Below, piece by piece: positions 1 to 64,000 of a stretch of DNA of 64,000 nt. Position 1 is the first letter of the stretch. Each line of letters starts with the position of its first letter. Source of the stretch: Rhodanobacter sp. AS-Z3 (GTDB lineage: Bacteria; Pseudomonadota; Gammaproteobacteria; Xanthomonadales; Rhodanobacteraceae); assembly GCF_029224025.1 (NCBI RefSeq), contig NZ_CP119392.1, forward strand, positions 4,028,381 to 4,092,380, written 5' to 3'. The position numbers were made by a program, and so were the translations under genes. The notes below the pieces were generated by a model, which saw only the letters and a program-made list of their open reading frames with translations, did not search any database and was not told the DNA's origin.

Positions 1-303
1 CTTCTTGCCCTTGGCGCGAATGCCGTGCTCACGCATCAGCGCCTGCAGTCGCTGCTTGCCGACGCGCATGCCGTTCTTGCGTAGTTCACGCCAGATGCTT
101 GGCCTGCCGTAAGCACGCTTCGTCTGAGCGTGAATCGCCTTGATGTGCACCAATAGCGCGTCGTCACTCAGGTGGCGGCGTGGCGTCTCGCTGGCCTGCC
201 GCGCCACATGCCCGTGGTAGCCGGTGACGCTCACTTCAAGCAACCGGCATTGCACGGTAATCGGCCACCTCTGGCGGTGACGCTGGATGAAGGCGTACTT
301 CAC
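1..303 (-). CDS. IS3-family transposase OrfB, 5' part (runs off the window edge)
   Basis: The first ~100 residues of an IS3 OrfB read on the minus strand from a GTG at 303. They begin MKYAFIQRHRQRWPI and continue through the helical HTH_21 region (AYGRPSIWRELRKNG). The GTG overlaps the OrfA stop as GTGA, the usual IS3 arrangement in which OrfAB is made by a -1 frameshift. The DDE catalytic core lies outside the window, so integrity cannot be judged. Confidence 0.85.
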   Translation of the reverse strand, partial: MKYAFIQRHRQRWPITVQCRLLEVSVTGYHGHVARQASETPRRHLSDDALLVHIKAIHAQTKRAYGRPSIWRELRKNGMRVGKQRLQALMREHGIRAKGKK

Positions 304-593
304 TTCGCTACCTTGGCGAAGTACGCCGTCGCTTTTCCCAGGATATCGCGCTCCATCTTCACCCGAGCCAGCTCGGCACGCAGCCGGGCAATCTCCATCT
401 GTTCAGCGCTCACCGGCTTGCTGTCGGCACCCTTGAGCTGGCTTTGCCGGCTCAATTTGACCCAGTTGAACAGCGTCTCCTCAACGAGCCCCAGCGTCTT
501 GGCCACCGAGGCTTGGCTTTGACCACCCTCGACCAGCCGCACCGCTTCTTGCTTGAATTCGAGCGTGTAGCGCGCTCGTGCTGTCTTCGTCAT
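300..593 (-). CDS. IS3-family transposase OrfA
   Basis: A 97-residue protein with an N-terminal helix-turn-helix (YTLEFKQEAVRLVEGGQ, then SVAKTLGLVEETLFNWVK) and a C-terminal leucine-rich coiled region (EIARLRAELARVKMERDIL). This is the standard size and layout of IS3 OrfA, which binds the IS ends and multimerises. It overlaps OrfB by 4 bases. Confidence 0.9.
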   Translation of the reverse strand: MTKTARARYTLEFKQEAVRLVEGGQSQASVAKTLGLVEETLFNWVKLSRQSQLKGADSKPVSAEQMEIARLRAELARVKMERDILGKATAYFAKVAK

Positions 594-718
594 GTCGTTC
601 TCCTTGCGTGGATTGAATCACACGGCAAGGGGTACGTTTCTCGGGGGCAAGGTCAGACCTGAGTGCGCCAAACCGTCGATCGAACTATCGATTTTTCGTA
701 GAAATACCGAAATGTTTG

Positions 719-766
719 CGCGGACGTATGGACGTCCGTTCCAGATTCAATAGATCAGAGCATCCC
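719..766 (+). repeat. Solo IS5-type right end (hairpin plus terminal repeat)
   Basis: A 7-bp hairpin (CGGACGT/ACGTCCG, 721-738) is followed by AATAGATCAGAGCATCCC. The same hairpin-plus-end arrangement recurs at 59125-59172 and forms the right end of the IS5 element at 61419-61462. Its complement matches the IS5 left end at 60275 at 17 of 18 positions. No transposase is attached here, so it is a relic IS end lying 30 bp from the stop of the mandelate-dehydrogenase-like gene. Confidence 0.65.
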
Positions 767-778
767 TATTTGATAGCC

Positions 779-791
779 CCCTCGACGAGGG
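779..791 (-). terminator. Short hairpin downstream of the mandelate-dehydrogenase-like gene
   Basis: CCCTCGACGAGGG is a short GC-rich palindrome starting 6 bases past the stop codon of the minus-strand gene. It lacks a T-tract, so a terminator role is only suggested by position. Confidence 0.3.
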
Positions 792-796
792 ATTTG

Positions 797-1957
797 TCAT
801 GTCATTATTTCGGTGTCGTGTCGTGAACCTGTGGTTGCTATGTGCAGATAGTCGCAATCAAGTTGATCGAGCGAAGGACAACCGAGTTGCACGAGTACGG
901 AATCCAGTTGTGCGCGTAATAAACCAATGACATCATCGACGCCTCGTTCGCCACGGGCCGCGAGGCCGTACAAGGTCGCACGGCCGAGCATCACGATATC
1001 GGCGCCGAGCGCGATGGCTTTGGCGATATCGGACCCTCGACGAAAACCGCTATCGATTAGAATTGGCGCGCGCGTAGCGGCGCGTACGTCGGCAAGTGCC
1101 TCGATCGGGGCAATACAATCGTCAAGCTGGCGACCGCCATGATTAGACACGACGACCCCATCCACGCCTAGCAAAACACAACGCGTCGCGTCTGCCGCAG
1201 TGAGGAGACCCTTCACGAGCAGACGGTGCGGCCAGAGATCACGCAACCAGGCTAGGCCATTCCAGTCAAATGTTGCATCCATGCTGCGGCTCAAGACCGC
1301 AGCTTGCATTTCGATATCGTGCGGATCGATATCGGCGAAGTTCGCCAGCCGCGGCAAACCATGGCGCAGCACGGATACACTCCAGCGAGGATGGGTCAAT
1401 CCATCCCAGAGCAGGCCAGGCGTAACGCACAATGGCAAGGCGAAACGGTTGCGTAAATCGCGCTCGCGAGTACCGTTCCTTACGACGTCGACAGTCAGCA
1501 CCAGTGTGGTGTAGTCGGCGGCGAGAGCACGGCGTACCAATTGCTCAGCCAAGCGACGGTGAACCACGTAAAGCTGGAACCAGTGTTCGCCGTCGGCCTG
1601 ACGGGCGATGTCTTCGATACTGGTGCTTGCGGCAGTCGAAAGCACAAATGGCAAGCCGTGTCGAGCAGCTGATCTGGCGAGAGCGAGATCACCCTGCGGC
1701 CAGAAAAGATCATTCAGCCCCGTTGGGGCGATAACTAATGGCAGCGGCAATCTCCGATGAAACAACACCCGCGACATATCACGGGTGCTGACGTCATGCA
1801 GTCTCTTAGGCCTGAAACGAATCTTGGCGAAGGCCTCACAGTTATGGCGCAGCCCACGTTCGTCCTCAGCGCCACCTTCCAGATAGTCGAAGACTCTGCG
1901 GGGCAGGCGCCGCCGCGCGGCCTTACGATAGTCATCCACATTGATCCATGAATTCAC
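797..1957 (-). CDS. FMN-dependent (S)-mandelate / 4-hydroxymandelate dehydrogenase-like enzyme
   Basis: A 386-residue member of the FMN-dependent alpha-hydroxy-acid dehydrogenase family (MdlB, Hmo, lactate and glycolate oxidases), which oxidise 2-hydroxy acids to 2-oxo acids. The N-terminal FDYLEGGAEDE (Tyr25), APTGL, LSTAASTSIEDIA, WFQLYV (Tyr130) and LTVDV signatures are all present. The active-site base is in SNHGGRQLD (His273, with Arg276). Detailed sequence, especially GAEDERGLRHN and RERDLRNRF, is closest to the mandelate dehydrogenase branch, and the length matches MdlB (~390). The GTG start at 1957 is preceded by GGGAG at good spacing. It points away from the NRPS operon and is separated from it by 8 kb of insertion sequences. 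Given the hydroxymandelate-synthase-like and aminotransferase genes across that gap, I infer it makes (hydroxy)benzoylformate for an arylglycine. An unrelated lactate-type role cannot be excluded. Confidence 0.8.
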   Translation of the reverse strand: MNSWINVDDYRKAARRRLPRRVFDYLEGGAEDERGLRHNCEAFAKIRFRPKRLHDVSTRDMSRVLFHRRLPLPLVIAPTGLNDLFWPQGDLALARSAARHGLPFVLSTAASTSIEDIARQADGEHWFQLYVVHRRLAEQLVRRALAADYTTLVLTVDVVRNGTRERDLRNRFALPLCVTPGLLWDGLTHPRWSVSVLRHGLPRLANFADIDPHDIEMQAAVLSRSMDATFDWNGLAWLRDLWPHRLLVKGLLTAADATRCVLLGVDGVVVSNHGGRQLDDCIAPIEALADVRAATRAPILIDSGFRRGSDIAKAIALGADIVMLGRATLYGLAARGERGVDDVIGLLRAQLDSVLVQLGCPSLDQLDCDYLHIATTGSRHDTEIMT

Positions 1958-2026
1958 CTGATGCTCCCTGGCGCCTTTCCAGGCGCGGATGTCCCTTGCT
2001 GAAGAATTCGGGTGTTCCTTACTGCG

Positions 2027-2226
2027 GAGGGGACGGCAACACGATCTGCATGTTATCCTGCGAGGCGACCTGGATCGAGTGCTCCCCTTGCTGATTGCGC
2101 ACGAGCACTGTCATGGTTGGCGGATTTTTCGCGAGAATTCGCGAGAAGAAGCCTGACTATGTCATCGACATGGTCGACGCGCTGGTCTTCGATAGCCATA
2201 ATCGTATCGCCTTCATGAATCGCCCC
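2027..2226 (-). pseudogene. Remnant of a PDZ-domain protein (frameshifted, 5' end lost)
   Basis: The minus strand encodes HEGDTIMAIEDQRVDHVDD, then after a shift in a run of five A's PPTMTVLVRNQQGEHSIQV, ending in a stop at 2027. This aligns with the C-terminal half of the intact PDZ protein at 6892-7278 (GDVILAVDGHPVKHVGEL and KIQVRRGHAEQVLTVV). The upstream half is missing where IS3 sequence starts at about 2234. Confidence 0.6.
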
Positions 2227-2233
2227 GGGTTTC

Positions 2234-2763
<530 letters not shown>

Positions 2764-2767
<4 letters not shown>

Positions 2768-3624
2768 CTGACCTGGCTGCGGCACTGAAGACGCTGCGCC
2801 CGTATGGCATGGCCGGCTGCCATGCCGACTGGGTCGAGCGGGGCGGCACCGGGGGATTGACCACCCGCGAAGCGCTGCTGACCCAGCTGTTGGAGGCCAA
2901 GACGACGGATCGGGCGCACCAGCAACGCCCTGGAGCGCGTCAACAAGGAGCTCAAACGCCGCACCCGTGTGGCCACACTGTTCCCCAGCACTACCTCCTG
3001 CGAACGCCTAGTGACCGCCGTCGCCATGGAGATCTCCGAGGAGTGGATCACCGGGCGCATCTACCTCGACATGACCGAAAAGGCGTGATCATTAACCCGA
3101 CGAACGGCTAGCGAAATTACAGAAAGGGTGTTGCTTTATCCGGCAAGACCCATCTGGCCACGGCGCTGGGGGTCGAGGCAGTGACCCGGCATGGCCAGCG
3201 CGTGCGCTTCTACTCGACCGTGGAATTGGTCAATGCGCTTGAACAGGAGAAGGCCGCAGGCAAGGCCTGGCGCCTCACCCATCAGCTCATGCACCAGGAT
3301 CTGGTGATCCTCGACGAGCTCGGCTACCTGCCGTTCTCGCAGGCCGGCGGAGCACTGCTGTTCCATCTGCTCTCGAAACTCTACGAGCACACCAGCGTGA
3401 TCATCACCACCAACCTGGTCTTCGCCGAATGGAGCCAGGTCTTCTTCGATCCGAAGCTCACCACCGCCCTGCTGGATCGGCTCACGCATCACTGCCACAT
3501 CATCGAGACCGGCAACGAGTTCTATCGCTTCCGCCATTCCAGCAGCACGGCCGAAGCCCGGATCAAGTCCCGCGAGCAGGGGCGCGAAGCCGCTGCCAAG
3601 GAGGTGATCGACGAGCCCTACTGA
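2764..3624 (+). pseudogene. istB: istB (IS21 copy 1) split by an IS256 fragment
   Basis: The N-terminal part (MTDLAAALKTLRPYGMAG, to about 2916) and the C-terminal part (from [11 protein letters not shown] at about 3137 to the stop at 3624) are homologous to the IstB at 63068-63894. IstB is the AAA+ ATPase partner of IS21 transposase. Between them lies an IS256 transposase tail, and the first part of the P-loop region is lost. The Walker B region [16 protein letters not shown] survives. The element's right end is near 3741, matching the IS21 terminus at 64000. Confidence 0.8.
2917..3088 (+). pseudogene. IS256 (mutator-type) transposase C-terminal fragment inside istB
   Basis: Reads RTSNALERVNKELKRRTRV, then VATLFPSTTSCERLV and a terminal EEWITGRIYLDMTEKA before a stop at 3086-3088. 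This is the typical C-terminal block of IS256-family transposases. Only ~57 residues remain, so this is an insertion or deletion scar. Confidence 0.75.
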
Positions 3625-3659
3625 CCGATTCGTCACGACCCACTGTTACACTCTACCCA

Positions 3660-3683
3660 GGCCGAGGGCATGCGCCCTCGGCC
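3660..3683. terminator. Strong hairpin after istB (IS21 copy 1)
   Basis: GGCCGAGGGC, loop ATGC, GCCCTCGGCC: a perfect 10-bp stem 36 bases past the istB stop. An equivalent 10-bp hairpin follows istB in the other copy (63920-63942), so it belongs to this IS21 type. There is no T-tract. Confidence 0.55.
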
Positions 3684-3954
3684 TCCAGCCCTAGTCGATT
3701 TTCAACGCGCATGGCTGGCCAGTTTTCAACGTGTCCCAACACTCATGCTTGACGCTCCTGCTCAGAAGACTTTGAATAGTGCGTATTCCGGCCCACCGTG
3801 ACCGGTCGTTTCGGTAAGACGTGACCGCCTGTTTCGGTTGATCGTGACCGATTTCCGGTGGCGACCGAATGACCGGTCACGGCTTACCGAAACGCAAATT
3901 TCGTTGTGCATAACTTCAACGCACGGTCATCCTCCCTAGTTTTTGGAAGGGAAG

Positions 3955-5539
3955 ATGCCGACACCGCGAGTAGCTATGCACAAGATCAAAGAATGTCTCC
4001 GACTGAAGCTGGATTGCGAGCTGTCGCATGAACGCATTGCCTTGGCGTTGGGCTTGTCCAAGGGCGTGGTGAGCAAGTACGTGGCCCGCGCCGAGGCGGC
4101 GGGGCTGGACTGGCCGGCGCTGTCGGCGCTGGATGAGACTGAGGTGGCGGCCAAACTGTGCGCGCCGGCGCCGGCGCCGGTGGTGCGTGGCGACCGGGCA
4201 CCGATCGACCTGCCGTGGGTGCACCGCGAACTGCGCCGCAAGGGCGTGACGCGGCAGCTGTTGTGGGAGGAGTATCGGGAGGCAAACGCCGATCGGGCCA
4301 CCTACCAGTACACCCAGTTCTGCCAGCACCATCAGGACTACGCCGGCTCGCTACACCGTTCGATGCGGCAACTGCATCGTGCCGGCGAGAAATTGTTCAT
4401 CGACTATGCCGGACCGACCGTCGCCATCGTCAACCCCGACACCGGCGAGTTGCGCCGAGCGCACATCTTCGTCGCCGTGCTCGGTGCCTCCAGCTACGCC
4501 TACGCCTGCGCCACCGCCGGCGAGAAACAGGTCGACTGGCTGCGTGGCCTGTCGCAGGCGCTGGCGTTTGTTGGCGGAGTGCCGGCGCTGGTGGTGCCGG
4601 ACAACCCTCGCGCGCTGATCGCCAACCCGGATCGTTATGAGCCCGAGCTCAACCGGGCGACGCAGGACTGTGCGCGGCATTACGGGATGGCGATTCTACC
4701 GGCCCGACCGCGCCGCCCGCAGGACAAGGCCAAGGCCGAAGCCGGGGTTCAGGTGGTCGAACGCTGGATCCTGGCGCGGCTGCGTCACCAGTGCTTCTCA
4801 CCCTCGCGGCACTGAACCAGGCGATCGCCGAGCTGCTGGCAGACATGAACGCGCGGCCGTTCAAGAAGCTTGATGGTTCCCGCCGCACGTGGTTCGAGAC
4901 GATCGACCGGCCGGCACTGCTGCCGTTGCCAGTGCAGCCGTACGAGCTGGCGCAGTTCAAAGTGTGTCGGGTCAACATCGACTACCACGTCGACATCGAC
5001 CGGCATTACTACAGCGTGCCGCACGCGCTGGTGCGCAAGGAAGTCGAGGCGCGCATCACGGACACCATCGTCAAATCCTGCACGCCGGGCAGCGCGTGGC
5101 CAGCCATGTGCGCTCGGATGCGCGGGGTCGCCACACCACCGTGGCCGAACACATGCCGGCCGCGCATCGCGCCCATCTGGAATGGACGCCCGGACGCTTC
5201 CTGCGCTGGGCCGCAGACATCGGGCCGGCCACGGGCCAACTGGTCGAGCATCTGCTGACTGACCGGCCGCATCCGGAAATGGGCTACCGCAGTTGTCTGG
5301 GCCTGCTGTCACTGGCGCGTCACTACGGCCACCCCCGCCTGGAAGCGGCGTGCGCCCGGGCCGTGGCGATCGGCTCGCGCACACGCAAGTCGGTGCTGTC
5401 GATCCTGCAGGGTGGGCTGGATCAGCAGCCCTTGCCGACGGTTGAGGTGCAGACCGACTGGGTCAGCCCGGACCACGACAACCTGCGCGGCCCGGCGTAC
5501 TACCTCGACCCACCACCACCCACTAATCCCACCCACTAA
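3955..5539 (+). pseudogene. istA: istA (IS21 copy 2), two frameshifts
   Basis: The transposase starts at the ATG at 3955, behind GGAAGGGAAG. The helix-turn-helix (SHERIALALGLSKGVVSKYV) and DDE catalytic core (FIDYAG, VPDNPRALI, KAKAEAGVQVVERW) are visible. The reading frame shifts near 4795 and again near 5090, and the protein then runs to a stop at 5539 in a third frame (ending in a proline-rich tail). Two independent frameshifts argue for decay, or for sequencing error. Confidence 0.8.
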
Positions 5540-5551
5540 AAGGACACCCCT

Positions 5552-6309
5552 ATGTTGACCCATCCCACCCTGGACCAGTTACGCGTGCTCAAGCTGGACG
5601 GCATGGCGCACGCCTTGGAAGAACAGCGTCTGCTACCGGCCTGCCAGGATCTTGCGTTTGAAGATCGGCTCGGCTTGTTGGTGGATCGAGAACGCAGCTG
5701 GCGTGATGGCCGGCGGCTGGCGCGGCTGCTGCGATCGGCCAAACTCAAGCACATCGAAGCCTGTCTCGAAGACGTCAGTTACAGCGGCGGCCGCGGGATC
5801 GACAAGCGCTTGATCGCGAACCTGTCCGGTGGCGACTGGATCCGGCAAGGTCAGAGCATCCTGCTCACCGGCCCGACCGGCGTCGGCAAGACCTGGCTCG
5901 CCTGCGCGCTCGGGCAACAGGCCGGTCGCCAAGGCTTCCCCGTGCTCTACCAGCGCGTGCCGCGCCTGACCGAAACGTTACGCATCGCGCACGCCGATGG
6001 CAGCTTCGGCCGTTTGCTCACCCAGCTGGCGCGGGTCGACGTGCTGATCCTGGACGACTGGGGCATGACGCCACTCGATCAGGCGGCACGCCACGACCTG
6101 CTTGAAGTCATCGACGACCGCAGCACCAGCAAATCCACCCTGATCACCAGCCAGCTGCCGATCGATCACTGGCATGCCTGGCTCAACGATCCGACCGTGG
6201 CCGACGCCATCCTCGATCGCCTCGTCATCGCTCCCATCGCATCAATCTGAAGGGCGAATCCCTGCGCCGAAAACCACTGGACAAGGACAAACCTGGCGAC
6301 CCATCGTGA
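5552..6309 (+). pseudogene. istB: istB (IS21 copy 2), C-terminal frameshift
   Basis: An AAA+ ATPase with Walker A GPTGVGKT and Walker B VLILDDWG. The frame is open for 232 residues but ends early, because one C appears to be missing at about 6225 (CTCGTCATCGCT where CTCGTCCATCGCT would give [12 protein letters not shown]). In the restored frame the protein ends at 6309. Confidence 0.8.
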
Positions 6310-6414
6310 CCGAACCCGTTACACTTTAATGCAGCGCACAACGATTGGCAGCGACCGGTCACGATCGACCGAAACGAGCGGTCACGATCACCGAAATACC
6401 CAGAATAGGCTCTA

Positions 6415-6880
6415 AGGTCGTGACGCATCGAAGCGCGTCCCCGGATAGGGGTGGATTTGTCGACAGTACGGCAAATGACGACGAGCGATACGGTTGAAGT
6501 GTTCCCAGGATTAACAATGACTTTGGCTACGCCGAAGCAGGGCATGTCGCCAAGCGCGACAGACTTCGCTGCGGAAACCTTCCAAACGCTTCAGGTTGCC
6601 GGGGAACGCATGGTAGTTGAAGTAACCTTGCACCACACGGTGCAGCCGCTGTCCCACGACGTTGACCGGCTCATGCCGGCGGCGCATCAGCGCCTCCCGA
6701 AGTGCAGTCATAGTTGTGCCGGCATCAGCTTCTTGGCCGTGAGGTAAAGCAACCGGAATCCACCATGGCGGGTCACGCCGCAACAATGCGTAAAGCCCAG
6801 AAAATCGAAGGTCTCTGGCCTGCCCTGCCCGGGTTTGCGTCGCTTGATAGCCGCAAGTCGTCGAACTTCTGCCTAACCGG
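6415..6880 (-). pseudogene. Group II intron reverse transcriptase/maturase C-terminal remnant
   Basis: The minus strand encodes GVTRHGGFRLLYLTAKK in one frame, then VVQGYFNYHAFPGNLKRLE and CRAWRHALLRRSQ in the next, then IHPYPGTRFDASRP. These are the thumb/maturase (GIIM) and terminal motifs of group II intron RTs. At least two frameshifts are visible and the polymerase domain is absent. It differs in type from the RT piece at 7937-8174. Confidence 0.7.
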
Positions 6881-6891
6881 CCGTGCCGCGT

Positions 6892-7278
6892 TTACGGATG
6901 TGGGTTCACAAGGTTTACGTAGTCACTGGCTACTACTGTCAATACCTGCTCGGCATGACCGCGCCGCACCTGGATTTTCACGTTGGCGGGTTTGCTCGCT
7001 TGCAGTTGTTTGAACAGTTCGCCCACGTGCTTCACGGGATGGCCATCGACGGCGAGGATCACGTCGCCTTGTTGCAGACCCCACAGGTTGGCCGGGTTCA
7101 CCTTGGTGACTTCGATGCCGGCGTTGTCACTTGAATGCAGATCGAGAATGCGACCGTCCGAGTTGTGCCACGCAAGGCTGTCGCGGGTGTTATGGAAAGT
7201 GGTGTACCAGCCGGCATAGGCAGGCATGATGGTCGCGGCAGCTATCGCGAGGACACCGCAAATAATCAGTCGTCGCAT
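6892..7278 (-). CDS. Small secreted PDZ-domain protein
   Basis: A 128-residue protein. The start ATG at 7278 is chosen because GGAGA lies 7 bases upstream and a clean signal peptide follows (MRRLIICGVLAIAAATIMPAYA, probable cleavage after AYA). The mature part carries a PDZ fold: GIEVTKVNPANLWGLQQGDVI, then LAVDGHPVKHVGELFKQL and the closing KIQVRRGHAEQVLTVV. PDZ domains bind C-terminal peptides. No protease domain is attached, so this is probably a periplasmic binding or adaptor protein of unknown role. It is an island of host-type sequence within mobile debris, and a broken relative sits at 2027-2226. Confidence 0.7.
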   Translation of the reverse strand: MRRLIICGVLAIAAATIMPAYAGWYTTFHNTRDSLAWHNSDGRILDLHSSDNAGIEVTKVNPANLWGLQQGDVILAVDGHPVKHVGELFKQLQASKPANVKIQVRRGHAEQVLTVVASDYVNLVNPHP

Positions 7279-7370
7279 GGTGTTTTCTCCAATTGAGTTT
7301 GTTTGTTTGGAACTTTGTCCGAGTCTCAATGTGAACTGCCCTAGCTTTTCTGGAGGCTGTTTGGTTTGCG

Positions 7371-7842
<472 letters not shown>

Positions 7843-7886
7843 ACGTGGGGTGAGTAGGCAGGGAGAGTTGCACCCCAGCCCCTCGC

Positions 7887-7921
7887 AGAACCGGACGTGA
7901 ACCTCTCGACTCATCCGGCTC
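7887..7921 (-). ncRNA. Group II intron domain V
   Basis: The minus strand starts GAGCCGGATGAGTCGAG and closes with CACGTCCGGTTCT. This forms the conserved ~34-nt domain V hairpin, the catalytic heart of group II introns. Position and orientation fit the maturase fragment just upstream on the same strand. Confidence 0.75.
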
Positions 7922-7936
7922 CCATCATCGAGCCGT

Positions 7937-8174
7937 TCACGTATAACGCAGTTTCCAATGTACAAAAGCCCGGGAATGGACGTTGGCCAGTTGACGAAGT
8001 GCTTCCCACGCCCGCGTTTTATGGCGAACGAGGGACTTGTACTTGCGCTGCAGCCACCGCATCAAATACGCATCCAAGTGTTTCCAGACGGTATCCGTCG
8101 CGGAGCCGTGGAATCGCTCGTAATAGTTCCTCCAGCCACGCAGCACTGGATTGAACATGCGGGACAGATCGTCG
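7937..8174 (-). pseudogene. Group II intron maturase, C-terminal fragment
   Basis: About 75 residues containing NPVLRGWRNYYERFHGS and LMRWLQRKYKSLVRHK, the GIIM maturase signature. It is truncated at the N-terminus by IS481, so it lacks the reverse transcriptase domain. Confidence 0.75.
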
Positions 8175-9239
8175 TGTCTGGTTCCGTGTGATTCTCTCTC
8201 GCAGCGGGTCTGGCGTTTGAGCGCCGCCCGTGATGCGATGGAACAACTCTGCCAGTCCCTCGGAACCCGATCATGACGCTGACACTACACCCGCTGGCCC
8301 GGACCACGCCGCGCATCCTCGCTGAGCTGCGTGCGGAGGAACCGGGCTTGAGCGATGCGGCCCTGGCACGTCGCTACGGTGTCACGGCACCTACCGTGCG
8401 CAAGTGGCGCGAGCGCGACTCGACCGCCGATCGATCGCACCGCCCTGACACGCTTCATTGCACGCTGACACCCGCGCAAGAAGCAGTGGCGATGGAAGTC
8501 CGCCGCACGCTGTGGCTGCCGCTGGACGACCTGCTGGTGATCGTGCGTGAGTTCCTCAATCCGAAGGTTTCCCGCTCGGGTCTGGCGCGATGCATGAAGC
8601 GCCACGGCGTGAACCAGCGCCCGGTAGAGGACAAAGACGCACCGATCGTGCGCAAGACGTTCAAGGACTATGCGCCCGGCTTCGTGCACATGGACATCAA
8701 GTACCTGCCGCAGATGGCCGATGAAACGGCTCGGCGTTATCTCTTCGTCGCCATCGACCGCGCCACGCGCTGGGTCTATCTGCGCATCTACGGTGACCAG
8801 AGCGAGGCCAGCAGCACGGACTTCCTGCGCCGCGTGAAAGCGGCTGCGCCCATGACCATCGAGAAGCTGCTGACCGACAACGGCAGCCAGTTCACTGACC
8901 GCTTCACCAGCAAGCGGAAGGAACCGTCGGGCCATCACGCCTTCGACCGCGAGTGCGCGCTGCTCGGCATCGAGCACCGGCTGATCACGCCACGTCACCC
9001 GCAGACCAACGGCATGGTCGAGCGCTTCAATGGCCGCATCAGTGACATCCTGGCCACCACCCACTTCCGCTCACGCGAGGATTTGCAGACCACGCTTGAA
9101 CGCTACCAGACGCTGTACAACGAACATCTTCCGCAAAAGGCGCTCGGTCACAAGACACCCGTGCAAGCCATCCGTGCATGGCGCAAAGAACGCCCGGAAT
9201 TGTTCGTCAGAAAATTGAAGAACCAGACGGAACTTGACA
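8175..9239 (+). mobile_element. IS481-family insertion sequence, intact-looking
   Basis: The left end TGTCTGGTTCCGTGTGA and the complement of the right end TGTCAAGTTCCGTCTGG form imperfect terminal inverted repeats starting TGT, as expected for IS481. The length is ~1.07 kb. An IS1595 element has inserted directly after its right end. Confidence 0.65.
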
Positions 9240-9256
9240 ACTCGCCACCTGATTAG
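8273..9256 (+). CDS. IS481-family transposase
   Basis: A 327-residue transposase with an N-terminal helix-turn-helix (LARRYGVTAPTVRKWRER) and a complete DDE core: Asp in HMDIKYLPQ, Asp in LLTDNGSQFT, Glu in NGMVERFNGRI. No frameshift is seen. The reading frame passes the IS end and the target duplication. It stops at a TAG inside the inverted repeat of the neighbouring IS1595, so its last few residues are acquired. Confidence 0.9.
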   Translation: MTLTLHPLARTTPRILAELRAEEPGLSDAALARRYGVTAPTVRKWRERDSTADRSHRPDTLHCTLTPAQEAVAMEVRRTLWLPLDDLLVIVREFLNPKVSRSGLARCMKRHGVNQRPVEDKDAPIVRKTFKDYAPGFVHMDIKYLPQMADETARRYLFVAIDRATRWVYLRIYGDQSEASSTDFLRRVKAAAPMTIEKLLTDNGSQFTDRFTSKRKEPSGHHAFDRECALLGIEHRLITPRHPQTNGMVERFNGRISDILATTHFRSREDLQTTLERYQTLYNEHLPQKALGHKTPVQAIRAWRKERPELFVRKLKNQTELDNSPPD

Positions 9257-10319
9257 CGACGACGCTCAGCCATGAAAATTGTCGATGGCACGCAATTTTG
9301 GCTCAGGCCAAGGTTTGCACAGCACCATGGCCCGCGCCAGTCGCGGCAGCAACTCGGCGAGGCGAAACCGACGGTTGAACCGGTAGGCCGCCTCGGCCAG
9401 GTAGCGCCGCGCGTACTTGGCCTGCCGCATGGCGTGGTAACAGCCGCTGATGGCGCGTTTGACGTTGCCGAGCACCACGTTCACCCAGCGCGCGCCCTTG
9501 ACCTCGGTCGCGGTACGTCCACCTTCGGTTTCCAGCACGGTATGTGCATGATCCAATTCGACGACGCGCCGGAAGCAGCCCAATCCATCGCTGAAGACTT
9601 CCGCATCGGGTGCAAGGCGCCGCTTGCCCCAGTCGGTGAGTGCGACATTGTCGAAGCTACGCACCGGCTCGATGACGGCGAAGGTCGGGTGTTCCAGCGT
9701 TTCGTCAGTGGATACGGCCACCACGAACGGCTGTTTGTTTTCCGATCCGCGTCCTGGCTTGCCGCCGTTGCGTTCGCCGCCCAGGTAGGCATCATCGATC
9801 TGCACGAAATCCGTGAGTTGGCGCGGTTCTTCACGTTCAGTCATGGTCTGCATGATCTTGTGCTTGAGCTTCCAGGCGGTGTCGTAGCACACGCCAAGGT
9901 GCCTCTTCAGTTCCAGCGCGGACATATTGGTCTTGCTGCCGGTCAACAGATGCATCGCCAAGAACCACGTCGTCAGCGGGAGCTTGCTGCCCTCAAACGC
10001 CGTCCCGCTGGTCAGCGTCGTCTGATGCCTGCACGTGCGGCATTGGTAGTACACCCGGCCCGCGCGGCGAAACTTCGAGCGCGGCCGGCTATCGCACTTC
10101 GGGCAGCGGAACCCCTTCGGCCAGCGCGCCCTGTACAGCGCCCGGTAGCACCTGGCTTCGGTGCCGTACCGCTGGATGAACTGCGCCATCGACAACCCCG
10201 CCTGGAACTGCACTTGGTTCATAGCCATGACGACTCTCCGTCTCCTAACATGACATCGAGGCTGCGCCGGGCACGTCTCAAATCACGCGACCGCCAACTG
10301 AGCGTCGTCGCTAATCAGG
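9248..10319 (-). mobile_element. IS1595-family insertion sequence with 8-bp target duplication
   Basis: Perfect 22-bp terminal inverted repeats (starting CCTGATTAGCGACG) lie at 9248-9269 and 10298-10319. They are flanked by the direct repeat ACTCGCCA at 9240-9247 and 10320-10327. An 8-bp duplication is typical of IS1595, so the insertion is structurally complete and probably recent. It lies ~130 bp upstream of the first gene of the NRPS operon. Confidence 0.9.
9266..10228 (-). CDS. IS1595-family transposase (ISXO2-like)
   Basis: A 320-residue transposase with an N-terminal zinc ribbon (CPKC and CRTC pairs) and a DDE-type catalytic domain: DDAYLGGERNGGK, then VFSDGLGCF and the C-terminal RWVNVVLGNVKRAISGCYH and YRFNRRF blocks. 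It is full length and uninterrupted, and sits within the inverted repeats. Confidence 0.9.
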   Translation of the reverse strand: MAMNQVQFQAGLSMAQFIQRYGTEARCYRALYRARWPKGFRCPKCDSRPRSKFRRAGRVYYQCRTCRHQTTLTSGTAFEGSKLPLTTWFLAMHLLTGSKTNMSALELKRHLGVCYDTAWKLKHKIMQTMTEREEPRQLTDFVQIDDAYLGGERNGGKPGRGSENKQPFVVAVSTDETLEHPTFAVIEPVRSFDNVALTDWGKRRLAPDAEVFSDGLGCFRRVVELDHAHTVLETEGGRTATEVKGARWVNVVLGNVKRAISGCYHAMRQAKYARRYLAEAAYRFNRRFRLAELLPRLARAMVLCKPWPEPKLRAIDNFHG

Positions 10320-10327
10320 ACTCGCCA

Positions 10328-10460
10328 TGCTTGCAGCATGCGATTCACTTCGGTATCGTCTATCAATGTACATTTCAGACACCGCCATTCCTTTGTAATA
10401 ATATTTGGACCTTGTCGACAGTGTTCTTTAAGGCCCAGATCGGCAGCCCAAGGGATAGTA
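10328..10460 (+). promoter_or_regulatory. Leader region of the NRPS operon (promoter candidate)
   Basis: This is the only gene-free space between the IS1595 target duplication and the first operon gene. It contains an AT-rich TAATAATATT (10396-10405) that could serve as a -10, but only a weak -35 match (TTTCAG). The native upstream region may have been separated by the insertion sequences. An outward promoter from IS1595 is also possible. Confidence 0.3.
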
Positions 10461-11003
10461 ATGGATTACGACGTTAAATCACCGCTGTCGGCCGAACGCT
10501 GTGAATCGGCCTATGGCTCACTCTCCGAAGTCCCCTTTAGGCGCATCGATCACATCGCTCTTGCGGTGCGCGATCTCGAAGAAGCAGTACATCTTTTCGG
10601 GAATATCCTTGGCTTCGAGCTAAAAGGCCGCCGACAAATCCGCGGTGCGACCACCGGCATGATCTCTGCCGAAATGGAAATCAACGGCATGCGGTTCGTG
10701 CTTTGCCAAGGGACGGAACCCCAATCGCAGGTATCCCAACTGATCGAGAATTTCGGCGTTGGCTTGGCGCATGTGGCATTTGAGGTCGAGGACGTAGAGC
10801 AAACGGTCGAGATGCTTCGCAACCGTGGCATGGGCTTCGATACCAATGTCATTCGCGGTTCCGGTCTTACGCAATCGTTCACTACGCGCTGCCACAATAC
10901 CGGCATGAGTTTTGAGCTCATTCATCGCGAAGGCGAGGATGGTTTTCTCGAAGGCAACGTGCAGGCGTTGTTTGACCAGTTGGAACAGGGTAACAAGTAC
11001 TGA
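10461..11003 (+). CDS. Half-size hydroxymandelate synthase / HPPD-like VOC protein
   Basis: A 180-residue single VOC unit; the ATG at 10461 follows AAGGGA. It aligns with the C-terminal catalytic half of 4-hydroxyphenylpyruvate dioxygenase (HPPD) and hydroxymandelate synthase, which convert (4-hydroxy)phenylpyruvate using Fe(II). The expected 2-His-1-carboxylate ligands are all present: His31 (RIDHIAL), His104 (LAHVAFEV) and Glu152 (MSFELIHR). The C-terminal GFLEGNVQALFDQLE is an HPPD/HMS signature, not typical of methylmalonyl-CoA epimerases. Known HMS and HPPD proteins are ~350 residues with two domains, and this one lacks the N-terminal domain. It is first in the NRPS operon, 84 bp before the aminotransferase. 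I infer mandelate or hydroxymandelate formation for arylglycine supply. A glyoxalase-like or resistance role is the alternative. Confidence 0.65.
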   Translation: MDYDVKSPLSAERCESAYGSLSEVPFRRIDHIALAVRDLEEAVHLFGNILGFELKGRRQIRGATTGMISAEMEINGMRFVLCQGTEPQSQVSQLIENFGVGLAHVAFEVEDVEQTVEMLRNRGMGFDTNVIRGSGLTQSFTTRCHNTGMSFELIHREGEDGFLEGNVQALFDQLEQGNKY

Positions 11004-11087
11004 CGCTTTAAATGGATGCTGCCGGGCCGCCGGGGGGTGGCGCTGAGCCGTTGTGAGTGTGCGTTGGAAAATTTATCTGGGGGAGTA

Positions 11088-12353
11088 ATGGCAATTCCGG
11101 GGAACAATTCTGTCATGAATTTTCTTAATGAAGTCGCCGAGGCTTATCCAGCGGCGATTTCGTTGGCAGCTGGACGTCCGGGTAACCAGTTATTCGACGA
11201 GATTGATACAGAATCCCTGAGTCGCTGGTTGGCCACCTTTCGCGGTACCGCTCCTTTATCGAGCCTGTTGCAGTACGGCCGCACTGCGGGCCTGATTCAT
11301 GAGCTCGTCGCGCGCCAGATCACCAACGACGACGGCGTACCTGCTTGCGCGGATCGCATGGTCGTTACGGCGGGGTGTCAGGAAGCGCTTGCATTGTGCG
11401 TGCCAGAGCTGTGTCGGGAAGCGAGTGATGTGCTGCTGGTGCGTAACCCTTGCTACATCGGCATCACCGGCGCTGCAGCCGGCGCATCAGTCGCGTTGCA
11501 GTCATTGGATGGAAACATCTCTGGCATCGATGCACAGATTGAATCGGCCGTTGCACAGTTGACAACAAGTGGACGCAGTGCGCGCGCTGTCTATCTCGTG
11601 CCGGATTTTGACAATCCCACCGGCGAAGTTATATCGCTGGAACAGCGCCGCGCGATTCTTGCGATGTGTGCACGTCATCGTATCGTGGTGCTTGAAGACA
11701 ACCCGTACGGAATGTTCCGCTACGAAGGCACCCCGATTCCACCCATGGCGGCGCTCGACGACACGGGCTGTGTCATCTACTTCTCTACCTATTCGAAGAC
11801 TATTGCCCCCACCATGCGTGTTGGTGCCGTGATGCTGCCGGAAAGTCTGTTTGGTGATCGTGGCGCATCCGTCGCACTGTACAAGGCGATCGTGGAGCGA
11901 AAGAGCTTTGTTACGGTCAATACCAGTCAACTGTGCCAAGCCATTGTCGGCGGCTTGCTGATCGAGCGCGATTGCAGTTTGCGCAGCTGGCTCAGCCCCA
12001 CCGTGGAGATGTACCGGCGCAATCGCGACGAAATGCTTGCGCAGCTCGCCGAGAGTTTCCCCACTGGCAGGGCAGCGGTTAACTGGAACCAGCCTGAAGG
12101 TGGCTTTTTTCTTTGCGTGGATGTGCCGATGCGCTTCGATGGCGACGCTGCCACCGAGTGCGCTACCCGCGATGGCGTGATCGTGTTGCCGATGTCCTTC
12201 TTCGCGTTCGACGCGACACAGGACCAGCGGATCCGTCTCGCATTCAGCGCAGTCGAGCCGGATCGCATCCGTGCCGGTATTGTTGGACTGTCCCGATTCG
12301 TCGCACGCCGTGTCGGGACGCACGTTCGCCGCGAACATTCCTTGGCGATCTGA
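11088..12353 (+). CDS. PLP-dependent class I/II aminotransferase (possible arylglycine aminotransferase)
   Basis: A 421-residue fold-type I aminotransferase. The ATG at 11088 is chosen for the GGGGGAG just upstream; the frame is open further back without homology. Visible elements are LQYGRTAGLIHELVA, TAGCQEALALC, YLVPDFDNPTGEVIS (the NPTG motif), LEDNPYGMFRY (Asp for the PLP nitrogen) and the Schiff-base lysine Lys237 in STYSKTIAPTMRVG. This is the MocR/ARO8-like family that includes HpgT, which aminates 4-hydroxybenzoylformate to hydroxyphenylglycine in glycopeptide pathways. The operon position between the HMS-like protein and the NRPS supports a precursor role. The exact 2-oxo acid is not shown by the sequence. 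Confidence 0.75.
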   Translation: MAIPGNNSVMNFLNEVAEAYPAAISLAAGRPGNQLFDEIDTESLSRWLATFRGTAPLSSLLQYGRTAGLIHELVARQITNDDGVPACADRMVVTAGCQEALALCVPELCREASDVLLVRNPCYIGITGAAAGASVALQSLDGNISGIDAQIESAVAQLTTSGRSARAVYLVPDFDNPTGEVISLEQRRAILAMCARHRIVVLEDNPYGMFRYEGTPIPPMAALDDTGCVIYFSTYSKTIAPTMRVGAVMLPESLFGDRGASVALYKAIVERKSFVTVNTSQLCQAIVGGLLIERDCSLRSWLSPTVEMYRRNRDEMLAQLAESFPTGRAAVNWNQPEGGFFLCVDVPMRFDGDAATECATRDGVIVLPMSFFAFDATQDQRIRLAFSAVEPDRIRAGIVGLSRFVARRVGTHVRREHSLAI

Positions 12354-12420
12354 TAACGGGGCGACGCGGTGAATTTCTCCGTGTCTCTCCTTCGCAAACC
12401 AACGATCGCGGAGAATCGGC

Positions 12421-13866
12421 ATGGGAATGCCGGCAAAGCGCGGCGTACCTGACTACGTGAGGGATGGCATGAAGCTGAGTCACATTGAGCACTATCTGAT
12501 GCAGGGCATCCAGACGCTACGTCGCGACGACCCGGAACTGTTCGACATTCTCGAACGCGAGCATCAGCGGCAATCGGAGTCACTTTCTCTTATCGCCTCC
12601 AGCGGCGGCACCGATTCATCAGTGCTAGCGACGGTAGGCAGCACCATCGTCAATGTCACGGCCGAAGGGTATCCGGGCAAGCGCTATCACGCAGGCTGTC
12701 GATTTGTCGACATGGCCGAACAGCTCGCCATCGATCGCGCGAAGAAGGTATTCGGCGCACGCTACGTCAACGTGCAGCCGCATTGCGCAAGTTTCGCCAA
12801 TCACACGGTGATGCAGTCCCTGCTCTCGCCCGGCGACACGATCCTCGGCATGTCGCTGGATCAAGGCGGCCATCTGACCCATGGATCCCCGGTCAATCTC
12901 AGCGGCAGGCTTTACAGGGCCATCGGCTACGGCCTGGATTCAAAGGGACTCATTGATTATGGCCAATTGCGCGAGCAGGCCCTCGAACATCGTCCGGGAC
13001 TGATCGTTTGCGGCACAACCTCCTACACTCGTGTCATCGACTTTGATCGCATTCGTGGTGCAGCCGATGAAGTCGGTGCCTATGTGCTTGCCGACATCAC
13101 GCATATCGCAGGCCTGGTAGCAGCCGGCGTCCATCCAAGCCCTATCGATGCGGCACACTTCACCACCACCTGTACGTTCAAGCAACTCTACGGCCCGCGT
13201 GGCGCGCTCATCATGATGGGGCGCGACGCCGATACCATCGGGCCTGATGGCGCGCGCACCTTGTCCAACGGCATCCAGAGCGCCGTGTTTCCGCTCATGC
13301 AGGGCTCTCCCGAAGTGCACACCATTGCCGCCAAAGCGCGTGCCATGGGCCGTCTGCTCGAGCCAGAGTTTCGCGACCTGGCGCGCCGCATCCATGCCAA
13401 CGCGGCAACGCTTGCCGATGCCCTGCAGGCGCGCGGCTACGAAGTCATTAGTGGCGGCACCGATAACCACATTGTCCTGTTCCGCGTGCCGTCGCATCTC
13501 AACGGAGAGGTAGCGACACGTGCACTGGAGCACTGCGGGATCCTGGTGAATAAGAACAAGATTCCTGGCGACTACCGAAGCGCGGCAACTGCGAGCGGTC
13601 TGCGTCTGGGCAGCAATACCGTATCGCTGCGCGGCATGGGCAAGAAGCAGATGCACGAGGCCATCGAACTGATTGATGTCGTGCTTAAGCATGCGCATGC
13701 CAGCGGCGGTGGCAGTTTCGAGCTCGATGAAAACGTGTACGACCAGGTGAACGGCAGCGTGCGTGAGCTATGCCGCATGTATCCGATGCCGTACGACGCG
13801 CTGCCATCGATGCGCGTCGAGCCAGGCCAAGCCGTCACGGAGCCTGCTGTCGCACTTGCGCCTTGA
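12421..13866 (+). CDS. Divergent serine hydroxymethyltransferase-like PLP enzyme
   Basis: A 481-residue protein clearly of SHMT ancestry (TAEGYPGKRY, GGHLTHGSPVN, HIAGLVAAGVHPSP, LYGPRGALIMMG), with the PLP lysine at Lys254. Key SHMT residues have changed. The catalytic Glu of IASEN is replaced (IASSGG, Ser61). The His before the PLP lysine is Phe (TFK). The Tyr before AEGYPGKR is Thr, and the second Tyr of KRYY is His. It is therefore unlikely to be a housekeeping glycine/serine enzyme. SHMT-like enzymes in natural-product clusters include threonine transaldolases (ObiH, LipK, fluorothreonine transaldolase) that make beta-hydroxy amino acids. A similar tailored-monomer role is an inference. 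The start at 12421 has GGAG 8 bases upstream; the ATG at 12469, also with a good site, is an alternative. Confidence 0.75.
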   Translation: MGMPAKRGVPDYVRDGMKLSHIEHYLMQGIQTLRRDDPELFDILEREHQRQSESLSLIASSGGTDSSVLATVGSTIVNVTAEGYPGKRYHAGCRFVDMAEQLAIDRAKKVFGARYVNVQPHCASFANHTVMQSLLSPGDTILGMSLDQGGHLTHGSPVNLSGRLYRAIGYGLDSKGLIDYGQLREQALEHRPGLIVCGTTSYTRVIDFDRIRGAADEVGAYVLADITHIAGLVAAGVHPSPIDAAHFTTTCTFKQLYGPRGALIMMGRDADTIGPDGARTLSNGIQSAVFPLMQGSPEVHTIAAKARAMGRLLEPEFRDLARRIHANAATLADALQARGYEVISGGTDNHIVLFRVPSHLNGEVATRALEHCGILVNKNKIPGDYRSAATASGLRLGSNTVSLRGMGKKQMHEAIELIDVVLKHAHASGGGSFELDENVYDQVNGSVRELCRMYPMPYDALPSMRVEPGQAVTEPAVALAP

Positions 13867-13939
13867 TTCACACGTTGAAACGCGCCGTGCAATCCACGGT
13901 GCGACGGTTCGGTTTTTGCCAATTTCAAGGATAGTTACC

Positions 13940-16450
13940 TTGCACGAGTCCATTCCGTCCCCCGAACGCCATTCCATCCCTTCGGATACGGAAGAAGACT
14001 TCTGGCGTGATTACCTTGCTGGCCTGCTAACGACAACGCGAATCGGAATGGAGCGCGAAGACGCACTATCGCCTGACGAGTTCGCCGTCGTTCGTACGAC
14101 ACTTGATGCCAGCTCGCTGGATGGCGATGCGGCTCTTGAAACGTATGCTTGCGCGGCGTGGGCCCGCCTGCTTGCCACGTACAGCGGTGAAAACGATGTT
14201 GTTTTCGGCGTTGCAGGAGGGCGACCGCTACGCGTACGCGTGGATCCTGCGCAGCGTATCGCTACTTTTCTGGAAACGGTCGCGACGACTATTGCCGACG
14301 TATCGGTGCGGCGAGCCACCCCACTCGCTCGCCTGCGTGAGCTGGCAAACCTCGAACCGGGCACGCCACTGTTTGACACCGCCTTGTACGTTGGAAAGCA
14401 ACAAGGCGTTGAAACAGATGCGGCGTCATCGTCCCTCATTGTGTCGATCGTTGGTGCTCCGACGGTTGAGATCACATTGCGTTACGCAGTGGCCCGCATG
14501 AGCGCCACGGCAGCGGCAGAAGTGCTTGATCAGCTGCGCATGCTGGTCGAAGCGCTATGGGGGCGTGGCGACAGCACGTTGCATGCCGCACCCACTGTGG
14601 CAGGACCTTACGCCGCGCGGGCACTGCACGAATGGAATGCCACTGCGGAAGCTTATGACGATCAGGTGACCCTGCATGGCCTGGTTGAGCGGCAGGCCAC
14701 TGCGCATCCGCAGCGCCTGGCCGTCGTCGCCGACGATGGCGCATGGAGCTACGACGAACTGGATCGACGCGCAAATCAGGTTGCACATCGCCTGGTTGCG
14801 CTTGGTGTAAGGCCCGGCGATCAGGTGGGACTCTGCGCGGAGAAATCGGCAGCAACGGTGGCAGGCATGCTCGGCGTGATGAAAGCCGGCGCCGCCTACG
14901 TGCCCATCGATCCGGGCTACCCGGCAAGTCGCATCAGTTACATGGCCGGCGACGCACAATTGAGTGCATTGCTGACCTGGGGCCAGGGCGCAGTCGCCAC
15001 GGCAGAACTCAAACTTCCTCGCATCGCGCTCGATGAATGGAGAACCCTCGCCGAGTATTCGGTGAAACCGTTGTCGCACAACGTGCCCGCAGACGCATTC
15101 GCGTACGCAATCTATACCTCTGGCTCCACCGGCCAACCCAAGTGCGTGCTGCTCAATCATCGCGGCCGCATCAACAACATCGAGGACTACTGCCGCCGCC
15201 TCGAACTCGGCGAAACCGATCGCGTCTTGTGCGTCTCATCGCTGAGTTTCGATATTTCTGTGTGCAACATTTTCTGCATGTTCCGCTCGGGCGGTTGCGT
15301 GATCTTTCCGTCGCTCGATCACCTGAAGGATCCGGACCATTGGCTTGACGTCATGCAGGAGAGGTCGGTGACATTCTGGCATTCCGCACCCGCGCTGATG
15401 GATGCGTTGCTGGAGGCCGCCAGTGAGCGTCGCTACGACCGCAACAGCTTGCGTGTCGCGCTACTGGGTGGTGACTGGGTTCCGCTGTCGCAACCAAACC
15501 GTGCGCGCGCGGCGTTCCCGCGAATGCGCTTCGTCACGGCCGGTGGCGCCACGGAACTGTCGATCGATTCGACTTTTTATCCGGTCGACGAGATTGATCC
15601 CGCGTGGCGAAGCATTCCCTATGGCCGACCGCTCGCCAACCAAAGCGCACTGATCCTCGATGCGGACATGGCACTCCTGCCACCGGGCGTACCTGGCGAA
15701 TTGCATCTGGGTGGTGCCGGCATGGGCGCCGGCTACATGAACAGGCCAGCCCTCACCGCCGAGAAATTCATTCCGCATCCGTGGCCAACGATACCGGGTG
15801 AACGCCTCTACCGTACCGGCGATCTTGCGCGGTACATGCCCGATGGGACAATCGAGCTGCTTGGACGCATGGATTTCCAGGTAAAGATCCGCGGCATGCG
15901 CATCGAACTGGGCGAACTGGAATCGGTACTCATCGAGCACTCATCGGTCACGGCGTGCCTCGCCAGCGCGCCGCATGATGGGGCCGGCGACCGTCGGCTG
16001 GTCGCTTACGTGGTGCCTGTTCCCGGAACCGATAACCGTCTGCATGCATCGTTGCACGAGTGGCTTGCCGCGCGGCTTCCCGTGCATCTGGTACCCGAGG
16101 CTTTCGTCACGCTGGAACGGCTGCCGCTCACACCGAACGGGAAAGTCGACCGCCGCAACCTGCCTGCTCCCGATCCGGATGCTTACTGCGCCGAGCGTGC
16201 CTACGAGCCGCCGCAGGGCGATACCGAACAAAGCCTGGCGGCCCTTTGGCAGCGGTTGCTCGGTGTGAGTCGCGTGGGCCGACACGATCACTTTCTCGAC
16301 CGGGGTGGCCATTCGCTGCACCTTGTCCGCCTGCTCAGCCGGGTCCGTCGCACATTTGGTGTCGAACTGGCACAGAGCGCACTGGCAGGTACGCAATCGC
16401 TCGCCGACATGGCAACGCTGATCGCCGGCGCTGATTCGGCATCCAGCGAA
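13940..16450 (+). other. Module 1: half-C, A (DICHLGAIDK), T
   Basis: The half-C keeps only the C-terminal subdomain (FWRDYLAGL, AAWARLLATYSGENDVVFG, TPLFDTALYVG) and has no HHxxxDG. The A domain is of the GGDWVPL / GGATELSIDS type. The by-eye code DICHLGAIDK shares D-I-x-H-L-G with hydroxyphenylglycine codes and G-A-I-D with some Arg codes, so the substrate is open. The carrier motif reads DRGGHS rather than ELGGHS. Confidence 0.6.
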
Positions 16451-19400
16451 ACGGGGCTGGTGCCGCGGCGTCCGGGCACTCCCGCATCGCCGTCGTTCGC
16501 TCAGAAACGCCTGTGGTTCATCACTCAGATGGAAGACCTTGGTGCGGCTTATCACATGCCCGCCGCATGGGTTTTGCATGGTGCGCTCAACGAAACTGCA
16601 CTGCGCGGAGCACTGAATGGCGTTCTCGATCGGCACGAGGGTCTGCGTAGCCGCTTCATAACCGTCGATGGCGAACCGGTGCTGCTTATCGATCCGATCG
16701 GAACACCGATGCCGCAATCGTTCCACGATCTGCAAGGCCGGTCCGACGCTGCGCAGGTCCTTGACCTCATTCTGGCAAACGATATCCAAGCTCCATTCGA
16801 TCTCGCCAGGGATACGCTCGCGCGTGCCAGTCTGATCCGCATGGATGCGCATGAGCATGTGCTTTTACTCGTCCAACACCACATAGTGTCGGACGGCTGG
16901 TCGTACGCGCCGCTGCTGCGCGATATCGGCGAGCTTTACGACGCTTTGGTGAAAGATGGTACCGCTTCCCTGCCGCCCTTGCCGTTGCAATACGCCGACT
17001 ACGCCGCATGGCACGGTACATGGCTTGCGGGCGAACGTGAACGTGTGCAGTCGGACTACTGGCGGCGTGCACTTGCCGGTGCACCCGCGTGCATCGCGCT
17101 GCCGACCGATCGCGAACCGCCCGCACAGCAATCGCCGAAGGGTCGCGGGCATCCCGTGCATATCGATGTCGAACTCGCGCGACGCCTTCGCCGCGTGGCC
17201 CAGCACCACGGCACCACGCTTTTCGCTGTTGTCCTCGCGGGTTGGTCCGTGGTGCTGTGGCGTCTGTCGGGACAGCACGACTTGGTGATCGGCGGAGTCA
17301 CCGCCAACCGCGGGCAGGTCGAAACCGAATCGCTCATCGGCTTCTTCGTCAACGCGCTTGCGTTACGCGTCGATCTTTCGGGCGATCCGAGCGTGACCGA
17401 ACTGCTCGAGCGCGTTCGCCACACCGTGCTTGGCGCACAGGATCACGAGGACCTTCCGTTTGAGCGGGTTGTCGAGCTGTCTCAGGTCGAGCGCCTACCA
17501 GGACGCACGCCACTGTTCCAGACGATGCTCGCGTGGCAAAGCCACGACGAGGGGAGTCTCCGACTGGCCGACCTCGCCACGGTGCCCCGGCCCGTCGCGC
17601 ACGAAACGGTACGTTTTGAATTCGAACTCACCTTGCGCGAGCAGGATGAGGCGATCGTCGGCGAACTCAACTACACCACAGCGCTGTACGACCATGCAAC
17701 GGTGGCGCGCTACCGCGACTACTTCGTTCGCGTGCTTGTCGCCATGGCGGCCGATCCGGCTCAAGCGGTCGGACACATCGCTCTAATGGGCGACGGCGAA
17801 CGCACGCAGTTGTTTGAGACCTTCAACGACACCGTCGCACAGTATCCGCACGATGTCGGCGTGCATGTGTTGTTCGAGGAACAGGTGGGCCAACGCCCTG
17901 ACGCCGTGGCACTCGTCGACGGCGATGCTTCGCTCACTTACACTGAGCTTAACACGCGCGCCAATCGCATCGCCCATCGGCTGATCGCCATCGGCGCCGG
18001 TTCAGGTGACTTCGTAGCGGTCCTGCTTGAGCGCAGCGCCGACCTGGTCATCGCTCAATTGGCTATTCTCAAGGCGCGTGCCGCTTATGTGCCGGTCGAC
18101 CCGCAACTTCCCGAAACGCGTCAAGCGTGGTTGGTCAAAGATGCTGGAGCGCGCTGGGTGATTGCTGCTTCGGCACATGCCGCGCCGGCCATCGGTGCGC
18201 CGGTGGTGGGTATTGACGAACTACTGCATGGTGAGAGTCGCGTCGACAACCCGCATCGCGAAGTCGATGCCGGTTCGGTCGCTTACGTGATGTACACCTC
18301 AGGCTCCACCGGTCTACCCAAGGGTGTGCTGGTCCCGCATCGCGCGATCAACCGTTTGGTGCGCAACAACGGTTATGCCGCATTTGGTCCGGACAGCCGG
18401 GTGGCCTTCGTCTCCAATCCCGCGTTCGACGCCGCCACTATGGATGTGTGGGGTCCGCTGCTCAATGGAGGCGTCGCCGTGGTGATCGATCACGCCACCG
18501 TGCTCTCCGTCCAGGCGTTCGTCGAAACACTGCGCCGCACCGCGGTCGATACCATCTTCCTGACAATCGCCCTGTTCAACCAGATCGCCGATGCACTGAC
18601 GGCGGTGATGCCGCAGTTGAAAACCCTGATCACCGGTGGCGAAGCCTTCGATCCCACGGTGATCGCCCGCGTGCTCAAGGGACCGCACCCGCAGCGTCTG
18701 CTCGCCGCCTACGGACCCACCGAAGCGACCACATTCACGACCACGTATCTCATCGAGGGCCATGCGCGGGAAACCAAGAGCATTCCGATCGGTCGCCCCA
18801 TCAGTAATGCGCGTCTGTATGTCTTGGATGCACATCGCCAACCGGTGCCGATGGGTGCGGTGGGGGAGTTGTATATCGGTGGCGCTGGCGTGGCGCTCGG
18901 CTACCTCAATCGTCCGGAACTAACCGCCGAACGTTTCCTGCCCGATCCGTTCGATGCACGGCCCGATGCACGCATGTATCGAACCGGCGATCTGGTCCGC
19001 TATCTGCCCGATGGCAACTTGGTTTTCATGGGGCGTGTCGATGATCAGGTGAAGATCCGCGGCTATCGCATCGAACCGGGCGAGATCGAAGCGCGATTGG
19101 CCGAGCATCCGGCGGTACGCGAAGTCGTCGTGTTGGTGCGTCAGGATCCGACCGGCGACAAGCGCCTGGTAGCTTATGTGGTGGTCGGCGCGGATGCGTC
19201 GGGCAATCTGGCGGCGGCTTTGCGTGCGCATCTGGCGCCACGTCTGCCCGACTACATGATTCCAGCTGCCTACATCGGCATGGCAGCGTTTCCGCTCACG
19301 CCAAATGGCAAACTCGATCGCAAAGCGTTGCCGGTTCCGGACGACGAAGCCTTTGCCCGTTTGGGGTATGAAGCGCCGCACGGCGAGGTCGAAACCATCC

Positions 19401-22400
19401 TCGCCGGTATCTGGCAGGAACTGCTCGATATCGAGCGCGTCGGCCGTCACGATCATTTCTTCGAGTTGGGAGGTCATTCGCTGCTCGCCGTGCGATTGCT
19501 TAGCCGCATCGCACAGGCATTCGGTGTCACGCTGCCCTTGTCGGCACTGTTCAGAACGCCGCAGATCGATCGCTTGGCGTTGGCGATCGATGTGGCGCGC
19601 ACAAATAACGATACAAAGGTGTTGCCGCCGATAGTACCCATCCCGCACGAAGGCGCGCTGCCGCTTTCCTTCTCGCAACGGCGTCTCTGGTTCCTCGCTC
19701 AGTTCGAGCGGATCAATCCGACCTACAACATTCCATTGCAGTTTCGTCTGTGTGGCACGTTGGACGTAGCGGCGCTAAGCCGTGCATTCAGCTTGCTGTT
19801 TATGCGGCATGCCAGCCTGCGCACCGTATTCAGCATGCGCGATGGCTTGCCCGAAGCCTACCTACTTACACCCGATGCGCTGCCGGTCTTACGTGCAGAA
19901 GACATACGCGGCGATACTTCCTCGCTAGAGGCAGTCCTCATTTCCGAAGCGACAGCACCGTTCGACCTGGCTGCAAGCCCGCTCATTCGTGCGCGCACAC
20001 TGCGCGTCGCGCAAGACGAGTATCTGTTGTTATTGACCCTTCACCATATTGTTGCAGACGAATGGTCCATCGGCCTGCTGACGCAGGAACTCGGCACGCT
20101 CTACCGCTCTTGCCGCGACGGGGTCAACGATACCCTGGCGCCGCTAGACATCCAGTATCCGGACTTCGCCGCCTGGCAGCAGCGCTGGTTGACGGCGGCC
20201 GCGCTCGATCACCAAGCGACCTATTGGCGCGAGCGACTTACCGGTGCGCCGCCCTTACTGTCGCTTCCGCTCGATCACCCGCGACCGCCCGAACAAAGCT
20301 ACGTGGGTGACGTTGTGCTGGTGACATTGGATGCTGCGCTGAGCGAAGACATCCGGCAGCTGGGGCGCGCACACGGCGCAAGTCCTTTCATGACGGTATT
20401 GGCCGCGTGGTCGGTAGTGCTTTCCCGTATGTCGGGGCAATCCGAGGTGGTGATCGGTGTACCCACAGCGAATCGTAGCCAGCACGCGCTGGAGCCGTTG
20501 ATAGGCTTCTTTTTGAACACGATAGCCCTGCGTATAGATCTCAGCGACGAGCCGGATGTCGCCGGACTGCTTTCCCGTGTCGCACGAACCACCCTCGATG
20601 CGCAGGCGAACCAAGACCTGCAAATCGAACAAGTGGTCGAGATCATCAATCCGCCGCGGCGGCTCGACCATGCGCCCTTGTTTCAGGTGATCCTCGCTTG
20701 GCGCACCCATGCGGCGCAGGAGCTCTCGCTTGTGGACTTAAGCGTTGAGACGCTCCCGCTTGCCACGCACAGCGTCAATTTCGACCTTGAGCTGAGTCTT
20801 GGCGAACGTGACGGCGCGATCGTCGGCGGACTCGCTTATGCCACCGCCCTTTTCGACCGGGCCACCATCGAACGGTACACGGGCTATCTGGAGGCAACGT
20901 TACGCGCCATGGTGGCGGACGCGGGAAAACCTGTATCGCGCATAGCGATACTTCCGCAAGCCGAACGGAATCTGCTGCGGACTCGCAACGACACGTATGT
21001 GCAGTGGCCGCGCGAGCTGCGCATCCATGGGGCATTCGAACAACATGCCGCACATTCACCCTCCACGATTGCTGTGGTCGCCGGCAGTGAGTCGCTCACC
21101 TATGCAGCATTGAACACGCAAGCCAATTGCCTTGCCCATCATTGCATCGCGCTAGGTGTTCGCCCGAATACCCATGTCGCGCTATGTGTCGAACGCGGTG
21201 TCGTGATGGTCGTCGCGATGCTCGCCATACACAAGGCCGGCGGCGCTTATGTACCGCTTGATGCCTCCTATCCGGCCGCACGGCTGCGCACGGTGCTCGA
21301 CGACGCGGATGTCGTGCTGGTTCTTGCCGACAGCGCTGGACACAACGCAATGGGTCGGGAGTTACTCGCCACGCGAACCATCGTCGATCTCGACCATCCG
21401 CACGCTTGGTCGACGCAGCCGGATAGTAACCCGGATTTGCGTACACTCGGCGCACGCGAGAGCGATGCGGCCTATGTCATCTATACCTCGGGGACCACCG
21501 GCATACCGAAAGGCGTGATCGTCGAGCATCGGCAGGTGCTTAACTTCTTGAACGCGATGGCGCATGAACCCGGTCTCACCGCGCATGATCGCCTGCTCGC
21601 TGTAACCAGCATTTCGTTCGATATCGCCGGCTTGGAGATCCATCTCCCCCTATCACGTGGCGCACGTCTCGTGTTGGCTGGGCGGGATGATACGGCGGAT
21701 CCGGCGCGCTTGCGCCGCTTGCTGCACGAACAAGACATCACAGTCATGCAGGCCACACCGGCCGGGTGGCGCGCACTGCTAGATAGCACGGGCGAGGCAC
21801 TACCGGCTGGTTTGCGCGTGCTGTGCGGCGGCGAAGCGCTGAGTCCTGCGCTCGCTGTACGGTTGTGCGAACGCTTCGACGAGGTCTGGAATCTGTATGG
21901 TCCGACTGAGACGACGATCTGGTCGACGATTGCACGCGTGGACATGCGCGCGCCGCAGATGGCGGCGAATCTTTCCATCGGCCGGCCGATTGCCAACACC
22001 CACATCTATCTGCTCGATTCCCATGGCGAGCCGGTGCCGCTGGGTGCTGTCGGCGAATTATATATCGGTGGTGACGGGGTTGCGCGCGGCTATCACGCGC
22101 GGCCGGAACTCAACGCTGCGCATTTCGTACCCGATCCGTTCAGTCCGTTCGCCGCCGCACGCATGTATCGCACCGGTGACCAGGTACGCTACCTTGCCAA
22201 CGGCGAGCTGGAGTTCCTCGGGCGCAACGATCATCAAGTAAAGGTGCGCGGGTATCGCATCGAGCCGGGCGATATTGAAGCGCGTTTGCGCGAACATTCG
22301 GCTGTACGCGATGCGGTAGTGGTCGCCCGCGATCATGCCGGTGAACAACGCCTGGTGGCTTACGTCATCCCCCGTGACGAGCGCGTACGCGACGACCTTG

Positions 22401-22855
22401 CGGTATCGCTCAAGTTGCATCTGACTCACACGCTGCCCGCCTACATGCTGCCCACGGCTTTCGTGACGCTGCCTGCGTGGCCACTGACGCCGAACGGCAA
22501 GCTGGACCGGGCAGCGCTTCCTGTGCCGGGCGATGATGCGGTGTCTCGGCAAACGTACGTGGCCCCGCAAGGTGAGACCGAAACCATGCTTGCCGGACTT
22601 TGGTGCGCGCTGCTGGAGGTCGAGCGGGTCGGTCGCGACGACAACTTCTTCGACCTCGGCGGCCACTCGCTGATCGCCATACGTCTGATCAGCCGTATCG
22701 ACGCGGAAACGGGACTCCGGCTCGAACCGTCGGTGCTATTCCGTTTTCCCACGCTCGCCGAGCTTTCCCGGCAGGTACTGCTTGCGCAGCTCGCGCAGGA
22801 ATTCGATCCCGATCAACTCAATCAACTCGCGCTTGCGGATGAGAACACGCCATGA
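13940..22855 (+). CDS. Nonribosomal peptide synthetase NRPS-A (modules 1-3)
   Basis: A 2971-residue cytoplasmic NRPS. The TTG at 13940 is chosen because AAGGA lies 8 bases upstream and the open frame before it overlaps the SHMT-like gene without homology. Domain order: half condensation domain (residues ~20-225), A1 (~230-740), T1 (Ser~792), C2 (HHIVSDG ~980), A2 (~1290-1780), T2 (Ser~1847), C3 (HHIVADE ~2035), A3 (~2345-2850), T3 (Ser~2910). No epimerization or starter (acyl-accepting) condensation domain is present. It lies 73 bp after the SHMT-like gene. Its stop overlaps the NRPS-B start as ATGA, so the two are translationally coupled. As the first gene it should load and begin the peptide. 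The absence of an intact first C domain suggests the chain starts with a free or unusually capped amino acid. Confidence 0.93.
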   Translation: MHESIPSPERHSIPSDTEEDFWRDYLAGLLTTTRIGMEREDALSPDEFAVVRTTLDASSLDGDAALETYACAAWARLLATYSGENDVVFGVAGGRPLRVRVDPAQRIATFLETVATTIADVSVRRATPLARLRELANLEPGTPLFDTALYVGKQQGVETDAASSSLIVSIVGAPTVEITLRYAVARMSATAAAEVLDQLRMLVEALWGRGDSTLHAAPTVAGPYAARALHEWNATAEAYDDQVTLHGLVERQATAHPQRLAVVADDGAWSYDELDRRANQVAHRLVALGVRPGDQVGLCAEKSAATVAGMLGVMKAGAAYVPIDPGYPASRISYMAGDAQLSALLTWGQGAVATAELKLPRIALDEWRTLAEYSVKPLSHNVPADAFAYAIYTSGSTGQPKCVLLNHRGRINNIEDYCRRLELGETDRVLCVSSLSFDISVCNIFCMFRSGGCVIFPSLDHLKDPDHWLDVMQERSVTFWHSAPALMDALLEAASERRYDRNSLRVALLGGDWVPLSQPNRARAAFPRMRFVTAGGATELSIDSTFYPVDEIDPAWRSIPYGRPLANQSALILDADMALLPPGVPGELHLGGAGMGAGYMNRPALTAEKFIPHPWPTIPGERLYRTGDLARYMPDGTIELLGRMDFQVKIRGMRIELGELESVLIEHSSVTACLASAPHDGAGDRRLVAYVVPVPGTDNRLHASLHEWLAARLPVHLVPEAFVTLERLPLTPNGKVDRRNLPAPDPDAYCAERAYEPPQGDTEQSLAALWQRLLGVSRVGRHDHFLDRGGHSLHLVRLLSRVRRTFGVELAQSALAGTQSLADMATLIAGADSASSETGLVPRRPGTPASPSFAQKRLWFITQMEDLGAAYHMPAAWVLHGALNETALRGALNGVLDRHEGLRSRFITVDGEPVLLIDPIGTPMPQSFHDLQGRSDAAQVLDLILANDIQAPFDLARDTLARASLIRMDAHEHVLLLVQHHIVSDGWSYAPLLRDIGELYDALVKDGTASLPPLPLQYADYAAWHGTWLAGERERVQSDYWRRALAGAPACIALPTDREPPAQQSPKGRGHPVHIDVELARRLRRVAQHHGTTLFAVVLAGWSVVLWRLSGQHDLVIGGVTANRGQVETESLIGFFVNALALRVDLSGDPSVTELLERVRHTVLGAQDHEDLPFERVVELSQVERLPGRTPLFQTMLAWQSHDEGSLRLADLATVPRPVAHETVRFEFELTLREQDEAIVGELNYTTALYDHATVARYRDYFVRVLVAMAADPAQAVGHIALMGDGERTQLFETFNDTVAQYPHDVGVHVLFEEQVGQRPDAVALVDGDASLTYTELNTRANRIAHRLIAIGAGSGDFVAVLLERSADLVIAQLAILKARAAYVPVDPQLPETRQAWLVKDAGARWVIAASAHAAPAIGAPVVGIDELLHGESRVDNPHREVDAGSVAYVMYTSGSTGLPKGVLVPHRAINRLVRNNGYAAFGPDSRVAFVSNPAFDAATMDVWGPLLNGGVAVVIDHATVLSVQAFVETLRRTAVDTIFLTIALFNQIADALTAVMPQLKTLITGGEAFDPTVIARVLKGPHPQRLLAAYGPTEATTFTTTYLIEGHARETKSIPIGRPISNARLYVLDAHRQPVPMGAVGELYIGGAGVALGYLNRPELTAERFLPDPFDARPDARMYRTGDLVRYLPDGNLVFMGRVDDQVKIRGYRIEPGEIEARLAEHPAVREVVVLVRQDPTGDKRLVAYVVVGADASGNLAAALRAHLAPRLPDYMIPAAYIGMAAFPLTPNGKLDRKALPVPDDEAFARLGYEAPHGEVETILAGIWQELLDIERVGRHDHFFELGGHSLLAVRLLSRIAQAFGVTLPLSALFRTPQIDRLALAIDVARTNNDTKVLPPIVPIPHEGALPLSFSQRRLWFLAQFERINPTYNIPLQFRLCGTLDVAALSRAFSLLFMRHASLRTVFSMRDGLPEAYLLTPDALPVLRAEDIRGDTSSLEAVLISEATAPFDLAASPLIRARTLRVAQDEYLLLLTLHHIVADEWSIGLLTQELGTLYRSCRDGVNDTLAPLDIQYPDFAAWQQRWLTAAALDHQATYWRERLTGAPPLLSLPLDHPRPPEQSYVGDVVLVTLDAALSEDIRQLGRAHGASPFMTVLAAWSVVLSRMSGQSEVVIGVPTANRSQHALEPLIGFFLNTIALRIDLSDEPDVAGLLSRVARTTLDAQANQDLQIEQVVEIINPPRRLDHAPLFQVILAWRTHAAQELSLVDLSVETLPLATHSVNFDLELSLGERDGAIVGGLAYATALFDRATIERYTGYLEATLRAMVADAGKPVSRIAILPQAERNLLRTRNDTYVQWPRELRIHGAFEQHAAHSPSTIAVVAGSESLTYAALNTQANCLAHHCIALGVRPNTHVALCVERGVVMVVAMLAIHKAGGAYVPLDASYPAARLRTVLDDADVVLVLADSAGHNAMGRELLATRTIVDLDHPHAWSTQPDSNPDLRTLGARESDAAYVIYTSGTTGIPKGVIVEHRQVLNFLNAMAHEPGLTAHDRLLAVTSISFDIAGLEIHLPLSRGARLVLAGRDDTADPARLRRLLHEQDITVMQATPAGWRALLDSTGEALPAGLRVLCGGEALSPALAVRLCERFDEVWNLYGPTETTIWSTIARVDMRAPQMAANLSIGRPIANTHIYLLDSHGEPVPLGAVGELYIGGDGVARGYHARPELNAAHFVPDPFSPFAAARMYRTGDQVRYLANGELEFLGRNDHQVKVRGYRIEPGDIEARLREHSAVRDAVVVARDHAGEQRLVAYVIPRDERVRDDLAVSLKLHLTHTLPAYMLPTAFVTLPAWPLTPNGKLDRAALPVPGDDAVSRQTYVAPQGETETMLAGLWCALLEVERVGRDDNFFDLGGHSLIAIRLISRIDAETGLRLEPSVLFRFPTLAELSRQVLLAQLAQEFDPDQLNQLALADENTP
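16470..19600 (+). other. Module 2: C, A (DAMFIGATFK, aliphatic-like), T
   Basis: Canonical C domain (HHIVSDG). The A domain is a relative of the Val domains later in the assembly line ([21 protein letters not shown]), but its code differs at four pocket positions. A branched aliphatic residue is likely; which one is unclear. Confidence 0.6.
19640..22800 (+). other. Module 3: C, A (DILQLGLIWK, Gly), T
   Basis: The C motif is HHIVADEW, with Glu at the last position as in several active C domains. The pocket residues read DILQLGLIWK, the standard glycine code. Confidence 0.8.
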
Positions 22856-25800
22856 CTGATCTGACTTCTCCTTTCGACGGCCTAGATACCCTGGCGATCG
22901 AAAAGCTTCGCCGATTAGCGAAGGCACGTGGGGTAGCCACGCGGAAAACATCAGACGAGCGCATCGAAGCCGCTCCCCGCGAAGGCGATCTGCCACTGTC
23001 CTTCTCGCAGCAGCGGCTCTGGTTTCTCGCGCAGATGGACGGTGTCAGCGTCACTTACAACGTACCGCTAGTATTGCGCTTCACCGGTTCGCTTGACGCC
23101 ACTGCGTTACGCCACGCGTTGAACCGCATGCTCGCGCGGCATGATGGCTTGCGCACCGTGTTCTTTACGCGCGAAGGCGAGCCGCACTGCCGGGTCATGC
23201 CTGCCGATACCGCGATGCCCTGGCATGATCAGGACCTGTCGAGCACAGCCGCGCCGCACGATGCCGCTATGGCTATCGCGCAGCGCGAGGCGCGTACACC
23301 GTTCGATCTCGCCGAGGGACCGCTTATCCGCGCGTGCCTGCTGCGCGTCGCCACGCATGAACACATCCTTCTTCTTATCCATCACCACATCGTTTCGGAT
23401 GGCTGGTCGATCGGGCTCATCACGCACGAACTCAACACGCTTTATACAGCTTTTCGCGAGGGACGCGATGACCCGCTGGCACCGCTCGAAGTGCAATACC
23501 CCGACTATGCGATCTGGCAGCGGCGCGCATTGGACGGCGATCGCATGGCCGCGCAGGCCTCGTTCTGGCAGCGCACATTGGCCGATGCACCGACGCTGTT
23601 GGCCATTCCAACGGATCGTCCGCGACCGCCGCAGGCCACGTTTGAAGGCGATAGCGTACCCTTGCATTTCGATGCAGCGATAACCGAACAGCTCAAGCGT
23701 CTGAGCCGCGAACACGGAACGACCCTGTACATGACACTGCTAGCCGCATGGGCGGCCGTGCTTGCACGCGTCAGTGGCCAGGACGACATCGTGATCGGCA
23801 GTCCGGTTGCCAATCGCGGCCGTCGCGAGATCGAACCGTTGATCGGCTTCTTCGTCAATACCCTCGCGATGCGCATCGACCTCTCGGGTGAGCCAAGCAT
23901 TGCACAAGCATTGGCCCGCGTACGCAAAGCCACCCTTGAAGCACAGGATCATCAGGATCTGCCGTTCGAGCAGGTCGTGGAGCTGGTCAAACCGGAGCGG
24001 CGGCTCGACCAGACGCCGTTATTCCAGGCCATGTTCCTCTGGCAGGCGAACCAGAGCGAACTCGCCGACATGAGTGGACTGCATGTTAACTATGTCGAAC
24101 TGCCGAGCTCCTATGCCCGCTTCATGCTGGAGCTGGACTTGTTCGAACACGACGATGTCATCGAAGGTTCTCTGCGATACGCCAGCGCGCTGTTCGATCG
24201 CGATACCATCCAGCGTCAGGCTGGCTACCTGCGACTGATGCTGCAAGCAATGATAGACGGCACAGCCGATCCGCTGGCGCGTGTCGACATACTCGGCGCA
24301 GACGAACGTCGCCTGTTGTTGCAGACGTTTAACGAGACGGTGGTCGATTATCCGCGCGACCAGTGCCTGCATCAGCTATTTGAAATACAGGCCCGCCGCC
24401 GTCCGGACGTCATCGCCATCGATACGGGCGAGAGCACGCTTACCTATGCCGAACTAAACACGCAGGCCAACCTGCTTGCACATCATTTGATAGCACGCGG
24501 CGTGTGCCCGGATCGTGGTGTGGCAATCTGCGCTTGCCGCGGCGCGCCGGCGATCGTCGGCATCCTCGCGACCCTGAAGGCCGGGGGCTATTACATACCG
24601 CTCGATACCGCCTATCCGGCGGAGCGGCTTCTGCGCATTCTGGACGATGCACAACCTGCGGTCGTAATCGCCGACCCGGCCGGTTACGAAGCGATCGGTT
24701 CGGCCGCGCTGACCGCACGCGTTGTCATCCAACTCGCCGAACCGGACGGATGGTCTAGGGAATCGAAGACAAATCCGGACCATCCGGCACGCGCAATGCA
24801 CTCGGGGCAGCTTGCCTATGCCCTGTATACATCCGGCTCCACCGGTGTGCCCAAAGGCGTGGAGATGCCGCATCGCGCACTGGTCAACTTGCTGACTTGG
24901 CATCACCGACAGATTCCAGGTCGCGAAGGTGGTCGTATCGTCCAATTCACGGCACTCGGCTTCGATGTTTCGGCACAGGAAATCTTTGCCGCCTTGCTGC
25001 ATGGGAAAACGCTGGTTATCCCAGACGAAGACACTCGCCGCAATCCTGCCAACTTCGTAACGTGGTTGGCAGCGATGGCGGTAGAGGAGCTTTATGCGCC
25101 CAACCTGGTCATCGACGCCATCCGGGAAGCAGCCGTCGAGGCTGGGACCGATTTGCCGTCACTGGTAGTGATCGCGCAGGCTGGCGAAGCACTAGAATGC
25201 GGACAGGGTTTGCGCAGCTGGATCGGCAAAGTATCGTCGCGACGCTTGCACAACCATTACGGACCGACCGAAACCCATGTCGCGACCGCCTACACTCTAC
25301 CGGCCGATCCACGCGACTGGAGCAAAGAGGCTCCGCCGATCGGACGCCCGATCGCCAATGTCCGCACTTACGTATTGGACGCCCATCGTCAACCGGTTCC
25401 GCGCGGCACCATCGGCGAACTCTATATCGGTGGCGACGGCGTCGCGCGTGGTTACCTCAACAACCCGTCATTGACCAAAGAACGTTTCGTCCCCGATCCG
25501 TTTGATGGAAAACCCGATGCACGCATGTACCGCACCGGCGATCTGGTCCGTTTCCTTGCCGACGGAAATCTTGCGTTCGCAGGCCGCAACGACGACCAGA
25601 TCAAGCTGCGCGGCTTCCGCATCGAACTGAGCGAGATTCAGAGTCACCTGCTGGAACATTCGGCACTTGGTGAGGCGGCAGTGCTTGTCCGTGAGGATGT
25701 TCCTGGCGAACGGCGGCTGGTTGCCTATGTCGTACTCGCGGGAAGTGATGCATGTGCCGATACTGCCGCCATCACCGCGACGCTGCGTGCCCACCTTGCC

Positions 25801-28800
25801 ACACGACTGCCTGATTACATGCTACCTGCGGCATTCGTGGTGCTTGATCATCTGCCGCTGACCGCCAATGGCAAGCTCGATCGCAGGGCATTGCCTACCC
25901 CCGATGAGAACTCCATTGTTCGCCAACTTTACGAAGCACCGGCAAGCGATGCTGAAGCGATGGTCGCCGGGCTATGGCAGGAACTGCTCGGTGTAGAACG
26001 CGTTAGCCGTCATGATCACTTTTTTGAACTGGGTGGACATTCGTTGCTGGCTGCGCGGGTAACCAGTCGCCTGGCGAAAGCCTATGGAACCGCACTACCC
26101 CTGTCGCTGCTGTTTGAGCGTCCGATCCTGCGCGACTTTGTAGAAGGCGTCGCCGGATGTCAGGGCCATGCGGACGAACTGCCGCCCATTCCGGTCGCCA
26201 CACGCGACGGCTTGCTCGAATTGTCGTTTGCCCAGCAGCGCTTGTGGTTCTTGGCGCAGCTGGACGATGTAGGCGCGACGTATCACATCCCGCTGGCGTT
26301 GCGTCTGCGCGGAACACTGCGACTTCCCGCGTTGCGCGAAGCGTTAAATCGGCTGTTTGCGCGCCACGAAGGTCTGCGCACGGTGTTTCGCGCTCACGAT
26401 GGCGTGCCTCATGTGCAGCTGCTGGATACCAGTCACGGCATGCCCATGCCGGAGCACGACTTCACGGCGCATGCCGATGCCGAAACGGCATTGGCCGCGT
26501 TGCTCGACGAAGAGGTCCACGTCGGTTTCGATCTCGCCACCGGCCCGCTCATTCGCGCGCGCCTGATTCGCATTGCCGAAGACGAACATGTCTTTGTGCT
26601 CAACCAGCACCATATCGTTTCCGACGGCTGGTCCATTGGCATCATCGTTCGCGAGCTGACTGCTCTTTACAACGCGTTTGCCGATAGCCGTCCCGATCCG
26701 TTGCCGCCCTTGGGCATCCAGTATCCGGATTACGCGGCATGGCAGCGGCACTGGATGACGGGCGAACGTCTGCGGGAGCACGCGGATTACTGGCGTCGCA
26801 GGCTTGCCGGCGCACCCTCCCTACTCGCGCTGCCCGCGGACCGTCCGCGTCCTCCCGAACAATCCTATGCGGCGGCGTGGGTACCGATGTCCGTGGACGC
26901 ATCGCTCGTGCAAGCCCTCAAACGCGTGGGCCAACGGCATGATGCGACGTTATACATGACCGTGCTCACCGGCTGGGCAGCCGTTCTCGCGCGGCTCAGT
27001 GGGCAGGATGATCTTATCATCGGTACCCCGACGGCAAACCGCAATCGGCGGGAAATCGAATCCCTGGTTGGTTTCTTCGTCAACACGCTTGCATTGCGCA
27101 TCGATCTGTCCGGTGAACCCCGTGTCGCGGATCTTCTCGCTCGTGTCCGGGATGTTTCGCTTGGCGCACAGGCGCATCAGGACCTTCCGTTCGAACAGGT
27201 GGTCGAAATTGCACAGCCACCGCGACGGCTGGATCTCACTCCGCTCTTCCAGGTCATGTTTGCTTGGCAGAACAACGACGAGGGCGTGCTTGATTTCAAG
27301 GGTCTGCATGTCAGTCAGCAGGAGCTTCCCGCCGATCTGGTGAAATTTGACCTGGAGCTGACCCTAAGCGAGGTCAACGGACGGATCGAGGGTGGCTTCA
27401 GTTACGCCACCGCGCTGTTCGATGAAGCCACGATTGTGCGGCAGCGCGATTATCTCGTTGCCATGCTTGAAGCGATGGCGACCGATGCTACACAAGCCGT
27501 TGCAGCGATTGACTTGCTTGGCGCCACCGAGCGCACCCAGCTGCTGGAGACCTTCAACGGCGGTCCGGCACCGTCGTATGCGACGCGATGCCTGCACCTG
27601 GACTTCGAAGCGCAGGCACGCGACCGCGCCGAGGCGATCGCGTTGGTTTGCGGCGATCGCCAGATCAGCTACGGCGCGCTCAATCGCGACGCCAATCGTC
27701 TTGCCCATCACCTGATCGCATTGGGCGTGCGCCCGGACAGCCGTGTCGCCCTGTGTGTCGAACGCGGCATCGCGATGGTCGTAGGCCTGCTGGCCATTCT
27801 CAAGGCCGGCGGCGGTTATGTGCCCCTGGATCCGGCGTATTCCTCCGACCGCCTGACGTTGATTCTCGATGACGCTGCACCGGTGTTGCTGTTGACCGAT
27901 GCCCATGGCCGTGCCGCGCTCGGCGATGCGCAGCTGCCCGAGTGCGTGCTCGATCTGCAGGCCGACTGCGATCGTTGGGACAGCCTGCCCGACAGCAACC
28001 CGCACGTTGCCGACCTCACCGCCGCCCATCTTGCCTACGTCATCTATACCTCCGGCTCCACGGGCAAGCCCAAAGGCGTGATGGTGGAGCATGCCCAGGT
28101 TGCGCGTCTGTTCGAGAGCACCCGCGATTGGTATGGCTTCGATGAGCACGATGTGTGGTGCCTGTTCCATTCCTTCGCCTTCGATTTTTCCGTGTGGGAG
28201 CTGTGGGGCGCGCTGCGTTATGGCGGCCGGCTGGTGGTGGTCACGCACGATGTCGTGCGTTCCATGCCCGAGTTCCATCGCCTGGTCTGCGATCAGGGTG
28301 TCACCGTGCTCAACCAGACGCCCAGCGCCTTCAAGGCGTTTATCGAAGCGCAGGGGCAGGACCCGCGGTCCGACCGGCTGCGCTACGTCATCTTCGGTGG
28401 CGAGGCACTGGAACCGGCCATGCTGGCACCCTGGTATGCGCGCCGCGGCGATGTGTCGCCGCGTCTGATCAACATGTATGGCATCACCGAAACCACCGTG
28501 CACGTCACGTACCGGCCGATGTCGCACGCCGATCTCACCCGCAGCGGCAGTCCGATCGGGGAGCGTCTGCCGGATTTGCGTCTGTACTTGCTCGATGCAC
28601 ATCGCCAGCCGGTCCCGCTGGGGGCGGTGGGCGAACTCTACGTCGGTGGTGCCGGGGTCGCCCGCGGATATCTCAACCGTCCGGAACTGACCGCCGAACG
28701 CTTCCTGCCCGATCCGTTCGACCCACGCCCGCAGGCGCGTCTCTATCGCACCGGTGATCTGGGCCGTTACCTGCCCGACGGTCAGCTGCTGTACCTGGGC

Positions 28801-31800
28801 CGCAACGATCATCAGGTGAAGGTTCGCGGCTTCCGCATCGAGCTGGGCGAGATCGAGGCGCGGTTGGCCGAGCATCCGTCAGTCCGCGAAGTGGCGGTGC
28901 TGGCCCGTCAGGATGGCGGGACCGACAAGCGGCTGGTGGCGTATGTCGTGGCCCACACGGAGGCCCCGGCGGACCTGGCGGCGGTGTTGCGCGCACATCT
29001 TTCCACGCGGTTGCCCGATTACATGTTGCCGGCGGCGTACGTGGCCCTGGACACCTTCCCGCTCACGCCCAACGGCAAACTGGATCGCAAGGCCCTGCCC
29101 GCACCGGACGGCGACGCGTTTGCCCGCCACGGTTACGAGGCACCGCGCGGCGACATCGAAATCACGCTGGCCAATCTGTGGCAGGACCTGCTCGGTATCG
29201 AGCGCGTCGGACGGCACGATCACTTCTTCGAACTGGGCGGCCATTCTCTGCTCGCCGTGCAGTTGATGGAACGCCTGCGCCGCCTTGGTCTGGGCACCAG
29301 TATTCGCGCGCTGTTTGCCACGCCGGTATTGGCTGATCTGGCGACCACGCTGGGCAGTCATCGCGAGGTGGTCGTACCACCCAACCGCATCGCCGCCGAC
29401 ACCACCGTGCTGACGCCGGATCTGTTGCCGCTGATCGACCTGACCCAGGTCGACATCGACACCATTCTCGCGCGTGTTCCCGGCGGCTTGGCCAATGTGC
29501 AGGACATTTACGCCTTGGCGCCGTTGCAGGAAGGCATTCTTTTCCATCACCTGCTTGCCCAGGAAGGCGATCCGTACCTGCAAGTGATCCAGCTTTCGTT
29601 TACCGACAGCACCTTGCTCGAGCGTTACCTGGGGGCGTTCCAGCGCGTCGTCGATCGTCACGACATTCTGCGCACGGCGTTCGTGTGGGAAGGTCTGACG
29701 CACGCCGCGCAGGTGGTGCTTCGCCATGCGCCGCTGTCGGTCGAGAGGATCGATCTCGATCCGGCACACGGACCGGTCAGCGAGCAGCTGCAGCGCCGCT
29801 ACGACCCACGTCATCACCGCATCGATCTGGGTGAGCCACCGCTGCTGCGCTTTGTCGTGGCACGTGATAAGCCCAATGATCGCTGGCTGCTGCTACAGCT
29901 GCAGCACCATCTGATCGACGACGTATCCTCATTGCGAACACTCAACAGCGAGGTTCGAGCCTTCCTTCGTGGCGAAGGCGATGCGCTGCTGCCACCGCAA
30001 CCATTCCGCAACCTCATTGCGCAGGTGCGGCTTGGTGTGACGACCGAGGATCACGAGCGATTCTTCCGTACGACGCTCGGCGACATCGACGAGCCCACGC
30101 TGCCGTTCGGCCTTAGCGACGTGCATCTGGATGGCACCCGCGTCGGCGACGTCCACCGCATGTTGCCCGCGTCGCTGAACGATCGTTTGCGCGATCGCGC
30201 CAAACGGTTAGGCGTGAGTCTTGCCAGCCTCTGCCATCTGGCTTTCGCCAACGTCGTCGCACGTACCAGTGGCCGCGAACAAGTCGTCTTCGGCACCGTG
30301 CTGTTCGGCCGCATGAACGCCGGCGAAGGCGCCGATCGCGCCATGGGTCTGTTCATCAATACGTTGCCGCTGCGGGTGGATATTGACGACACGGGCGTCG
30401 AGGCCGCGTTGCAGCGTACCCAGCAGAGTCTGGCGGATTTGCTTCGCCACGAGCACGCGTCGCTGTCGCTCGCGCAGCGTTGCAGCGGTGTCGCCGCGCC
30501 CGCACCGCTGTTCGGCGCACTGCTCAATTACCGTCATCAGGATGGTTCCGCTGCTGATGAGGCGACGGTTGCCGATTCGCTCGGTGACATCACCTGGCTC
30601 GACGCGGGCGAACGCACGAACTATCCGCTTACGTTGTGTGTGGAAGATTTGGGCGATGCGCTTGGTTTGACCGTACAGGCAGTCGAACCGCTCGACCCGG
30701 AACATCTCTGCGATTACATGCAATGTGCGCTTGAGAACCTCCTCGACGCGCTCGAATCACATCCACTGTCACCGCTGCGCGAATTGGGCATCTTGCCGAT
30801 TGCCGAGCGCAGGCACCTGCTGGAAACCTTCAATGAAACGAAGGCGCCGTATCCACGCAACAGCAGCGTGCATGCGCTGTTCGAGGAACAGGTCCGTCAC
30901 CGTGCCGACGCCGTGGCGCTCGTTCACGGTGACATCGCACTGAGCTACGCCGAGCTGAACACACGCGCCAATCGCGTGGCCCATCAGCTTATCGCCCGCG
31001 GGGTGTGTACCGGCAGTTTCGTGGCCGTCCTGCTCGAACGCAGCATCGATCTGATCGTGGCGCAGCTGGCGATTCTCAAGACCGGCGCCGCCTATGTGCC
31101 GATCGATCCGCAATTGCCCGAAGCGCGCCAGGCTTGGCTCATTGAGGACGCCGGTGCGCCGTGGCTGCTCGCCCCCACGCGCCATGTCGCAGTAACTGGC
31201 GCCGCCAAGGTCTTGGGCATGGACGAGCTGCTTCTCGGCGACAGCCTTATCGACAATCCGCAGCAACAGGTCGACGCCGGTGATGTTGCCTATGTGATGT
31301 ACACCTCCGGTTCCACCGGGCTGCCCAAAGGTGTGCTGGTGCCGCACCGGGCAATCAACCGCCTGGTGCGCAACAACGGCTATGCGCACTTTGGCGAGGA
31401 CGACCGCGTCGCCTTCGCCGCTAATCCCGCGTTCGATGCCGCAACGCTGGAAGTGTGGGCACCCTTGCTCAATGGCGGCACCCTGGTGGTCATCGATCCG
31501 GCCACCCTGCTCTCCACCCCGGCGTTCATCGATACGCTGCGCCGCACTGCTGTGGACACTATGTGGCTGACCGTGGCGCTGTTCAATCAGCTGGCCGAGG
31601 CGCTGGCTCCGGTGCTGCCGCAGCTGAAGACCTTGATTGTCGGCGGCGACGTCCTGGATCCGGCGGTGATCGCACGGGTGCTCAAAGGCCCGCGGCCCCA
31701 ACGCCTGCTCAACGGTTATGGTCCGACCGAAACGACGACCTTTGCGACCACGTATACAATTGAAGGGCATGCGCGCGAAGCGCACAGCATTCCGATTGGC

Positions 31801-34800
31801 CGTCCCATTGGCAACACCCGCCTCTACCTGCTCGATGCGCATCGCCAGCCGGTCCCACTGGGGGCGGTGGGTGAGTTGTACATCGGCGGCGACGGTGTGG
31901 CGCTGGGCTATCTCAATCGTCCGGAACTGACCGCCGAACGTTTCCTGCCCGATCCGTTTGCGGCCCAGGCGGATGCCCGCCTGTACCGGACCGGCGATCT
32001 GGCGCGTTATTTGCCGGACGGTCACGTGGTCTTCCTAGGCCGCAACGATCATCAGGTGAAGATTCGCGGCTTCCGCATCGAGCTGGGCGAGATCGAGGCG
32101 CGGTTGGCCGAGCATCCGTCAGTCCGCGAAGTGGCGGTGCTGGCCCGTCAGGATGGCGGGACCGACAAGCGGCTGGTGGCGTATGTCGTGGCCCACACGG
32201 AGGCCCCGGCGGATCTGGCGGCGGTGTTGCGCGCGCATCTTTCCACGCGCTTGCCCGATTACATGTTGCCGGCGGCGTACGTGGCCCTGGACACCTTCCC
32301 GCTCACGCCCAACGGCAAACTGGATCGCAAGGCCCTGCCCGCACCGGACGGCGACGCGTTTGCCCACCACGGTTTCGAAGCGCCGCGCGGCGACATCGAA
32401 ATCACGCTGGCCAACCTGTGGCAGGACCTGCTCGGTATCGAGCGCGTCGGACGGCACGATCACTTCTTCGAATTGGGCGGCCATTCTCTGCTCGCCGTGC
32501 AGTTGATGGAACGCCTGCGCCGCCTTGGTCTGGGCACCAGTATTCGCGCGCTGTTTGCCACGCCGGTATTGGCTGATCTGGCGACCACGCTGGGCAGTCA
32601 TCGCGAGGTGGTCGTACCACCCAACCGCATCGCCGCCGACACCACCGTGCTGACGCCGGATCTGTTGCCGCTGATCGACCTGACCCAGGTCGACATCGAC
32701 ACCATTCTCGCGCGTGTTCCCGGCGGCTTGGCCAATGTGCAGGACATTTACGCCTTGGCGCCGTTGCAGGAAGGCATCCTTTTCCATCACCTGCTTGCCC
32801 AGGAGGGCGATCCGTACCTGTTGATCGGCCAGATGGCTTTCGCCGATCACGCCTTGCTCGAGCGCTACCTGGGGGCGTTCCAGCGCGTCGTCGATCGTCA
32901 CGACATTCTGCGCACGGCGTTCGTGTGGGAAGGTCTGACGCACGCCGCGCAGGTGGTGCTTCGCCATGCGCCGCTGTCGGTCGAGAGGATCGATCTCGAT
33001 CCGGCACACGGACCGGTCAGCGAGCAGCTGCAGCGCCGCTACGACCCACGTCATCACCGCATCGATCTGGGTGAGCCACCGCTGCTGCGTTTTGTCGTGG
33101 CACGTGATGAGCCCAATGATCGCTGGCTGCTCGTGCAGCTTCTGCATCATCTCATCGGTGATCACTCGACGTTCGAGATGATGCTCGAAGACGTACGTCT
33201 ATTGCTCGATAGTCCGACGGTCGAGCCACCGCCATCGCAGCCGTTCCGGCAGATGGTAGCGCAGGCGCGCCTTGGCGTCGCCCCCGGTGAACACGAACGT
33301 TTCTTTCGCGATGCGCTCGGCGACATCAACGAACCCACGCTGCCGTTCGGCCTTAGCGACGTGCATCTGGATGGCACGCATGTCGGCGAATGCCACCGCA
33401 TGCTGCCGCAGGCTCTTAACGATCGTCTGCGCGAACGCGCCCGGCGCCTGGGCGTCAGTCTCGCCAGCCTGTGCCATTTGGCTTTCGCCGGCGTCGTCGC
33501 ACGCAGCAGTGGCCGCGAACAGGTTGTCTTCGGCACCGTGCTGTTCGGCCGCATGAACGCAGGCGAAGGTGCCGATCGCACCATGGGCCTGTTCATCAAC
33601 ACGTTGCCGTTGCGTGTCAATGTCAGCGGCACCTCGGTCGAGGACAGTGTGCATGAGATGCAACACAGTCTCGCCGGCCTGCTCGATCACGAACACGCAC
33701 CGCTGTCGCTTGCGCAACGTTGCAGTGGTGTTGCCGCGCCCGCGCCGTTGTTCAGTGCGCTGCTTAATTACCGGCACAACCAGATGGCGTTCGAGGGCGA
33801 GGCATCCACAGCGGCTGCGGCTGGTTTCGAATGGTTGAGCCTTGAGGAACGCACCAGCTATCCGATCACTCTCTGCGTTGAGGACTTTGGTAGCGCACTC
33901 GGCCTCACCGCACAGGTAGCAAAAGCCGTATCAGCCGAACGCGTCTGCGATTCCATGCAGCGCGCACTGGAAAGCCTGCTGCATGCGTTGGAAGAAACGC
34001 CACGGCTGCCCATGCGCGAGTTGGATGTTTTGCCGCCCACCGAGCGCACCCAGCTGCTGGAGACCTTCAACGGCGGTCCGGCACCGTCGTATGCGACGCG
34101 ATGCCTGCACCTGGACTTCGAAGCGCAGGCACGCGACCGCGCCGAGGCGATCGCGTTGGTTTGCGGCGATCGCCAGATCAGCTACGGCGCGCTCAATCGC
34201 GACGCCAATCGTCTTGCCCATCACCTGATCGCATTGGGCGTGCGCCCGGACAGCCGTGTCGCCCTGTGTGTCGAACGCGGCATCGCGATGGTCGTAGGCC
34301 TGCTGGCCATTCTCAAGGCCGGCGGCGGTTATGTGCCCCTGGATCCGGCGTATTCCTCCGACCGCCTGACGTTGATTCTCGATGACGCTGCACCGGTGTT
34401 GCTGTTGACCGATGCCCATGGCCGTGCCGCGCTCGGCGATGCGCAGCTGCCCGAGTGCGTGCTCGATCTGCAGGCCGACTGCGATCGTTGGGACAGCCTG
34501 CCCGACAGCAACCCGCACGTTGCCGACCTCACCGCCGCCCATCTTGCCTACGTCATCTATACCTCCGGCTCCACGGGCAAGCCCAAAGGCGTGATGGTGG
34601 AGCATGCTCAGGTTGCGCGTCTGTTCGAGAGCACCCGCGATTGGTATGGCTTCGATGAGCACGATGTGTGGTGCCTGTTCCATTCCTTCGCCTTCGATTT
34701 TTCCGTGTGGGAGCTGTGGGGCGCGCTGCGTTATGGCGGCCGGCTGGTGGTGGTCACGCACGATGTCGTGCGTTCCATGCCCGAGTTCCATCGCCTGGTC

Positions 34801-37800
34801 TGCGATCAGGGTGTCACCGTGCTCAACCAGACGCCCAGCGCCTTCAAGGCGTTTATCGAAGCGCAGGGGCAGGACCCGCGGTCCGACCGGCTGCGCTACG
34901 TCATCTTCGGTGGCGAGGCACTGGAACCGGCCATGCTGGCACCCTGGTATGCGCGCCGCGGCGATGTGTCGCCGCGTCTGATCAACATGTATGGCATCAC
35001 CGAAACCACCGTGCACGTCACGTACCGGCCGATGTCGCACGCCGATCTCACCCGCAGCGGCAGTCCGATCGGGGAGCGTCTGCCGGATTTGCGTCTGTAC
35101 TTGCTCGATGCACATCGCCAGCCGGTCCCGCTGGGGGCGGTGGGCGAACTCTACGTCGGTGGTGCCGGGGTCGCCCGCGGATATCTCAACCGTCCGGAAC
35201 TGACCGCCGAACGCTTCCTGCCCGATCCGTTCGACCCACGCCCGCAGGCGCGTCTCTATCGCACCGGTGATCTGGGCCGTTACCTGCCCGACGGTCAGCT
35301 GCTGTACCTGGGCCGCAACGATCATCAGGTGAAGGTTCGCGGCTTCCGCATCGAGCTGGGCGAGATCGAGGCGCGGTTGGCCGAGCATCCGTCAGTCCGC
35401 GAAGTGGCGGTGCTGGCCCGTCAGGATGGCGGGACCGACAAGCGGCTGGTGGCGTATGTCGTGGCCCACACGGAGGCCCCGGCGGACCTGGCGGCGGTGT
35501 TGCGCGCACATCTTTCCACGCGGTTGCCCGATTACATGTTGCCGGCGGCGTACGTGGCCCTGGACACCTTCCCGCTCACGCCCAACGGCAAACTGGATCG
35601 CAAGGCCCTGCCCGCACCGGACGGCGACGCGTTTGCCCGCCACGGTTACGAGGCACCGCGCGGCGACATCGAAATCACGCTGGCCAATCTGTGGCAGGAC
35701 CTGCTCGGTATCGAGCGCGTCGGACGGCACGATCACTTCTTCGAACTGGGCGGCCATTCTCTGCTCGCCGTGCAGTTGATGGAACGCCTGCGCCGCCTTG
35801 GTCTGGGCACCAGTATTCGCGCGCTGTTTGCCACGCCGGTATTGGCTGATCTGGCGACCACGCTGGGCAGTCATCGCGAGGTGGTCGTACCACCCAACCG
35901 CATCGCCGCCGACACCACCGTGCTGACGCCGGATCTGTTGCCGCTGATCGACCTGACCCAGGTCGACATCGACACCATTCTCGCGCGTGTTCCCGGCGGC
36001 TTGGCCAATGTGCAGGACATTTACGCCTTGGCGCCGTTGCAGGAAGGCATCCTTTTCCATCACCTGCTTGCCCAGGAGGGCGATCCGTACCTGTTGATCG
36101 GCCAGATGGCTTTCGCCGATCACGCCTTGCTCGAGCGCTACCTGGGGGCGTTCCAGCGCGTCGTCGATCGTCACGACATTCTGCGCACGGCGTTCGTGTG
36201 GGAAGGTCTGACGCACGCCGCGCAGGTGGTGCTTCGCCATGCGCCGCTGTCGGTCGAGAGGATCGATCTCGATCCGGCACACGGACCGGTCAGCGAGCAG
36301 CTGCAGCGCCGCTACGACCCACGTCATCACCGCATCGATCTGGGTGAGCCACCGCTGCTGCGTTTTGTCGTGGCACGTGATGAGCCCAATGATCGGTGGC
36401 TGCTCGTGCAGCTTCTGCATCATCTCATCGGTGATCACTCGACGATGGAAGTCATGCTCGGCGAGGTGAGTTCGTTCCTCGACGAAGCCGAACCCGTCCT
36501 GGCGCCACCGCAGCCGTTCCGCCACATGGTGGCGCAGGCACAGCTCGGACTTACTGAGGAAGAACACGAACGTTTCTTCCGCGATATGCTCGGCGAGATC
36601 GACGAGCCCACGTTGCCGTTCGGGATCGGCGACGCGCATCGCGATGGCACGCGTGTTGTGGAATCGCATCGTATGCTCCCGCAATCCTTGAACGATCTTT
36701 TGCGAGAACAGGCGAAACGCCTTGGCCTGAGTCTTGCCAGCCTGTGTCACCTAGCCTGGGGACAGGTCGTCGCACGTACCAGTGGTCGCGAACAAGTCGT
36801 CTTCGGCACCGTGCTGTTCGGCCGCATGAACGCGGGCGAAGGTGCCGATCGTGCCATGGGTCTGTTCGTCAACACGTTGCCATTGCGTCTGGACATGGAT
36901 GACACGTCCGTCAAAGTGAGCGCGCATCGCGCGCAGCAACGTCTTGCCGGCCTGCTCGATCATGAGCATGCGTCGCTCGCGCTCGCCCAGCGCTGCAGTC
37001 ACGTGACCGCGCCCGCGCCACTGTTCGGCGCGATGCTGAATTATCGGCACAGCAGCATGCCCACCGATAACACCGATGAGCAAAAATCGTGGGCTGGCAT
37101 CGAATGGCTGAGCATAGAGGAACGCACCAATTATCCGATCGCCATGTCTGTCGAGGACATCGGTCATGGTCTGGGACTCACTGCGCAGGCAGTGGAGCCG
37201 CTCAGCGCGGAGCGCCTTTGCGGTTACATGCAGCGCGCGCTGGAGAGTCTGTCATTCGCGCTTGACCATCACCCCGACTTGCCGGTGCGTGCGCTCGAGA
37301 TAGTGACGCAGGCGGAAACAACGCAACTCATCGAAACCTGCAACGCCACCGCCAGACCTTACCCGCATGCCACTCCTGTACATGCCCTATTCGAAGAGCG
37401 CGTACTTCGTCATCCAGAGGCCATCGCCGTAGTGGATGACGGCCGTTCGTTTGCGTATGCCGAGCTGAACACACGCGCCAATCGCGTGGCCCATCAGCTG
37501 ATCGCCTGCGGGGTGTGTACCGGCAGTTTCGTGGCCGTCCTGCTCGAACGCAGCATCGATCTGATCGTGGCGCAGCTGGCGATTCTCAAGACCGGCGCCG
37601 CCTATGTGCCGATCGATCCGCAATTGCCCGAAGCGCGCCAGGCTTGGCTCATTGAGGACGCCGGTGCGCCGTGGCTGCTCGCCCCCACGCGCCATGTCGC
37701 AGTAACTGGCGCCGCCAAGGTCTTGGGCATGGACGAGCTGCTTCTCGGCGACAGCCTTATCGACAATCCGCAGCAACAGGTCGACGCCGGTGATGTTGCC

Positions 37801-40800
37801 TATGTGATGTACACCTCCGGTTCCACCGGGCTGCCCAAAGGTGTGCTGGTGCCGCACCGGGCAATCAACCGCCTGGTGTCCGATCCGGGGCACGCGGATC
37901 TGGACGGCGACGACCGTATGGCATGGCTGGGCAACGTTGCCTTCGACATCAGCACACTCGAAGTATGGGCGCCGCTGTTGCACGGCGCGCGGATCGTGGT
38001 CGTCCCGCGCGAAACGCTGCTGCGCCCGCAAGGACTAAGTGAAGTCTTGCTTACGCAGCGCGTTAATGTGCTGCATCTTACCGCCGGCCTGTTTGCGCAG
38101 CTTGCCGACCAGCTCAATGAAGCGATTCGCGGTCTGCGGCTGATGCTGGTCGGCGGCGATGCCGTCGATACCGGCGCGGTCGCACGCGTGCTCGGCGCAC
38201 ACCCGTCGTTGCGTCTGGTGCATTGCTACGGCCCTACCGAAAGCACGACCTTCGCCACCACGTGCCGTTTAAGCATCGACGACGCGCATGCGCAACGCCT
38301 GCCGATCGGCCAACCCATCGCCAACACGCGCATCTATCTGCTCGACGCTAGCGGTGCACCGGTGCCATTCGGCGTACCCGGCGAGTTGTACATCGGTGGC
38401 GACGGCGTCGCGCTTGGCTATCTCAACCGCCCGGAACTGACGGCCGAGAGCTTTCTGCCCGATCCGTTTGCCGCCCATGCGAACGCGCGTATGTACCGCA
38501 CCGGCGATCTGGCGACGTATCTGCCGGATGGCCGGCTGTTGTTCCTGGGCCGGAACGATCATCAGCTAAAGATTCGTGGATACCGTATCGAGCCTGGTGA
38601 AATCGAGGGTCATTTGACCGCTCATCCGGCAGTGCGCGAAGCACTGGTCATGGCCCGCACCGACGGCGGTAACGAGAAACGGCTGGTCGCCTATCTGATT
38701 GCGGAAGGCAGCGCGCCCGCCAATCTGGCCTTTTCGCTGCGCGATCATCTGTCGGCGCGTCTTCCTGACTACATGCTTCCTGCGGCGTTTGTCGTACTTG
38801 ATGCTTTCCCGCTGACCGCCAATGGCAAAGTCGACCGCAAAGCGCTTCCAGCGCCGAACGGTGACGCACTGGCACGACAGGCATACGTCGCACCCGAAGG
38901 CGATACGGAGCTGCGGCTGGCCGCTGTCTGGCAACAGTTGTTGCCGGTGGATCGCGTCGGTCGCTTCGATAGCTTTTTCGCACTCGGAGGGCATTCCCTC
39001 CTGGCTATGCGACTGCTCGGCCGGATCGTACAGGTTTTCGGCGTCGAGATTCCCTTGTCGTCGTTGTTCGCGCATGCCTCACTTGCAAACATGAGCGCAC
39101 TTGTTTCAGGTAACAAGGACGTCATAACCATCAGCGTCACCGCGACCATTGTGCCCGCATCAAGCGATGAGCGCCGAGTGCCGTCGTTCGCGCAGAGCCG
39201 CCTGTGGTTTCTTGCGCAAATGGACCCAGACAACGCCAACTATCACATGCCGTTCGCCTTGCGCATGCATGGTCGTCTAGATGACGGGGCTCTCGCCCAT
39301 ACGCTCGACAGACTCTTCGATCGTCATGAAGCCTTGCGCAGCGTATTCAGCGTGGATGGCGGCCAGCCGCGAGTCGGCTTTCTGCCGTCTGGCCGGGGAA
39401 TCGGCCTTCGCCACATCGATCTGCGCGGCAGAACCGATGCCGAGCAGGAAACGCAGAGACTGATCCTCGACGATGCGATGGCACCTTTCGATCTGGCGCA
39501 GGGGCCGCTGATCCGCGCTCAGCTGATAGTTCTGGACAACGATGATCATGTGTTTCAGGTGACCCAGCATCACATTGTTTCCGACGGCTGGTCGATCGGC
39601 GTTTTCATACGCGAATTCAACGCGCTCTACGCAGCGCATGTCCGTGATGACGGAGATCCGCTCGCACCCTTCGTTGTGCAATACGCAGATTACGCCGCGT
39701 GGCAGCGAAAGCGTCTGTCTGGCCCGAAGCTCGCCGCGCACCATGATTATTGGCGCACACAGCTGGCTGACGCCCCCGTCTTGCTAACGTTGCCGATCGA
39801 TCGGGCACGCCCTGCCCGCCAATCGTTCACTGGCGCTATGCTGCCAGTCCAGATCGAGCCTTCACTGACGAAGGCGTTGCGCGCCTCATGCGAACGCAGC
39901 GGCACAACATTGTTCATGGCGGTCCTTGCTGCCTGGTCGGTGGTGTTGTCGCGACTGTCAGGGCAGACAGAAGTAGTCATCGGCACGCCCTCGGCGAATC
40001 GTCAGCATCCTGCGATTGAAGGCTTGATCGGCTTTTTTGTTAATACACTCGCGCTACGCCTCGACCTTTCCCGTGCGCATTCAGTTAATGAATGGCTCGC
40101 CGCCGTCCGCCAAACAACCCTTGCCGCGCAGGATCATCAGGACCTACCGTTCGAGCAGGTGGTGGAGCTGGTTAATCCGCCACGGCACCTCGATCATTCG
40201 CCGATCTTCCAGGCAGTTTTTTCCTGGCAGAACAACGAGCCTTTCGAAATCACTCTTCCCGGCCTGACGGTTGCGCCCACGTCATTGGGTGTGAACCTGG
40301 TCAAGTTCGACATTGAGCTGAACCTGGGCGAGGAAGGCGATTCCATAGTGGGAGGCTTGCACTACGCCACCGCGCTCTTCGACGAAACAACGATCGAGCG
40401 TCATCGCCATTATCTCCTTGCTGCGCTGACGGCCATCGCACAGGATACAGACCGCCCACTCCAGGCTATCGATCTCGTTCCGGCTGATGAACGCGCTCGC
40501 GTGCTAGAAGGGTTCAATGCGAATGCGCTTACCGGCTCGACCTATCGCTGCATCCATCACCTGATCGAAGAACAGGCGGCACGTTATCCGACCACAATCG
40601 CGGTAAGCGATGCCACGCGTAGCCTTGACTACGCTGCACTCAACAGCAGCGCCAACCGTCTGGCGCACCTGCTGATTGCGCAAGGTATTCGTGCGAACGA
40701 ACGCATCGCCATCTGTCTGGATCGTGGCGTGGATCTGGCGGTGGCAATTCTCGCGACATTGAAAGCAGGCGCCGCGTACGTTCCGCTCGATCCGGCTTAT

Positions 40801-42327
40801 CCCGCCGAACGTCTTGTCCACATCCTTGCGGACGCAACGCCACGCTATCTTTTGGTCGACGCCGCGGGCCGCGAAACCCTCGCCAACGCACCGACGACGG
40901 ATATTCGAACGATCGATATGGATGCGCCATCAACTGCATGGGCTGCGCAACCGGCAGACAATCCAACCTCCGTTGCGGTAACATCGGACTGTCTGGCTTA
41001 TGTGATCTATACGTCGGGCTCGACCGGCAAGCCCAAGGGCGTGATGATCGAACATCGCCATTTAGTCGCTTCAACACTCGCTCGGCACGCCTACTACGGC
41101 ACGCAAAGGGAAACACGCTTCCTGCTGTTGTCGTCGATTGCGTTTGACAGTTCGGTCGCCGGGTTGTTTGGTACGTTGACCGAAGGCGGCTGCGTCCGCT
41201 TCAGTGCACGCGACGAGGCTCAGGATCCGCGCGCAGTCGCGCGCACCATCGCCGATACCGGTATTACGCGCCTGCTATGCGTGCCGTCGCTGGCTACACT
41301 TTTGATCGAGCGTTTGTCGGCCCAGAGTCATCTGTCATTGCGCGAAATCATTGTCGCCGGCGAATCATGCCCAGCTTCGCTACCGGCTGCGCTCGCCACC
41401 GTCCTCCCGGATGTCACGCTGTTCAACGAATACGGTCCAACCGAGGCATCGGTCTGGGCCACTGCACAGCGTTGCGAGATCACCGGCACGTTGCCCGTTC
41501 CGATCGGTCGCGCTGCCGCTCACGCACGCATCTACCTGCTCGACGAAAGCGGACTCCCTGCCCCTCTGGGTGCAATCGGCGAGATCTACATCGGCGGCGA
41601 TGGCATCGCGCGTGGTTATCTGGAGCAGCCCGAACTGACGGCGGAGCGTTTCCTCCCCGATCCATTCGATGCGCGACCGGGAGCGCGCATGTACCGCACC
41701 GGTGATCTGGGCCGTTACCGTCCGGATGGGTGTTTGGTTTTCGAAGGCCGCAACGACCAGCAGGTAAAAATTCGCGGCTTCCGCATCGAGCCTGCCGAGA
41801 TCGAAACGGCATTGCGCACTCACGATGACGTTCGCGATGCCCTTGTGCTTGCAAGAGGCGACAGTACCGGTGGCCGCTTGCTGATCGCATGGGTTGTTGC
41901 CGACGATTCGACGGACGAGGGGCGGGCTGCGCGGTTGCATCGTCATCTGGCATCGCGGCTTCCGGAGTACATGATTCCCTCCGCGTTCGTCTCGCTCATC
42001 GAGTTCCCGCTACTGCCAAACGGCAAAGTCGATCGCACAGCGCTGCCCGATCCACACGGTGCGGCATACGCGCACCGCGAGTACGAGGCGCCACGCGATG
42101 GCACGGAACGCATGCTTGCCGAACTTTGGAGCGAACTGCTCGGTATCAATCTAATAGGACGTCATGACAACTTCTTCGAGCTCGGCGGCCATTCACTGCT
42201 GGTCGTGCAGCTGATGGAACGCATAAGACAATCGGGCATGGACGTGGATATCAGCGCGCTGTTTGTCGCGCGCACGCTCGCGGCGCTGGCGGAAGAACTC
42301 GTGGAAATGGTGGAGATTCGGATTTGA
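22852..42327 (+). CDS. Nonribosomal peptide synthetase NRPS-B (modules 4-9)
   Basis: A 6491-residue synthetase with six modules: C-A-T, C-A-T, C/E-A-T, C/E-A-T, C/E-A-T, C-A-T. Carrier serines lie near residues 1064, 2133, 3213, 4303, 5382 and 6448. The predicted substrates in order are Pro-like, Thr, Val, Thr, unknown (DILHLGCTFK) and unknown (DSALIAEVWK). Three dual condensation/epimerization domains carry the early HHLLAQEGD motif plus a second HH motif; they would set D-configuration on the residue loaded by the preceding module. Starts with ATG in an ATGA overlap and ends in a TTGA overlap with NRPS-C. The C-terminal tail [11 protein letters not shown] is short and acidic, a plausible partner for the TubC-like docking domain of NRPS-C. 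Large internal repeats show recent module duplication. Confidence 0.95.
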   Translation: MTDLTSPFDGLDTLAIEKLRRLAKARGVATRKTSDERIEAAPREGDLPLSFSQQRLWFLAQMDGVSVTYNVPLVLRFTGSLDATALRHALNRMLARHDGLRTVFFTREGEPHCRVMPADTAMPWHDQDLSSTAAPHDAAMAIAQREARTPFDLAEGPLIRACLLRVATHEHILLLIHHHIVSDGWSIGLITHELNTLYTAFREGRDDPLAPLEVQYPDYAIWQRRALDGDRMAAQASFWQRTLADAPTLLAIPTDRPRPPQATFEGDSVPLHFDAAITEQLKRLSREHGTTLYMTLLAAWAAVLARVSGQDDIVIGSPVANRGRREIEPLIGFFVNTLAMRIDLSGEPSIAQALARVRKATLEAQDHQDLPFEQVVELVKPERRLDQTPLFQAMFLWQANQSELADMSGLHVNYVELPSSYARFMLELDLFEHDDVIEGSLRYASALFDRDTIQRQAGYLRLMLQAMIDGTADPLARVDILGADERRLLLQTFNETVVDYPRDQCLHQLFEIQARRRPDVIAIDTGESTLTYAELNTQANLLAHHLIARGVCPDRGVAICACRGAPAIVGILATLKAGGYYIPLDTAYPAERLLRILDDAQPAVVIADPAGYEAIGSAALTARVVIQLAEPDGWSRESKTNPDHPARAMHSGQLAYALYTSGSTGVPKGVEMPHRALVNLLTWHHRQIPGREGGRIVQFTALGFDVSAQEIFAALLHGKTLVIPDEDTRRNPANFVTWLAAMAVEELYAPNLVIDAIREAAVEAGTDLPSLVVIAQAGEALECGQGLRSWIGKVSSRRLHNHYGPTETHVATAYTLPADPRDWSKEAPPIGRPIANVRTYVLDAHRQPVPRGTIGELYIGGDGVARGYLNNPSLTKERFVPDPFDGKPDARMYRTGDLVRFLADGNLAFAGRNDDQIKLRGFRIELSEIQSHLLEHSALGEAAVLVREDVPGERRLVAYVVLAGSDACADTAAITATLRAHLATRLPDYMLPAAFVVLDHLPLTANGKLDRRALPTPDENSIVRQLYEAPASDAEAMVAGLWQELLGVERVSRHDHFFELGGHSLLAARVTSRLAKAYGTALPLSLLFERPILRDFVEGVAGCQGHADELPPIPVATRDGLLELSFAQQRLWFLAQLDDVGATYHIPLALRLRGTLRLPALREALNRLFARHEGLRTVFRAHDGVPHVQLLDTSHGMPMPEHDFTAHADAETALAALLDEEVHVGFDLATGPLIRARLIRIAEDEHVFVLNQHHIVSDGWSIGIIVRELTALYNAFADSRPDPLPPLGIQYPDYAAWQRHWMTGERLREHADYWRRRLAGAPSLLALPADRPRPPEQSYAAAWVPMSVDASLVQALKRVGQRHDATLYMTVLTGWAAVLARLSGQDDLIIGTPTANRNRREIESLVGFFVNTLALRIDLSGEPRVADLLARVRDVSLGAQAHQDLPFEQVVEIAQPPRRLDLTPLFQVMFAWQNNDEGVLDFKGLHVSQQELPADLVKFDLELTLSEVNGRIEGGFSYATALFDEATIVRQRDYLVAMLEAMATDATQAVAAIDLLGATERTQLLETFNGGPAPSYATRCLHLDFEAQARDRAEAIALVCGDRQISYGALNRDANRLAHHLIALGVRPDSRVALCVERGIAMVVGLLAILKAGGGYVPLDPAYSSDRLTLILDDAAPVLLLTDAHGRAALGDAQLPECVLDLQADCDRWDSLPDSNPHVADLTAAHLAYVIYTSGSTGKPKGVMVEHAQVARLFESTRDWYGFDEHDVWCLFHSFAFDFSVWELWGALRYGGRLVVVTHDVVRSMPEFHRLVCDQGVTVLNQTPSAFKAFIEAQGQDPRSDRLRYVIFGGEALEPAMLAPWYARRGDVSPRLINMYGITETTVHVTYRPMSHADLTRSGSPIGERLPDLRLYLLDAHRQPVPLGAVGELYVGGAGVARGYLNRPELTAERFLPDPFDPRPQARLYRTGDLGRYLPDGQLLYLGRNDHQVKVRGFRIELGEIEARLAEHPSVREVAVLARQDGGTDKRLVAYVVAHTEAPADLAAVLRAHLSTRLPDYMLPAAYVALDTFPLTPNGKLDRKALPAPDGDAFARHGYEAPRGDIEITLANLWQDLLGIERVGRHDHFFELGGHSLLAVQLMERLRRLGLGTSIRALFATPVLADLATTLGSHREVVVPPNRIAADTTVLTPDLLPLIDLTQVDIDTILARVPGGLANVQDIYALAPLQEGILFHHLLAQEGDPYLQVIQLSFTDSTLLERYLGAFQRVVDRHDILRTAFVWEGLTHAAQVVLRHAPLSVERIDLDPAHGPVSEQLQRRYDPRHHRIDLGEPPLLRFVVARDKPNDRWLLLQLQHHLIDDVSSLRTLNSEVRAFLRGEGDALLPPQPFRNLIAQVRLGVTTEDHERFFRTTLGDIDEPTLPFGLSDVHLDGTRVGDVHRMLPASLNDRLRDRAKRLGVSLASLCHLAFANVVARTSGREQVVFGTVLFGRMNAGEGADRAMGLFINTLPLRVDIDDTGVEAALQRTQQSLADLLRHEHASLSLAQRCSGVAAPAPLFGALLNYRHQDGSAADEATVADSLGDITWLDAGERTNYPLTLCVEDLGDALGLTVQAVEPLDPEHLCDYMQCALENLLDALESHPLSPLRELGILPIAERRHLLETFNETKAPYPRNSSVHALFEEQVRHRADAVALVHGDIALSYAELNTRANRVAHQLIARGVCTGSFVAVLLERSIDLIVAQLAILKTGAAYVPIDPQLPEARQAWLIEDAGAPWLLAPTRHVAVTGAAKVLGMDELLLGDSLIDNPQQQVDAGDVAYVMYTSGSTGLPKGVLVPHRAINRLVRNNGYAHFGEDDRVAFAANPAFDAATLEVWAPLLNGGTLVVIDPATLLSTPAFIDTLRRTAVDTMWLTVALFNQLAEALAPVLPQLKTLIVGGDVLDPAVIARVLKGPRPQRLLNGYGPTETTTFATTYTIEGHAREAHSIPIGRPIGNTRLYLLDAHRQPVPLGAVGELYIGGDGVALGYLNRPELTAERFLPDPFAAQADARLYRTGDLARYLPDGHVVFLGRNDHQVKIRGFRIELGEIEARLAEHPSVREVAVLARQDGGTDKRLVAYVVAHTEAPADLAAVLRAHLSTRLPDYMLPAAYVALDTFPLTPNGKLDRKALPAPDGDAFAHHGFEAPRGDIEITLANLWQDLLGIERVGRHDHFFELGGHSLLAVQLMERLRRLGLGTSIRALFATPVLADLATTLGSHREVVVPPNRIAADTTVLTPDLLPLIDLTQVDIDTILARVPGGLANVQDIYALAPLQEGILFHHLLAQEGDPYLLIGQMAFADHALLERYLGAFQRVVDRHDILRTAFVWEGLTHAAQVVLRHAPLSVERIDLDPAHGPVSEQLQRRYDPRHHRIDLGEPPLLRFVVARDEPNDRWLLVQLLHHLIGDHSTFEMMLEDVRLLLDSPTVEPPPSQPFRQMVAQARLGVAPGEHERFFRDALGDINEPTLPFGLSDVHLDGTHVGECHRMLPQALNDRLRERARRLGVSLASLCHLAFAGVVARSSGREQVVFGTVLFGRMNAGEGADRTMGLFINTLPLRVNVSGTSVEDSVHEMQHSLAGLLDHEHAPLSLAQRCSGVAAPAPLFSALLNYRHNQMAFEGEASTAAAAGFEWLSLEERTSYPITLCVEDFGSALGLTAQVAKAVSAERVCDSMQRALESLLHALEETPRLPMRELDVLPPTERTQLLETFNGGPAPSYATRCLHLDFEAQARDRAEAIALVCGDRQISYGALNRDANRLAHHLIALGVRPDSRVALCVERGIAMVVGLLAILKAGGGYVPLDPAYSSDRLTLILDDAAPVLLLTDAHGRAALGDAQLPECVLDLQADCDRWDSLPDSNPHVADLTAAHLAYVIYTSGSTGKPKGVMVEHAQVARLFESTRDWYGFDEHDVWCLFHSFAFDFSVWELWGALRYGGRLVVVTHDVVRSMPEFHRLVCDQGVTVLNQTPSAFKAFIEAQGQDPRSDRLRYVIFGGEALEPAMLAPWYARRGDVSPRLINMYGITETTVHVTYRPMSHADLTRSGSPIGERLPDLRLYLLDAHRQPVPLGAVGELYVGGAGVARGYLNRPELTAERFLPDPFDPRPQARLYRTGDLGRYLPDGQLLYLGRNDHQVKVRGFRIELGEIEARLAEHPSVREVAVLARQDGGTDKRLVAYVVAHTEAPADLAAVLRAHLSTRLPDYMLPAAYVALDTFPLTPNGKLDRKALPAPDGDAFARHGYEAPRGDIEITLANLWQDLLGIERVGRHDHFFELGGHSLLAVQLMERLRRLGLGTSIRALFATPVLADLATTLGSHREVVVPPNRIAADTTVLTPDLLPLIDLTQVDIDTILARVPGGLANVQDIYALAPLQEGILFHHLLAQEGDPYLLIGQMAFADHALLERYLGAFQRVVDRHDILRTAFVWEGLTHAAQVVLRHAPLSVERIDLDPAHGPVSEQLQRRYDPRHHRIDLGEPPLLRFVVARDEPNDRWLLVQLLHHLIGDHSTMEVMLGEVSSFLDEAEPVLAPPQPFRHMVAQAQLGLTEEEHERFFRDMLGEIDEPTLPFGIGDAHRDGTRVVESHRMLPQSLNDLLREQAKRLGLSLASLCHLAWGQVVARTSGREQVVFGTVLFGRMNAGEGADRAMGLFVNTLPLRLDMDDTSVKVSAHRAQQRLAGLLDHEHASLALAQRCSHVTAPAPLFGAMLNYRHSSMPTDNTDEQKSWAGIEWLSIEERTNYPIAMSVEDIGHGLGLTAQAVEPLSAERLCGYMQRALESLSFALDHHPDLPVRALEIVTQAETTQLIETCNATARPYPHATPVHALFEERVLRHPEAIAVVDDGRSFAYAELNTRANRVAHQLIACGVCTGSFVAVLLERSIDLIVAQLAILKTGAAYVPIDPQLPEARQAWLIEDAGAPWLLAPTRHVAVTGAAKVLGMDELLLGDSLIDNPQQQVDAGDVAYVMYTSGSTGLPKGVLVPHRAINRLVSDPGHADLDGDDRMAWLGNVAFDISTLEVWAPLLHGARIVVVPRETLLRPQGLSEVLLTQRVNVLHLTAGLFAQLADQLNEAIRGLRLMLVGGDAVDTGAVARVLGAHPSLRLVHCYGPTESTTFATTCRLSIDDAHAQRLPIGQPIANTRIYLLDASGAPVPFGVPGELYIGGDGVALGYLNRPELTAESFLPDPFAAHANARMYRTGDLATYLPDGRLLFLGRNDHQLKIRGYRIEPGEIEGHLTAHPAVREALVMARTDGGNEKRLVAYLIAEGSAPANLAFSLRDHLSARLPDYMLPAAFVVLDAFPLTANGKVDRKALPAPNGDALARQAYVAPEGDTELRLAAVWQQLLPVDRVGRFDSFFALGGHSLLAMRLLGRIVQVFGVEIPLSSLFAHASLANMSALVSGNKDVITISVTATIVPASSDERRVPSFAQSRLWFLAQMDPDNANYHMPFALRMHGRLDDGALAHTLDRLFDRHEALRSVFSVDGGQPRVGFLPSGRGIGLRHIDLRGRTDAEQETQRLILDDAMAPFDLAQGPLIRAQLIVLDNDDHVFQVTQHHIVSDGWSIGVFIREFNALYAAHVRDDGDPLAPFVVQYADYAAWQRKRLSGPKLAAHHDYWRTQLADAPVLLTLPIDRARPARQSFTGAMLPVQIEPSLTKALRASCERSGTTLFMAVLAAWSVVLSRLSGQTEVVIGTPSANRQHPAIEGLIGFFVNTLALRLDLSRAHSVNEWLAAVRQTTLAAQDHQDLPFEQVVELVNPPRHLDHSPIFQAVFSWQNNEPFEITLPGLTVAPTSLGVNLVKFDIELNLGEEGDSIVGGLHYATALFDETTIERHRHYLLAALTAIAQDTDRPLQAIDLVPADERARVLEGFNANALTGSTYRCIHHLIEEQAARYPTTIAVSDATRSLDYAALNSSANRLAHLLIAQGIRANERIAICLDRGVDLAVAILATLKAGAAYVPLDPAYPAERLVHILADATPRYLLVDAAGRETLANAPTTDIRTIDMDAPSTAWAAQPADNPTSVAVTSDCLAYVIYTSGSTGKPKGVMIEHRHLVASTLARHAYYGTQRETRFLLLSSIAFDSSVAGLFGTLTEGGCVRFSARDEAQDPRAVARTIADTGITRLLCVPSLATLLIERLSAQSHLSLREIIVAGESCPASLPAALATVLPDVTLFNEYGPTEASVWATAQRCEITGTLPVPIGRAAAHARIYLLDESGLPAPLGAIGEIYIGGDGIARGYLEQPELTAERFLPDPFDARPGARMYRTGDLGRYRPDGCLVFEGRNDQQVKIRGFRIEPAEIETALRTHDDVRDALVLARGDSTGGRLLIAWVVADDSTDEGRAARLHRHLASRLPEYMIPSAFVSLIEFPLLPNGKVDRTALPDPHGAAYAHREYEAPRDGTERMLAELWSELLGINLIGRHDNFFELGGHSLLVVQLMERIRQSGMDVDISALFVARTLAALAEELVEMVEIRI
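22980..26150 (+). other. Module 4: C, A (DVQYAAHVAK, Pro-like), T
   Basis: C motif HHIVSDGW near residue 177. The A domain has VVIAQAGEAL and HNHYGPTETHVAT. The code DVQYAAHVAK differs from the common proline code DVQYIAHVVK at two positions, so proline or a proline analogue is the best guess. Confidence 0.6.
26190..29360 (+). other. Module 5: C, A (DFWNIGMVHK, Thr), T
   Basis: The pocket reads exactly DFWNIGMVHK, the standard threonine code. The carrier domain is of the VQLMERLRR type seen here only before dual C/E domains, so the threonine should be epimerized by module 6. From 27524 the A-T region is nearly identical to module 7. Confidence 0.85.
27524..29905 (+). repeat. Thr repeat, copy 1 (module 5 A-T and start of module 6 C/E)
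   Basis: Nearly base-for-base identical to 34037-36418 (constant offset 6513), with scattered single differences (for example at 28095) and one divergent patch at about 29581-29625. Identity starts in the C-A linker at ERTQLLETFNGG. Confidence 0.9.
29370..32600 (+). other. Module 6: dual C/E, A (DALWIGGTFK, Val), T
   Basis: [21 protein letters not shown] is split across the dual-domain start; the His motif is at 29545-29571. The second motif is HHLIDDVSS, whereas the other dual domains have HHLIGDHST. The code DALWIGGTFK is a valine-type code. This A domain is the apparent relative of both Val domains in NRPS-C. Confidence 0.8.
30802..32495 (+). repeat. Val repeat, copy 1 (module 6 A-T)
   Basis: A 1694-bp block matching 47208-48901 at a constant offset of 16406. 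Its 3' 1.2 kb also matches 44508-45730, and its segment 30949-31368 matches 37459-37878. It runs from the C-A linker to just past the carrier serine codon. Confidence 0.9.
32610..35870 (+). other. Module 7: dual C/E, A (DFWNIGMVHK, Thr), T
   Basis: Dual-domain motif HHLLAQEGD at ~32785 and HHLIGDHST downstream. It implies D-Val at residue 6. The A domain has the exact threonine code and is a near-perfect copy of module 5. Confidence 0.85.
34037..36418 (+). repeat. Thr repeat, copy 2 (module 7 A-T and start of module 8 C/E)
   Basis: Partner of 27524-29905. Its A10-T-C/E part is also nearly identical to 32042-33135, so this stretch exists in three copies within NRPS-B. Confidence 0.9.
35880..39110 (+). 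other. Module 8: dual C/E, A (DILHLGCTFK, unresolved), T
   Basis: Dual-domain motifs HHLLAQEGD (~36058) and HHLIGDHST imply D-Thr at residue 7. The A domain is chimeric: its N-terminal part (37459-37878) copies the Val domain of module 6, then the specificity core diverges. The code shares D-I-x-H-L-G with hydroxyphenylglycine-type codes, but the rest does not match. Confidence 0.65.
37459..37878 (+). repeat. Val repeat, short piece in module 8 A domain
   Basis: 420 bp matching 30949-31368 with only a couple of differences at the 5' end, covering A1-A3 core motifs. Similarity ends abruptly after GCCTGGTG. Confidence 0.9.
39170..42290 (+). other. Module 9: C, A (DSALIAEVWK, unresolved), T
   Basis: C motif HHIVSDGW. 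The code DSALIAEVWK fits no residue I can name with confidence. The carrier domain is VQLMERIRQ, the type that precedes dual C/E domains here, in line with the C/E domain opening NRPS-C. Confidence 0.6.
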
Positions 42328-45300
42328 ATATCGACGCGCTCCTGAAGGCCCTGGAAGAAAGGGATGTCTCTGTCGCCGTGGACGGCGAGTCGCTGGTTGT
42401 CACCGCAGCGAAGGGATCGGTCACGGCCGAGCTTCAACAGTCGCTCCGCGAGCATAAAGCGCACCTGATCGAGCACATCCTCACCCGTGGATTGACAGCG
42501 ATTGGCGGCGCGCGAAAGGGCGCCGTCGTCCCACCGAATCGTATTGCGCCCGGATGCGAACGCATCACTCCGAACATGTTGCCACTGATTGAACTGTCGC
42601 AGGCAGACATCGACCGGATTGCGGAGCACGCGCAGGGTGGCGTGCATAACATTCAGGACATTTACGCGCTCGCGCCGCTGCAGGAAGGCATTCTTTTCCA
42701 TCACATGATCGCAAGCGATAGCGACGGTGATCCCTACCTGTCCATCGCCAGCATGGCCTTCGCCAACCGCACTCTGCTCGACGATTATCTGGGAGCGGTG
42801 CAATTTGTCGTCAACCGCCACGACATCATGCGTACCGGTTTCGTCTGGAAAGGCGTGACAACACCTGTGCAGTTCGTCTTGCGTACCGCTCGCTGTCATG
42901 TGACCGAATTGTCGCTGAGCGCGGGCGATGACGATGGCGATGTACTTGCGCAGCTTATGGCGCGTTTCGATCCGCGTCGCCACGGCATCGATCTCGGACA
43001 ACCGCCGCTGCTTAGCTTCGCCGTTGCCTATGATGCCACCAACGACCGCTGGGTCATGCTGCAGCGCCTCCACCACTTGATCGGCGATCATTCCACGCTC
43101 GACATCATGCATGCCGAGGCGCGAGCATTTCTTACCGATGGCGGCCACCTGCTTGGCGCACCGCAACCGTTCCGCAATCTTGTGGCTCATGCACGCCACG
43201 GCATCTCCCCGAGTGAGCACGAAGCGTTTTTTAGCGGAACGCTCGGCGACATCGATGGACCGACGCTTCCGTTCGGTCTCGACGATGCGCATCGCCACGG
43301 TCATCACGTCAGCGAAGCTACCGTCATGCTTCCCGACAATTTGAACCTGCGCATGCGGGCGCAGGCTCGTCGCCTAGGTGTCAGTGTCGCCAGCATGTGT
43401 CACCTCGCCTGGGGCCAGGTGGTCGCACGCACCAGTGAACGCAACGACGTCGTTTTTGGCACCGTCCTTTTCGGCCGCATGCAAGCCGGCTTTGGCGCCG
43501 ACACCGCGATGGGACTCTACATCAATACATTGCCGCTTCGCCTGAGTCTGGGTGACACTGACGTAGCGACCAGTGTTCGCCAGGCGCATGACGCGTTGGC
43601 TAACCTGATGGTTCACGAACATGCCTCACTTTCCATGGCGCAACGATGCAGCGGTGTCGCCTTCCCCGCACCGCTTTTCAGCTCGGTGATTAACTACCGC
43701 CACAGCGCAACCGCGCGGCCTGCCGACGCCGCGGACGTCATTGCCGATACCGGAATACAGTGGCTTGGGAGCGAAGAACGCACCAACTACCCGTTGATAC
43801 TTTCGGTTGAAGATCTCGGTGACGCGTTGGGTTTGACCGCGCAGATCGTGGCCCCGTTTAGCTCGGAACGCATCTGCAGCTACATGCGGCAAGCTCTCTT
43901 CAGTCTTGTCGATGCACTCGACCACGCCCCCACTACTCCGGTGTGCGAACTCGAGATTCTGCCGCCAGAAGAACGTGAACTGCTGCTCGAGACGTTTAAC
44001 CAGCCATCTGCCAGCACTATAGATTTGCCTTCGCCCAGCGTACACGGCCTCGTACTCAATACCTGGAATCGCACCGAGGCGTCGTTCCCGGCAACCGTGT
44101 GCGTACATCGCCTGTTCGAACAGCGTGTAGCGAGCCATCCAGATGCGATCGCCGTGCATGACGGCAAGCAAACTGTTTCGTATATGGAATTGAACAGGTT
44201 CGCCAATCGCGTCGCCCACGAGCTGAAGGCGTGCGGCGTCGATGGCGGTCTGGTTGGCGTGCTGATGGATCGCAGCATTGGCCTTATCGTGGCCCAGCTC
44301 GCCATTCTCAAGGTGGGTGCTGGTTACGTACCCATCGATCCGCAACTGCCCGAGACGCGTCAGGCTTGGATTCTAGATGATGCCACGATCGATTTGGTGC
44401 TGCTGGATGGCGATCGCAAAATGCCGGCCGGCGCACGGGCACGAGCACTCCGTATCGCTGAACTGGCGACGTCCGCATCCGTGGAGAACCTGACCGACGA
44501 ATATGATGCCGGTGATGTTGCCTATGTGATGTACACCTCCGGTTCCACCGGGCTGCCCAAAGGTGTGCTGGTGCCGCACCGGGCAATCAACCGCCTGGTG
44601 CGCAACAACGGCTATGCGCACTTTGGCGAGGACGACCGCGTCGCCTTCGCCGCTAATCCCGCGTTCGATGCCGCAACGCTGGAAGTGTGGGCACCCTTGC
44701 TCAATGGCGGCACCCTGGTGGTCATCGATCCGGCCACCCTGCTCTCCACCCCGGCGTTCATCGATACGCTGCGCCGCACTGCTGTGGACACTATGTGGCT
44801 GACCGTGGCGCTGTTCAATCAGCTGGCCGAGGCGCTGGCTCCGGTGCTGCCGCAGCTGAAGACCTTGATTGTCGGCGGCGACGTCCTGGATCCGGCGGTG
44901 ATCGCACGGGTGCTCAAAGGCCCGCGGCCCCAACGCCTGCTCAACGGTTATGGTCCGACCGAAACGACGACCTTTGCGACCACGTATACAATTGAAGGGC
45001 ATGCGCGCGAAGCGCACAGCATTCCGATTGGCCGTCCCATTGGCAACACCCGCCTCTACCTGCTCGATGCGCATCGCCAGCCGGTCCCACTGGGGGCGGT
45101 GGGTGAGTTGTACATCGGCGGCGACGGTGTGGCGCTGGGCTATCTCAATCGTCCGGAACTGACCGCCGAACGTTTCCTGCCCGATCCGTTTGCGGCCCAG
45201 GCGGATGCCCGCCTGTACCGGACCGGCGATCTGGCGCGTTATTTGCCGGACGGTCACGTGGTCTTCCTAGGCCGCAACGATCATCAGGTGAAGATTCGCG

Positions 45301-48300
45301 GCTTCCGCATCGAGCTGGGCGAGATCGAGGCGCGGTTGGCCGAGCATCCGTCAGTCCGCGAAGTGGCGGTGCTGGCCCGTCAGGATGGCGGGACCGACAA
45401 GCGGCTGGTGGCGTATGTCGTGGCCCACACGGAGGCCCCGGCGGATCTGGCGGCGGTGTTGCGCGCGCATCTTTCCACGCGCTTGCCCGATTACATGTTG
45501 CCGGCGGCGTACGTGGCCCTGGACACCTTCCCGCTCACGCCCAACGGCAAACTGGATCGCAAGGCCCTGCCCGCACCGGACGGCGACGCGTTTGCCCACC
45601 ACGGTTTCGAAGCGCCGCGCGGCGACATCGAAATCACGCTGGCCAACCTGTGGCAGGACCTGCTCGGTATCGAGCGCGTCGGACGGCACGATCACTTCTT
45701 CGAATTGGGCGGCCATTCTCTGCTCGCCGTACGTTTGCTTAGCAGGATTTCACAGGGCCTCGAGGTCGAGTTGCCGTTGGCATCGCTGTTCGGCAACGCC
45801 ACGCTCGCTGCGCTGGCCGATGCGGTGCATCTCGTGTTGGAACCTGGTCATGCACGCAGAGCGGCACCGATCAAACCGGCGGCACGCGACGGCACGTTGT
45901 CGTTGTCGTTTGCGCAAAAACGGCTATGGTTTCTGTCGCAGCTTGAAGGCGTCAGCGTGACGTACAACATCCCGATCGCGCTACGGCTACGTGGCAAGCT
46001 CGACGACGACGCATTGCGGCGTAGCTTGGATCGCCTGTTTGATCGTCACGAAGGGTTGCGCACCATATTTCCGGTTGTAAATGACGAACCAACTGCCGTG
46101 TTGCTTCCCGCTGGCTCGGGAGTGCCATGGCACGATGTCGATCTGACCATCCATACCGATACCGACACGGCATTGCACCGGCTTATGAAGCACGAAGCCG
46201 TCTCGCCGTTCGACATCGCGCGCGATGCGTTGATCCGTGCTTGCCTTGTTCACGTGCACGAAGACGATCACGTGTTACTGCTGACTCAGCATCACATCGT
46301 CTCCGACGGCTGGTCGATGGGCATCCTGCTGAAGGAGCTGAGCACGCTTTACGCCGCCTTCATTGCAGGACACCCTGATCCACTGCCGCCACTCTCTATC
46401 CAATATCCCGACTATGCAGCGTGGCAAACACACTGGTTGACCGGCGAACGTCTTAGCGGACAGGCGGCCTTCTGGCGTCGTCAGTTGACCAATGCACCGA
46501 CACTGCTAATGTTGCCGACCGATCGACCACGACCGATACGTCAGGATTTCTCTGGCGGCAGCGTATCGCTACAGCTACCGCACCCGATGGCACAGGGCTT
46601 GCGACGCCTCGCACGTCAGCACGGTGCAACGCTCTTCATGCTAGTACTGGCGACTTGGTCAGCGGTACTCAGCCGTCTGTCCGGACAAACCGACCTGATC
46701 GTAGGCTGCCCGACAGCCAACCGCGGCCGGCGTGAGATCGAGCCGCTGATCGGCTTCTTCGTCAACGCGCTGCCTATGCGCATCGATCTCAGCGGATCGC
46801 CCGATCTGACGGAACTGCTGCAGCGCGTCCGGCAGGTAGCACTGGATGCACAGGAGAACCAGGACTTGCCGTTCGAGCAGGTAGTGGACATTGTCAATCC
46901 ACCACGCCGCCTCGATCACACGCCCTTGTTCCAGGTGCTGTTTGCTTGGCAGAGCAATGACAGAGGTGCATTAGCATTGCCGGGCCTGGCTGTCGAGATG
47001 GGCGGTCCTGTATTCGCTCATGCGAAGTACGACCTTGAGCTTTACCTCGGCGAGGACGAGCAAGGCCTTGCTGGTGCGCTTAACTATGCCACCTCGCTGT
47101 TCGACAAAGCGACGATTGAACGCTATCGCGATTATCTCATGCACATGCTCGAAGCAATGGTCATGGATACCACACAGCCTTTCGATCGAATCCGTCTTTT
47201 CGGCGACGCCGAGCGCAGGCACCTGCTGGAAACCTTCAATGAAACGAAGGCGCCGTATCCACGCAACAGCAGCGTGCATGCGCTGTTCGAGGAACAGGTC
47301 CGTCACCGTGCCGACGCCGTGGCGCTCGTTCACGGTGACATCGCACTGAGCTACGCCGAGCTGAACACACGCGCCAATCGCGTGGCCCATCAGCTTATCG
47401 CCCGCGGGGTGTGTACCGGCAGTTTCGTGGCCGTCCTGCTCGAACGCAGCATCGATCTGATCGTGGCGCAGCTGGCGATTCTCAAGACCGGCGCCGCCTA
47501 TGTGCCGATCGATCCGCAATTGCCCGAAGCGCGCCAGGCTTGGCTCATTGAGGACGCCGGTGCGCCGTGGCTGCTCGCCCCCACGCGCCATGTCGCAGTA
47601 ACTGGCGCCGCCAAGGTCTTGGGCATGGACGAGCTGCTTCTCGGCGACAGCCTTATCGACAATCCGCAGCAACAGGTCGACGCCGGTGATGTTGCCTATG
47701 TGATGTACACCTCCGGTTCCACCGGGCTGCCCAAAGGTGTGCTGGTGCCGCACCGGGCAATCAACCGCCTGGTGCGCAACAACGGCTATGCGCACTTTGG
47801 CGAGGACGACCGCGTCGCCTTCGCCGCTAATCCCGCGTTCGATGCCGCAACGCTGGAAGTGTGGGCACCCTTGCTCAATGGCGGCACCCTGGTGGTCATC
47901 GATCCGGCCACCCTGCTCTCCACCCCGGCGTTCATCGATACGCTGCGCCGCACTGCTGTGGACACTATGTGGCTGACCGTGGCGCTGTTCAATCAGCTGG
48001 CCGAGGCGCTGGCTCCGGTGCTGCCGCAGCTGAAGACCTTGATTGTCGGCGGCGACGTCCTGGATCCGGCGGTGATCGCACGGGTGCTCAAAGGCCCGCG
48101 GCCCCAACGCCTGCTCAACGGTTATGGTCCGACCGAAACGACGACCTTTGCGACCACGTATACAATTGAAGGGCATGCGCGCGAAGCGCACAGCATTCCG
48201 ATTGGCCGTCCCATTGGCAACACCCGCCTCTACCTGCTCGATGCGCATCGCCAGCCGGTCCCACTGGGGGCGGTGGGTGAGTTGTACATCGGCGGCGACG

Positions 48301-49055
48301 GTGTGGCGCTGGGCTATCTCAATCGTCCGGAACTGACCGCCGAACGTTTCCTGCCCGATCCGTTTGCGGCCCAGGCGGATGCCCGCCTGTACCGGACCGG
48401 CGATCTGGCGCGTTATTTGCCGGACGGTCACGTGGTCTTCCTAGGCCGCAACGATCATCAGGTGAAGATTCGCGGCTTCCGCATCGAGCTGGGCGAGATC
48501 GAGGCGCGGTTGGCCGAGCATCCGTCAGTCCGCGAAGTGGCGGTGCTGGCCCGTCAGGATGGCGGGACCGACAAGCGGCTGGTGGCGTATGTCGTGGCCC
48601 ACACGGAGGCCCCGGCGGATCTGGCGGCGGTGTTGCGCGCGCATCTTTCCACGCGCTTGCCCGATTACATGTTGCCGGCGGCGTACGTGGCCCTGGACAC
48701 CTTCCCGCTCACGCCCAACGGCAAACTGGATCGCAAGGCCCTGCCCGCACCGGACGGCGACGCGTTTGCCCACCACGGTTTCGAAGCGCCGCGCGGCGAC
48801 ATCGAAATCACGCTGGCCAACCTGTGGCAGGACCTGCTCGGTATCGAGCGCGTCGGACGGCACGATCACTTCTTCGAATTGGGCGGCCATTCTCTGCTCG
48901 CGATGCGTCTAGTTGGCCGCATTCGCACGGTATTCCGTGTCGAGCTGCCTGTAAGCGCGCTGTTTGAGACCTCCACGATTGCGTCACTGACCGAACGTCT
49001 AAGCCGCGCGCGTCCATCGACACGCAAACCCCTTCGTCCCATGCGTTCTTCGTGA
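42324..49055 (+). CDS. Nonribosomal peptide synthetase NRPS-C (modules 10-11)
   Basis: A 2243-residue protein starting at TTG in a 4-base overlap with NRPS-B. The first ~50 residues ([19 protein letters not shown], then [14 protein letters not shown] and [12 protein letters not shown]) have the pattern of a TubC-type N-terminal docking domain. It is followed by a dual C/E domain ([11 protein letters not shown], then HHLIGDHST), A, T (Ser~1132), C ([11 protein letters not shown]), A, T (Ser~2190). Both A domains read DALWIGGTFK (Val) and are near-identical to each other and to module 6. No C-terminal docking or release domain is recognised. It ends in a GTGA overlap with NRPS-D. Confidence 0.93.
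42500..45840 (+). other. Module 10: dual C/E, A (DALWIGGTFK, Val), T
   Basis: The early His motif is stretched ([11 protein letters not shown], two residues longer than HHLLAQEGD). It implies D-configuration at residue 9. The A domain is its own sequence up to 44508, then switches to the Val repeat through the carrier serine. Confidence 0.75.
44508..45730 (+). repeat. Val repeat, copy 2 (module 10)
   Basis: 1223 bp matching 31276-32498. It begins at the A3 core ([16 protein letters not shown]) and ends right after GGHSLLAV. Confidence 0.9.
45870..49000 (+). other. Module 11: C, A (DALWIGGTFK, Val), T
   Basis: C domain with [11 protein letters not shown]. The whole A domain and the first part of T (47208-48901) repeat 30802-32495 of module 6. 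After the carrier serine, the sequence becomes [17 protein letters not shown]. Confidence 0.8.
47208..48901 (+). repeat. Val repeat, copy 3 (module 11)
   Basis: 1694 bp matching 30802-32495. It begins in the C-A linker and ends after GGHSLLA. Confidence 0.9.
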
Positions 49056-52000
49056 GGCCCTGCATGATCCCTTTATCGTTTGCCCAAAAGGGCCTCTGGT
49101 TCGTCAACAAGCTTGAAGGCCCAAGCGCTACATTCAATATTCCCTTCGCACTGAATCTCAACGGCCCGCTACGTGCGGAAGCACTGAAGGATGCTTTGAT
49201 CGACCTGATCAGTCGCCACGAGGTGCTACGCACAGTTATTGAAGAGTTTCACGGTACCTCCGGACAGCATGTGCTTGATGTCTCGCAAGCGGGATTCTCA
49301 TTTGACGTATTCGACGTCGATGACGCGTCACTAGAGCAAAGGCTGACCGAGGCAGCAGCGTATCGATTCGATCTCACACGCGAGATTCCTCTGCGCGCCA
49401 CTTTGTATCGTCACGACAGCCATCGTTATACGCTCTTGCTGCTCACCCATCACATTGCCAGCGACGGTTGGTCATCGGCGCCACTGATGCGCGACCTCGC
49501 CTCAGCTTACAGCGCCCGCTGCAAAGACGAAGCACCCAGATGGGACCCGCTGCCGGTGCAGTATGCGGACTACGCTCTTTGGCAGCAGGAATGGATGGCC
49601 GAGGAGGGTGATCCAGACAGCGAAATTGCAAGGCAAATCGACTACTGGAAAAGTGCGCTCGCCGATCTCCCTGACGTTCTCGAGCTGCCCACGGATCGGC
49701 CCCGGCCGGCTTCGCCGACCCACCGCGGCAGTAGCACCAGCTTCATGCTTGACGCAAGCACGCATGAGCGCTTGACCGCGCTTGCACGACAGCACGGATG
49801 CACGCTATTCATGGTGCTGCATACTGCGGTCGCGGCGCTTATGACGCGGCTTGGCGCAGGATGTGACATCCCGCTTGGCAGTGCCTTCGCCGGGCGGGGC
49901 GAGGAAGCGCTCGATGACCTCATTGGCTGTTTTGTCAACGTGCTTGTGCTGCGCACCGATACATCCGGCGATCCGAGCTTCCGTACGCTGCTTATGCGGG
50001 TCCGCGATGCGGACCTGGCCGCCTATGCCAACAAGGATGTGCCGTTCGAGCGACTGGTAGAACTGCTCAATCCTTTCCGTTCCGCCGCCTATCACCCGCT
50101 GTTTCAGATAAAGCTGATGCTCGGCATCGGCGGTGATAGCGCCTTGCGCCTTGACGATGTCGACGTACATCCGCGTGCGATCGGTGGAGATAGCTCTCGT
50201 TGCGATCTCGGCTTCAATTTTAACGAACGCCGGACGCCAGATGGTGCGCCGAACGGCATCGATTGCCTGCTGGAATTTACCTTCGACCTGTTCGAAACGT
50301 CAACTGTAGCAACGATAGGAGAACGCCTTTTCCGTCTGCTCGAAACGGTGGCCATCAATCCAGAGAAGGCAATTGGATCGATAGATCTTGCCGGCAGCGA
50401 TGAACATCGGCGCATCATGAAGGAATGGAACGCCACCGCGTGCGAGATCGCTGTGGCGCCGATGGGCGAACTTTTTACGCGTCGCGTCCGTGAACGACCG
50501 GACGCTGTCGCCATCACCTTTGAAGACACCGAGCTGACTTACGCCGCGCTGGACGCACAGGCGAATCGCCTTGCCAATCACCTCCGCAATCTGGGCGTGG
50601 GTCCTGATGTCTGCGTGGCGATCTGTCTGCCGCGCTCGCCGTCCCTGGTCGTCGCGATCCTGGCGGTGATCAAAGCTGGCGGCGCGTATGTTCCGCTGGA
50701 TCCGGAATACCCCGCCGACCGTCTGGCTTTCATTCTGGAAGACACCATGGCGCCGGTACTGGTCACCGGGCAAGCGCTGGTGGAAACCTTGCCATCGCAC
50801 TGGGGATGCCTGGTGCTGTTGGACAGCGACGCCGACGACATCGCGGCGTTTGCGGATACCGCTCCGGAAACGGGCGTATGCACGGACAATCTCGCCTACG
50901 TCATCCATACCTCCGGCTCGACCGGACAGCCTAAGGGCGTCGCGGTTACGCATCGCGGTGTCGGCAATCTTGCGCGCACACAGATCGAGACGTTTGCGGT
51001 CGGTACATCGTCGCGCGTTTTGCAATTCGCGTCGGCGAGTTTCGATGCTGCCTTCTGGGAACTGTGCATGGGCATTCTCACTGGCGCGCGTCTGGTCCTC
51101 GCGTCATCAGAGTCGATGCTTCCCGGCGATGCGCTTGCCGACCTGATCGCCAGACATGGCGTCACGCATGCCACGCTACCGCCTTCAGCACTGGCACTTA
51201 TGCCGAGGGACGGCTTGCCCGAAGGCTTCGTGCTAGTAATGGCCGGCGAAGCCTGCCCACCGGCATTGATCGACCGGTGGATGCCGCGCGTTACGATATT
51301 CAACGCCTATGGCCCGACCGAGACGACTGTCTGCGCGACGATCGCACCCAGTTGCGTCGGCGGTGGACGCACCCCTATCGGCGGCCCGATCCGCAACTTC
51401 CGCACTTACGTTCTGGACGAACGGCTGCGTCCGGTTCCGGTCGGTGTGCCTGGCGAGCTGTATCTCGCCGGGCCCGGTCTCGCGCGTGGCTATGTGAATC
51501 GCCCAGGACCCACTGCCGAACGATTTGTCGCAGACCCGTTTGGCGAGCCGGGAACGCGCATGTATCGCAGCGGCGACCGCGCGCGCTGGCTCGCCAATGG
51601 GCAACTCGATTTTCTCGGACGTGTCGACCAGCAGGTCAAGTTGCGCGGGTTCCGCATCGAACTCGGCGAGATCGAAGCTGCGTTGATGGCGCATCAAGGC
51701 GTGCTGCACGCCGTAGCGGTGGTACGCGAAGACATTCCCGGTCACCGGCAAATCGTCGCCTATGTCGTGCCCGCCTTGGGGCAAAGCGTCGACATCTCAG
51801 CGGTCCGGGCCTCACTGGCGGGTCAGCTTCCCGAATACATGGTGCCGGCCGCCATCGTTGCTCTCGACGTGTTGCCGTTGTCACTCACCGGCAAACTCGA
51901 TCGCAAGGCTCTGCCTGCGCCACGTTTTGAACGCGGCGATCGTCGGAAAGCGGGCAACGCTATCGAGCAGGAATTGGCGACACTATTTGCGGAGGTGCTG

Positions 52001-55000
52001 GCGTTGCCGGAGATTGGCATTGACGACAACTTCTTCGACTTCGGTGGCGACTCGATTCTTGCGCTACAGCTAAAGGCACGAGCTCAAACTATCGGTCTGG
52101 CGTTCGAATTGTCCACGTTGTTCGACCACCAGACGGTCGCAGCGCTAGCCAGCGTGGTCGTTGTCGTGTCCGGCGATACCGCGCCTGCACCGGCGGAACA
52201 GGCGGATGAGGACATGCCCGCCAACATGCCTGCGGGCGTCATTGACGCTTACCCAATCAGTCAGTTGCAGCTCGGTATGTTTTTCCATAGCGACTTTGAG
52301 GAGGCGACCACGCTCTATCACGCCGCCATGGGCTTTGTGGTGGAAACGCCTTACGACGCAAACGCCCTTCGGCGCAGCCTGGACGATCTGACCGCGCGTC
52401 ATGAGCTGCTGCGTACCGCATTCGATCTGGAGTCATACAGCGAGCCGCTGCAACTGATTTATCGCAAGACCACCATCCCGCTGAGTGTGGACGATTTGCT
52501 GGGCCGCGCACGCGCCGAACAGGATGCTGCGCTTGCCGCGTGGTTTCACGCCGATGAGCGCCACGGTTTCGACAAACGCAAGGCGCCACTGTTTCGCGTG
52601 CATATACATCTGCTTGACGATGCACGCTTCCACCTCGCCATCAGTTGTCACCACGCCATCATGGATGGCTGGAGCGATGGCTGTCTGGTGACCGAACTTA
52701 TGCAGCGCTATCACGCCCACGTCGATGGACGTTCCATCCCGGCCGAACCGCTGGCTGTCGCGTATCGGGAATACATTCGCCTCGAACGTGCCGCAATGAA
52801 TTCCGAAGAGAGCCGCATGTTCTGGACCGACACGTTGCGCGGGCTGGACGCGCGGGCACCGCTGCATGGCACGCCCGCACAACCGTCAGCGGGGCACGCG
52901 ATGTCGCACATCGCTATCGATCCTGCGTCGGGCGCGGCGGTGGTTGCACTGGCGAAGCGGCTGGGTGCGCCATTGAAGTCCATATTGCTCGCCGCGCACA
53001 TGGCCGCACTGGGTGTTCTGTGCGGTACCCGGGATGTCGCTACGGCGCTCGTGACGAATGGCCGTCCTGAAGTGGCCGATGGCGAGAAGATGATCGGCTT
53101 GTTCCTGAATTCCGTGCCCTTCCGGCTGACGCTTGGCGAGTGCGACTGGACCAGGCTGATTCGTCGCACGATGGAACTTGAGCGCGACTTGTTGCCGCAC
53201 CGTCGCTTCCCATTGCCGTTGATTCTCAAGCAGACGGGGTTGCGCGACTTCCTGCACGTGGTGTTCAACTACACGCATTTCCACGCTTACGACGAACTCG
53301 GCGACTTGAGTGACCGCGTGGCCGCGCAGGGCGGCGGCGGCAGCAACAGTTTTGGACTGCAAGTGAATTTCCGCCCAGATGGACATGGCATCGCTGGCTG
53401 GATAACTGGTCGCGGCATGCTTTACGACCACCCCACGCTGGACCGCTATGCCGATGTCTACGCACGCCTGTTGCGCGCGATGGTCGCGGATGCCGATCAG
53501 CCGCCACCACGCCTGAATCTGCTCGATGCGCGCGACAACGATATTTTGCGCGCATGGAACTCCGCGCCTCGCGCTCCCGAAGCGCCGCCGCTGGAATGGT
53601 TCGACCGGCAACACGCCCTGCATCCGCAAGCGCCGGCTGTCCGCGACGCGGAGGTCGAGCTGGATTACGCCACGCTCGACGCTCGCGCCAATCGTCTCGC
53701 CCGGCGTCTGATCGCCGCTGGCGTCGGCCCGGAACAACGTGTCGCCATTGCATTGCCGCGATCCGCTGCGACGATCGTGGCAGCGCTTGCGGTGATGAAG
53801 GCAGGCGCAGCATTCGTGCCGCTCGATCTTGCCTATCCCAGCGAACGGCTTGCCTTCATCCTGCATGACGCAAAGCCGGTACGGGTTATCTCCACGCGCG
53901 CGCTTGCCGACAAATTGCCCGTGCCGATTCCGCTGGTGGATGTGGCAGATTGCGATGACAACATCGTTCAAGTCGCAAGCAACGTCGTCCCGCAGCCGCC
54001 GCTGCGGGACGGACATCCCGCCTACGTGATCTATACCTCCGGCTCGACCGGCAAGCCCAAAGGCGTTGTGGTGTCGCACTCCGGCATCGCCAGCCTGGCG
54101 CAAACCATGGCCGATCGCTTCGGGATCGAAAAGCAATCGCGCGTCGTGCAACTGGCATCCAGCAGCTTCGACGCGTCGGTCATGGAAATGCTGATGGCAT
54201 TGGCCTCAGGCGCGTGCCTGGTCGTGCCGCCGCCCGGTCCGCTGCTTGGCGAGGAACTGGCTCACTTCCTCGCGGAACGCGGTATTACGCATATGCTCAT
54301 CTCGCCCTCTGCCTTGCAGACGGTCGACCCGGCGGCCCCCGGCTTGCCCACGACACTTGTCGTCGGCGGCGAAGCCTGCTCGCCGGAAACAGTGGCGCGG
54401 TATGCATCGGGGCGACGCATGTTCAACGCATACGGCCCCACCGAAATCACGATCTGCGCCAGCATCAGCGACCCGCTCGTCGCACCGAGCGCGCCGATCG
54501 GGCGTCCGGTGATCCATACCCGCCTACATGTACTCGACGACACGCTGCAGCCGGTCCCACCAGAAGCCGTGGGAGAACTCTATGTTGAAGGCGCGGGACT
54601 GGCACGCGGCTATCTCGGCCGTGCCGCGCTGACTGCTGAGTGCTTCATCGCCAATCCATTCGGCGCACCCGGCGAACGCATGTACCGCACTGGCGATCGG
54701 GTGCGATGGAATGCACACGGGCAACTGGAGTTTGTGGGCCGCGTCGACCAGCAGGTGAAGATTCGCGGATTCCGCATCGAGCCGGGCGAAATCGAAAGCG
54801 CGCTGATGAATCTTGGCCAGCTTCGCGCCGCGGCGGTCATCGTGCAGGAGACCGTAACGGGGCGACACCTGGTCGCCTACGTCGTGCCCGCCGCAAACGA
54901 TCTGGATACTGCAGCACTTCGCCACGAGCTGGGAGGCATACTTCCTGAATACATGATTCCCGCCGTCATCATCGCGATGGAAGGACTGCCACTGACCGCC

Positions 55001-56005
55001 AACGGCAAGATGGACACGCGCGCACTGCCCGTTCCGCGCTTTGAGACTGCAGTGACCCAGGCGCCGCGTACGCCGGCGGAGGAGATGCTGGCGGCACTCT
55101 TTACCGAAGTACTGGATATCGAAGCTATCGACATCGATGACAGTTTCTTCGAGCGCGGTGGCGATTCGCTGCTGGCCATCCGCCTGATCGCGCGAGTGAA
55201 TGCCACATTCGGCAAGCGATTAGCCATTGGTGCGCTCTACGCGCAGCCCAACGTTGCCGCCCTGGCCCATCTATTGAATCAGGGAGATATGAGCGAGCAG
55301 ACGCCGCCTGCCGTGCTGCCGCTGCGCGTAAAGGGTGCAACTGCGCCGCTGTTCTGTTTGCCGCCCGCCGGTAACGTTAGCTGGTGCTATGCGGGGCTCG
55401 TTGCGCACGTGCGCAGCGACTGCCCCGTCTATGGGCTGGAAACGCCCGTCGGCGCCTATGCCGAGACCATCGACGATATCGCTGCCATCCATCTGGCGCG
55501 AATCCGCGAACTGCAGCCGCATGGGCCCTACCGGCTCACCGGTTGGTCCATTGGCGGCTTGCTTGCTCATGCTGTGGCGACCCGGTTGCAGGCAGCTGGT
55601 GAACAGGTGTCGTTGCTTGTGCTGCTCGACGCGTATCCATTCGAGGCCCTGTGCGAACTAACTGCTGCCGTAGAAGGACAGAGCGGCGCGGCCACGTCCG
55701 TCGCTGTTTCCCGACTGACGCAGCACGTAGGCACCGACGCGGTCGTTGTGCAGATGCTCGGCACACTGGAACACAGCGCCGCATTGGCCGCCACTTTCCG
55801 CCCTGCGACGTTTGATGGCGACATGGTGTTCATTCGCGCCGCCGACCCGCTGCGCAACACGCCGCTACCGACTGTCGACCTGTGGAAGAAACATATCTCC
55901 GGATCGCTGAAGCTGCACGACGTGCGTGCCGACCATTTCAGCTTGCTCGATCCGCCGCACCGCGCAGCCATTGGCGAATTGCTCGACCGCTATCTGGGCC
56001 AATGA
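49052..56005 (+). CDS. Nonribosomal peptide synthetase NRPS-D (modules 12-13 and thioesterase)
   Basis: A 2317-residue terminating synthetase: C ([11 protein letters not shown]), A, T (GGDS, Ser~1000), C of an unusual type ([25 protein letters not shown]), A, T (GGDS, Ser~2039), and thioesterase with GWSIGG (Ser~2166), an Asp in LLDAYPF and His in RADHFSLLD (~2295). The GTG at 49052 forms a GTGA overlap; the ATG at 49064 is an alternative start. The A codes are DAWTVAAVCK (Phe) and DAMLVGAICK (unresolved, hydrophobic). Both carrier domains are GGDS, unlike all earlier GGHS ones. The thioesterase should release the 13-mer by hydrolysis or macrocyclization; Thr side chains or a beta-hydroxy residue could act as the nucleophile. 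Confidence 0.95.
49064..52170 (+). other. Module 12: C, A (DAWTVAAVCK, Phe), T
   Basis: The pocket differs from the GrsA Phe code by one conservative change (I299V). A Phe or beta-hydroxy-Phe-type residue is expected. The carrier [14 protein letters not shown] is of the GGDS class. It is a natural target for the CmlA-like hydroxylase encoded next to the operon end. Confidence 0.75.
52230..55270 (+). other. Module 13: atypical C, A (DAMLVGAICK, unresolved), T
   Basis: The condensation domain differs from all others in the cluster: it starts [19 protein letters not shown], has CHHAIMDGW as the catalytic motif and lacks the LSFAQQRLWFL start. The A code ends AICK like aromatic-binding domains, but Met239 and Leu278 are unusual. 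Confidence 0.6.
55310..55990 (+). other. Type I thioesterase domain
   Basis: An alpha/beta hydrolase fold at the C-terminus of [28 protein letters not shown], the nucleophile in GWSIGG and a late catalytic His in DHFSLLD. It is single, not a tandem TE-TE pair as in many Pseudomonas lipopeptide synthetases. Confidence 0.9.
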
Positions 56006-56090
56006 GCATGCTGCATACGGTTTATCCGCACCGACTTTCGTTTACACCGTCCGGTGACATGCCCACACCGAACGGTCTCATGGAGAACGC

Positions 56091-57707
56091 ATGAACACGA
56101 CCGACACCGACCAGGTCTATCTGGCCAGCGACACCAAGCTCGAACCGCTCGTGTTCAACTGGTATGCTTGGAGTCATCTTGTTTCGCCCATCACGCTGGC
56201 CCTCAACCTGGCCAATCGCCATTTGCCGATGCTCAAGTCGTTCATCGCCAACCCGGCGGTACATGAAGCGGCGTCGACGAATCCGAAAATGCTGGGCGGG
56301 TCATTCCTCGAGCTCGGATGCAACGATGTTGCGGCGGTACGCGTCTTGCAGCAGCACATTCTCGATGACGGCGCCCCGCTAATTGGCCTCGCCGACGATC
56401 TTTTCAAGCTTGATCGCAACATGCAACAGTCGGCAACCGGTTACAGCCTCGATCATTTGTACGACACGATGCCCGCAAGCCTTGCCGGCATGATCGAGGT
56501 GACGTACGACCTGAATAACCGGCCCGCGCTGCGCGTACTGGAAGAATTGATGGTCGGTGAAGCACCCACGAACGCCGCGCCGCAGCAGCTAGCCTTCACG
56601 CGAACGCGCGACGAGAAACGCAACTTCTTCCTCAATACTCCACGTCTGCCGACGAGCGGCCGGATGATCCTGCCGGCAGCCTTCGCAGGCCCCGCCTTCG
56701 ACATCATCACGCAAAGCCGTATCGCGCCCGTCTCCTTTCGCGCGTTTGCCGCCGCACTCGACGTGAAGGATCAGGCAGAGCTTGATCAGCTGCGAGAATA
56801 TTTCGTTGAGCAGCCACCAAGGCGCAACGAACCTGCATATGCAGGCGACGACTTGCGTGTCCGTTATTTCGGACACGCTTGCATACTGTTGCAGACCGAT
56901 GAAGTTTGCATCCTTATCGATCCCTTTCTTACCTGGGATAACGACGACAACGAGGGGCGCCTGACCTTCCATGACCTTCCCGATCATATTGATTACGTGT
57001 TCCTGACACATAACCATCAGGATCACTTCAGCATTGAAGTGCTGCTGCAATTGCGTAATCGAATCGGCCAGATTCTGGTTCCGCGCAACAACGCCAACAA
57101 TTTTGCCGACCCGTCAATGAAAATCGCACTTGCGGCGATCGGACATCGGAATGTTGCTGTGATGGACTCGATGGATCGCATAGAACTTCCTGGCGGACAT
57201 CTTTACAGCTTGCCATTCCTCGGTGAACACGCAGACCTGAGTATTGCGAGCAAGCATGGGCTATGTATCGAGCTGAAAGGTTGCAGGATACTGCTGCTTG
57301 CCGACTCGGACTGCAAGGATCGCATGCTCTACCGCCGCATTGCAGCGCGTGTCGGCCGCGTGGATCACCTGTTCATTGGCATGGAATGCGACGGCGCGCC
57401 ACTGAGCTGGATGTACGGCCCGTACTTCGGCAACAAGGTCACCCGCAAGGACGACGAATCCCGCCGCCTGTCAGGCTCTGACTGTGAGCACGCCTGGGCA
57501 ATCGTCGAGGAATTCCGTTGCAACGACGTGTACGTCTATGCAATGGGACAGGAACCGTGGATGCGCTTTGTCGCCGGACTGCAGCTGACGTCTTCGAGCA
57601 AGCAGATTGTCGAATCTGAAAGATTCATCACACGCTGCCGCGATGCGGGTCACCGGGCTGAACGCTTGCACGGTTGCCGAACCTTCGTCCTGCATGCTGC
57701 GTCGTAA
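56091..57707 (+). CDS. CmlA-type diiron beta-hydroxylase acting on NRPS-bound amino acid
   Basis: A 538-residue protein with an N-terminal domain (~1-260) and a metallo-beta-lactamase fold (~265-500). It has the size and layout of CmlA, the chloramphenicol enzyme that beta-hydroxylates a carrier-bound aminophenylalanine with an oxo-bridged diiron centre. The LTHNHQDHF motif gives His307, His309, Asp311 and His312, exactly two positions after the CmlA ligands His305, His307, Asp309 and His310. Glu379 (LGEHAD) and Asp405 (LADSD) keep the same offset from Glu377 and Asp403. His467 (DCEHAW) is a candidate for the last ligand. It lies 85 bp after NRPS-D and is probably the last gene of the operon. 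The likely target is the Phe carrier of module 12, but other carriers are possible. Confidence 0.85.
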   Translation: MNTTDTDQVYLASDTKLEPLVFNWYAWSHLVSPITLALNLANRHLPMLKSFIANPAVHEAASTNPKMLGGSFLELGCNDVAAVRVLQQHILDDGAPLIGLADDLFKLDRNMQQSATGYSLDHLYDTMPASLAGMIEVTYDLNNRPALRVLEELMVGEAPTNAAPQQLAFTRTRDEKRNFFLNTPRLPTSGRMILPAAFAGPAFDIITQSRIAPVSFRAFAAALDVKDQAELDQLREYFVEQPPRRNEPAYAGDDLRVRYFGHACILLQTDEVCILIDPFLTWDNDDNEGRLTFHDLPDHIDYVFLTHNHQDHFSIEVLLQLRNRIGQILVPRNNANNFADPSMKIALAAIGHRNVAVMDSMDRIELPGGHLYSLPFLGEHADLSIASKHGLCIELKGCRILLLADSDCKDRMLYRRIAARVGRVDHLFIGMECDGAPLSWMYGPYFGNKVTRKDDESRRLSGSDCEHAWAIVEEFRCNDVYVYAMGQEPWMRFVAGLQLTSSSKQIVESERFITRCRDAGHRAERLHGCRTFVLHAAS

Positions 57708-57713
57708 GTATGT

Positions 57714-57743
57714 GCCGCCTACACCACTAGCGGTGTAGGCGGC
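57714..57743 (+). terminator. Perfect 12-bp hairpin after the CmlA-like gene
   Basis: GCCGCCTACACC, loop ACTAGC, GGTGTAGGCGGC, starting 6 bases after the TAA stop. The stem is strong but no T-tract follows. It probably ends the ~47-kb operon or protects its 3' end. Confidence 0.6.
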
Positions 57744-57769
57744 CTCGGCCGAAGTGCCGCAACACACTT

Positions 57770-58384
57770 ATGCGGGTGCTTTGGTTTGAACAGTTTGCTC
57801 TGGCCAGAACTCGTGGCTTTTACCTGCTACCAAGAGATGACGGCAGCGTGGTGGGTGCCGCGCTTCTTGCACGCGCGGATGATCATCCAGACGAGCGTCC
57901 GACGAAAATGGACGTCATGTCACCTTACCTAGGCAGTCGCATGAATCAGGGGACTCTTAGGAATGTCGAGCGCTTCGGCACTCTACCGAAATTTACCCGT
58001 TGTGGTGACGACGCGCCTCGTCGCGCCGCAGACGGCAAGATCATTGCGTGGGTGCAGGGGCGCGCAGAATTCGGTCCACGCGCCCTTGGCAATCGCTCGA
58101 TACTTGCCGATCCAAGGTCGCCATCAATCAAGGAAACAATAAACGCCAAAGTGAAGTTTCGCGCAGAATTTCGGACGTTTGCGCCGTCCATCCTGCATGA
58201 ACATGGAAACGAGTATTTCGAACACTATCAGGAATCGCCGTACATAAAGCGGACGCTGAAATTTCGCGAAACGGCTGCCGGCAAGGTTCCAAGTGTAGTG
58301 CACGAGTATGGTACGGGCCGGCTGCAGACGGTCAAGAAACATCCTGATTCCCCACATTACGCATCCAAGGTTGCGAGTCGGTAA
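57770..58384 (+). pseudogene. Carbamoyltransferase (NodU/CmcH family), truncated at both ends
   Basis: 204 residues corresponding to the end of the N-terminal (Kae1-like) domain and two thirds of the C-terminal domain of O-carbamoyltransferases: WVQGRAEFGPRALGNRSI, LADPRSPSIKETINAKVK, FRTFAPSILHEHG, ending GRLQTVKKHPDSPHYA. The family is ~550-600 residues. The N-terminal domain is absent, and the C-terminus is cut by IS1595 sequence near 58363. These enzymes put carbamoyl groups on hydroxyls using carbamoyl phosphate, so an intact ancestor may have decorated the peptide. In its present form it should be inactive. Confidence 0.8.
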
Positions 58385-58385
58385 G

Positions 58386-58736
58386 TCAGCGGCGGTGTTC
58401 GCGCGGCGGCGACGATGAGTCGGGGCACCAGCGCCGCCAGATCGAATCGCCGATTGAAGCGGCAGCAGAATTCGGAGAGGTAGCGCTGCAGGTACCTCGG
58501 ACGCAGTGCATGGTAGGTACCCTGCAGCGCACTCTTGACGTTGCCCAACACGGTATTGATCCACCAGAAGATCGGATGCCCTTCGCTGGGTGGGCCACCG
58601 CCGGTGACGATGGGGACATGAGTGCAATCGGCTTCGGCGACACCCGGGAAGCAGTTCAATCCATCGGACACCACCGCCGTGCCGGGGACCAGGTAGCGCT
58701 TCGCCCATGCCGCCAACACGGTCTTGACACCCCTGC
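58386..58736 (-). pseudogene. IS1595-family transposase C-terminal fragment
   Basis: The minus strand reads CRGVKTVLAAWAKRYLVPG, VVSDGLNCFPGVAEADC, WINTVLGNVKSALQG and YRFNRRF-like CCRFNRRFDLAALVP before the stop at 58386. It is a different IS1595 subtype from 9266-10228. It joins an IS30 fragment on the other strand at about 58735. Confidence 0.75.
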
Positions 58737-59047
58737 AAGCTCGGGTGCATACCTTGACGTGGGACAACGGAAGCGAGTTCGCCCAGCACGCCCTGGTGGA
58801 CAGGGTCTTGACGGCCAAGAGTTATTTCGCCGAACCGTACTCATCCTGGCAGCGCGGCACCAATGAAAACACCAACGGCTTGATACGGCAGTACCTGCCC
58901 AAAGGATGTGGTCTGAGCGCTTACTCCGACGCCGACATTCAGGCGATTGAAGACAAGCTAAACCAACGACCTCGAAAGCGTTTAGACTTCCGTACGCCAC
59001 CACACGTTTTTTATATCTCCTTCAACCGTGGTGCACTTCGTAGTTGA
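58733..59047 (+). pseudogene. IS30-family transposase C-terminal fragment
   Basis: Reads TLTWDNGSEFAQHALVD, SYFAEPYSSWQRGTNENTN, GLIRQYLPKGCGLS and IEDKLNQRPRKRLDFRTP, the second Asp and Glu region of the IS30 DDE domain. The N-terminal half is missing at the junction with the IS1595 fragment. Confidence 0.85.
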
Positions 59048-59124
59048 ATCCGCCAAACAAGCTAAACAAGCCAGCCCACGACCACGGTTATGGGATACGA
59101 CGTTCGGGGGCAAGGTCTTACCCT

Positions 59125-59172
59125 CGCGGACGTCTGGGTGTCCGTTTCGGTTTCAATAGATCAGAGCATCCC
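59125..59172 (+). repeat. Solo IS5-type right end upstream of the PPTase gene
   Basis: Hairpin CGGAC/GTCCG (59127-59144), then TTCAATAGATCAGAGCATCCC, the same arrangement as 719-766. It ends 30 bp before the PPTase start codon, so it may replace or carry the promoter of that gene. Confidence 0.65.
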
Positions 59173-59201
59173 AATGGGATGTACTTTGGGAGGCAGAAAG
59201 C

Positions 59202-59927
59202 GTGAACAGTGTAAGTGTAGGCATGGATATGGAGGGGGCACGACGATCTGAAGGAGCAATATGGTCGGAAACATTGGTGCCGATGCCAGCTCGCTCAACG
59301 AATACCCACTTAGTCGGGTGCTCAATAACGCGCAGTAATGATTTTCCAATTGCACGAAATTCCCTTCCTGAGCACCTATCGGTTGCAACTAAAGAGCGGC
59401 AACGCGAATTTCTCGCGGGTCGCCAGTGCGCGCGGAACGCATTGGGCCTGGCAGGTTGCACGATGCCAGGCGATCTCGCCATTGGAACGGATGGATTACC
59501 TCAGTGGCCCGATGGTTGGCTGGGATCTATCAGTCACAATAGAGATGCCGCGGTTGCCGTGGCCGCGTCCAAGAACCTGTGTAACATTCTTGGCGTAGAT
59601 CTAGAAGCTTGGATCGACGATGATGTCGCAGAAGAAATTCATGAGCAAGTTTTCCAGCCAAGTGAACTGGCTCAATTTCCTGGCTACACTCCAGCCCAGG
59701 CACTTACGTTGGTTTTCTCGGCGAAGGAAACCCTTTACAAGGCACTCTATCCAGAGATGAGACAGTTCCGCGATTTTAAAGCAGCATGTGTGATTGGAGT
59801 CAGTTCTGATCATATCTACCTGAGATTAGAGATAGACTGGGGGGGGGCCTGGCGACGTGGCGTTACTCTTGCAGTGACCTACGCCCACAGCAATATCGCG
59901 GTATGTACGTTGCTCGACAAAGCTTGA
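59202..59927 (+). CDS. 4'-phosphopantetheinyl transferase, EntD/Sfp type
   Basis: A 241-residue enzyme that transfers phosphopantetheine from CoA to carrier-domain serines, here the 13 T domains of the NRPS. Family signatures are present in order: KERQREFLAGRQCAR, GSISHNRDAAVAVAA, ILGVDLEAW (magnesium-binding Asp and Glu) and LVFSAKETLYKALYP (the W/FSxKE-x-x-K motif). The GTG start is preceded by GGGAGG. It is followed ~100 bp later by the MbtH gene. Base composition looks less GC-rich than the NRPS, in line with a separately acquired segment between IS5-type ends. Confidence 0.92.
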   Translation: MNSVSVGMDMEGARRSEGAIWSETLVPMPARSTNTHLVGCSITRSNDFPIARNSLPEHLSVATKERQREFLAGRQCARNALGLAGCTMPGDLAIGTDGLPQWPDGWLGSISHNRDAAVAVAASKNLCNILGVDLEAWIDDDVAEEIHEQVFQPSELAQFPGYTPAQALTLVFSAKETLYKALYPEMRQFRDFKAACVIGVSSDHIYLRLEIDWGGAWRRGVTLAVTYAHSNIAVCTLLDKA

Positions 59928-60030
59928 TTCCTGCCGGTAGATCGCGCTCGATAGTAGTGCAACCCCAGACGGGGCTAACCGGTATGTTGCAGACTCATTT
60001 TACTAGTTGTGACCAAAGAGGACATTGCAC

Positions 60031-60237
60031 GTGACCCATCCACTTGAGGATTCTCGTTCGGCGTTTTCCGTACTCGTCAATGACGAGGGGCAGTATTCCT
60101 TATGGCCTACCTTCGCAGAGGTTCCGCTGGGGTGGAAGACTTGCTTTGGCCCTGAAAGCCGTCAGTCTTGCTTAGACTATATTGAGTGTAAGTGGATCGA
60201 CATGCGTCCGCTTAGCTTGATTAAAGCCCAGTCTTAG
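60031..60237 (+). CDS. MbtH-like protein
   Basis: A 68-residue MbtH-family chaperone/cofactor that binds NRPS adenylation domains and often is needed for their solubility or activity. The signature is [24 protein letters not shown] and [17 protein letters not shown] in two blocks, with the conserved Trp residues. The GTG at 60031 is preferred because AGAGGA lies 8 bases upstream; a TTG at 60025 is possible. The stop codon directly abuts a GGGATGCTCTG IS5-type end. Confidence 0.93.
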
Positions 60238-60274
60238 GGATGCTCTGGACTTGCCCCGCTCTGGTAGACACTTT

Positions 60275-61462
60275 GGGATGCTCTGATTTATTTCCGATCT
60301 GCGGCATCATAACGACAGTCCTCAGGAAGCGCCCGCCGATGAAGCAACGTTCCTTCGCCTCGCTCAGTTGCGAGTCCAAGAAGAAGCCGACGCGCCGGGA
60401 GAAGTTTCTTGGTGAGATGGACCAAGTCGTGCCGTGAGAAGCGCTGTTGGCTTTGATTGAGCCGAGCTATCCGACATCGGGTCGTCGCGGTAGGCCACCG
60501 AGGCCCGCTGCCACGATGCTGCGGATCCACTTCATGCAGCAGTGGTACACGCTGAGCGATCCAGCGATGGAGGACGCGCTGTATGAGATCGAGTCGATGC
60601 GCCGCTTTGCGGGTCTGGAGCTGAACGAAGACGCGATCCCGGACGAAACAACGATTCTCAAATTCCGCCGGTTCCTGGAACAGCACGGCTTGGCGGCGAA
60701 GATTCTGGAAACGGTCAATGCTTACTTGGGCAAGCAGGGCCTGCTATTGCGCCAAGGGACTATCGTGGACGCCACGATCATCCAGGCCCCGTCGTCAACG
60801 AAGAACTGTGGCAAGCAGCGCGATCCGGAGATGCATCGGACGAAGAAGGGCCAGCAGTGGTAACTCGGCATGAAAGCGCACATCGGTGTGGACGTGGAAT
60901 CGGGGCTGGTGCACACGGTGACCACCAGGCCGGCGAACGTAGGCGACGTCACGGAAGTGGACAAGCTGCTGCACGGCAAGGAGAAGACCGTGCACGCCGA
61001 TGCCGGCTACCAAGGAGCGGAGAAACGAACACCCAAGCGCGGCCGCACCTGGTACATCGCTGCCAAGCGCGGCAGCGTCAAGGCGATGCCGGAAGGCGAG
61101 TCGAAGGAAGCGGCCAAGCACACCGAACACATGAAGGCCGCGGTCCGGTCCAAGGTGGAGCATCCGTTCCGGGTAGTGAAGCGACAGTTCGGCTATCAGA
61201 AAGTGCGCTTCAAGGGATTGTTCAAGAACACCGCGCAGGTGCTGACGTTGTTCGCACTCTCCAATCTATGGATGGCGCGACGAACGTTGCTGACTTCCGC
61301 AGGGGAGGTGCGCCCGTGAAGGCGGAAATGGGGTTGACCAGGGGTAAATACGTAGTCTACCTATGATATTTCGCCCGGGAAATCGCCACATCGTGCAAGT
61401 AATACCAGCGTTTTCGTCCGGCCGTCTGGACGGCCGTTTACAATTCAATTGATCAGCGCATC
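60275..61462 (+). mobile_element. IS5-family insertion sequence (dead transposase)
   Basis: The left end GGGATGCTCTGATTTATT and right end (ATTGATCAGCGCATC) are inverted repeats. An 8-bp GC hairpin lies just inside the right end (61419-61436). A second GGGATGCTCTG sits 38 bp upstream at 60237. IS21 starts immediately at 61463, so the last bases of the right end are missing. Confidence 0.75.
60339..61319 (+). pseudogene. IS5-family transposase with two in-frame stop codons
   Basis: One continuous frame starts MKQRSFASLSCESKKK. The expected VVPW is VVP-stop (TGA at 60435-60437), and the expected QWY is QW-stop (TAA at 60861-60863). Both are single-base nonsense changes; no frameshift is needed. 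The DDE domain parts [30 protein letters not shown] and VEHPFRVVKRQFGY are otherwise well conserved. Confidence 0.85.
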
Positions 61463-61578
61463 TGTTGGCGCCGGATGAAAACTGACCACCAAAGAGGGGT
61501 TCTGCCGGTTCAAATGTGACCAGGGTGTTCAACCTAACCTGCTGAGTTTTTAACCAGCGGGGAAACGAGGTGATCACC

Positions 61579-63075
61579 ATGAGCATGTACGCCAAAGTCC
61601 GCCGGATGCACCTGCGCGAGAAGGTGCCGATCAACGAGATAGCCCGCCGCACGAGCCTGTCGCGCAACACGATCAGGAAGTGGCTCAAGGAGCCTGAGCG
61701 TAGCGAGCTGAAGTACGCACGACCGGGCGGATGGACCAAGCTCGATCCGTATGTCGACGAGGTCCGTCAGGCGCTGGAGACCGATGCCCACCGGCCCCGG
61801 CGGGATCGACGCACGCTGCTGCGATTGTTTGCCCAGATCAAGGCCAAGGGCTACGACGGCGGCTACTCGCAGCTGACCGAGCGCATCCGCCGGTGGCGCG
61901 CCGAGGCGGGCTCGGTGACGGCACGCTCGGCCTATGTGCCGCTGACGTTTGGTTGGGGCGAGGCGTACCAGTTCGACTGGAGCGAGGAAGGCATCGTGAT
62001 CGGCGGCGTCTACCGCCGGATACGGCTGGCGCACATGAAGCTCTGTGCGAGCCGGGCGTTCTGGCTGGCGGCGTATCCCGGCGAAGGCCACGAGATGCTG
62101 TTCGATGCCCATACGCGATGCCTGACCGGTCTGGGAGGTGTGGCGCGGCGTGGCATCTACGACAACATGAAGACGGCCGTGGACAAGGTCGGCAAGGGCA
62201 AGGAGCGCATCGTCAACGCCCGCTTCGCGGCGATGTGTTCGCATTATCTGATCGACGCGGACTTCTGCAACGTCGCCGCCGGCTGGGAGAAGGGCCGTGT
62301 CGAGAAGGACGTGCAGGACAACCGCCGTGGCCTGTGGCAGGAGGCGCTGAGCGAGAGTTTCACCTCGTTCGCCGAGCTCAACGCGTGGCTGGCCGTTCGC
62401 TGCCCGCAGGCGTGGGCCGCTGCATCCCATCCGGACTATCCCGGCATGAGCGTGACCGAAGCGCACGAGCACGAGCAGCCGCACCTGATGCCGATGCCGA
62501 GCGCCTTCGATGGCTATGTTGAGATCGTCGCCCGGGTCTCCAGCACCTGCCTGGTCACGGTCAAGCGCAACCGCTACTCCGTGCCGTGCCACTTGGCCGG
62601 CCATCGCGTCAGCGCGCGGCTGTATCCCGAACGGATCGTGGTCTATGCCGAACAGCAGGCGGTGGCTGACCACCGGCGTGCACTGGATCGTGATCAGACG
62701 GTTTACGACTGGTTGCATTACGTGCCGCTGATCGAGCGCAAGCCGGGGGCGCTGCGCAATGGTGCACCGTTCGGCGGATTGCCCGATGCACTACGCACGC
62801 TGCAGCTGGCCTTGTTGCGTCGCCCTGGCGGTGATCGCGTCATGGCTGAGGTCTTGGCGTGTGTACCGACCTTCGGTCTGGAGGCGGTGCTGGTCGCTGT
62901 CGAGCTGGTCATCGCCTCCGGCGCGATCAGTGTCGATCATGTGCGCAACGTGCTCGCACGGCTGCGCGAGACACCCACTCTCACGGTCGACACCGCGCTG
63001 CGTTTGCAGGAAGAGCCGCTAGCCGATCCCGACCGTTACGACCAGCTGCGTCACATGGAGGTGAGCCATGACTGA
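61579..63075 (+). CDS. istA: IS21 transposase IstA
   Basis: A ~498-residue transposase with an N-terminal helix-turn-helix (INEIARRTSLSRNTIRKWLK), a DDE domain (FDWSEE, then DNMKTAVDKVGKGKERIVN and EKGRVEKDVQ with the Glu) and a C-terminal beta-barrel/IstB-contact region. The ATG at 61579 has GAGG 8 bases upstream. It overlaps istB by 8 bases, the usual coupling. No frameshift is seen. Confidence 0.92.
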   Translation: MSMYAKVRRMHLREKVPINEIARRTSLSRNTIRKWLKEPERSELKYARPGGWTKLDPYVDEVRQALETDAHRPRRDRRTLLRLFAQIKAKGYDGGYSQLTERIRRWRAEAGSVTARSAYVPLTFGWGEAYQFDWSEEGIVIGGVYRRIRLAHMKLCASRAFWLAAYPGEGHEMLFDAHTRCLTGLGGVARRGIYDNMKTAVDKVGKGKERIVNARFAAMCSHYLIDADFCNVAAGWEKGRVEKDVQDNRRGLWQEALSESFTSFAELNAWLAVRCPQAWAAASHPDYPGMSVTEAHEHEQPHLMPMPSAFDGYVEIVARVSSTCLVTVKRNRYSVPCHLAGHRVSARLYPERIVVYAEQQAVADHRRALDRDQTVYDWLHYVPLIERKPGALRNGAPFGGLPDALRTLQLALLRRPGGDRVMAEVLACVPTFGLEAVLVAVELVIASGAISVDHVRNVLARLRETPTLTVDTALRLQEEPLADPDRYDQLRHMEVSHD

Positions 63076-63894
63076 AGTCATCGCCGATCTGAAGGCGCTC
63101 AAGCTGCACGGCATGGCACAGGCCTATGGCGAGTTGCTTGAACAAGGCGGCACCGCCGCCATGCAAGCCTCGCACTGGCTGATCGAGCACCTGCTTCAAG
63201 CGGAGCACACCTATCAAGCTATGCGCACCATCGCCTACCAGATGCATACCGCGCGTTTCCCGATCCACCGGGATCTGGCCAGCTTCGACTTCGCCAGCGC
63301 CAAGGTCGACCAAGCAATCGTCAACCAGCTCGCCACGTTGGCCTTCACCGACACCGCGCACAACGTCGTGCTGGTCGGTGGCACCGGTACCGGCAGACGC
63401 ACCTGGCCACCGCGCTGGGCATCAGCGCCATCCAGCATCACGGCAAGCGCGTGCGCTTCTACTCCACTGTCGAGCTGGTCAATACACTGGAACTGGAGAA
63501 GGCTGCCGGCAAGCAGGGGCGCTTGGCCTATACGCTGATGCGCATGGATCTGGTGATCCTGGATGAGCTCGGCTATCTGCCGTTCTCGCAGGCCGGCGGT
63601 GCCTTGCTCTTCCACCTGTTGTCCAAGCTCTACGAGCACACCAGCGTGATCATCACCACCAACCTGACCTTCGCCGAATGGGCCACCGTCTTCGGTGATG
63701 CCAAGCTCACCACCGCCTTGCTCGACCGGCTGACCCACCACTGCCACATCGTGGAGACCGGCAACGCGTCCTATCGCTTCCGCCACAGCAGCGCCACCGC
63801 CAAGGCGAAAATCAGCTCACGCGAGCGGACACGCAAGCGGGGCGACGGCAGTGTCGACACCGTCGGAACCGAAGAGGTCATCGATCCGTTCTGA
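63068..63894 (+). pseudogene. istB: IS21 ATPase IstB with a 1-base deletion in the P-loop
   Basis: It starts MTEVIADLKALKLHGMAQAY and keeps full-length similarity to IstB, with Walker [13 protein letters not shown]. The Walker A codons GGCAAGACG read GGCAGACG at about 63395, so one A is missing exactly in the catalytic lysine codon and the frame shifts. The rest continues in another frame to the stop at 63894. Restoring one A gives [15 protein letters not shown]. Confidence 0.85.
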
Positions 63895-63919
63895 GCGTCA
63901 GCGATCTATACTTATCCAC

Positions 63920-63942
63920 AGCCGAGGGGTCTCCCCTCGGCT
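63920..63942. terminator. Hairpin after istB (IS21 copy 3)
   Basis: AGCCGAGGGG, loop TCT, CCCCTCGGCT: a perfect 10-bp stem shortly after the istB stop, followed by TCC. It is equivalent to 3660-3683 in copy 1. Confidence 0.55.
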
Positions 63943-64000
63943 TCCTTGCCCTGGTCAGTTTTCAACCGGCAGAGGGGTCAGTTTTCAACCGGCGCCAACA

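Follow-up and report, generated by a model that had tools for sequence, protein, structure and literature searches.

The locus of Rhodanobacter sp. AS-Z3 described here appears to encode a colinear NRPS of 13 modules, for which genes of the same locus would supply the rare building blocks: an α-quaternary serine for the A1 domain, hydroxyphenylglycine (Hpg) for A8, and 3-hydroxyleucine formed on module 13. We hold this overall reading with moderate confidence. From the domains, codes, gene families, neighbourhoods and co-occurrences observed, we infer the product (2-hydroxymethyl-Ser or α-Me-Ser)-(Val/Ile)-Gly-Pro-D-Thr-D-Val-D-Thr-Hpg-D-His-Val-Val-Phe-(3-OH-Leu), in linear or cyclic form. 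With Val at residue 2 and Hpg at residue 8, its calculated [M+H]+ is 1450.758 (linear) or 1432.747 (cyclic) with 2-hydroxymethylserine and 1434.763 (linear) or 1416.752 (cyclic) with α-methylserine; Ile in place of Val adds 14.016. The residue order and the module number read by eye in a preliminary description of this DNA hold, and the positions it had left unassigned are now given proposals. No characterised peptide with the same order of 13 residues was found in the open-licence literature searched, and the locus probably yields an undescribed peptide. If the prediction is right, the 13-mer would join an α-quaternary serine, Hpg, D-His and 3-hydroxyleucine, for which no single peptide was found in the same literature. 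Positions in Table 1 refer to the window, the whole stretch of 64,000 nucleotides that was analysed.

Table 1. Features of the locus, with proposed roles, domain order and A-domain codes
Feature	Position	Strand	Proposed role, domain order or codes	Match
(S)-mandelate dehydrogenase-type FMN enzyme	797..1957	-	proposed: arylglycolate (mandelate) to arylglyoxylate	
Insertion-sequence island (IS21, IS3-like, IS481-like, IS1595)	3943..10228			Pfam rve, IstB_IS21, DDE_Tnp_IS1595; plasmid IS matches
Single-domain HPPD/HMS-like dioxygenase (half-HMS)	10461..11003	+	proposed: 4-hydroxyphenylpyruvate to 4-hydroxymandelate	
PLP aminotransferase	11016..12353	+	proposed: arylglyoxylate to arylglycine (HpgT-like role)	PF00155
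SHMT, PbzB/FmoH type	12421..13866	+	proposed: 2-hydroxymethylserine or α-methylserine maker for module 1	PF00464
NRPS gene 1	13867..22855	+	(partial C)-A1-T, C-A2-T, C-A3-T; A1 DICHLGAID, A2 DAMFIGATF, A3 DILQLGLIW	
NRPS gene 2	22852..42327	+	six modules A4-A9, dual C/E-type before A6, A7, A8; A4 DVQYAAHVA, A5 DFWNIGMVH, A6 DALWIGGTF, A7 DFWNIGMVH, A8 DILHLGCTF, A9 DSALIAEVW	
NRPS gene 3	42324..49055	+	TubC_N, dual C/E-type-A10-T, C-A11-T; A10 and A11 both DALWIGGTF	
NRPS gene 4	49052..56005	+	C-A12-T, C-A13-T-TE; A12 DAWTVAAVC, A13 DAMLVGAIC	
CmlA/FrsH-type diiron β-hydroxylase	56091..57707	+	proposed: Leu13-S-T to 3-hydroxy-Leu	
Carbamoyltransferase C-terminal fragment	57770..58384	+		PF16861 only
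4'-Phosphopantetheinyl transferase	59202..59927	+		PF17837, PF01648
MbtH-like protein (ORF part matched)	60034..60186	+		PF03621, E 1.3e-24

Architecture of the assembly line

Thirteen of the 18 PF00501 matches in the whole genome lie within the four NRPS genes, which overlap one another and whose reading frames are all open. By Pfam, genes 1 to 4 carry 3, 6, 2 and 2 A domains and as many T domains (gene 2 being scanned as two parts), 2, 6, 2 and 2 complete C domains, a single thioesterase (TE) at the end of gene 4 and, at the N-terminus of gene 3, a TubC_N docking domain. The set is that of a modular type I NRPS with repeated C-A-T units and a terminal TE (13 A, 13 T, 12 C and a partial C, one TE), in agreement with the A, T and thioesterase counts of the preliminary description, and chance is of no concern because the domains are full-length family matches. 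In module 1, searches for the HHxxxDG motif of a full C domain and for an additional Pfam Condensation stretch found neither, and the N-terminus of gene 1 is read as the C-terminal portion of such a domain. The start codon of gene 1 is uncertain, as its ORF opens at 13763 and overlaps the SHMT gene. The PF03621 match of the MbtH-like protein is the only one in the genome; a search of a phage collection gave nothing useful.

Four C domains, those preceding A6, A7, A8 and A10, carry the motif HHLIxDxS, which we take to be a sign of dual C/E domains. On this basis the D configuration is predicted for residues 5, 6, 7 and 9, which these domains would invert, and the TE would free the chain; both the four dual C/E domains and the D positions noted earlier match the motif-bearing domains. 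Residue 9 is proposed to be D-His from its code, DSALIAEVWK being given as a His code (PMC12283262).

Half-HMS and the proposed arylglycine at residue 8

HmaS, as described, is a two-domain protein of about 350 aa with the HPPD fold. Half-HMS has about 180 aa (180-221 aa depending on the start chosen), its model shows one HPPD-type domain, and the region aligned to HPPD chains corresponds to the HPPD C-terminal domain, which alone is retained. The HMS-like protein of the preliminary description is thus related to 4-HPP dioxygenase and HMS, but it is half-size with one domain only; its score against the NCBIfam HPPD profile is 77 bits, where the cut-off is 277 bits. The missing domain and this score count against the role proposed for it. 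The residue after the C-terminal GN is aliphatic in HmaS where HPPD has Phe. At this site 15 of the 17 half-HMS sequences have Val and the other 2 have Thr, and the HPPDs 8xtv, 9lia and 1sqi have Phe and 7yvv (titled HPPD) has Ile, in an alignment of HPPD chains that did not display the HmaS chain 2r5v. Residues distinguishing HMS from HPPD are stated to exist in PMC3720870, in the available text of which none was found named.

We lean towards the view that arylglycine synthesis in Proteobacteria relies on a hydroxymandelate synthase class of its own, with a single domain. This class would serve a series of as yet unstudied NRPS clusters, among them those of rhizobia, vibrios and Dyella, of which the 13-mer cluster is the one read completely here. 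An aminotransferase often accompanies it, and the dehydrogenase varies between clusters, being mandelate-dehydrogenase-like or, in Vibrio, of the Ldh family. If such a class exists, the committed step to hydroxyphenylglycine is done by a minimal dioxygenase without the N-terminal domain of HMS, and half-HMS would serve both as a handle for finding Gram-negative arylglycine peptides and as a simple system to study what separates HMS from HPPD. No description of a single-domain HMS was found in the open-licence literature searched, the coverage of which did not extend to the Hpg supply genes of Burkholderia lipopeptides.

In the proposed pathway, half-HMS would turn 4-hydroxyphenylpyruvate into 4-hydroxymandelate, the mandelate dehydrogenase-type enzyme would oxidise it, and the aminotransferase would then give hydroxyphenylglycine, to be loaded by A8. 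The second enzyme is the only near-complete FMN_dh match of the genome; its best solved relative is (S)-mandelate dehydrogenase 6bfg (E 1.9e-153, 514 bits), with lower scores for L-lactate oxidase 7f22 (260 bits), glycolate oxidase 5zbm (251 bits) and 4-hydroxymandelate oxidase 5zzp (190 bits). With this candidate present, a pathway lacking the mandelate oxidation step was rejected. The cluster range proposed earlier includes other pathway genes but leaves out this dehydrogenase, which the proposed pathway needs. It lies about 8.5 kb from the rest of the pathway on the opposite strand, a point against the proposal, and is separated from the remaining cluster by the insertion-sequence island.

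A search of all 128 loci found homologues of the mandelate dehydrogenase (37-67%, E 1e-20 or better) in 5 of the 18 half-HMS locus groups and in no fetched locus lacking half-HMS; none was found in the fetched DNA of the other 13 groups. In three other genomes (loci L014, L016 and L109) the homologue adjoins the same type of aminotransferase, near the dioxygenase. Homologues of the aminotransferase (39-57% identical) are present in 12 of the 18 groups, were not found in the fetched DNA of the other 6, and also turn up in L025 and L080, neither of which has half-HMS. By a pattern defined after the data were inspected, an Hpg-type A code is found in 8 of the 12 half-HMS groups with a readable A domain versus 0 of 69 loci whose fetched stretch lacks half-HMS. 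This count excludes two A-like matches, one each in L021 and L112, that look like proteins of the fatty acyl-AMP ligase type and carry no A-domain filter motif, and retains the L016 code DPRSHCQMT, which probably represents no true A domain; the four groups without an Hpg-type code are G283, G368, L016 and L101, some of them cut stretches. These four, and the groups in which no dehydrogenase or no aminotransferase homologue was found, count against the proposed pathway. The A8 code recurs identically in five half-HMS loci (L096, L102, L103, L114 and L116) and nearly so in L097 and L108. The six A domains nearest to A8 in a tree are all from half-HMS loci, with Val domains next, a result that, like the other nearest-neighbour results here, is partly built in, as the A domains compared came from around CmlA, half-HMS and SHMT matches. 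The aminotransferase noted earlier is supported by its PF00155 match, and the arylglycine by the co-occurrence of half-HMS with the aminotransferase, the mandelate dehydrogenase and codes of this type.

From the A8 code, residue 8 is proposed to be hydroxyphenylglycine. It is unlikely, though a serious alternative, that the assembly line is as described while residue 8 is phenylglycine, a 4-amino analogue or valine, or that half-HMS makes another α-hydroxy acid. The pocket may differ in a protein with only the HPPD C-terminal domain, the dehydrogenase scores far higher with (S)-mandelate dehydrogenase than with 4-hydroxymandelate oxidase, and pabB-type genes near half-HMS in S. meliloti (L101) and Bradyrhizobium (L102) hint at 4-amino substrates in relatives. 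Hpg codes are described as indistinguishable from those of the parent residues (PMC12283262), and the Hpg position of burriogladin is Val in a Burkholderia relative (PMC7866175); because Hpg codes overlap Val codes, our confidence in the 13-mer reading and in the single-domain class is lowered, and that in a residue other than Hpg is raised. Against such a residue, DILHLGCTFK is assigned to Hpg (PMC12283262), A8 His278 would, on our placement of the positions, correspond to the His that binds the hydroxyl group in the Hpg-activating A domain Tcp9 (PMC11253843), and the arylglycine-type genes of the cluster would be superfluous for a Val module.

Very unlikely is a decay in which half-HMS is an inactive HMS cut by the adjacent IS1595, in a cluster that is defective or not expressed. 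The IS1595 (9266-10228) is directly upstream, the mandelate dehydrogenase is displaced, and the carbamoyltransferase is a fragment, probably a remnant, for whose N-terminal domain the whole genome holds no above-cut-off match. Nevertheless, all 17 aligned sequences keep the iron triad H31/H104/E152 (2-His-1-Glu), two relatives have complete ORFs as short as 164 aa, the AlphaFold2 model has a pLDDT of at least 81 in each ten-residue block from 31 to 160, and the NRPS frames are open. Truncation of the half-HMS ORF by an insertion sequence was rejected on account of similarly sized relatives, which adjoin NRPS genes across Alpha-, Beta- and Gammaproteobacteria.

SHMT, CmlA-type hydroxylase and the terminal residues

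The SHMT contains TAEGYPGKRYH, and the other SHMT of the genome contains YAEGYPGKRYY at this place. PbzB and FmoH are characterised by TAEG--RYH in place of YAEG--RYY (PMC10098953, section 11), and from this motif residue 1 is proposed to be an α-quaternary serine (2-hydroxymethylserine or α-methylserine), which the SHMT would supply and A1 would load on a module without a full C domain. The motif varies among relatives (TAEG--RYY in Pseudonocardia L099, TAEG--RFH in L120). The three A domains nearest to A1 (L100, L125 and L099) each follow an SHMT of the PbzB/FmoH kind, and the best single-domain solved match of A1 (207 bits) is 6lta, which is FmoA3, activating α-Me-L-Ser (PMC11253843); position 236 is Ile in A1 versus the small Ala in FmoA3, which counts against an FmoA3-like reading. 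The SHMT-like enzyme noted earlier is confirmed as a PF00464 member, but the residue it points to, at position 1, is an α-quaternary serine rather than a β-hydroxy acid. A fluorothreonine-type transaldolase was rejected (NCBIfam F_threo_transal, 74 bits against a cut-off of 650 bits), the PbzB motif fitting better; an ObaG-type threonine transaldolase is only disfavoured.

The hydroxylase contains CmlA_N (PF18456, 236.8 bits) and a lactamase_B-type domain, so that it is of the CmlA type, as first described. It matches its nearest relatives, in Dyella, Burkholderia, Chromobacterium and Candidatus Burkholderia crenata loci, at 59-70%. The homologue in a plasmid record of the last (59.4% identity) shares its locus (L019) with the A code DAMLVGAVC, compared with DAMLVGAIC in A13. 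Candidatus B. crenata carries the FR900359 cluster, and FrsH hydroxylates Leu on FrsA (PMC7794379). Residue 13 is proposed to be leucine, which the CmlA/FrsH-type enzyme would probably hydroxylate at position 3 on module 13; this homologue and the Leu-type A13 code back the β-hydroxy residue of the preliminary description. Several close CmlA relatives adjoin NRPSs with the code DAYFWGVTF and without an A13-like code, and residue 2 could therefore be the hydroxylated one.

Least probable of all is that an NRPS for a known peptide family (an ordinary lipopeptide or siderophore) has these tailoring genes nearby through chance: such clusters are common and this one is flanked by insertion sequences, but no complete C domain stands ahead of A1 to acylate residue 1, the tailoring families pair with specific A codes in unrelated genomes, and a CmlA ortholog is missing in 35 of 35 congeneric genomes searched (several incomplete), so the tailoring set is no chance neighbourhood of genes common in the genus.

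Comparison with known systems

The hydroxyphenylglycine of glycopeptides is made by HmaS, Hmo and HpgT (PMC6677016). The pathway proposed here would use these three types of reaction and lead to that residue. In glycopeptide clusters the HMS has two domains and the FMN enzyme is of the Hmo type, whereas here they are single-domain and mandelate-dehydrogenase-type, and the locus would thus hold a known kind of pathway in a variant form. Feglymycin is rich in Hpg and dihydroxyphenylglycine (Dpg) residues. A feglymycin-like composition was rejected, since only one Hpg-type/arylglycine code is found among the 13 A domains; the likeness is that of a 13-mer containing an arylglycine, Dpg (PMC5133696).

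FR900359 (FrsA/FrsD/FrsH) shares the FrsH-like diiron hydroxylase and the MbtH-like protein, but it is a depsipeptide with acylated 3-hydroxyleucine and another module order (PMC7794379). The Candidatus B. crenata locus has a nearby A code one residue off that of A13. To our knowledge, FR900359 contains neither Hpg nor an α-quaternary serine. Burriogladin, haereogladin and haereoplantin of Burkholderia are likewise Gram-negative peptides containing Hpg, and haereoplantin also contains β-OH-Leu; they differ in having about 5-8 modules, acylation and other residues (PMC9581180). The SHMTs of benzobactin and JBIR-34 (PbzB, FmoH) share TAEG--RYH and serve an A domain of a cysteine-like subclass; in benzobactin an aromatic starter carries the unit (PMC10098953), whereas here the A domain belongs to the first module of a 13-mer.

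A single-domain HMS-like enzyme and Hpg-type codes

The HMS-like ORF upstream of the NRPS genes matches HPPD/HMS over a single domain only (half-HMS). Its His-His-Glu triad is kept in all 17 aligned half-HMS sequences, the relatives being 39-64% identical to that of the window. Whole frames taken stop-to-stop are 164 aa in two of 19 loci and 176-233 aa in 12, including the window; the other five are longer (L016, 251; L112, 259; L101, 265; L088, 357; L027, 435 aa), although the L088 frame has 169 aa from its first start codon, and that of L101 is a fusion with chorismate mutase. HMS has an aliphatic residue after the C-terminal GN, where HPPD has Phe. This residue is Val in 15 and Thr in two of 17 half-HMS sequences; it is Phe in the HPPDs 8xtv, 9lia and 1sqi and Ile in 7yvv, which is titled HPPD. 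PMC3720870 states in general terms that there are residues distinguishing the two enzymes. An AlphaFold2 model from 11 sequences (mean pLDDT 81.3, pTM 0.75) has pLDDT of at least 81 in each ten-residue block from 31 to 160. NCBIfam holds no equivalog for half-HMS, and its HPPD model scores 77 bits against a cut-off of 277.

Half-HMS is rare, being found at E 1e-25 in 8/398 genomes of the order and 3/398 of a phylum sample, the window's own included in both. It accompanies aminotransferase and NRPS genes in Rhizobium sp. T136, Sinorhizobium chiapasense, Bradyrhizobium sp. 187 and Vibrio europaeus, the last additionally with an Ldh-family oxidoreductase, and NRPS genes without an annotated aminotransferase in Paraburkholderia sabiae; the CmlA search yielded further loci (L014, L016, L021, L027), as did the surveys of the order and the phylum sample. 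An aminotransferase homologue is present in 12 of 18 half-HMS locus groups, and also in L025 and L080, both without half-HMS. Hydroxyphenylglycine (Hpg) is assigned to DILHLGCTFK, His to DSALIAEVWK and Thr to DFWNIGMVHK, and DALWIGGTFK is listed among the commonest Leu/Ile/Val codes, with the caveat that parent-residue codes and Hpg codes are indistinguishable (PMC12283262). After removal of two acyl-AMP-ligase-like matches, 12 half-HMS groups have a readable A domain (six more have none; the window is not counted), and 8 of these 12 contain an Hpg-type code, versus 0 of 69 loci lacking half-HMS on the fetched stretch (Fisher p 1.5e-8, for groups that are not phylogenetically independent and a code pattern picked after the data were seen). 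The four exceptions are G283, G368, L016 and L101. In L101, on the Sinorhizobium meliloti plasmid accessoryA, the half-HMS domain lies inside a gene annotated as chorismate mutase, which adjoins pabB, a gene resembling prephenate dehydrogenase and an NRPS; this locus possibly encodes a 4-aminophenylglycine pathway.

The mandelate dehydrogenase-type gene, the sole near-complete FMN_dh match in the genome, encodes a candidate enzyme for the oxidation step absent from the other proposed arylglycine supply genes. Among solved structures it matches (S)-mandelate dehydrogenase best (6bfg, 514 bits), ahead of L-lactate oxidase (7f22, 260), glycolate oxidase (5zbm, 251) and 4-hydroxymandelate oxidase (190 bits); the closest NCBIfam models are lactate dehydrogenases, under their cut-offs. 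In L014 (Dyella tabacisoli), L016 and L109, a homologue (67, 59 and 59% identical, respectively) comes directly after the aminotransferase, with half-HMS 2.7 kb further in L109, and a 37-38% homologue lies near the aminotransferase on the other strand in G283 and G287. Among 128 fetched loci at E 1e-20, homologues occur in 5 of 18 half-HMS groups and in no group without half-HMS. In the window, IS21, IS3-like, IS481-like and IS1595 elements separate this gene from half-HMS. The grouped L014 genes also include, by eye, an aminodeoxychorismate synthase-like gene and adjoin an apparent NRPS gene end.

Features and A-domain codes (window positions unless a locus is named; nine-position codes at the GrsA positions, read in a MAFFT alignment with A12 as anchor)
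Feature	Position	Strand	Code or remark
Mandelate dehydrogenase-type gene	797-1957	-	
PDZ-domain ORF	6892-7521	-	within insertion-sequence island
Half-HMS	10461-11003	+	
Aminotransferase	11016-12353	+	
SHMT	12421-13866	+	
Four NRPS genes	13867-56005	+	
4-base ORF overlaps	22852/22855, 42324/42327, 49052/49055		
Exact 1,694-base repeat	30802-32495 = 47208-48901		longest internal repeat
Exact 1,442-base repeat	28096-29537 = 34609-36050		
CmlA	56091-57707	+	
Carbamoyltransferase C-terminal piece	57770-58384		without N-terminal domain
L014 (Dyella tabacisoli)	2422-13336		CmlA, half-HMS, aminotransferase, mandelate dehydrogenase
L101 half-HMS gene	9680-10462		
L126 (Staphylococcus epidermidis plasmid)	8065-19439		small NRPS locus, same-family SHMT
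A1			DICHLGAID
A2			DAMFIGATF
A3			DILQLGLIW, presumably Gly
A4			DVQYAAHVA, presumably Pro
A5, A7			DFWNIGMVH
A6, A10, A11			DALWIGGTF
A8			DILHLGCTF
A9			DSALIAEVW
A12			DAWTVAAVC, presumably Phe
A13			DAMLVGAIC

Assembly line and residue 1

The window is the final 64 kb of a single-contig 4.09-Mb assembly, in which PF00501 matches 18 places, 13 of them within the four NRPS genes. By Pfam (gene 2 scanned as two parts) these genes hold 13 A, 13 T and 12 C domains, a single TE and a TubC_N docking domain; a full C domain is missing from module 1. The domain counts and residue order of the preliminary description are borne out. Since neighbouring ORFs overlap by 4 bases, the genes are likely colinear and translationally coupled. 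HHLIxDxS occurs in the four C domains preceding A6, A7, A8 and A10. If these domains are dual C/E, as this motif suggests, residues 5, 6, 7 and 9 would be D, in agreement with the four D residues proposed earlier. Gly, Pro and Phe for A3, A4 and A12 are presumed from standard codes, and A2 is closest in the A-domain tree to the cluster's own Val domains, and thus would activate Val or Ile. The exact repeats between modules suggest recent module duplication or gene conversion.

Among solved structures, A1 has its best single-domain score with 6lta (207 bits), which is FmoA3. At the site taken to be position 236, FmoA3 has a small Ala whereas A1 has Ile, so that A1 may take alpha-methylserine or another alpha-substituted serine. 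FmoA3 activates alpha-methyl-L-serine (PMC11253843). The window SHMT has the motif TAEG--RYH and the second SHMT of the genome (46% identical) YAEG--RYY, described as the PbzB-type (2-hydroxymethylserine) and GlyA-type motifs, respectively; the A domain served by a PbzB-type SHMT clusters with cysteine A domains (PMC10098953). In a 189-domain tree, the three nearest neighbours of A1, from Azospirillum (L100; code DICHVDAID, SHMT 68%), Streptomyces (L125) and Pseudonocardia (L099), are each preceded by an SHMT like that of the window, with RYY instead of RYH in L099. On the other hand, the loci of SHMT relatives in G459 (L120, with RFH) and S. epidermidis (L126) have codes unlike A1, which weakens a simple one-to-one rule between SHMT and A1 code. 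Also in L126 are a DNA glycosylase gene of the YcaQ type and genes for aminodeoxychorismate/anthranilate synthase.

Possible targets of the CmlA-type hydroxylase

The homologues closest to CmlA (D. subtropica, D. mobilis, B. multivorans WS-FJ9, Oleiagrimonas soli and Rhodanobacteraceae bacterium ZG21-1) share 65-70% identity with it, and one in a Candidatus Burkholderia crenata plasmid record shares 59%. The FR900359 cluster, in which FrsH hydroxylates Leu on FrsA, occurs in Ca. B. crenata and C. vaccinii (PMC7794379), and the plasmid homologue is taken to be FrsH. The code of A13, whose residue is the proposed target, is a single position away from DAMLVGAVC of the plasmid locus, where one further A domain lies between the DAMLVGAVC domain and the CmlA gene. 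Residue 2, instead of residue 13, would be an alternative target, because NRPSs with DAYFWGVTF adjoin several of the closest CmlA relatives (L007, L010, L018), of which the fetched part contains no DAxLxGAxC code. The carbamoyltransferase piece next to CmlA appears to be left over from a tailoring gene.

Origin and relation to known systems

A CmlA ortholog was found in none of 35 congeneric genomes, several of them incomplete (G018 gives only a weak match over 82 residues, E 4.3e-4), and half-HMS in no same-genus genome among the 398 of the order at E 1e-25. Together with the flanking insertion sequences, these absences suggest horizontal gain of the cluster. The literature searches made found no published account of a single-domain HMS-type arylglycine module or of the 13-mer. 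Within the reach of these searches, two things are new: the single-domain HMS-type enzyme as a putative arylglycine module that recurs in Proteobacteria, and the 13-mer predicted here. NRPSs of 13 modules belong to a known kind, and Hpg is known in peptides of Gram-negative bacteria (PMC9581180).
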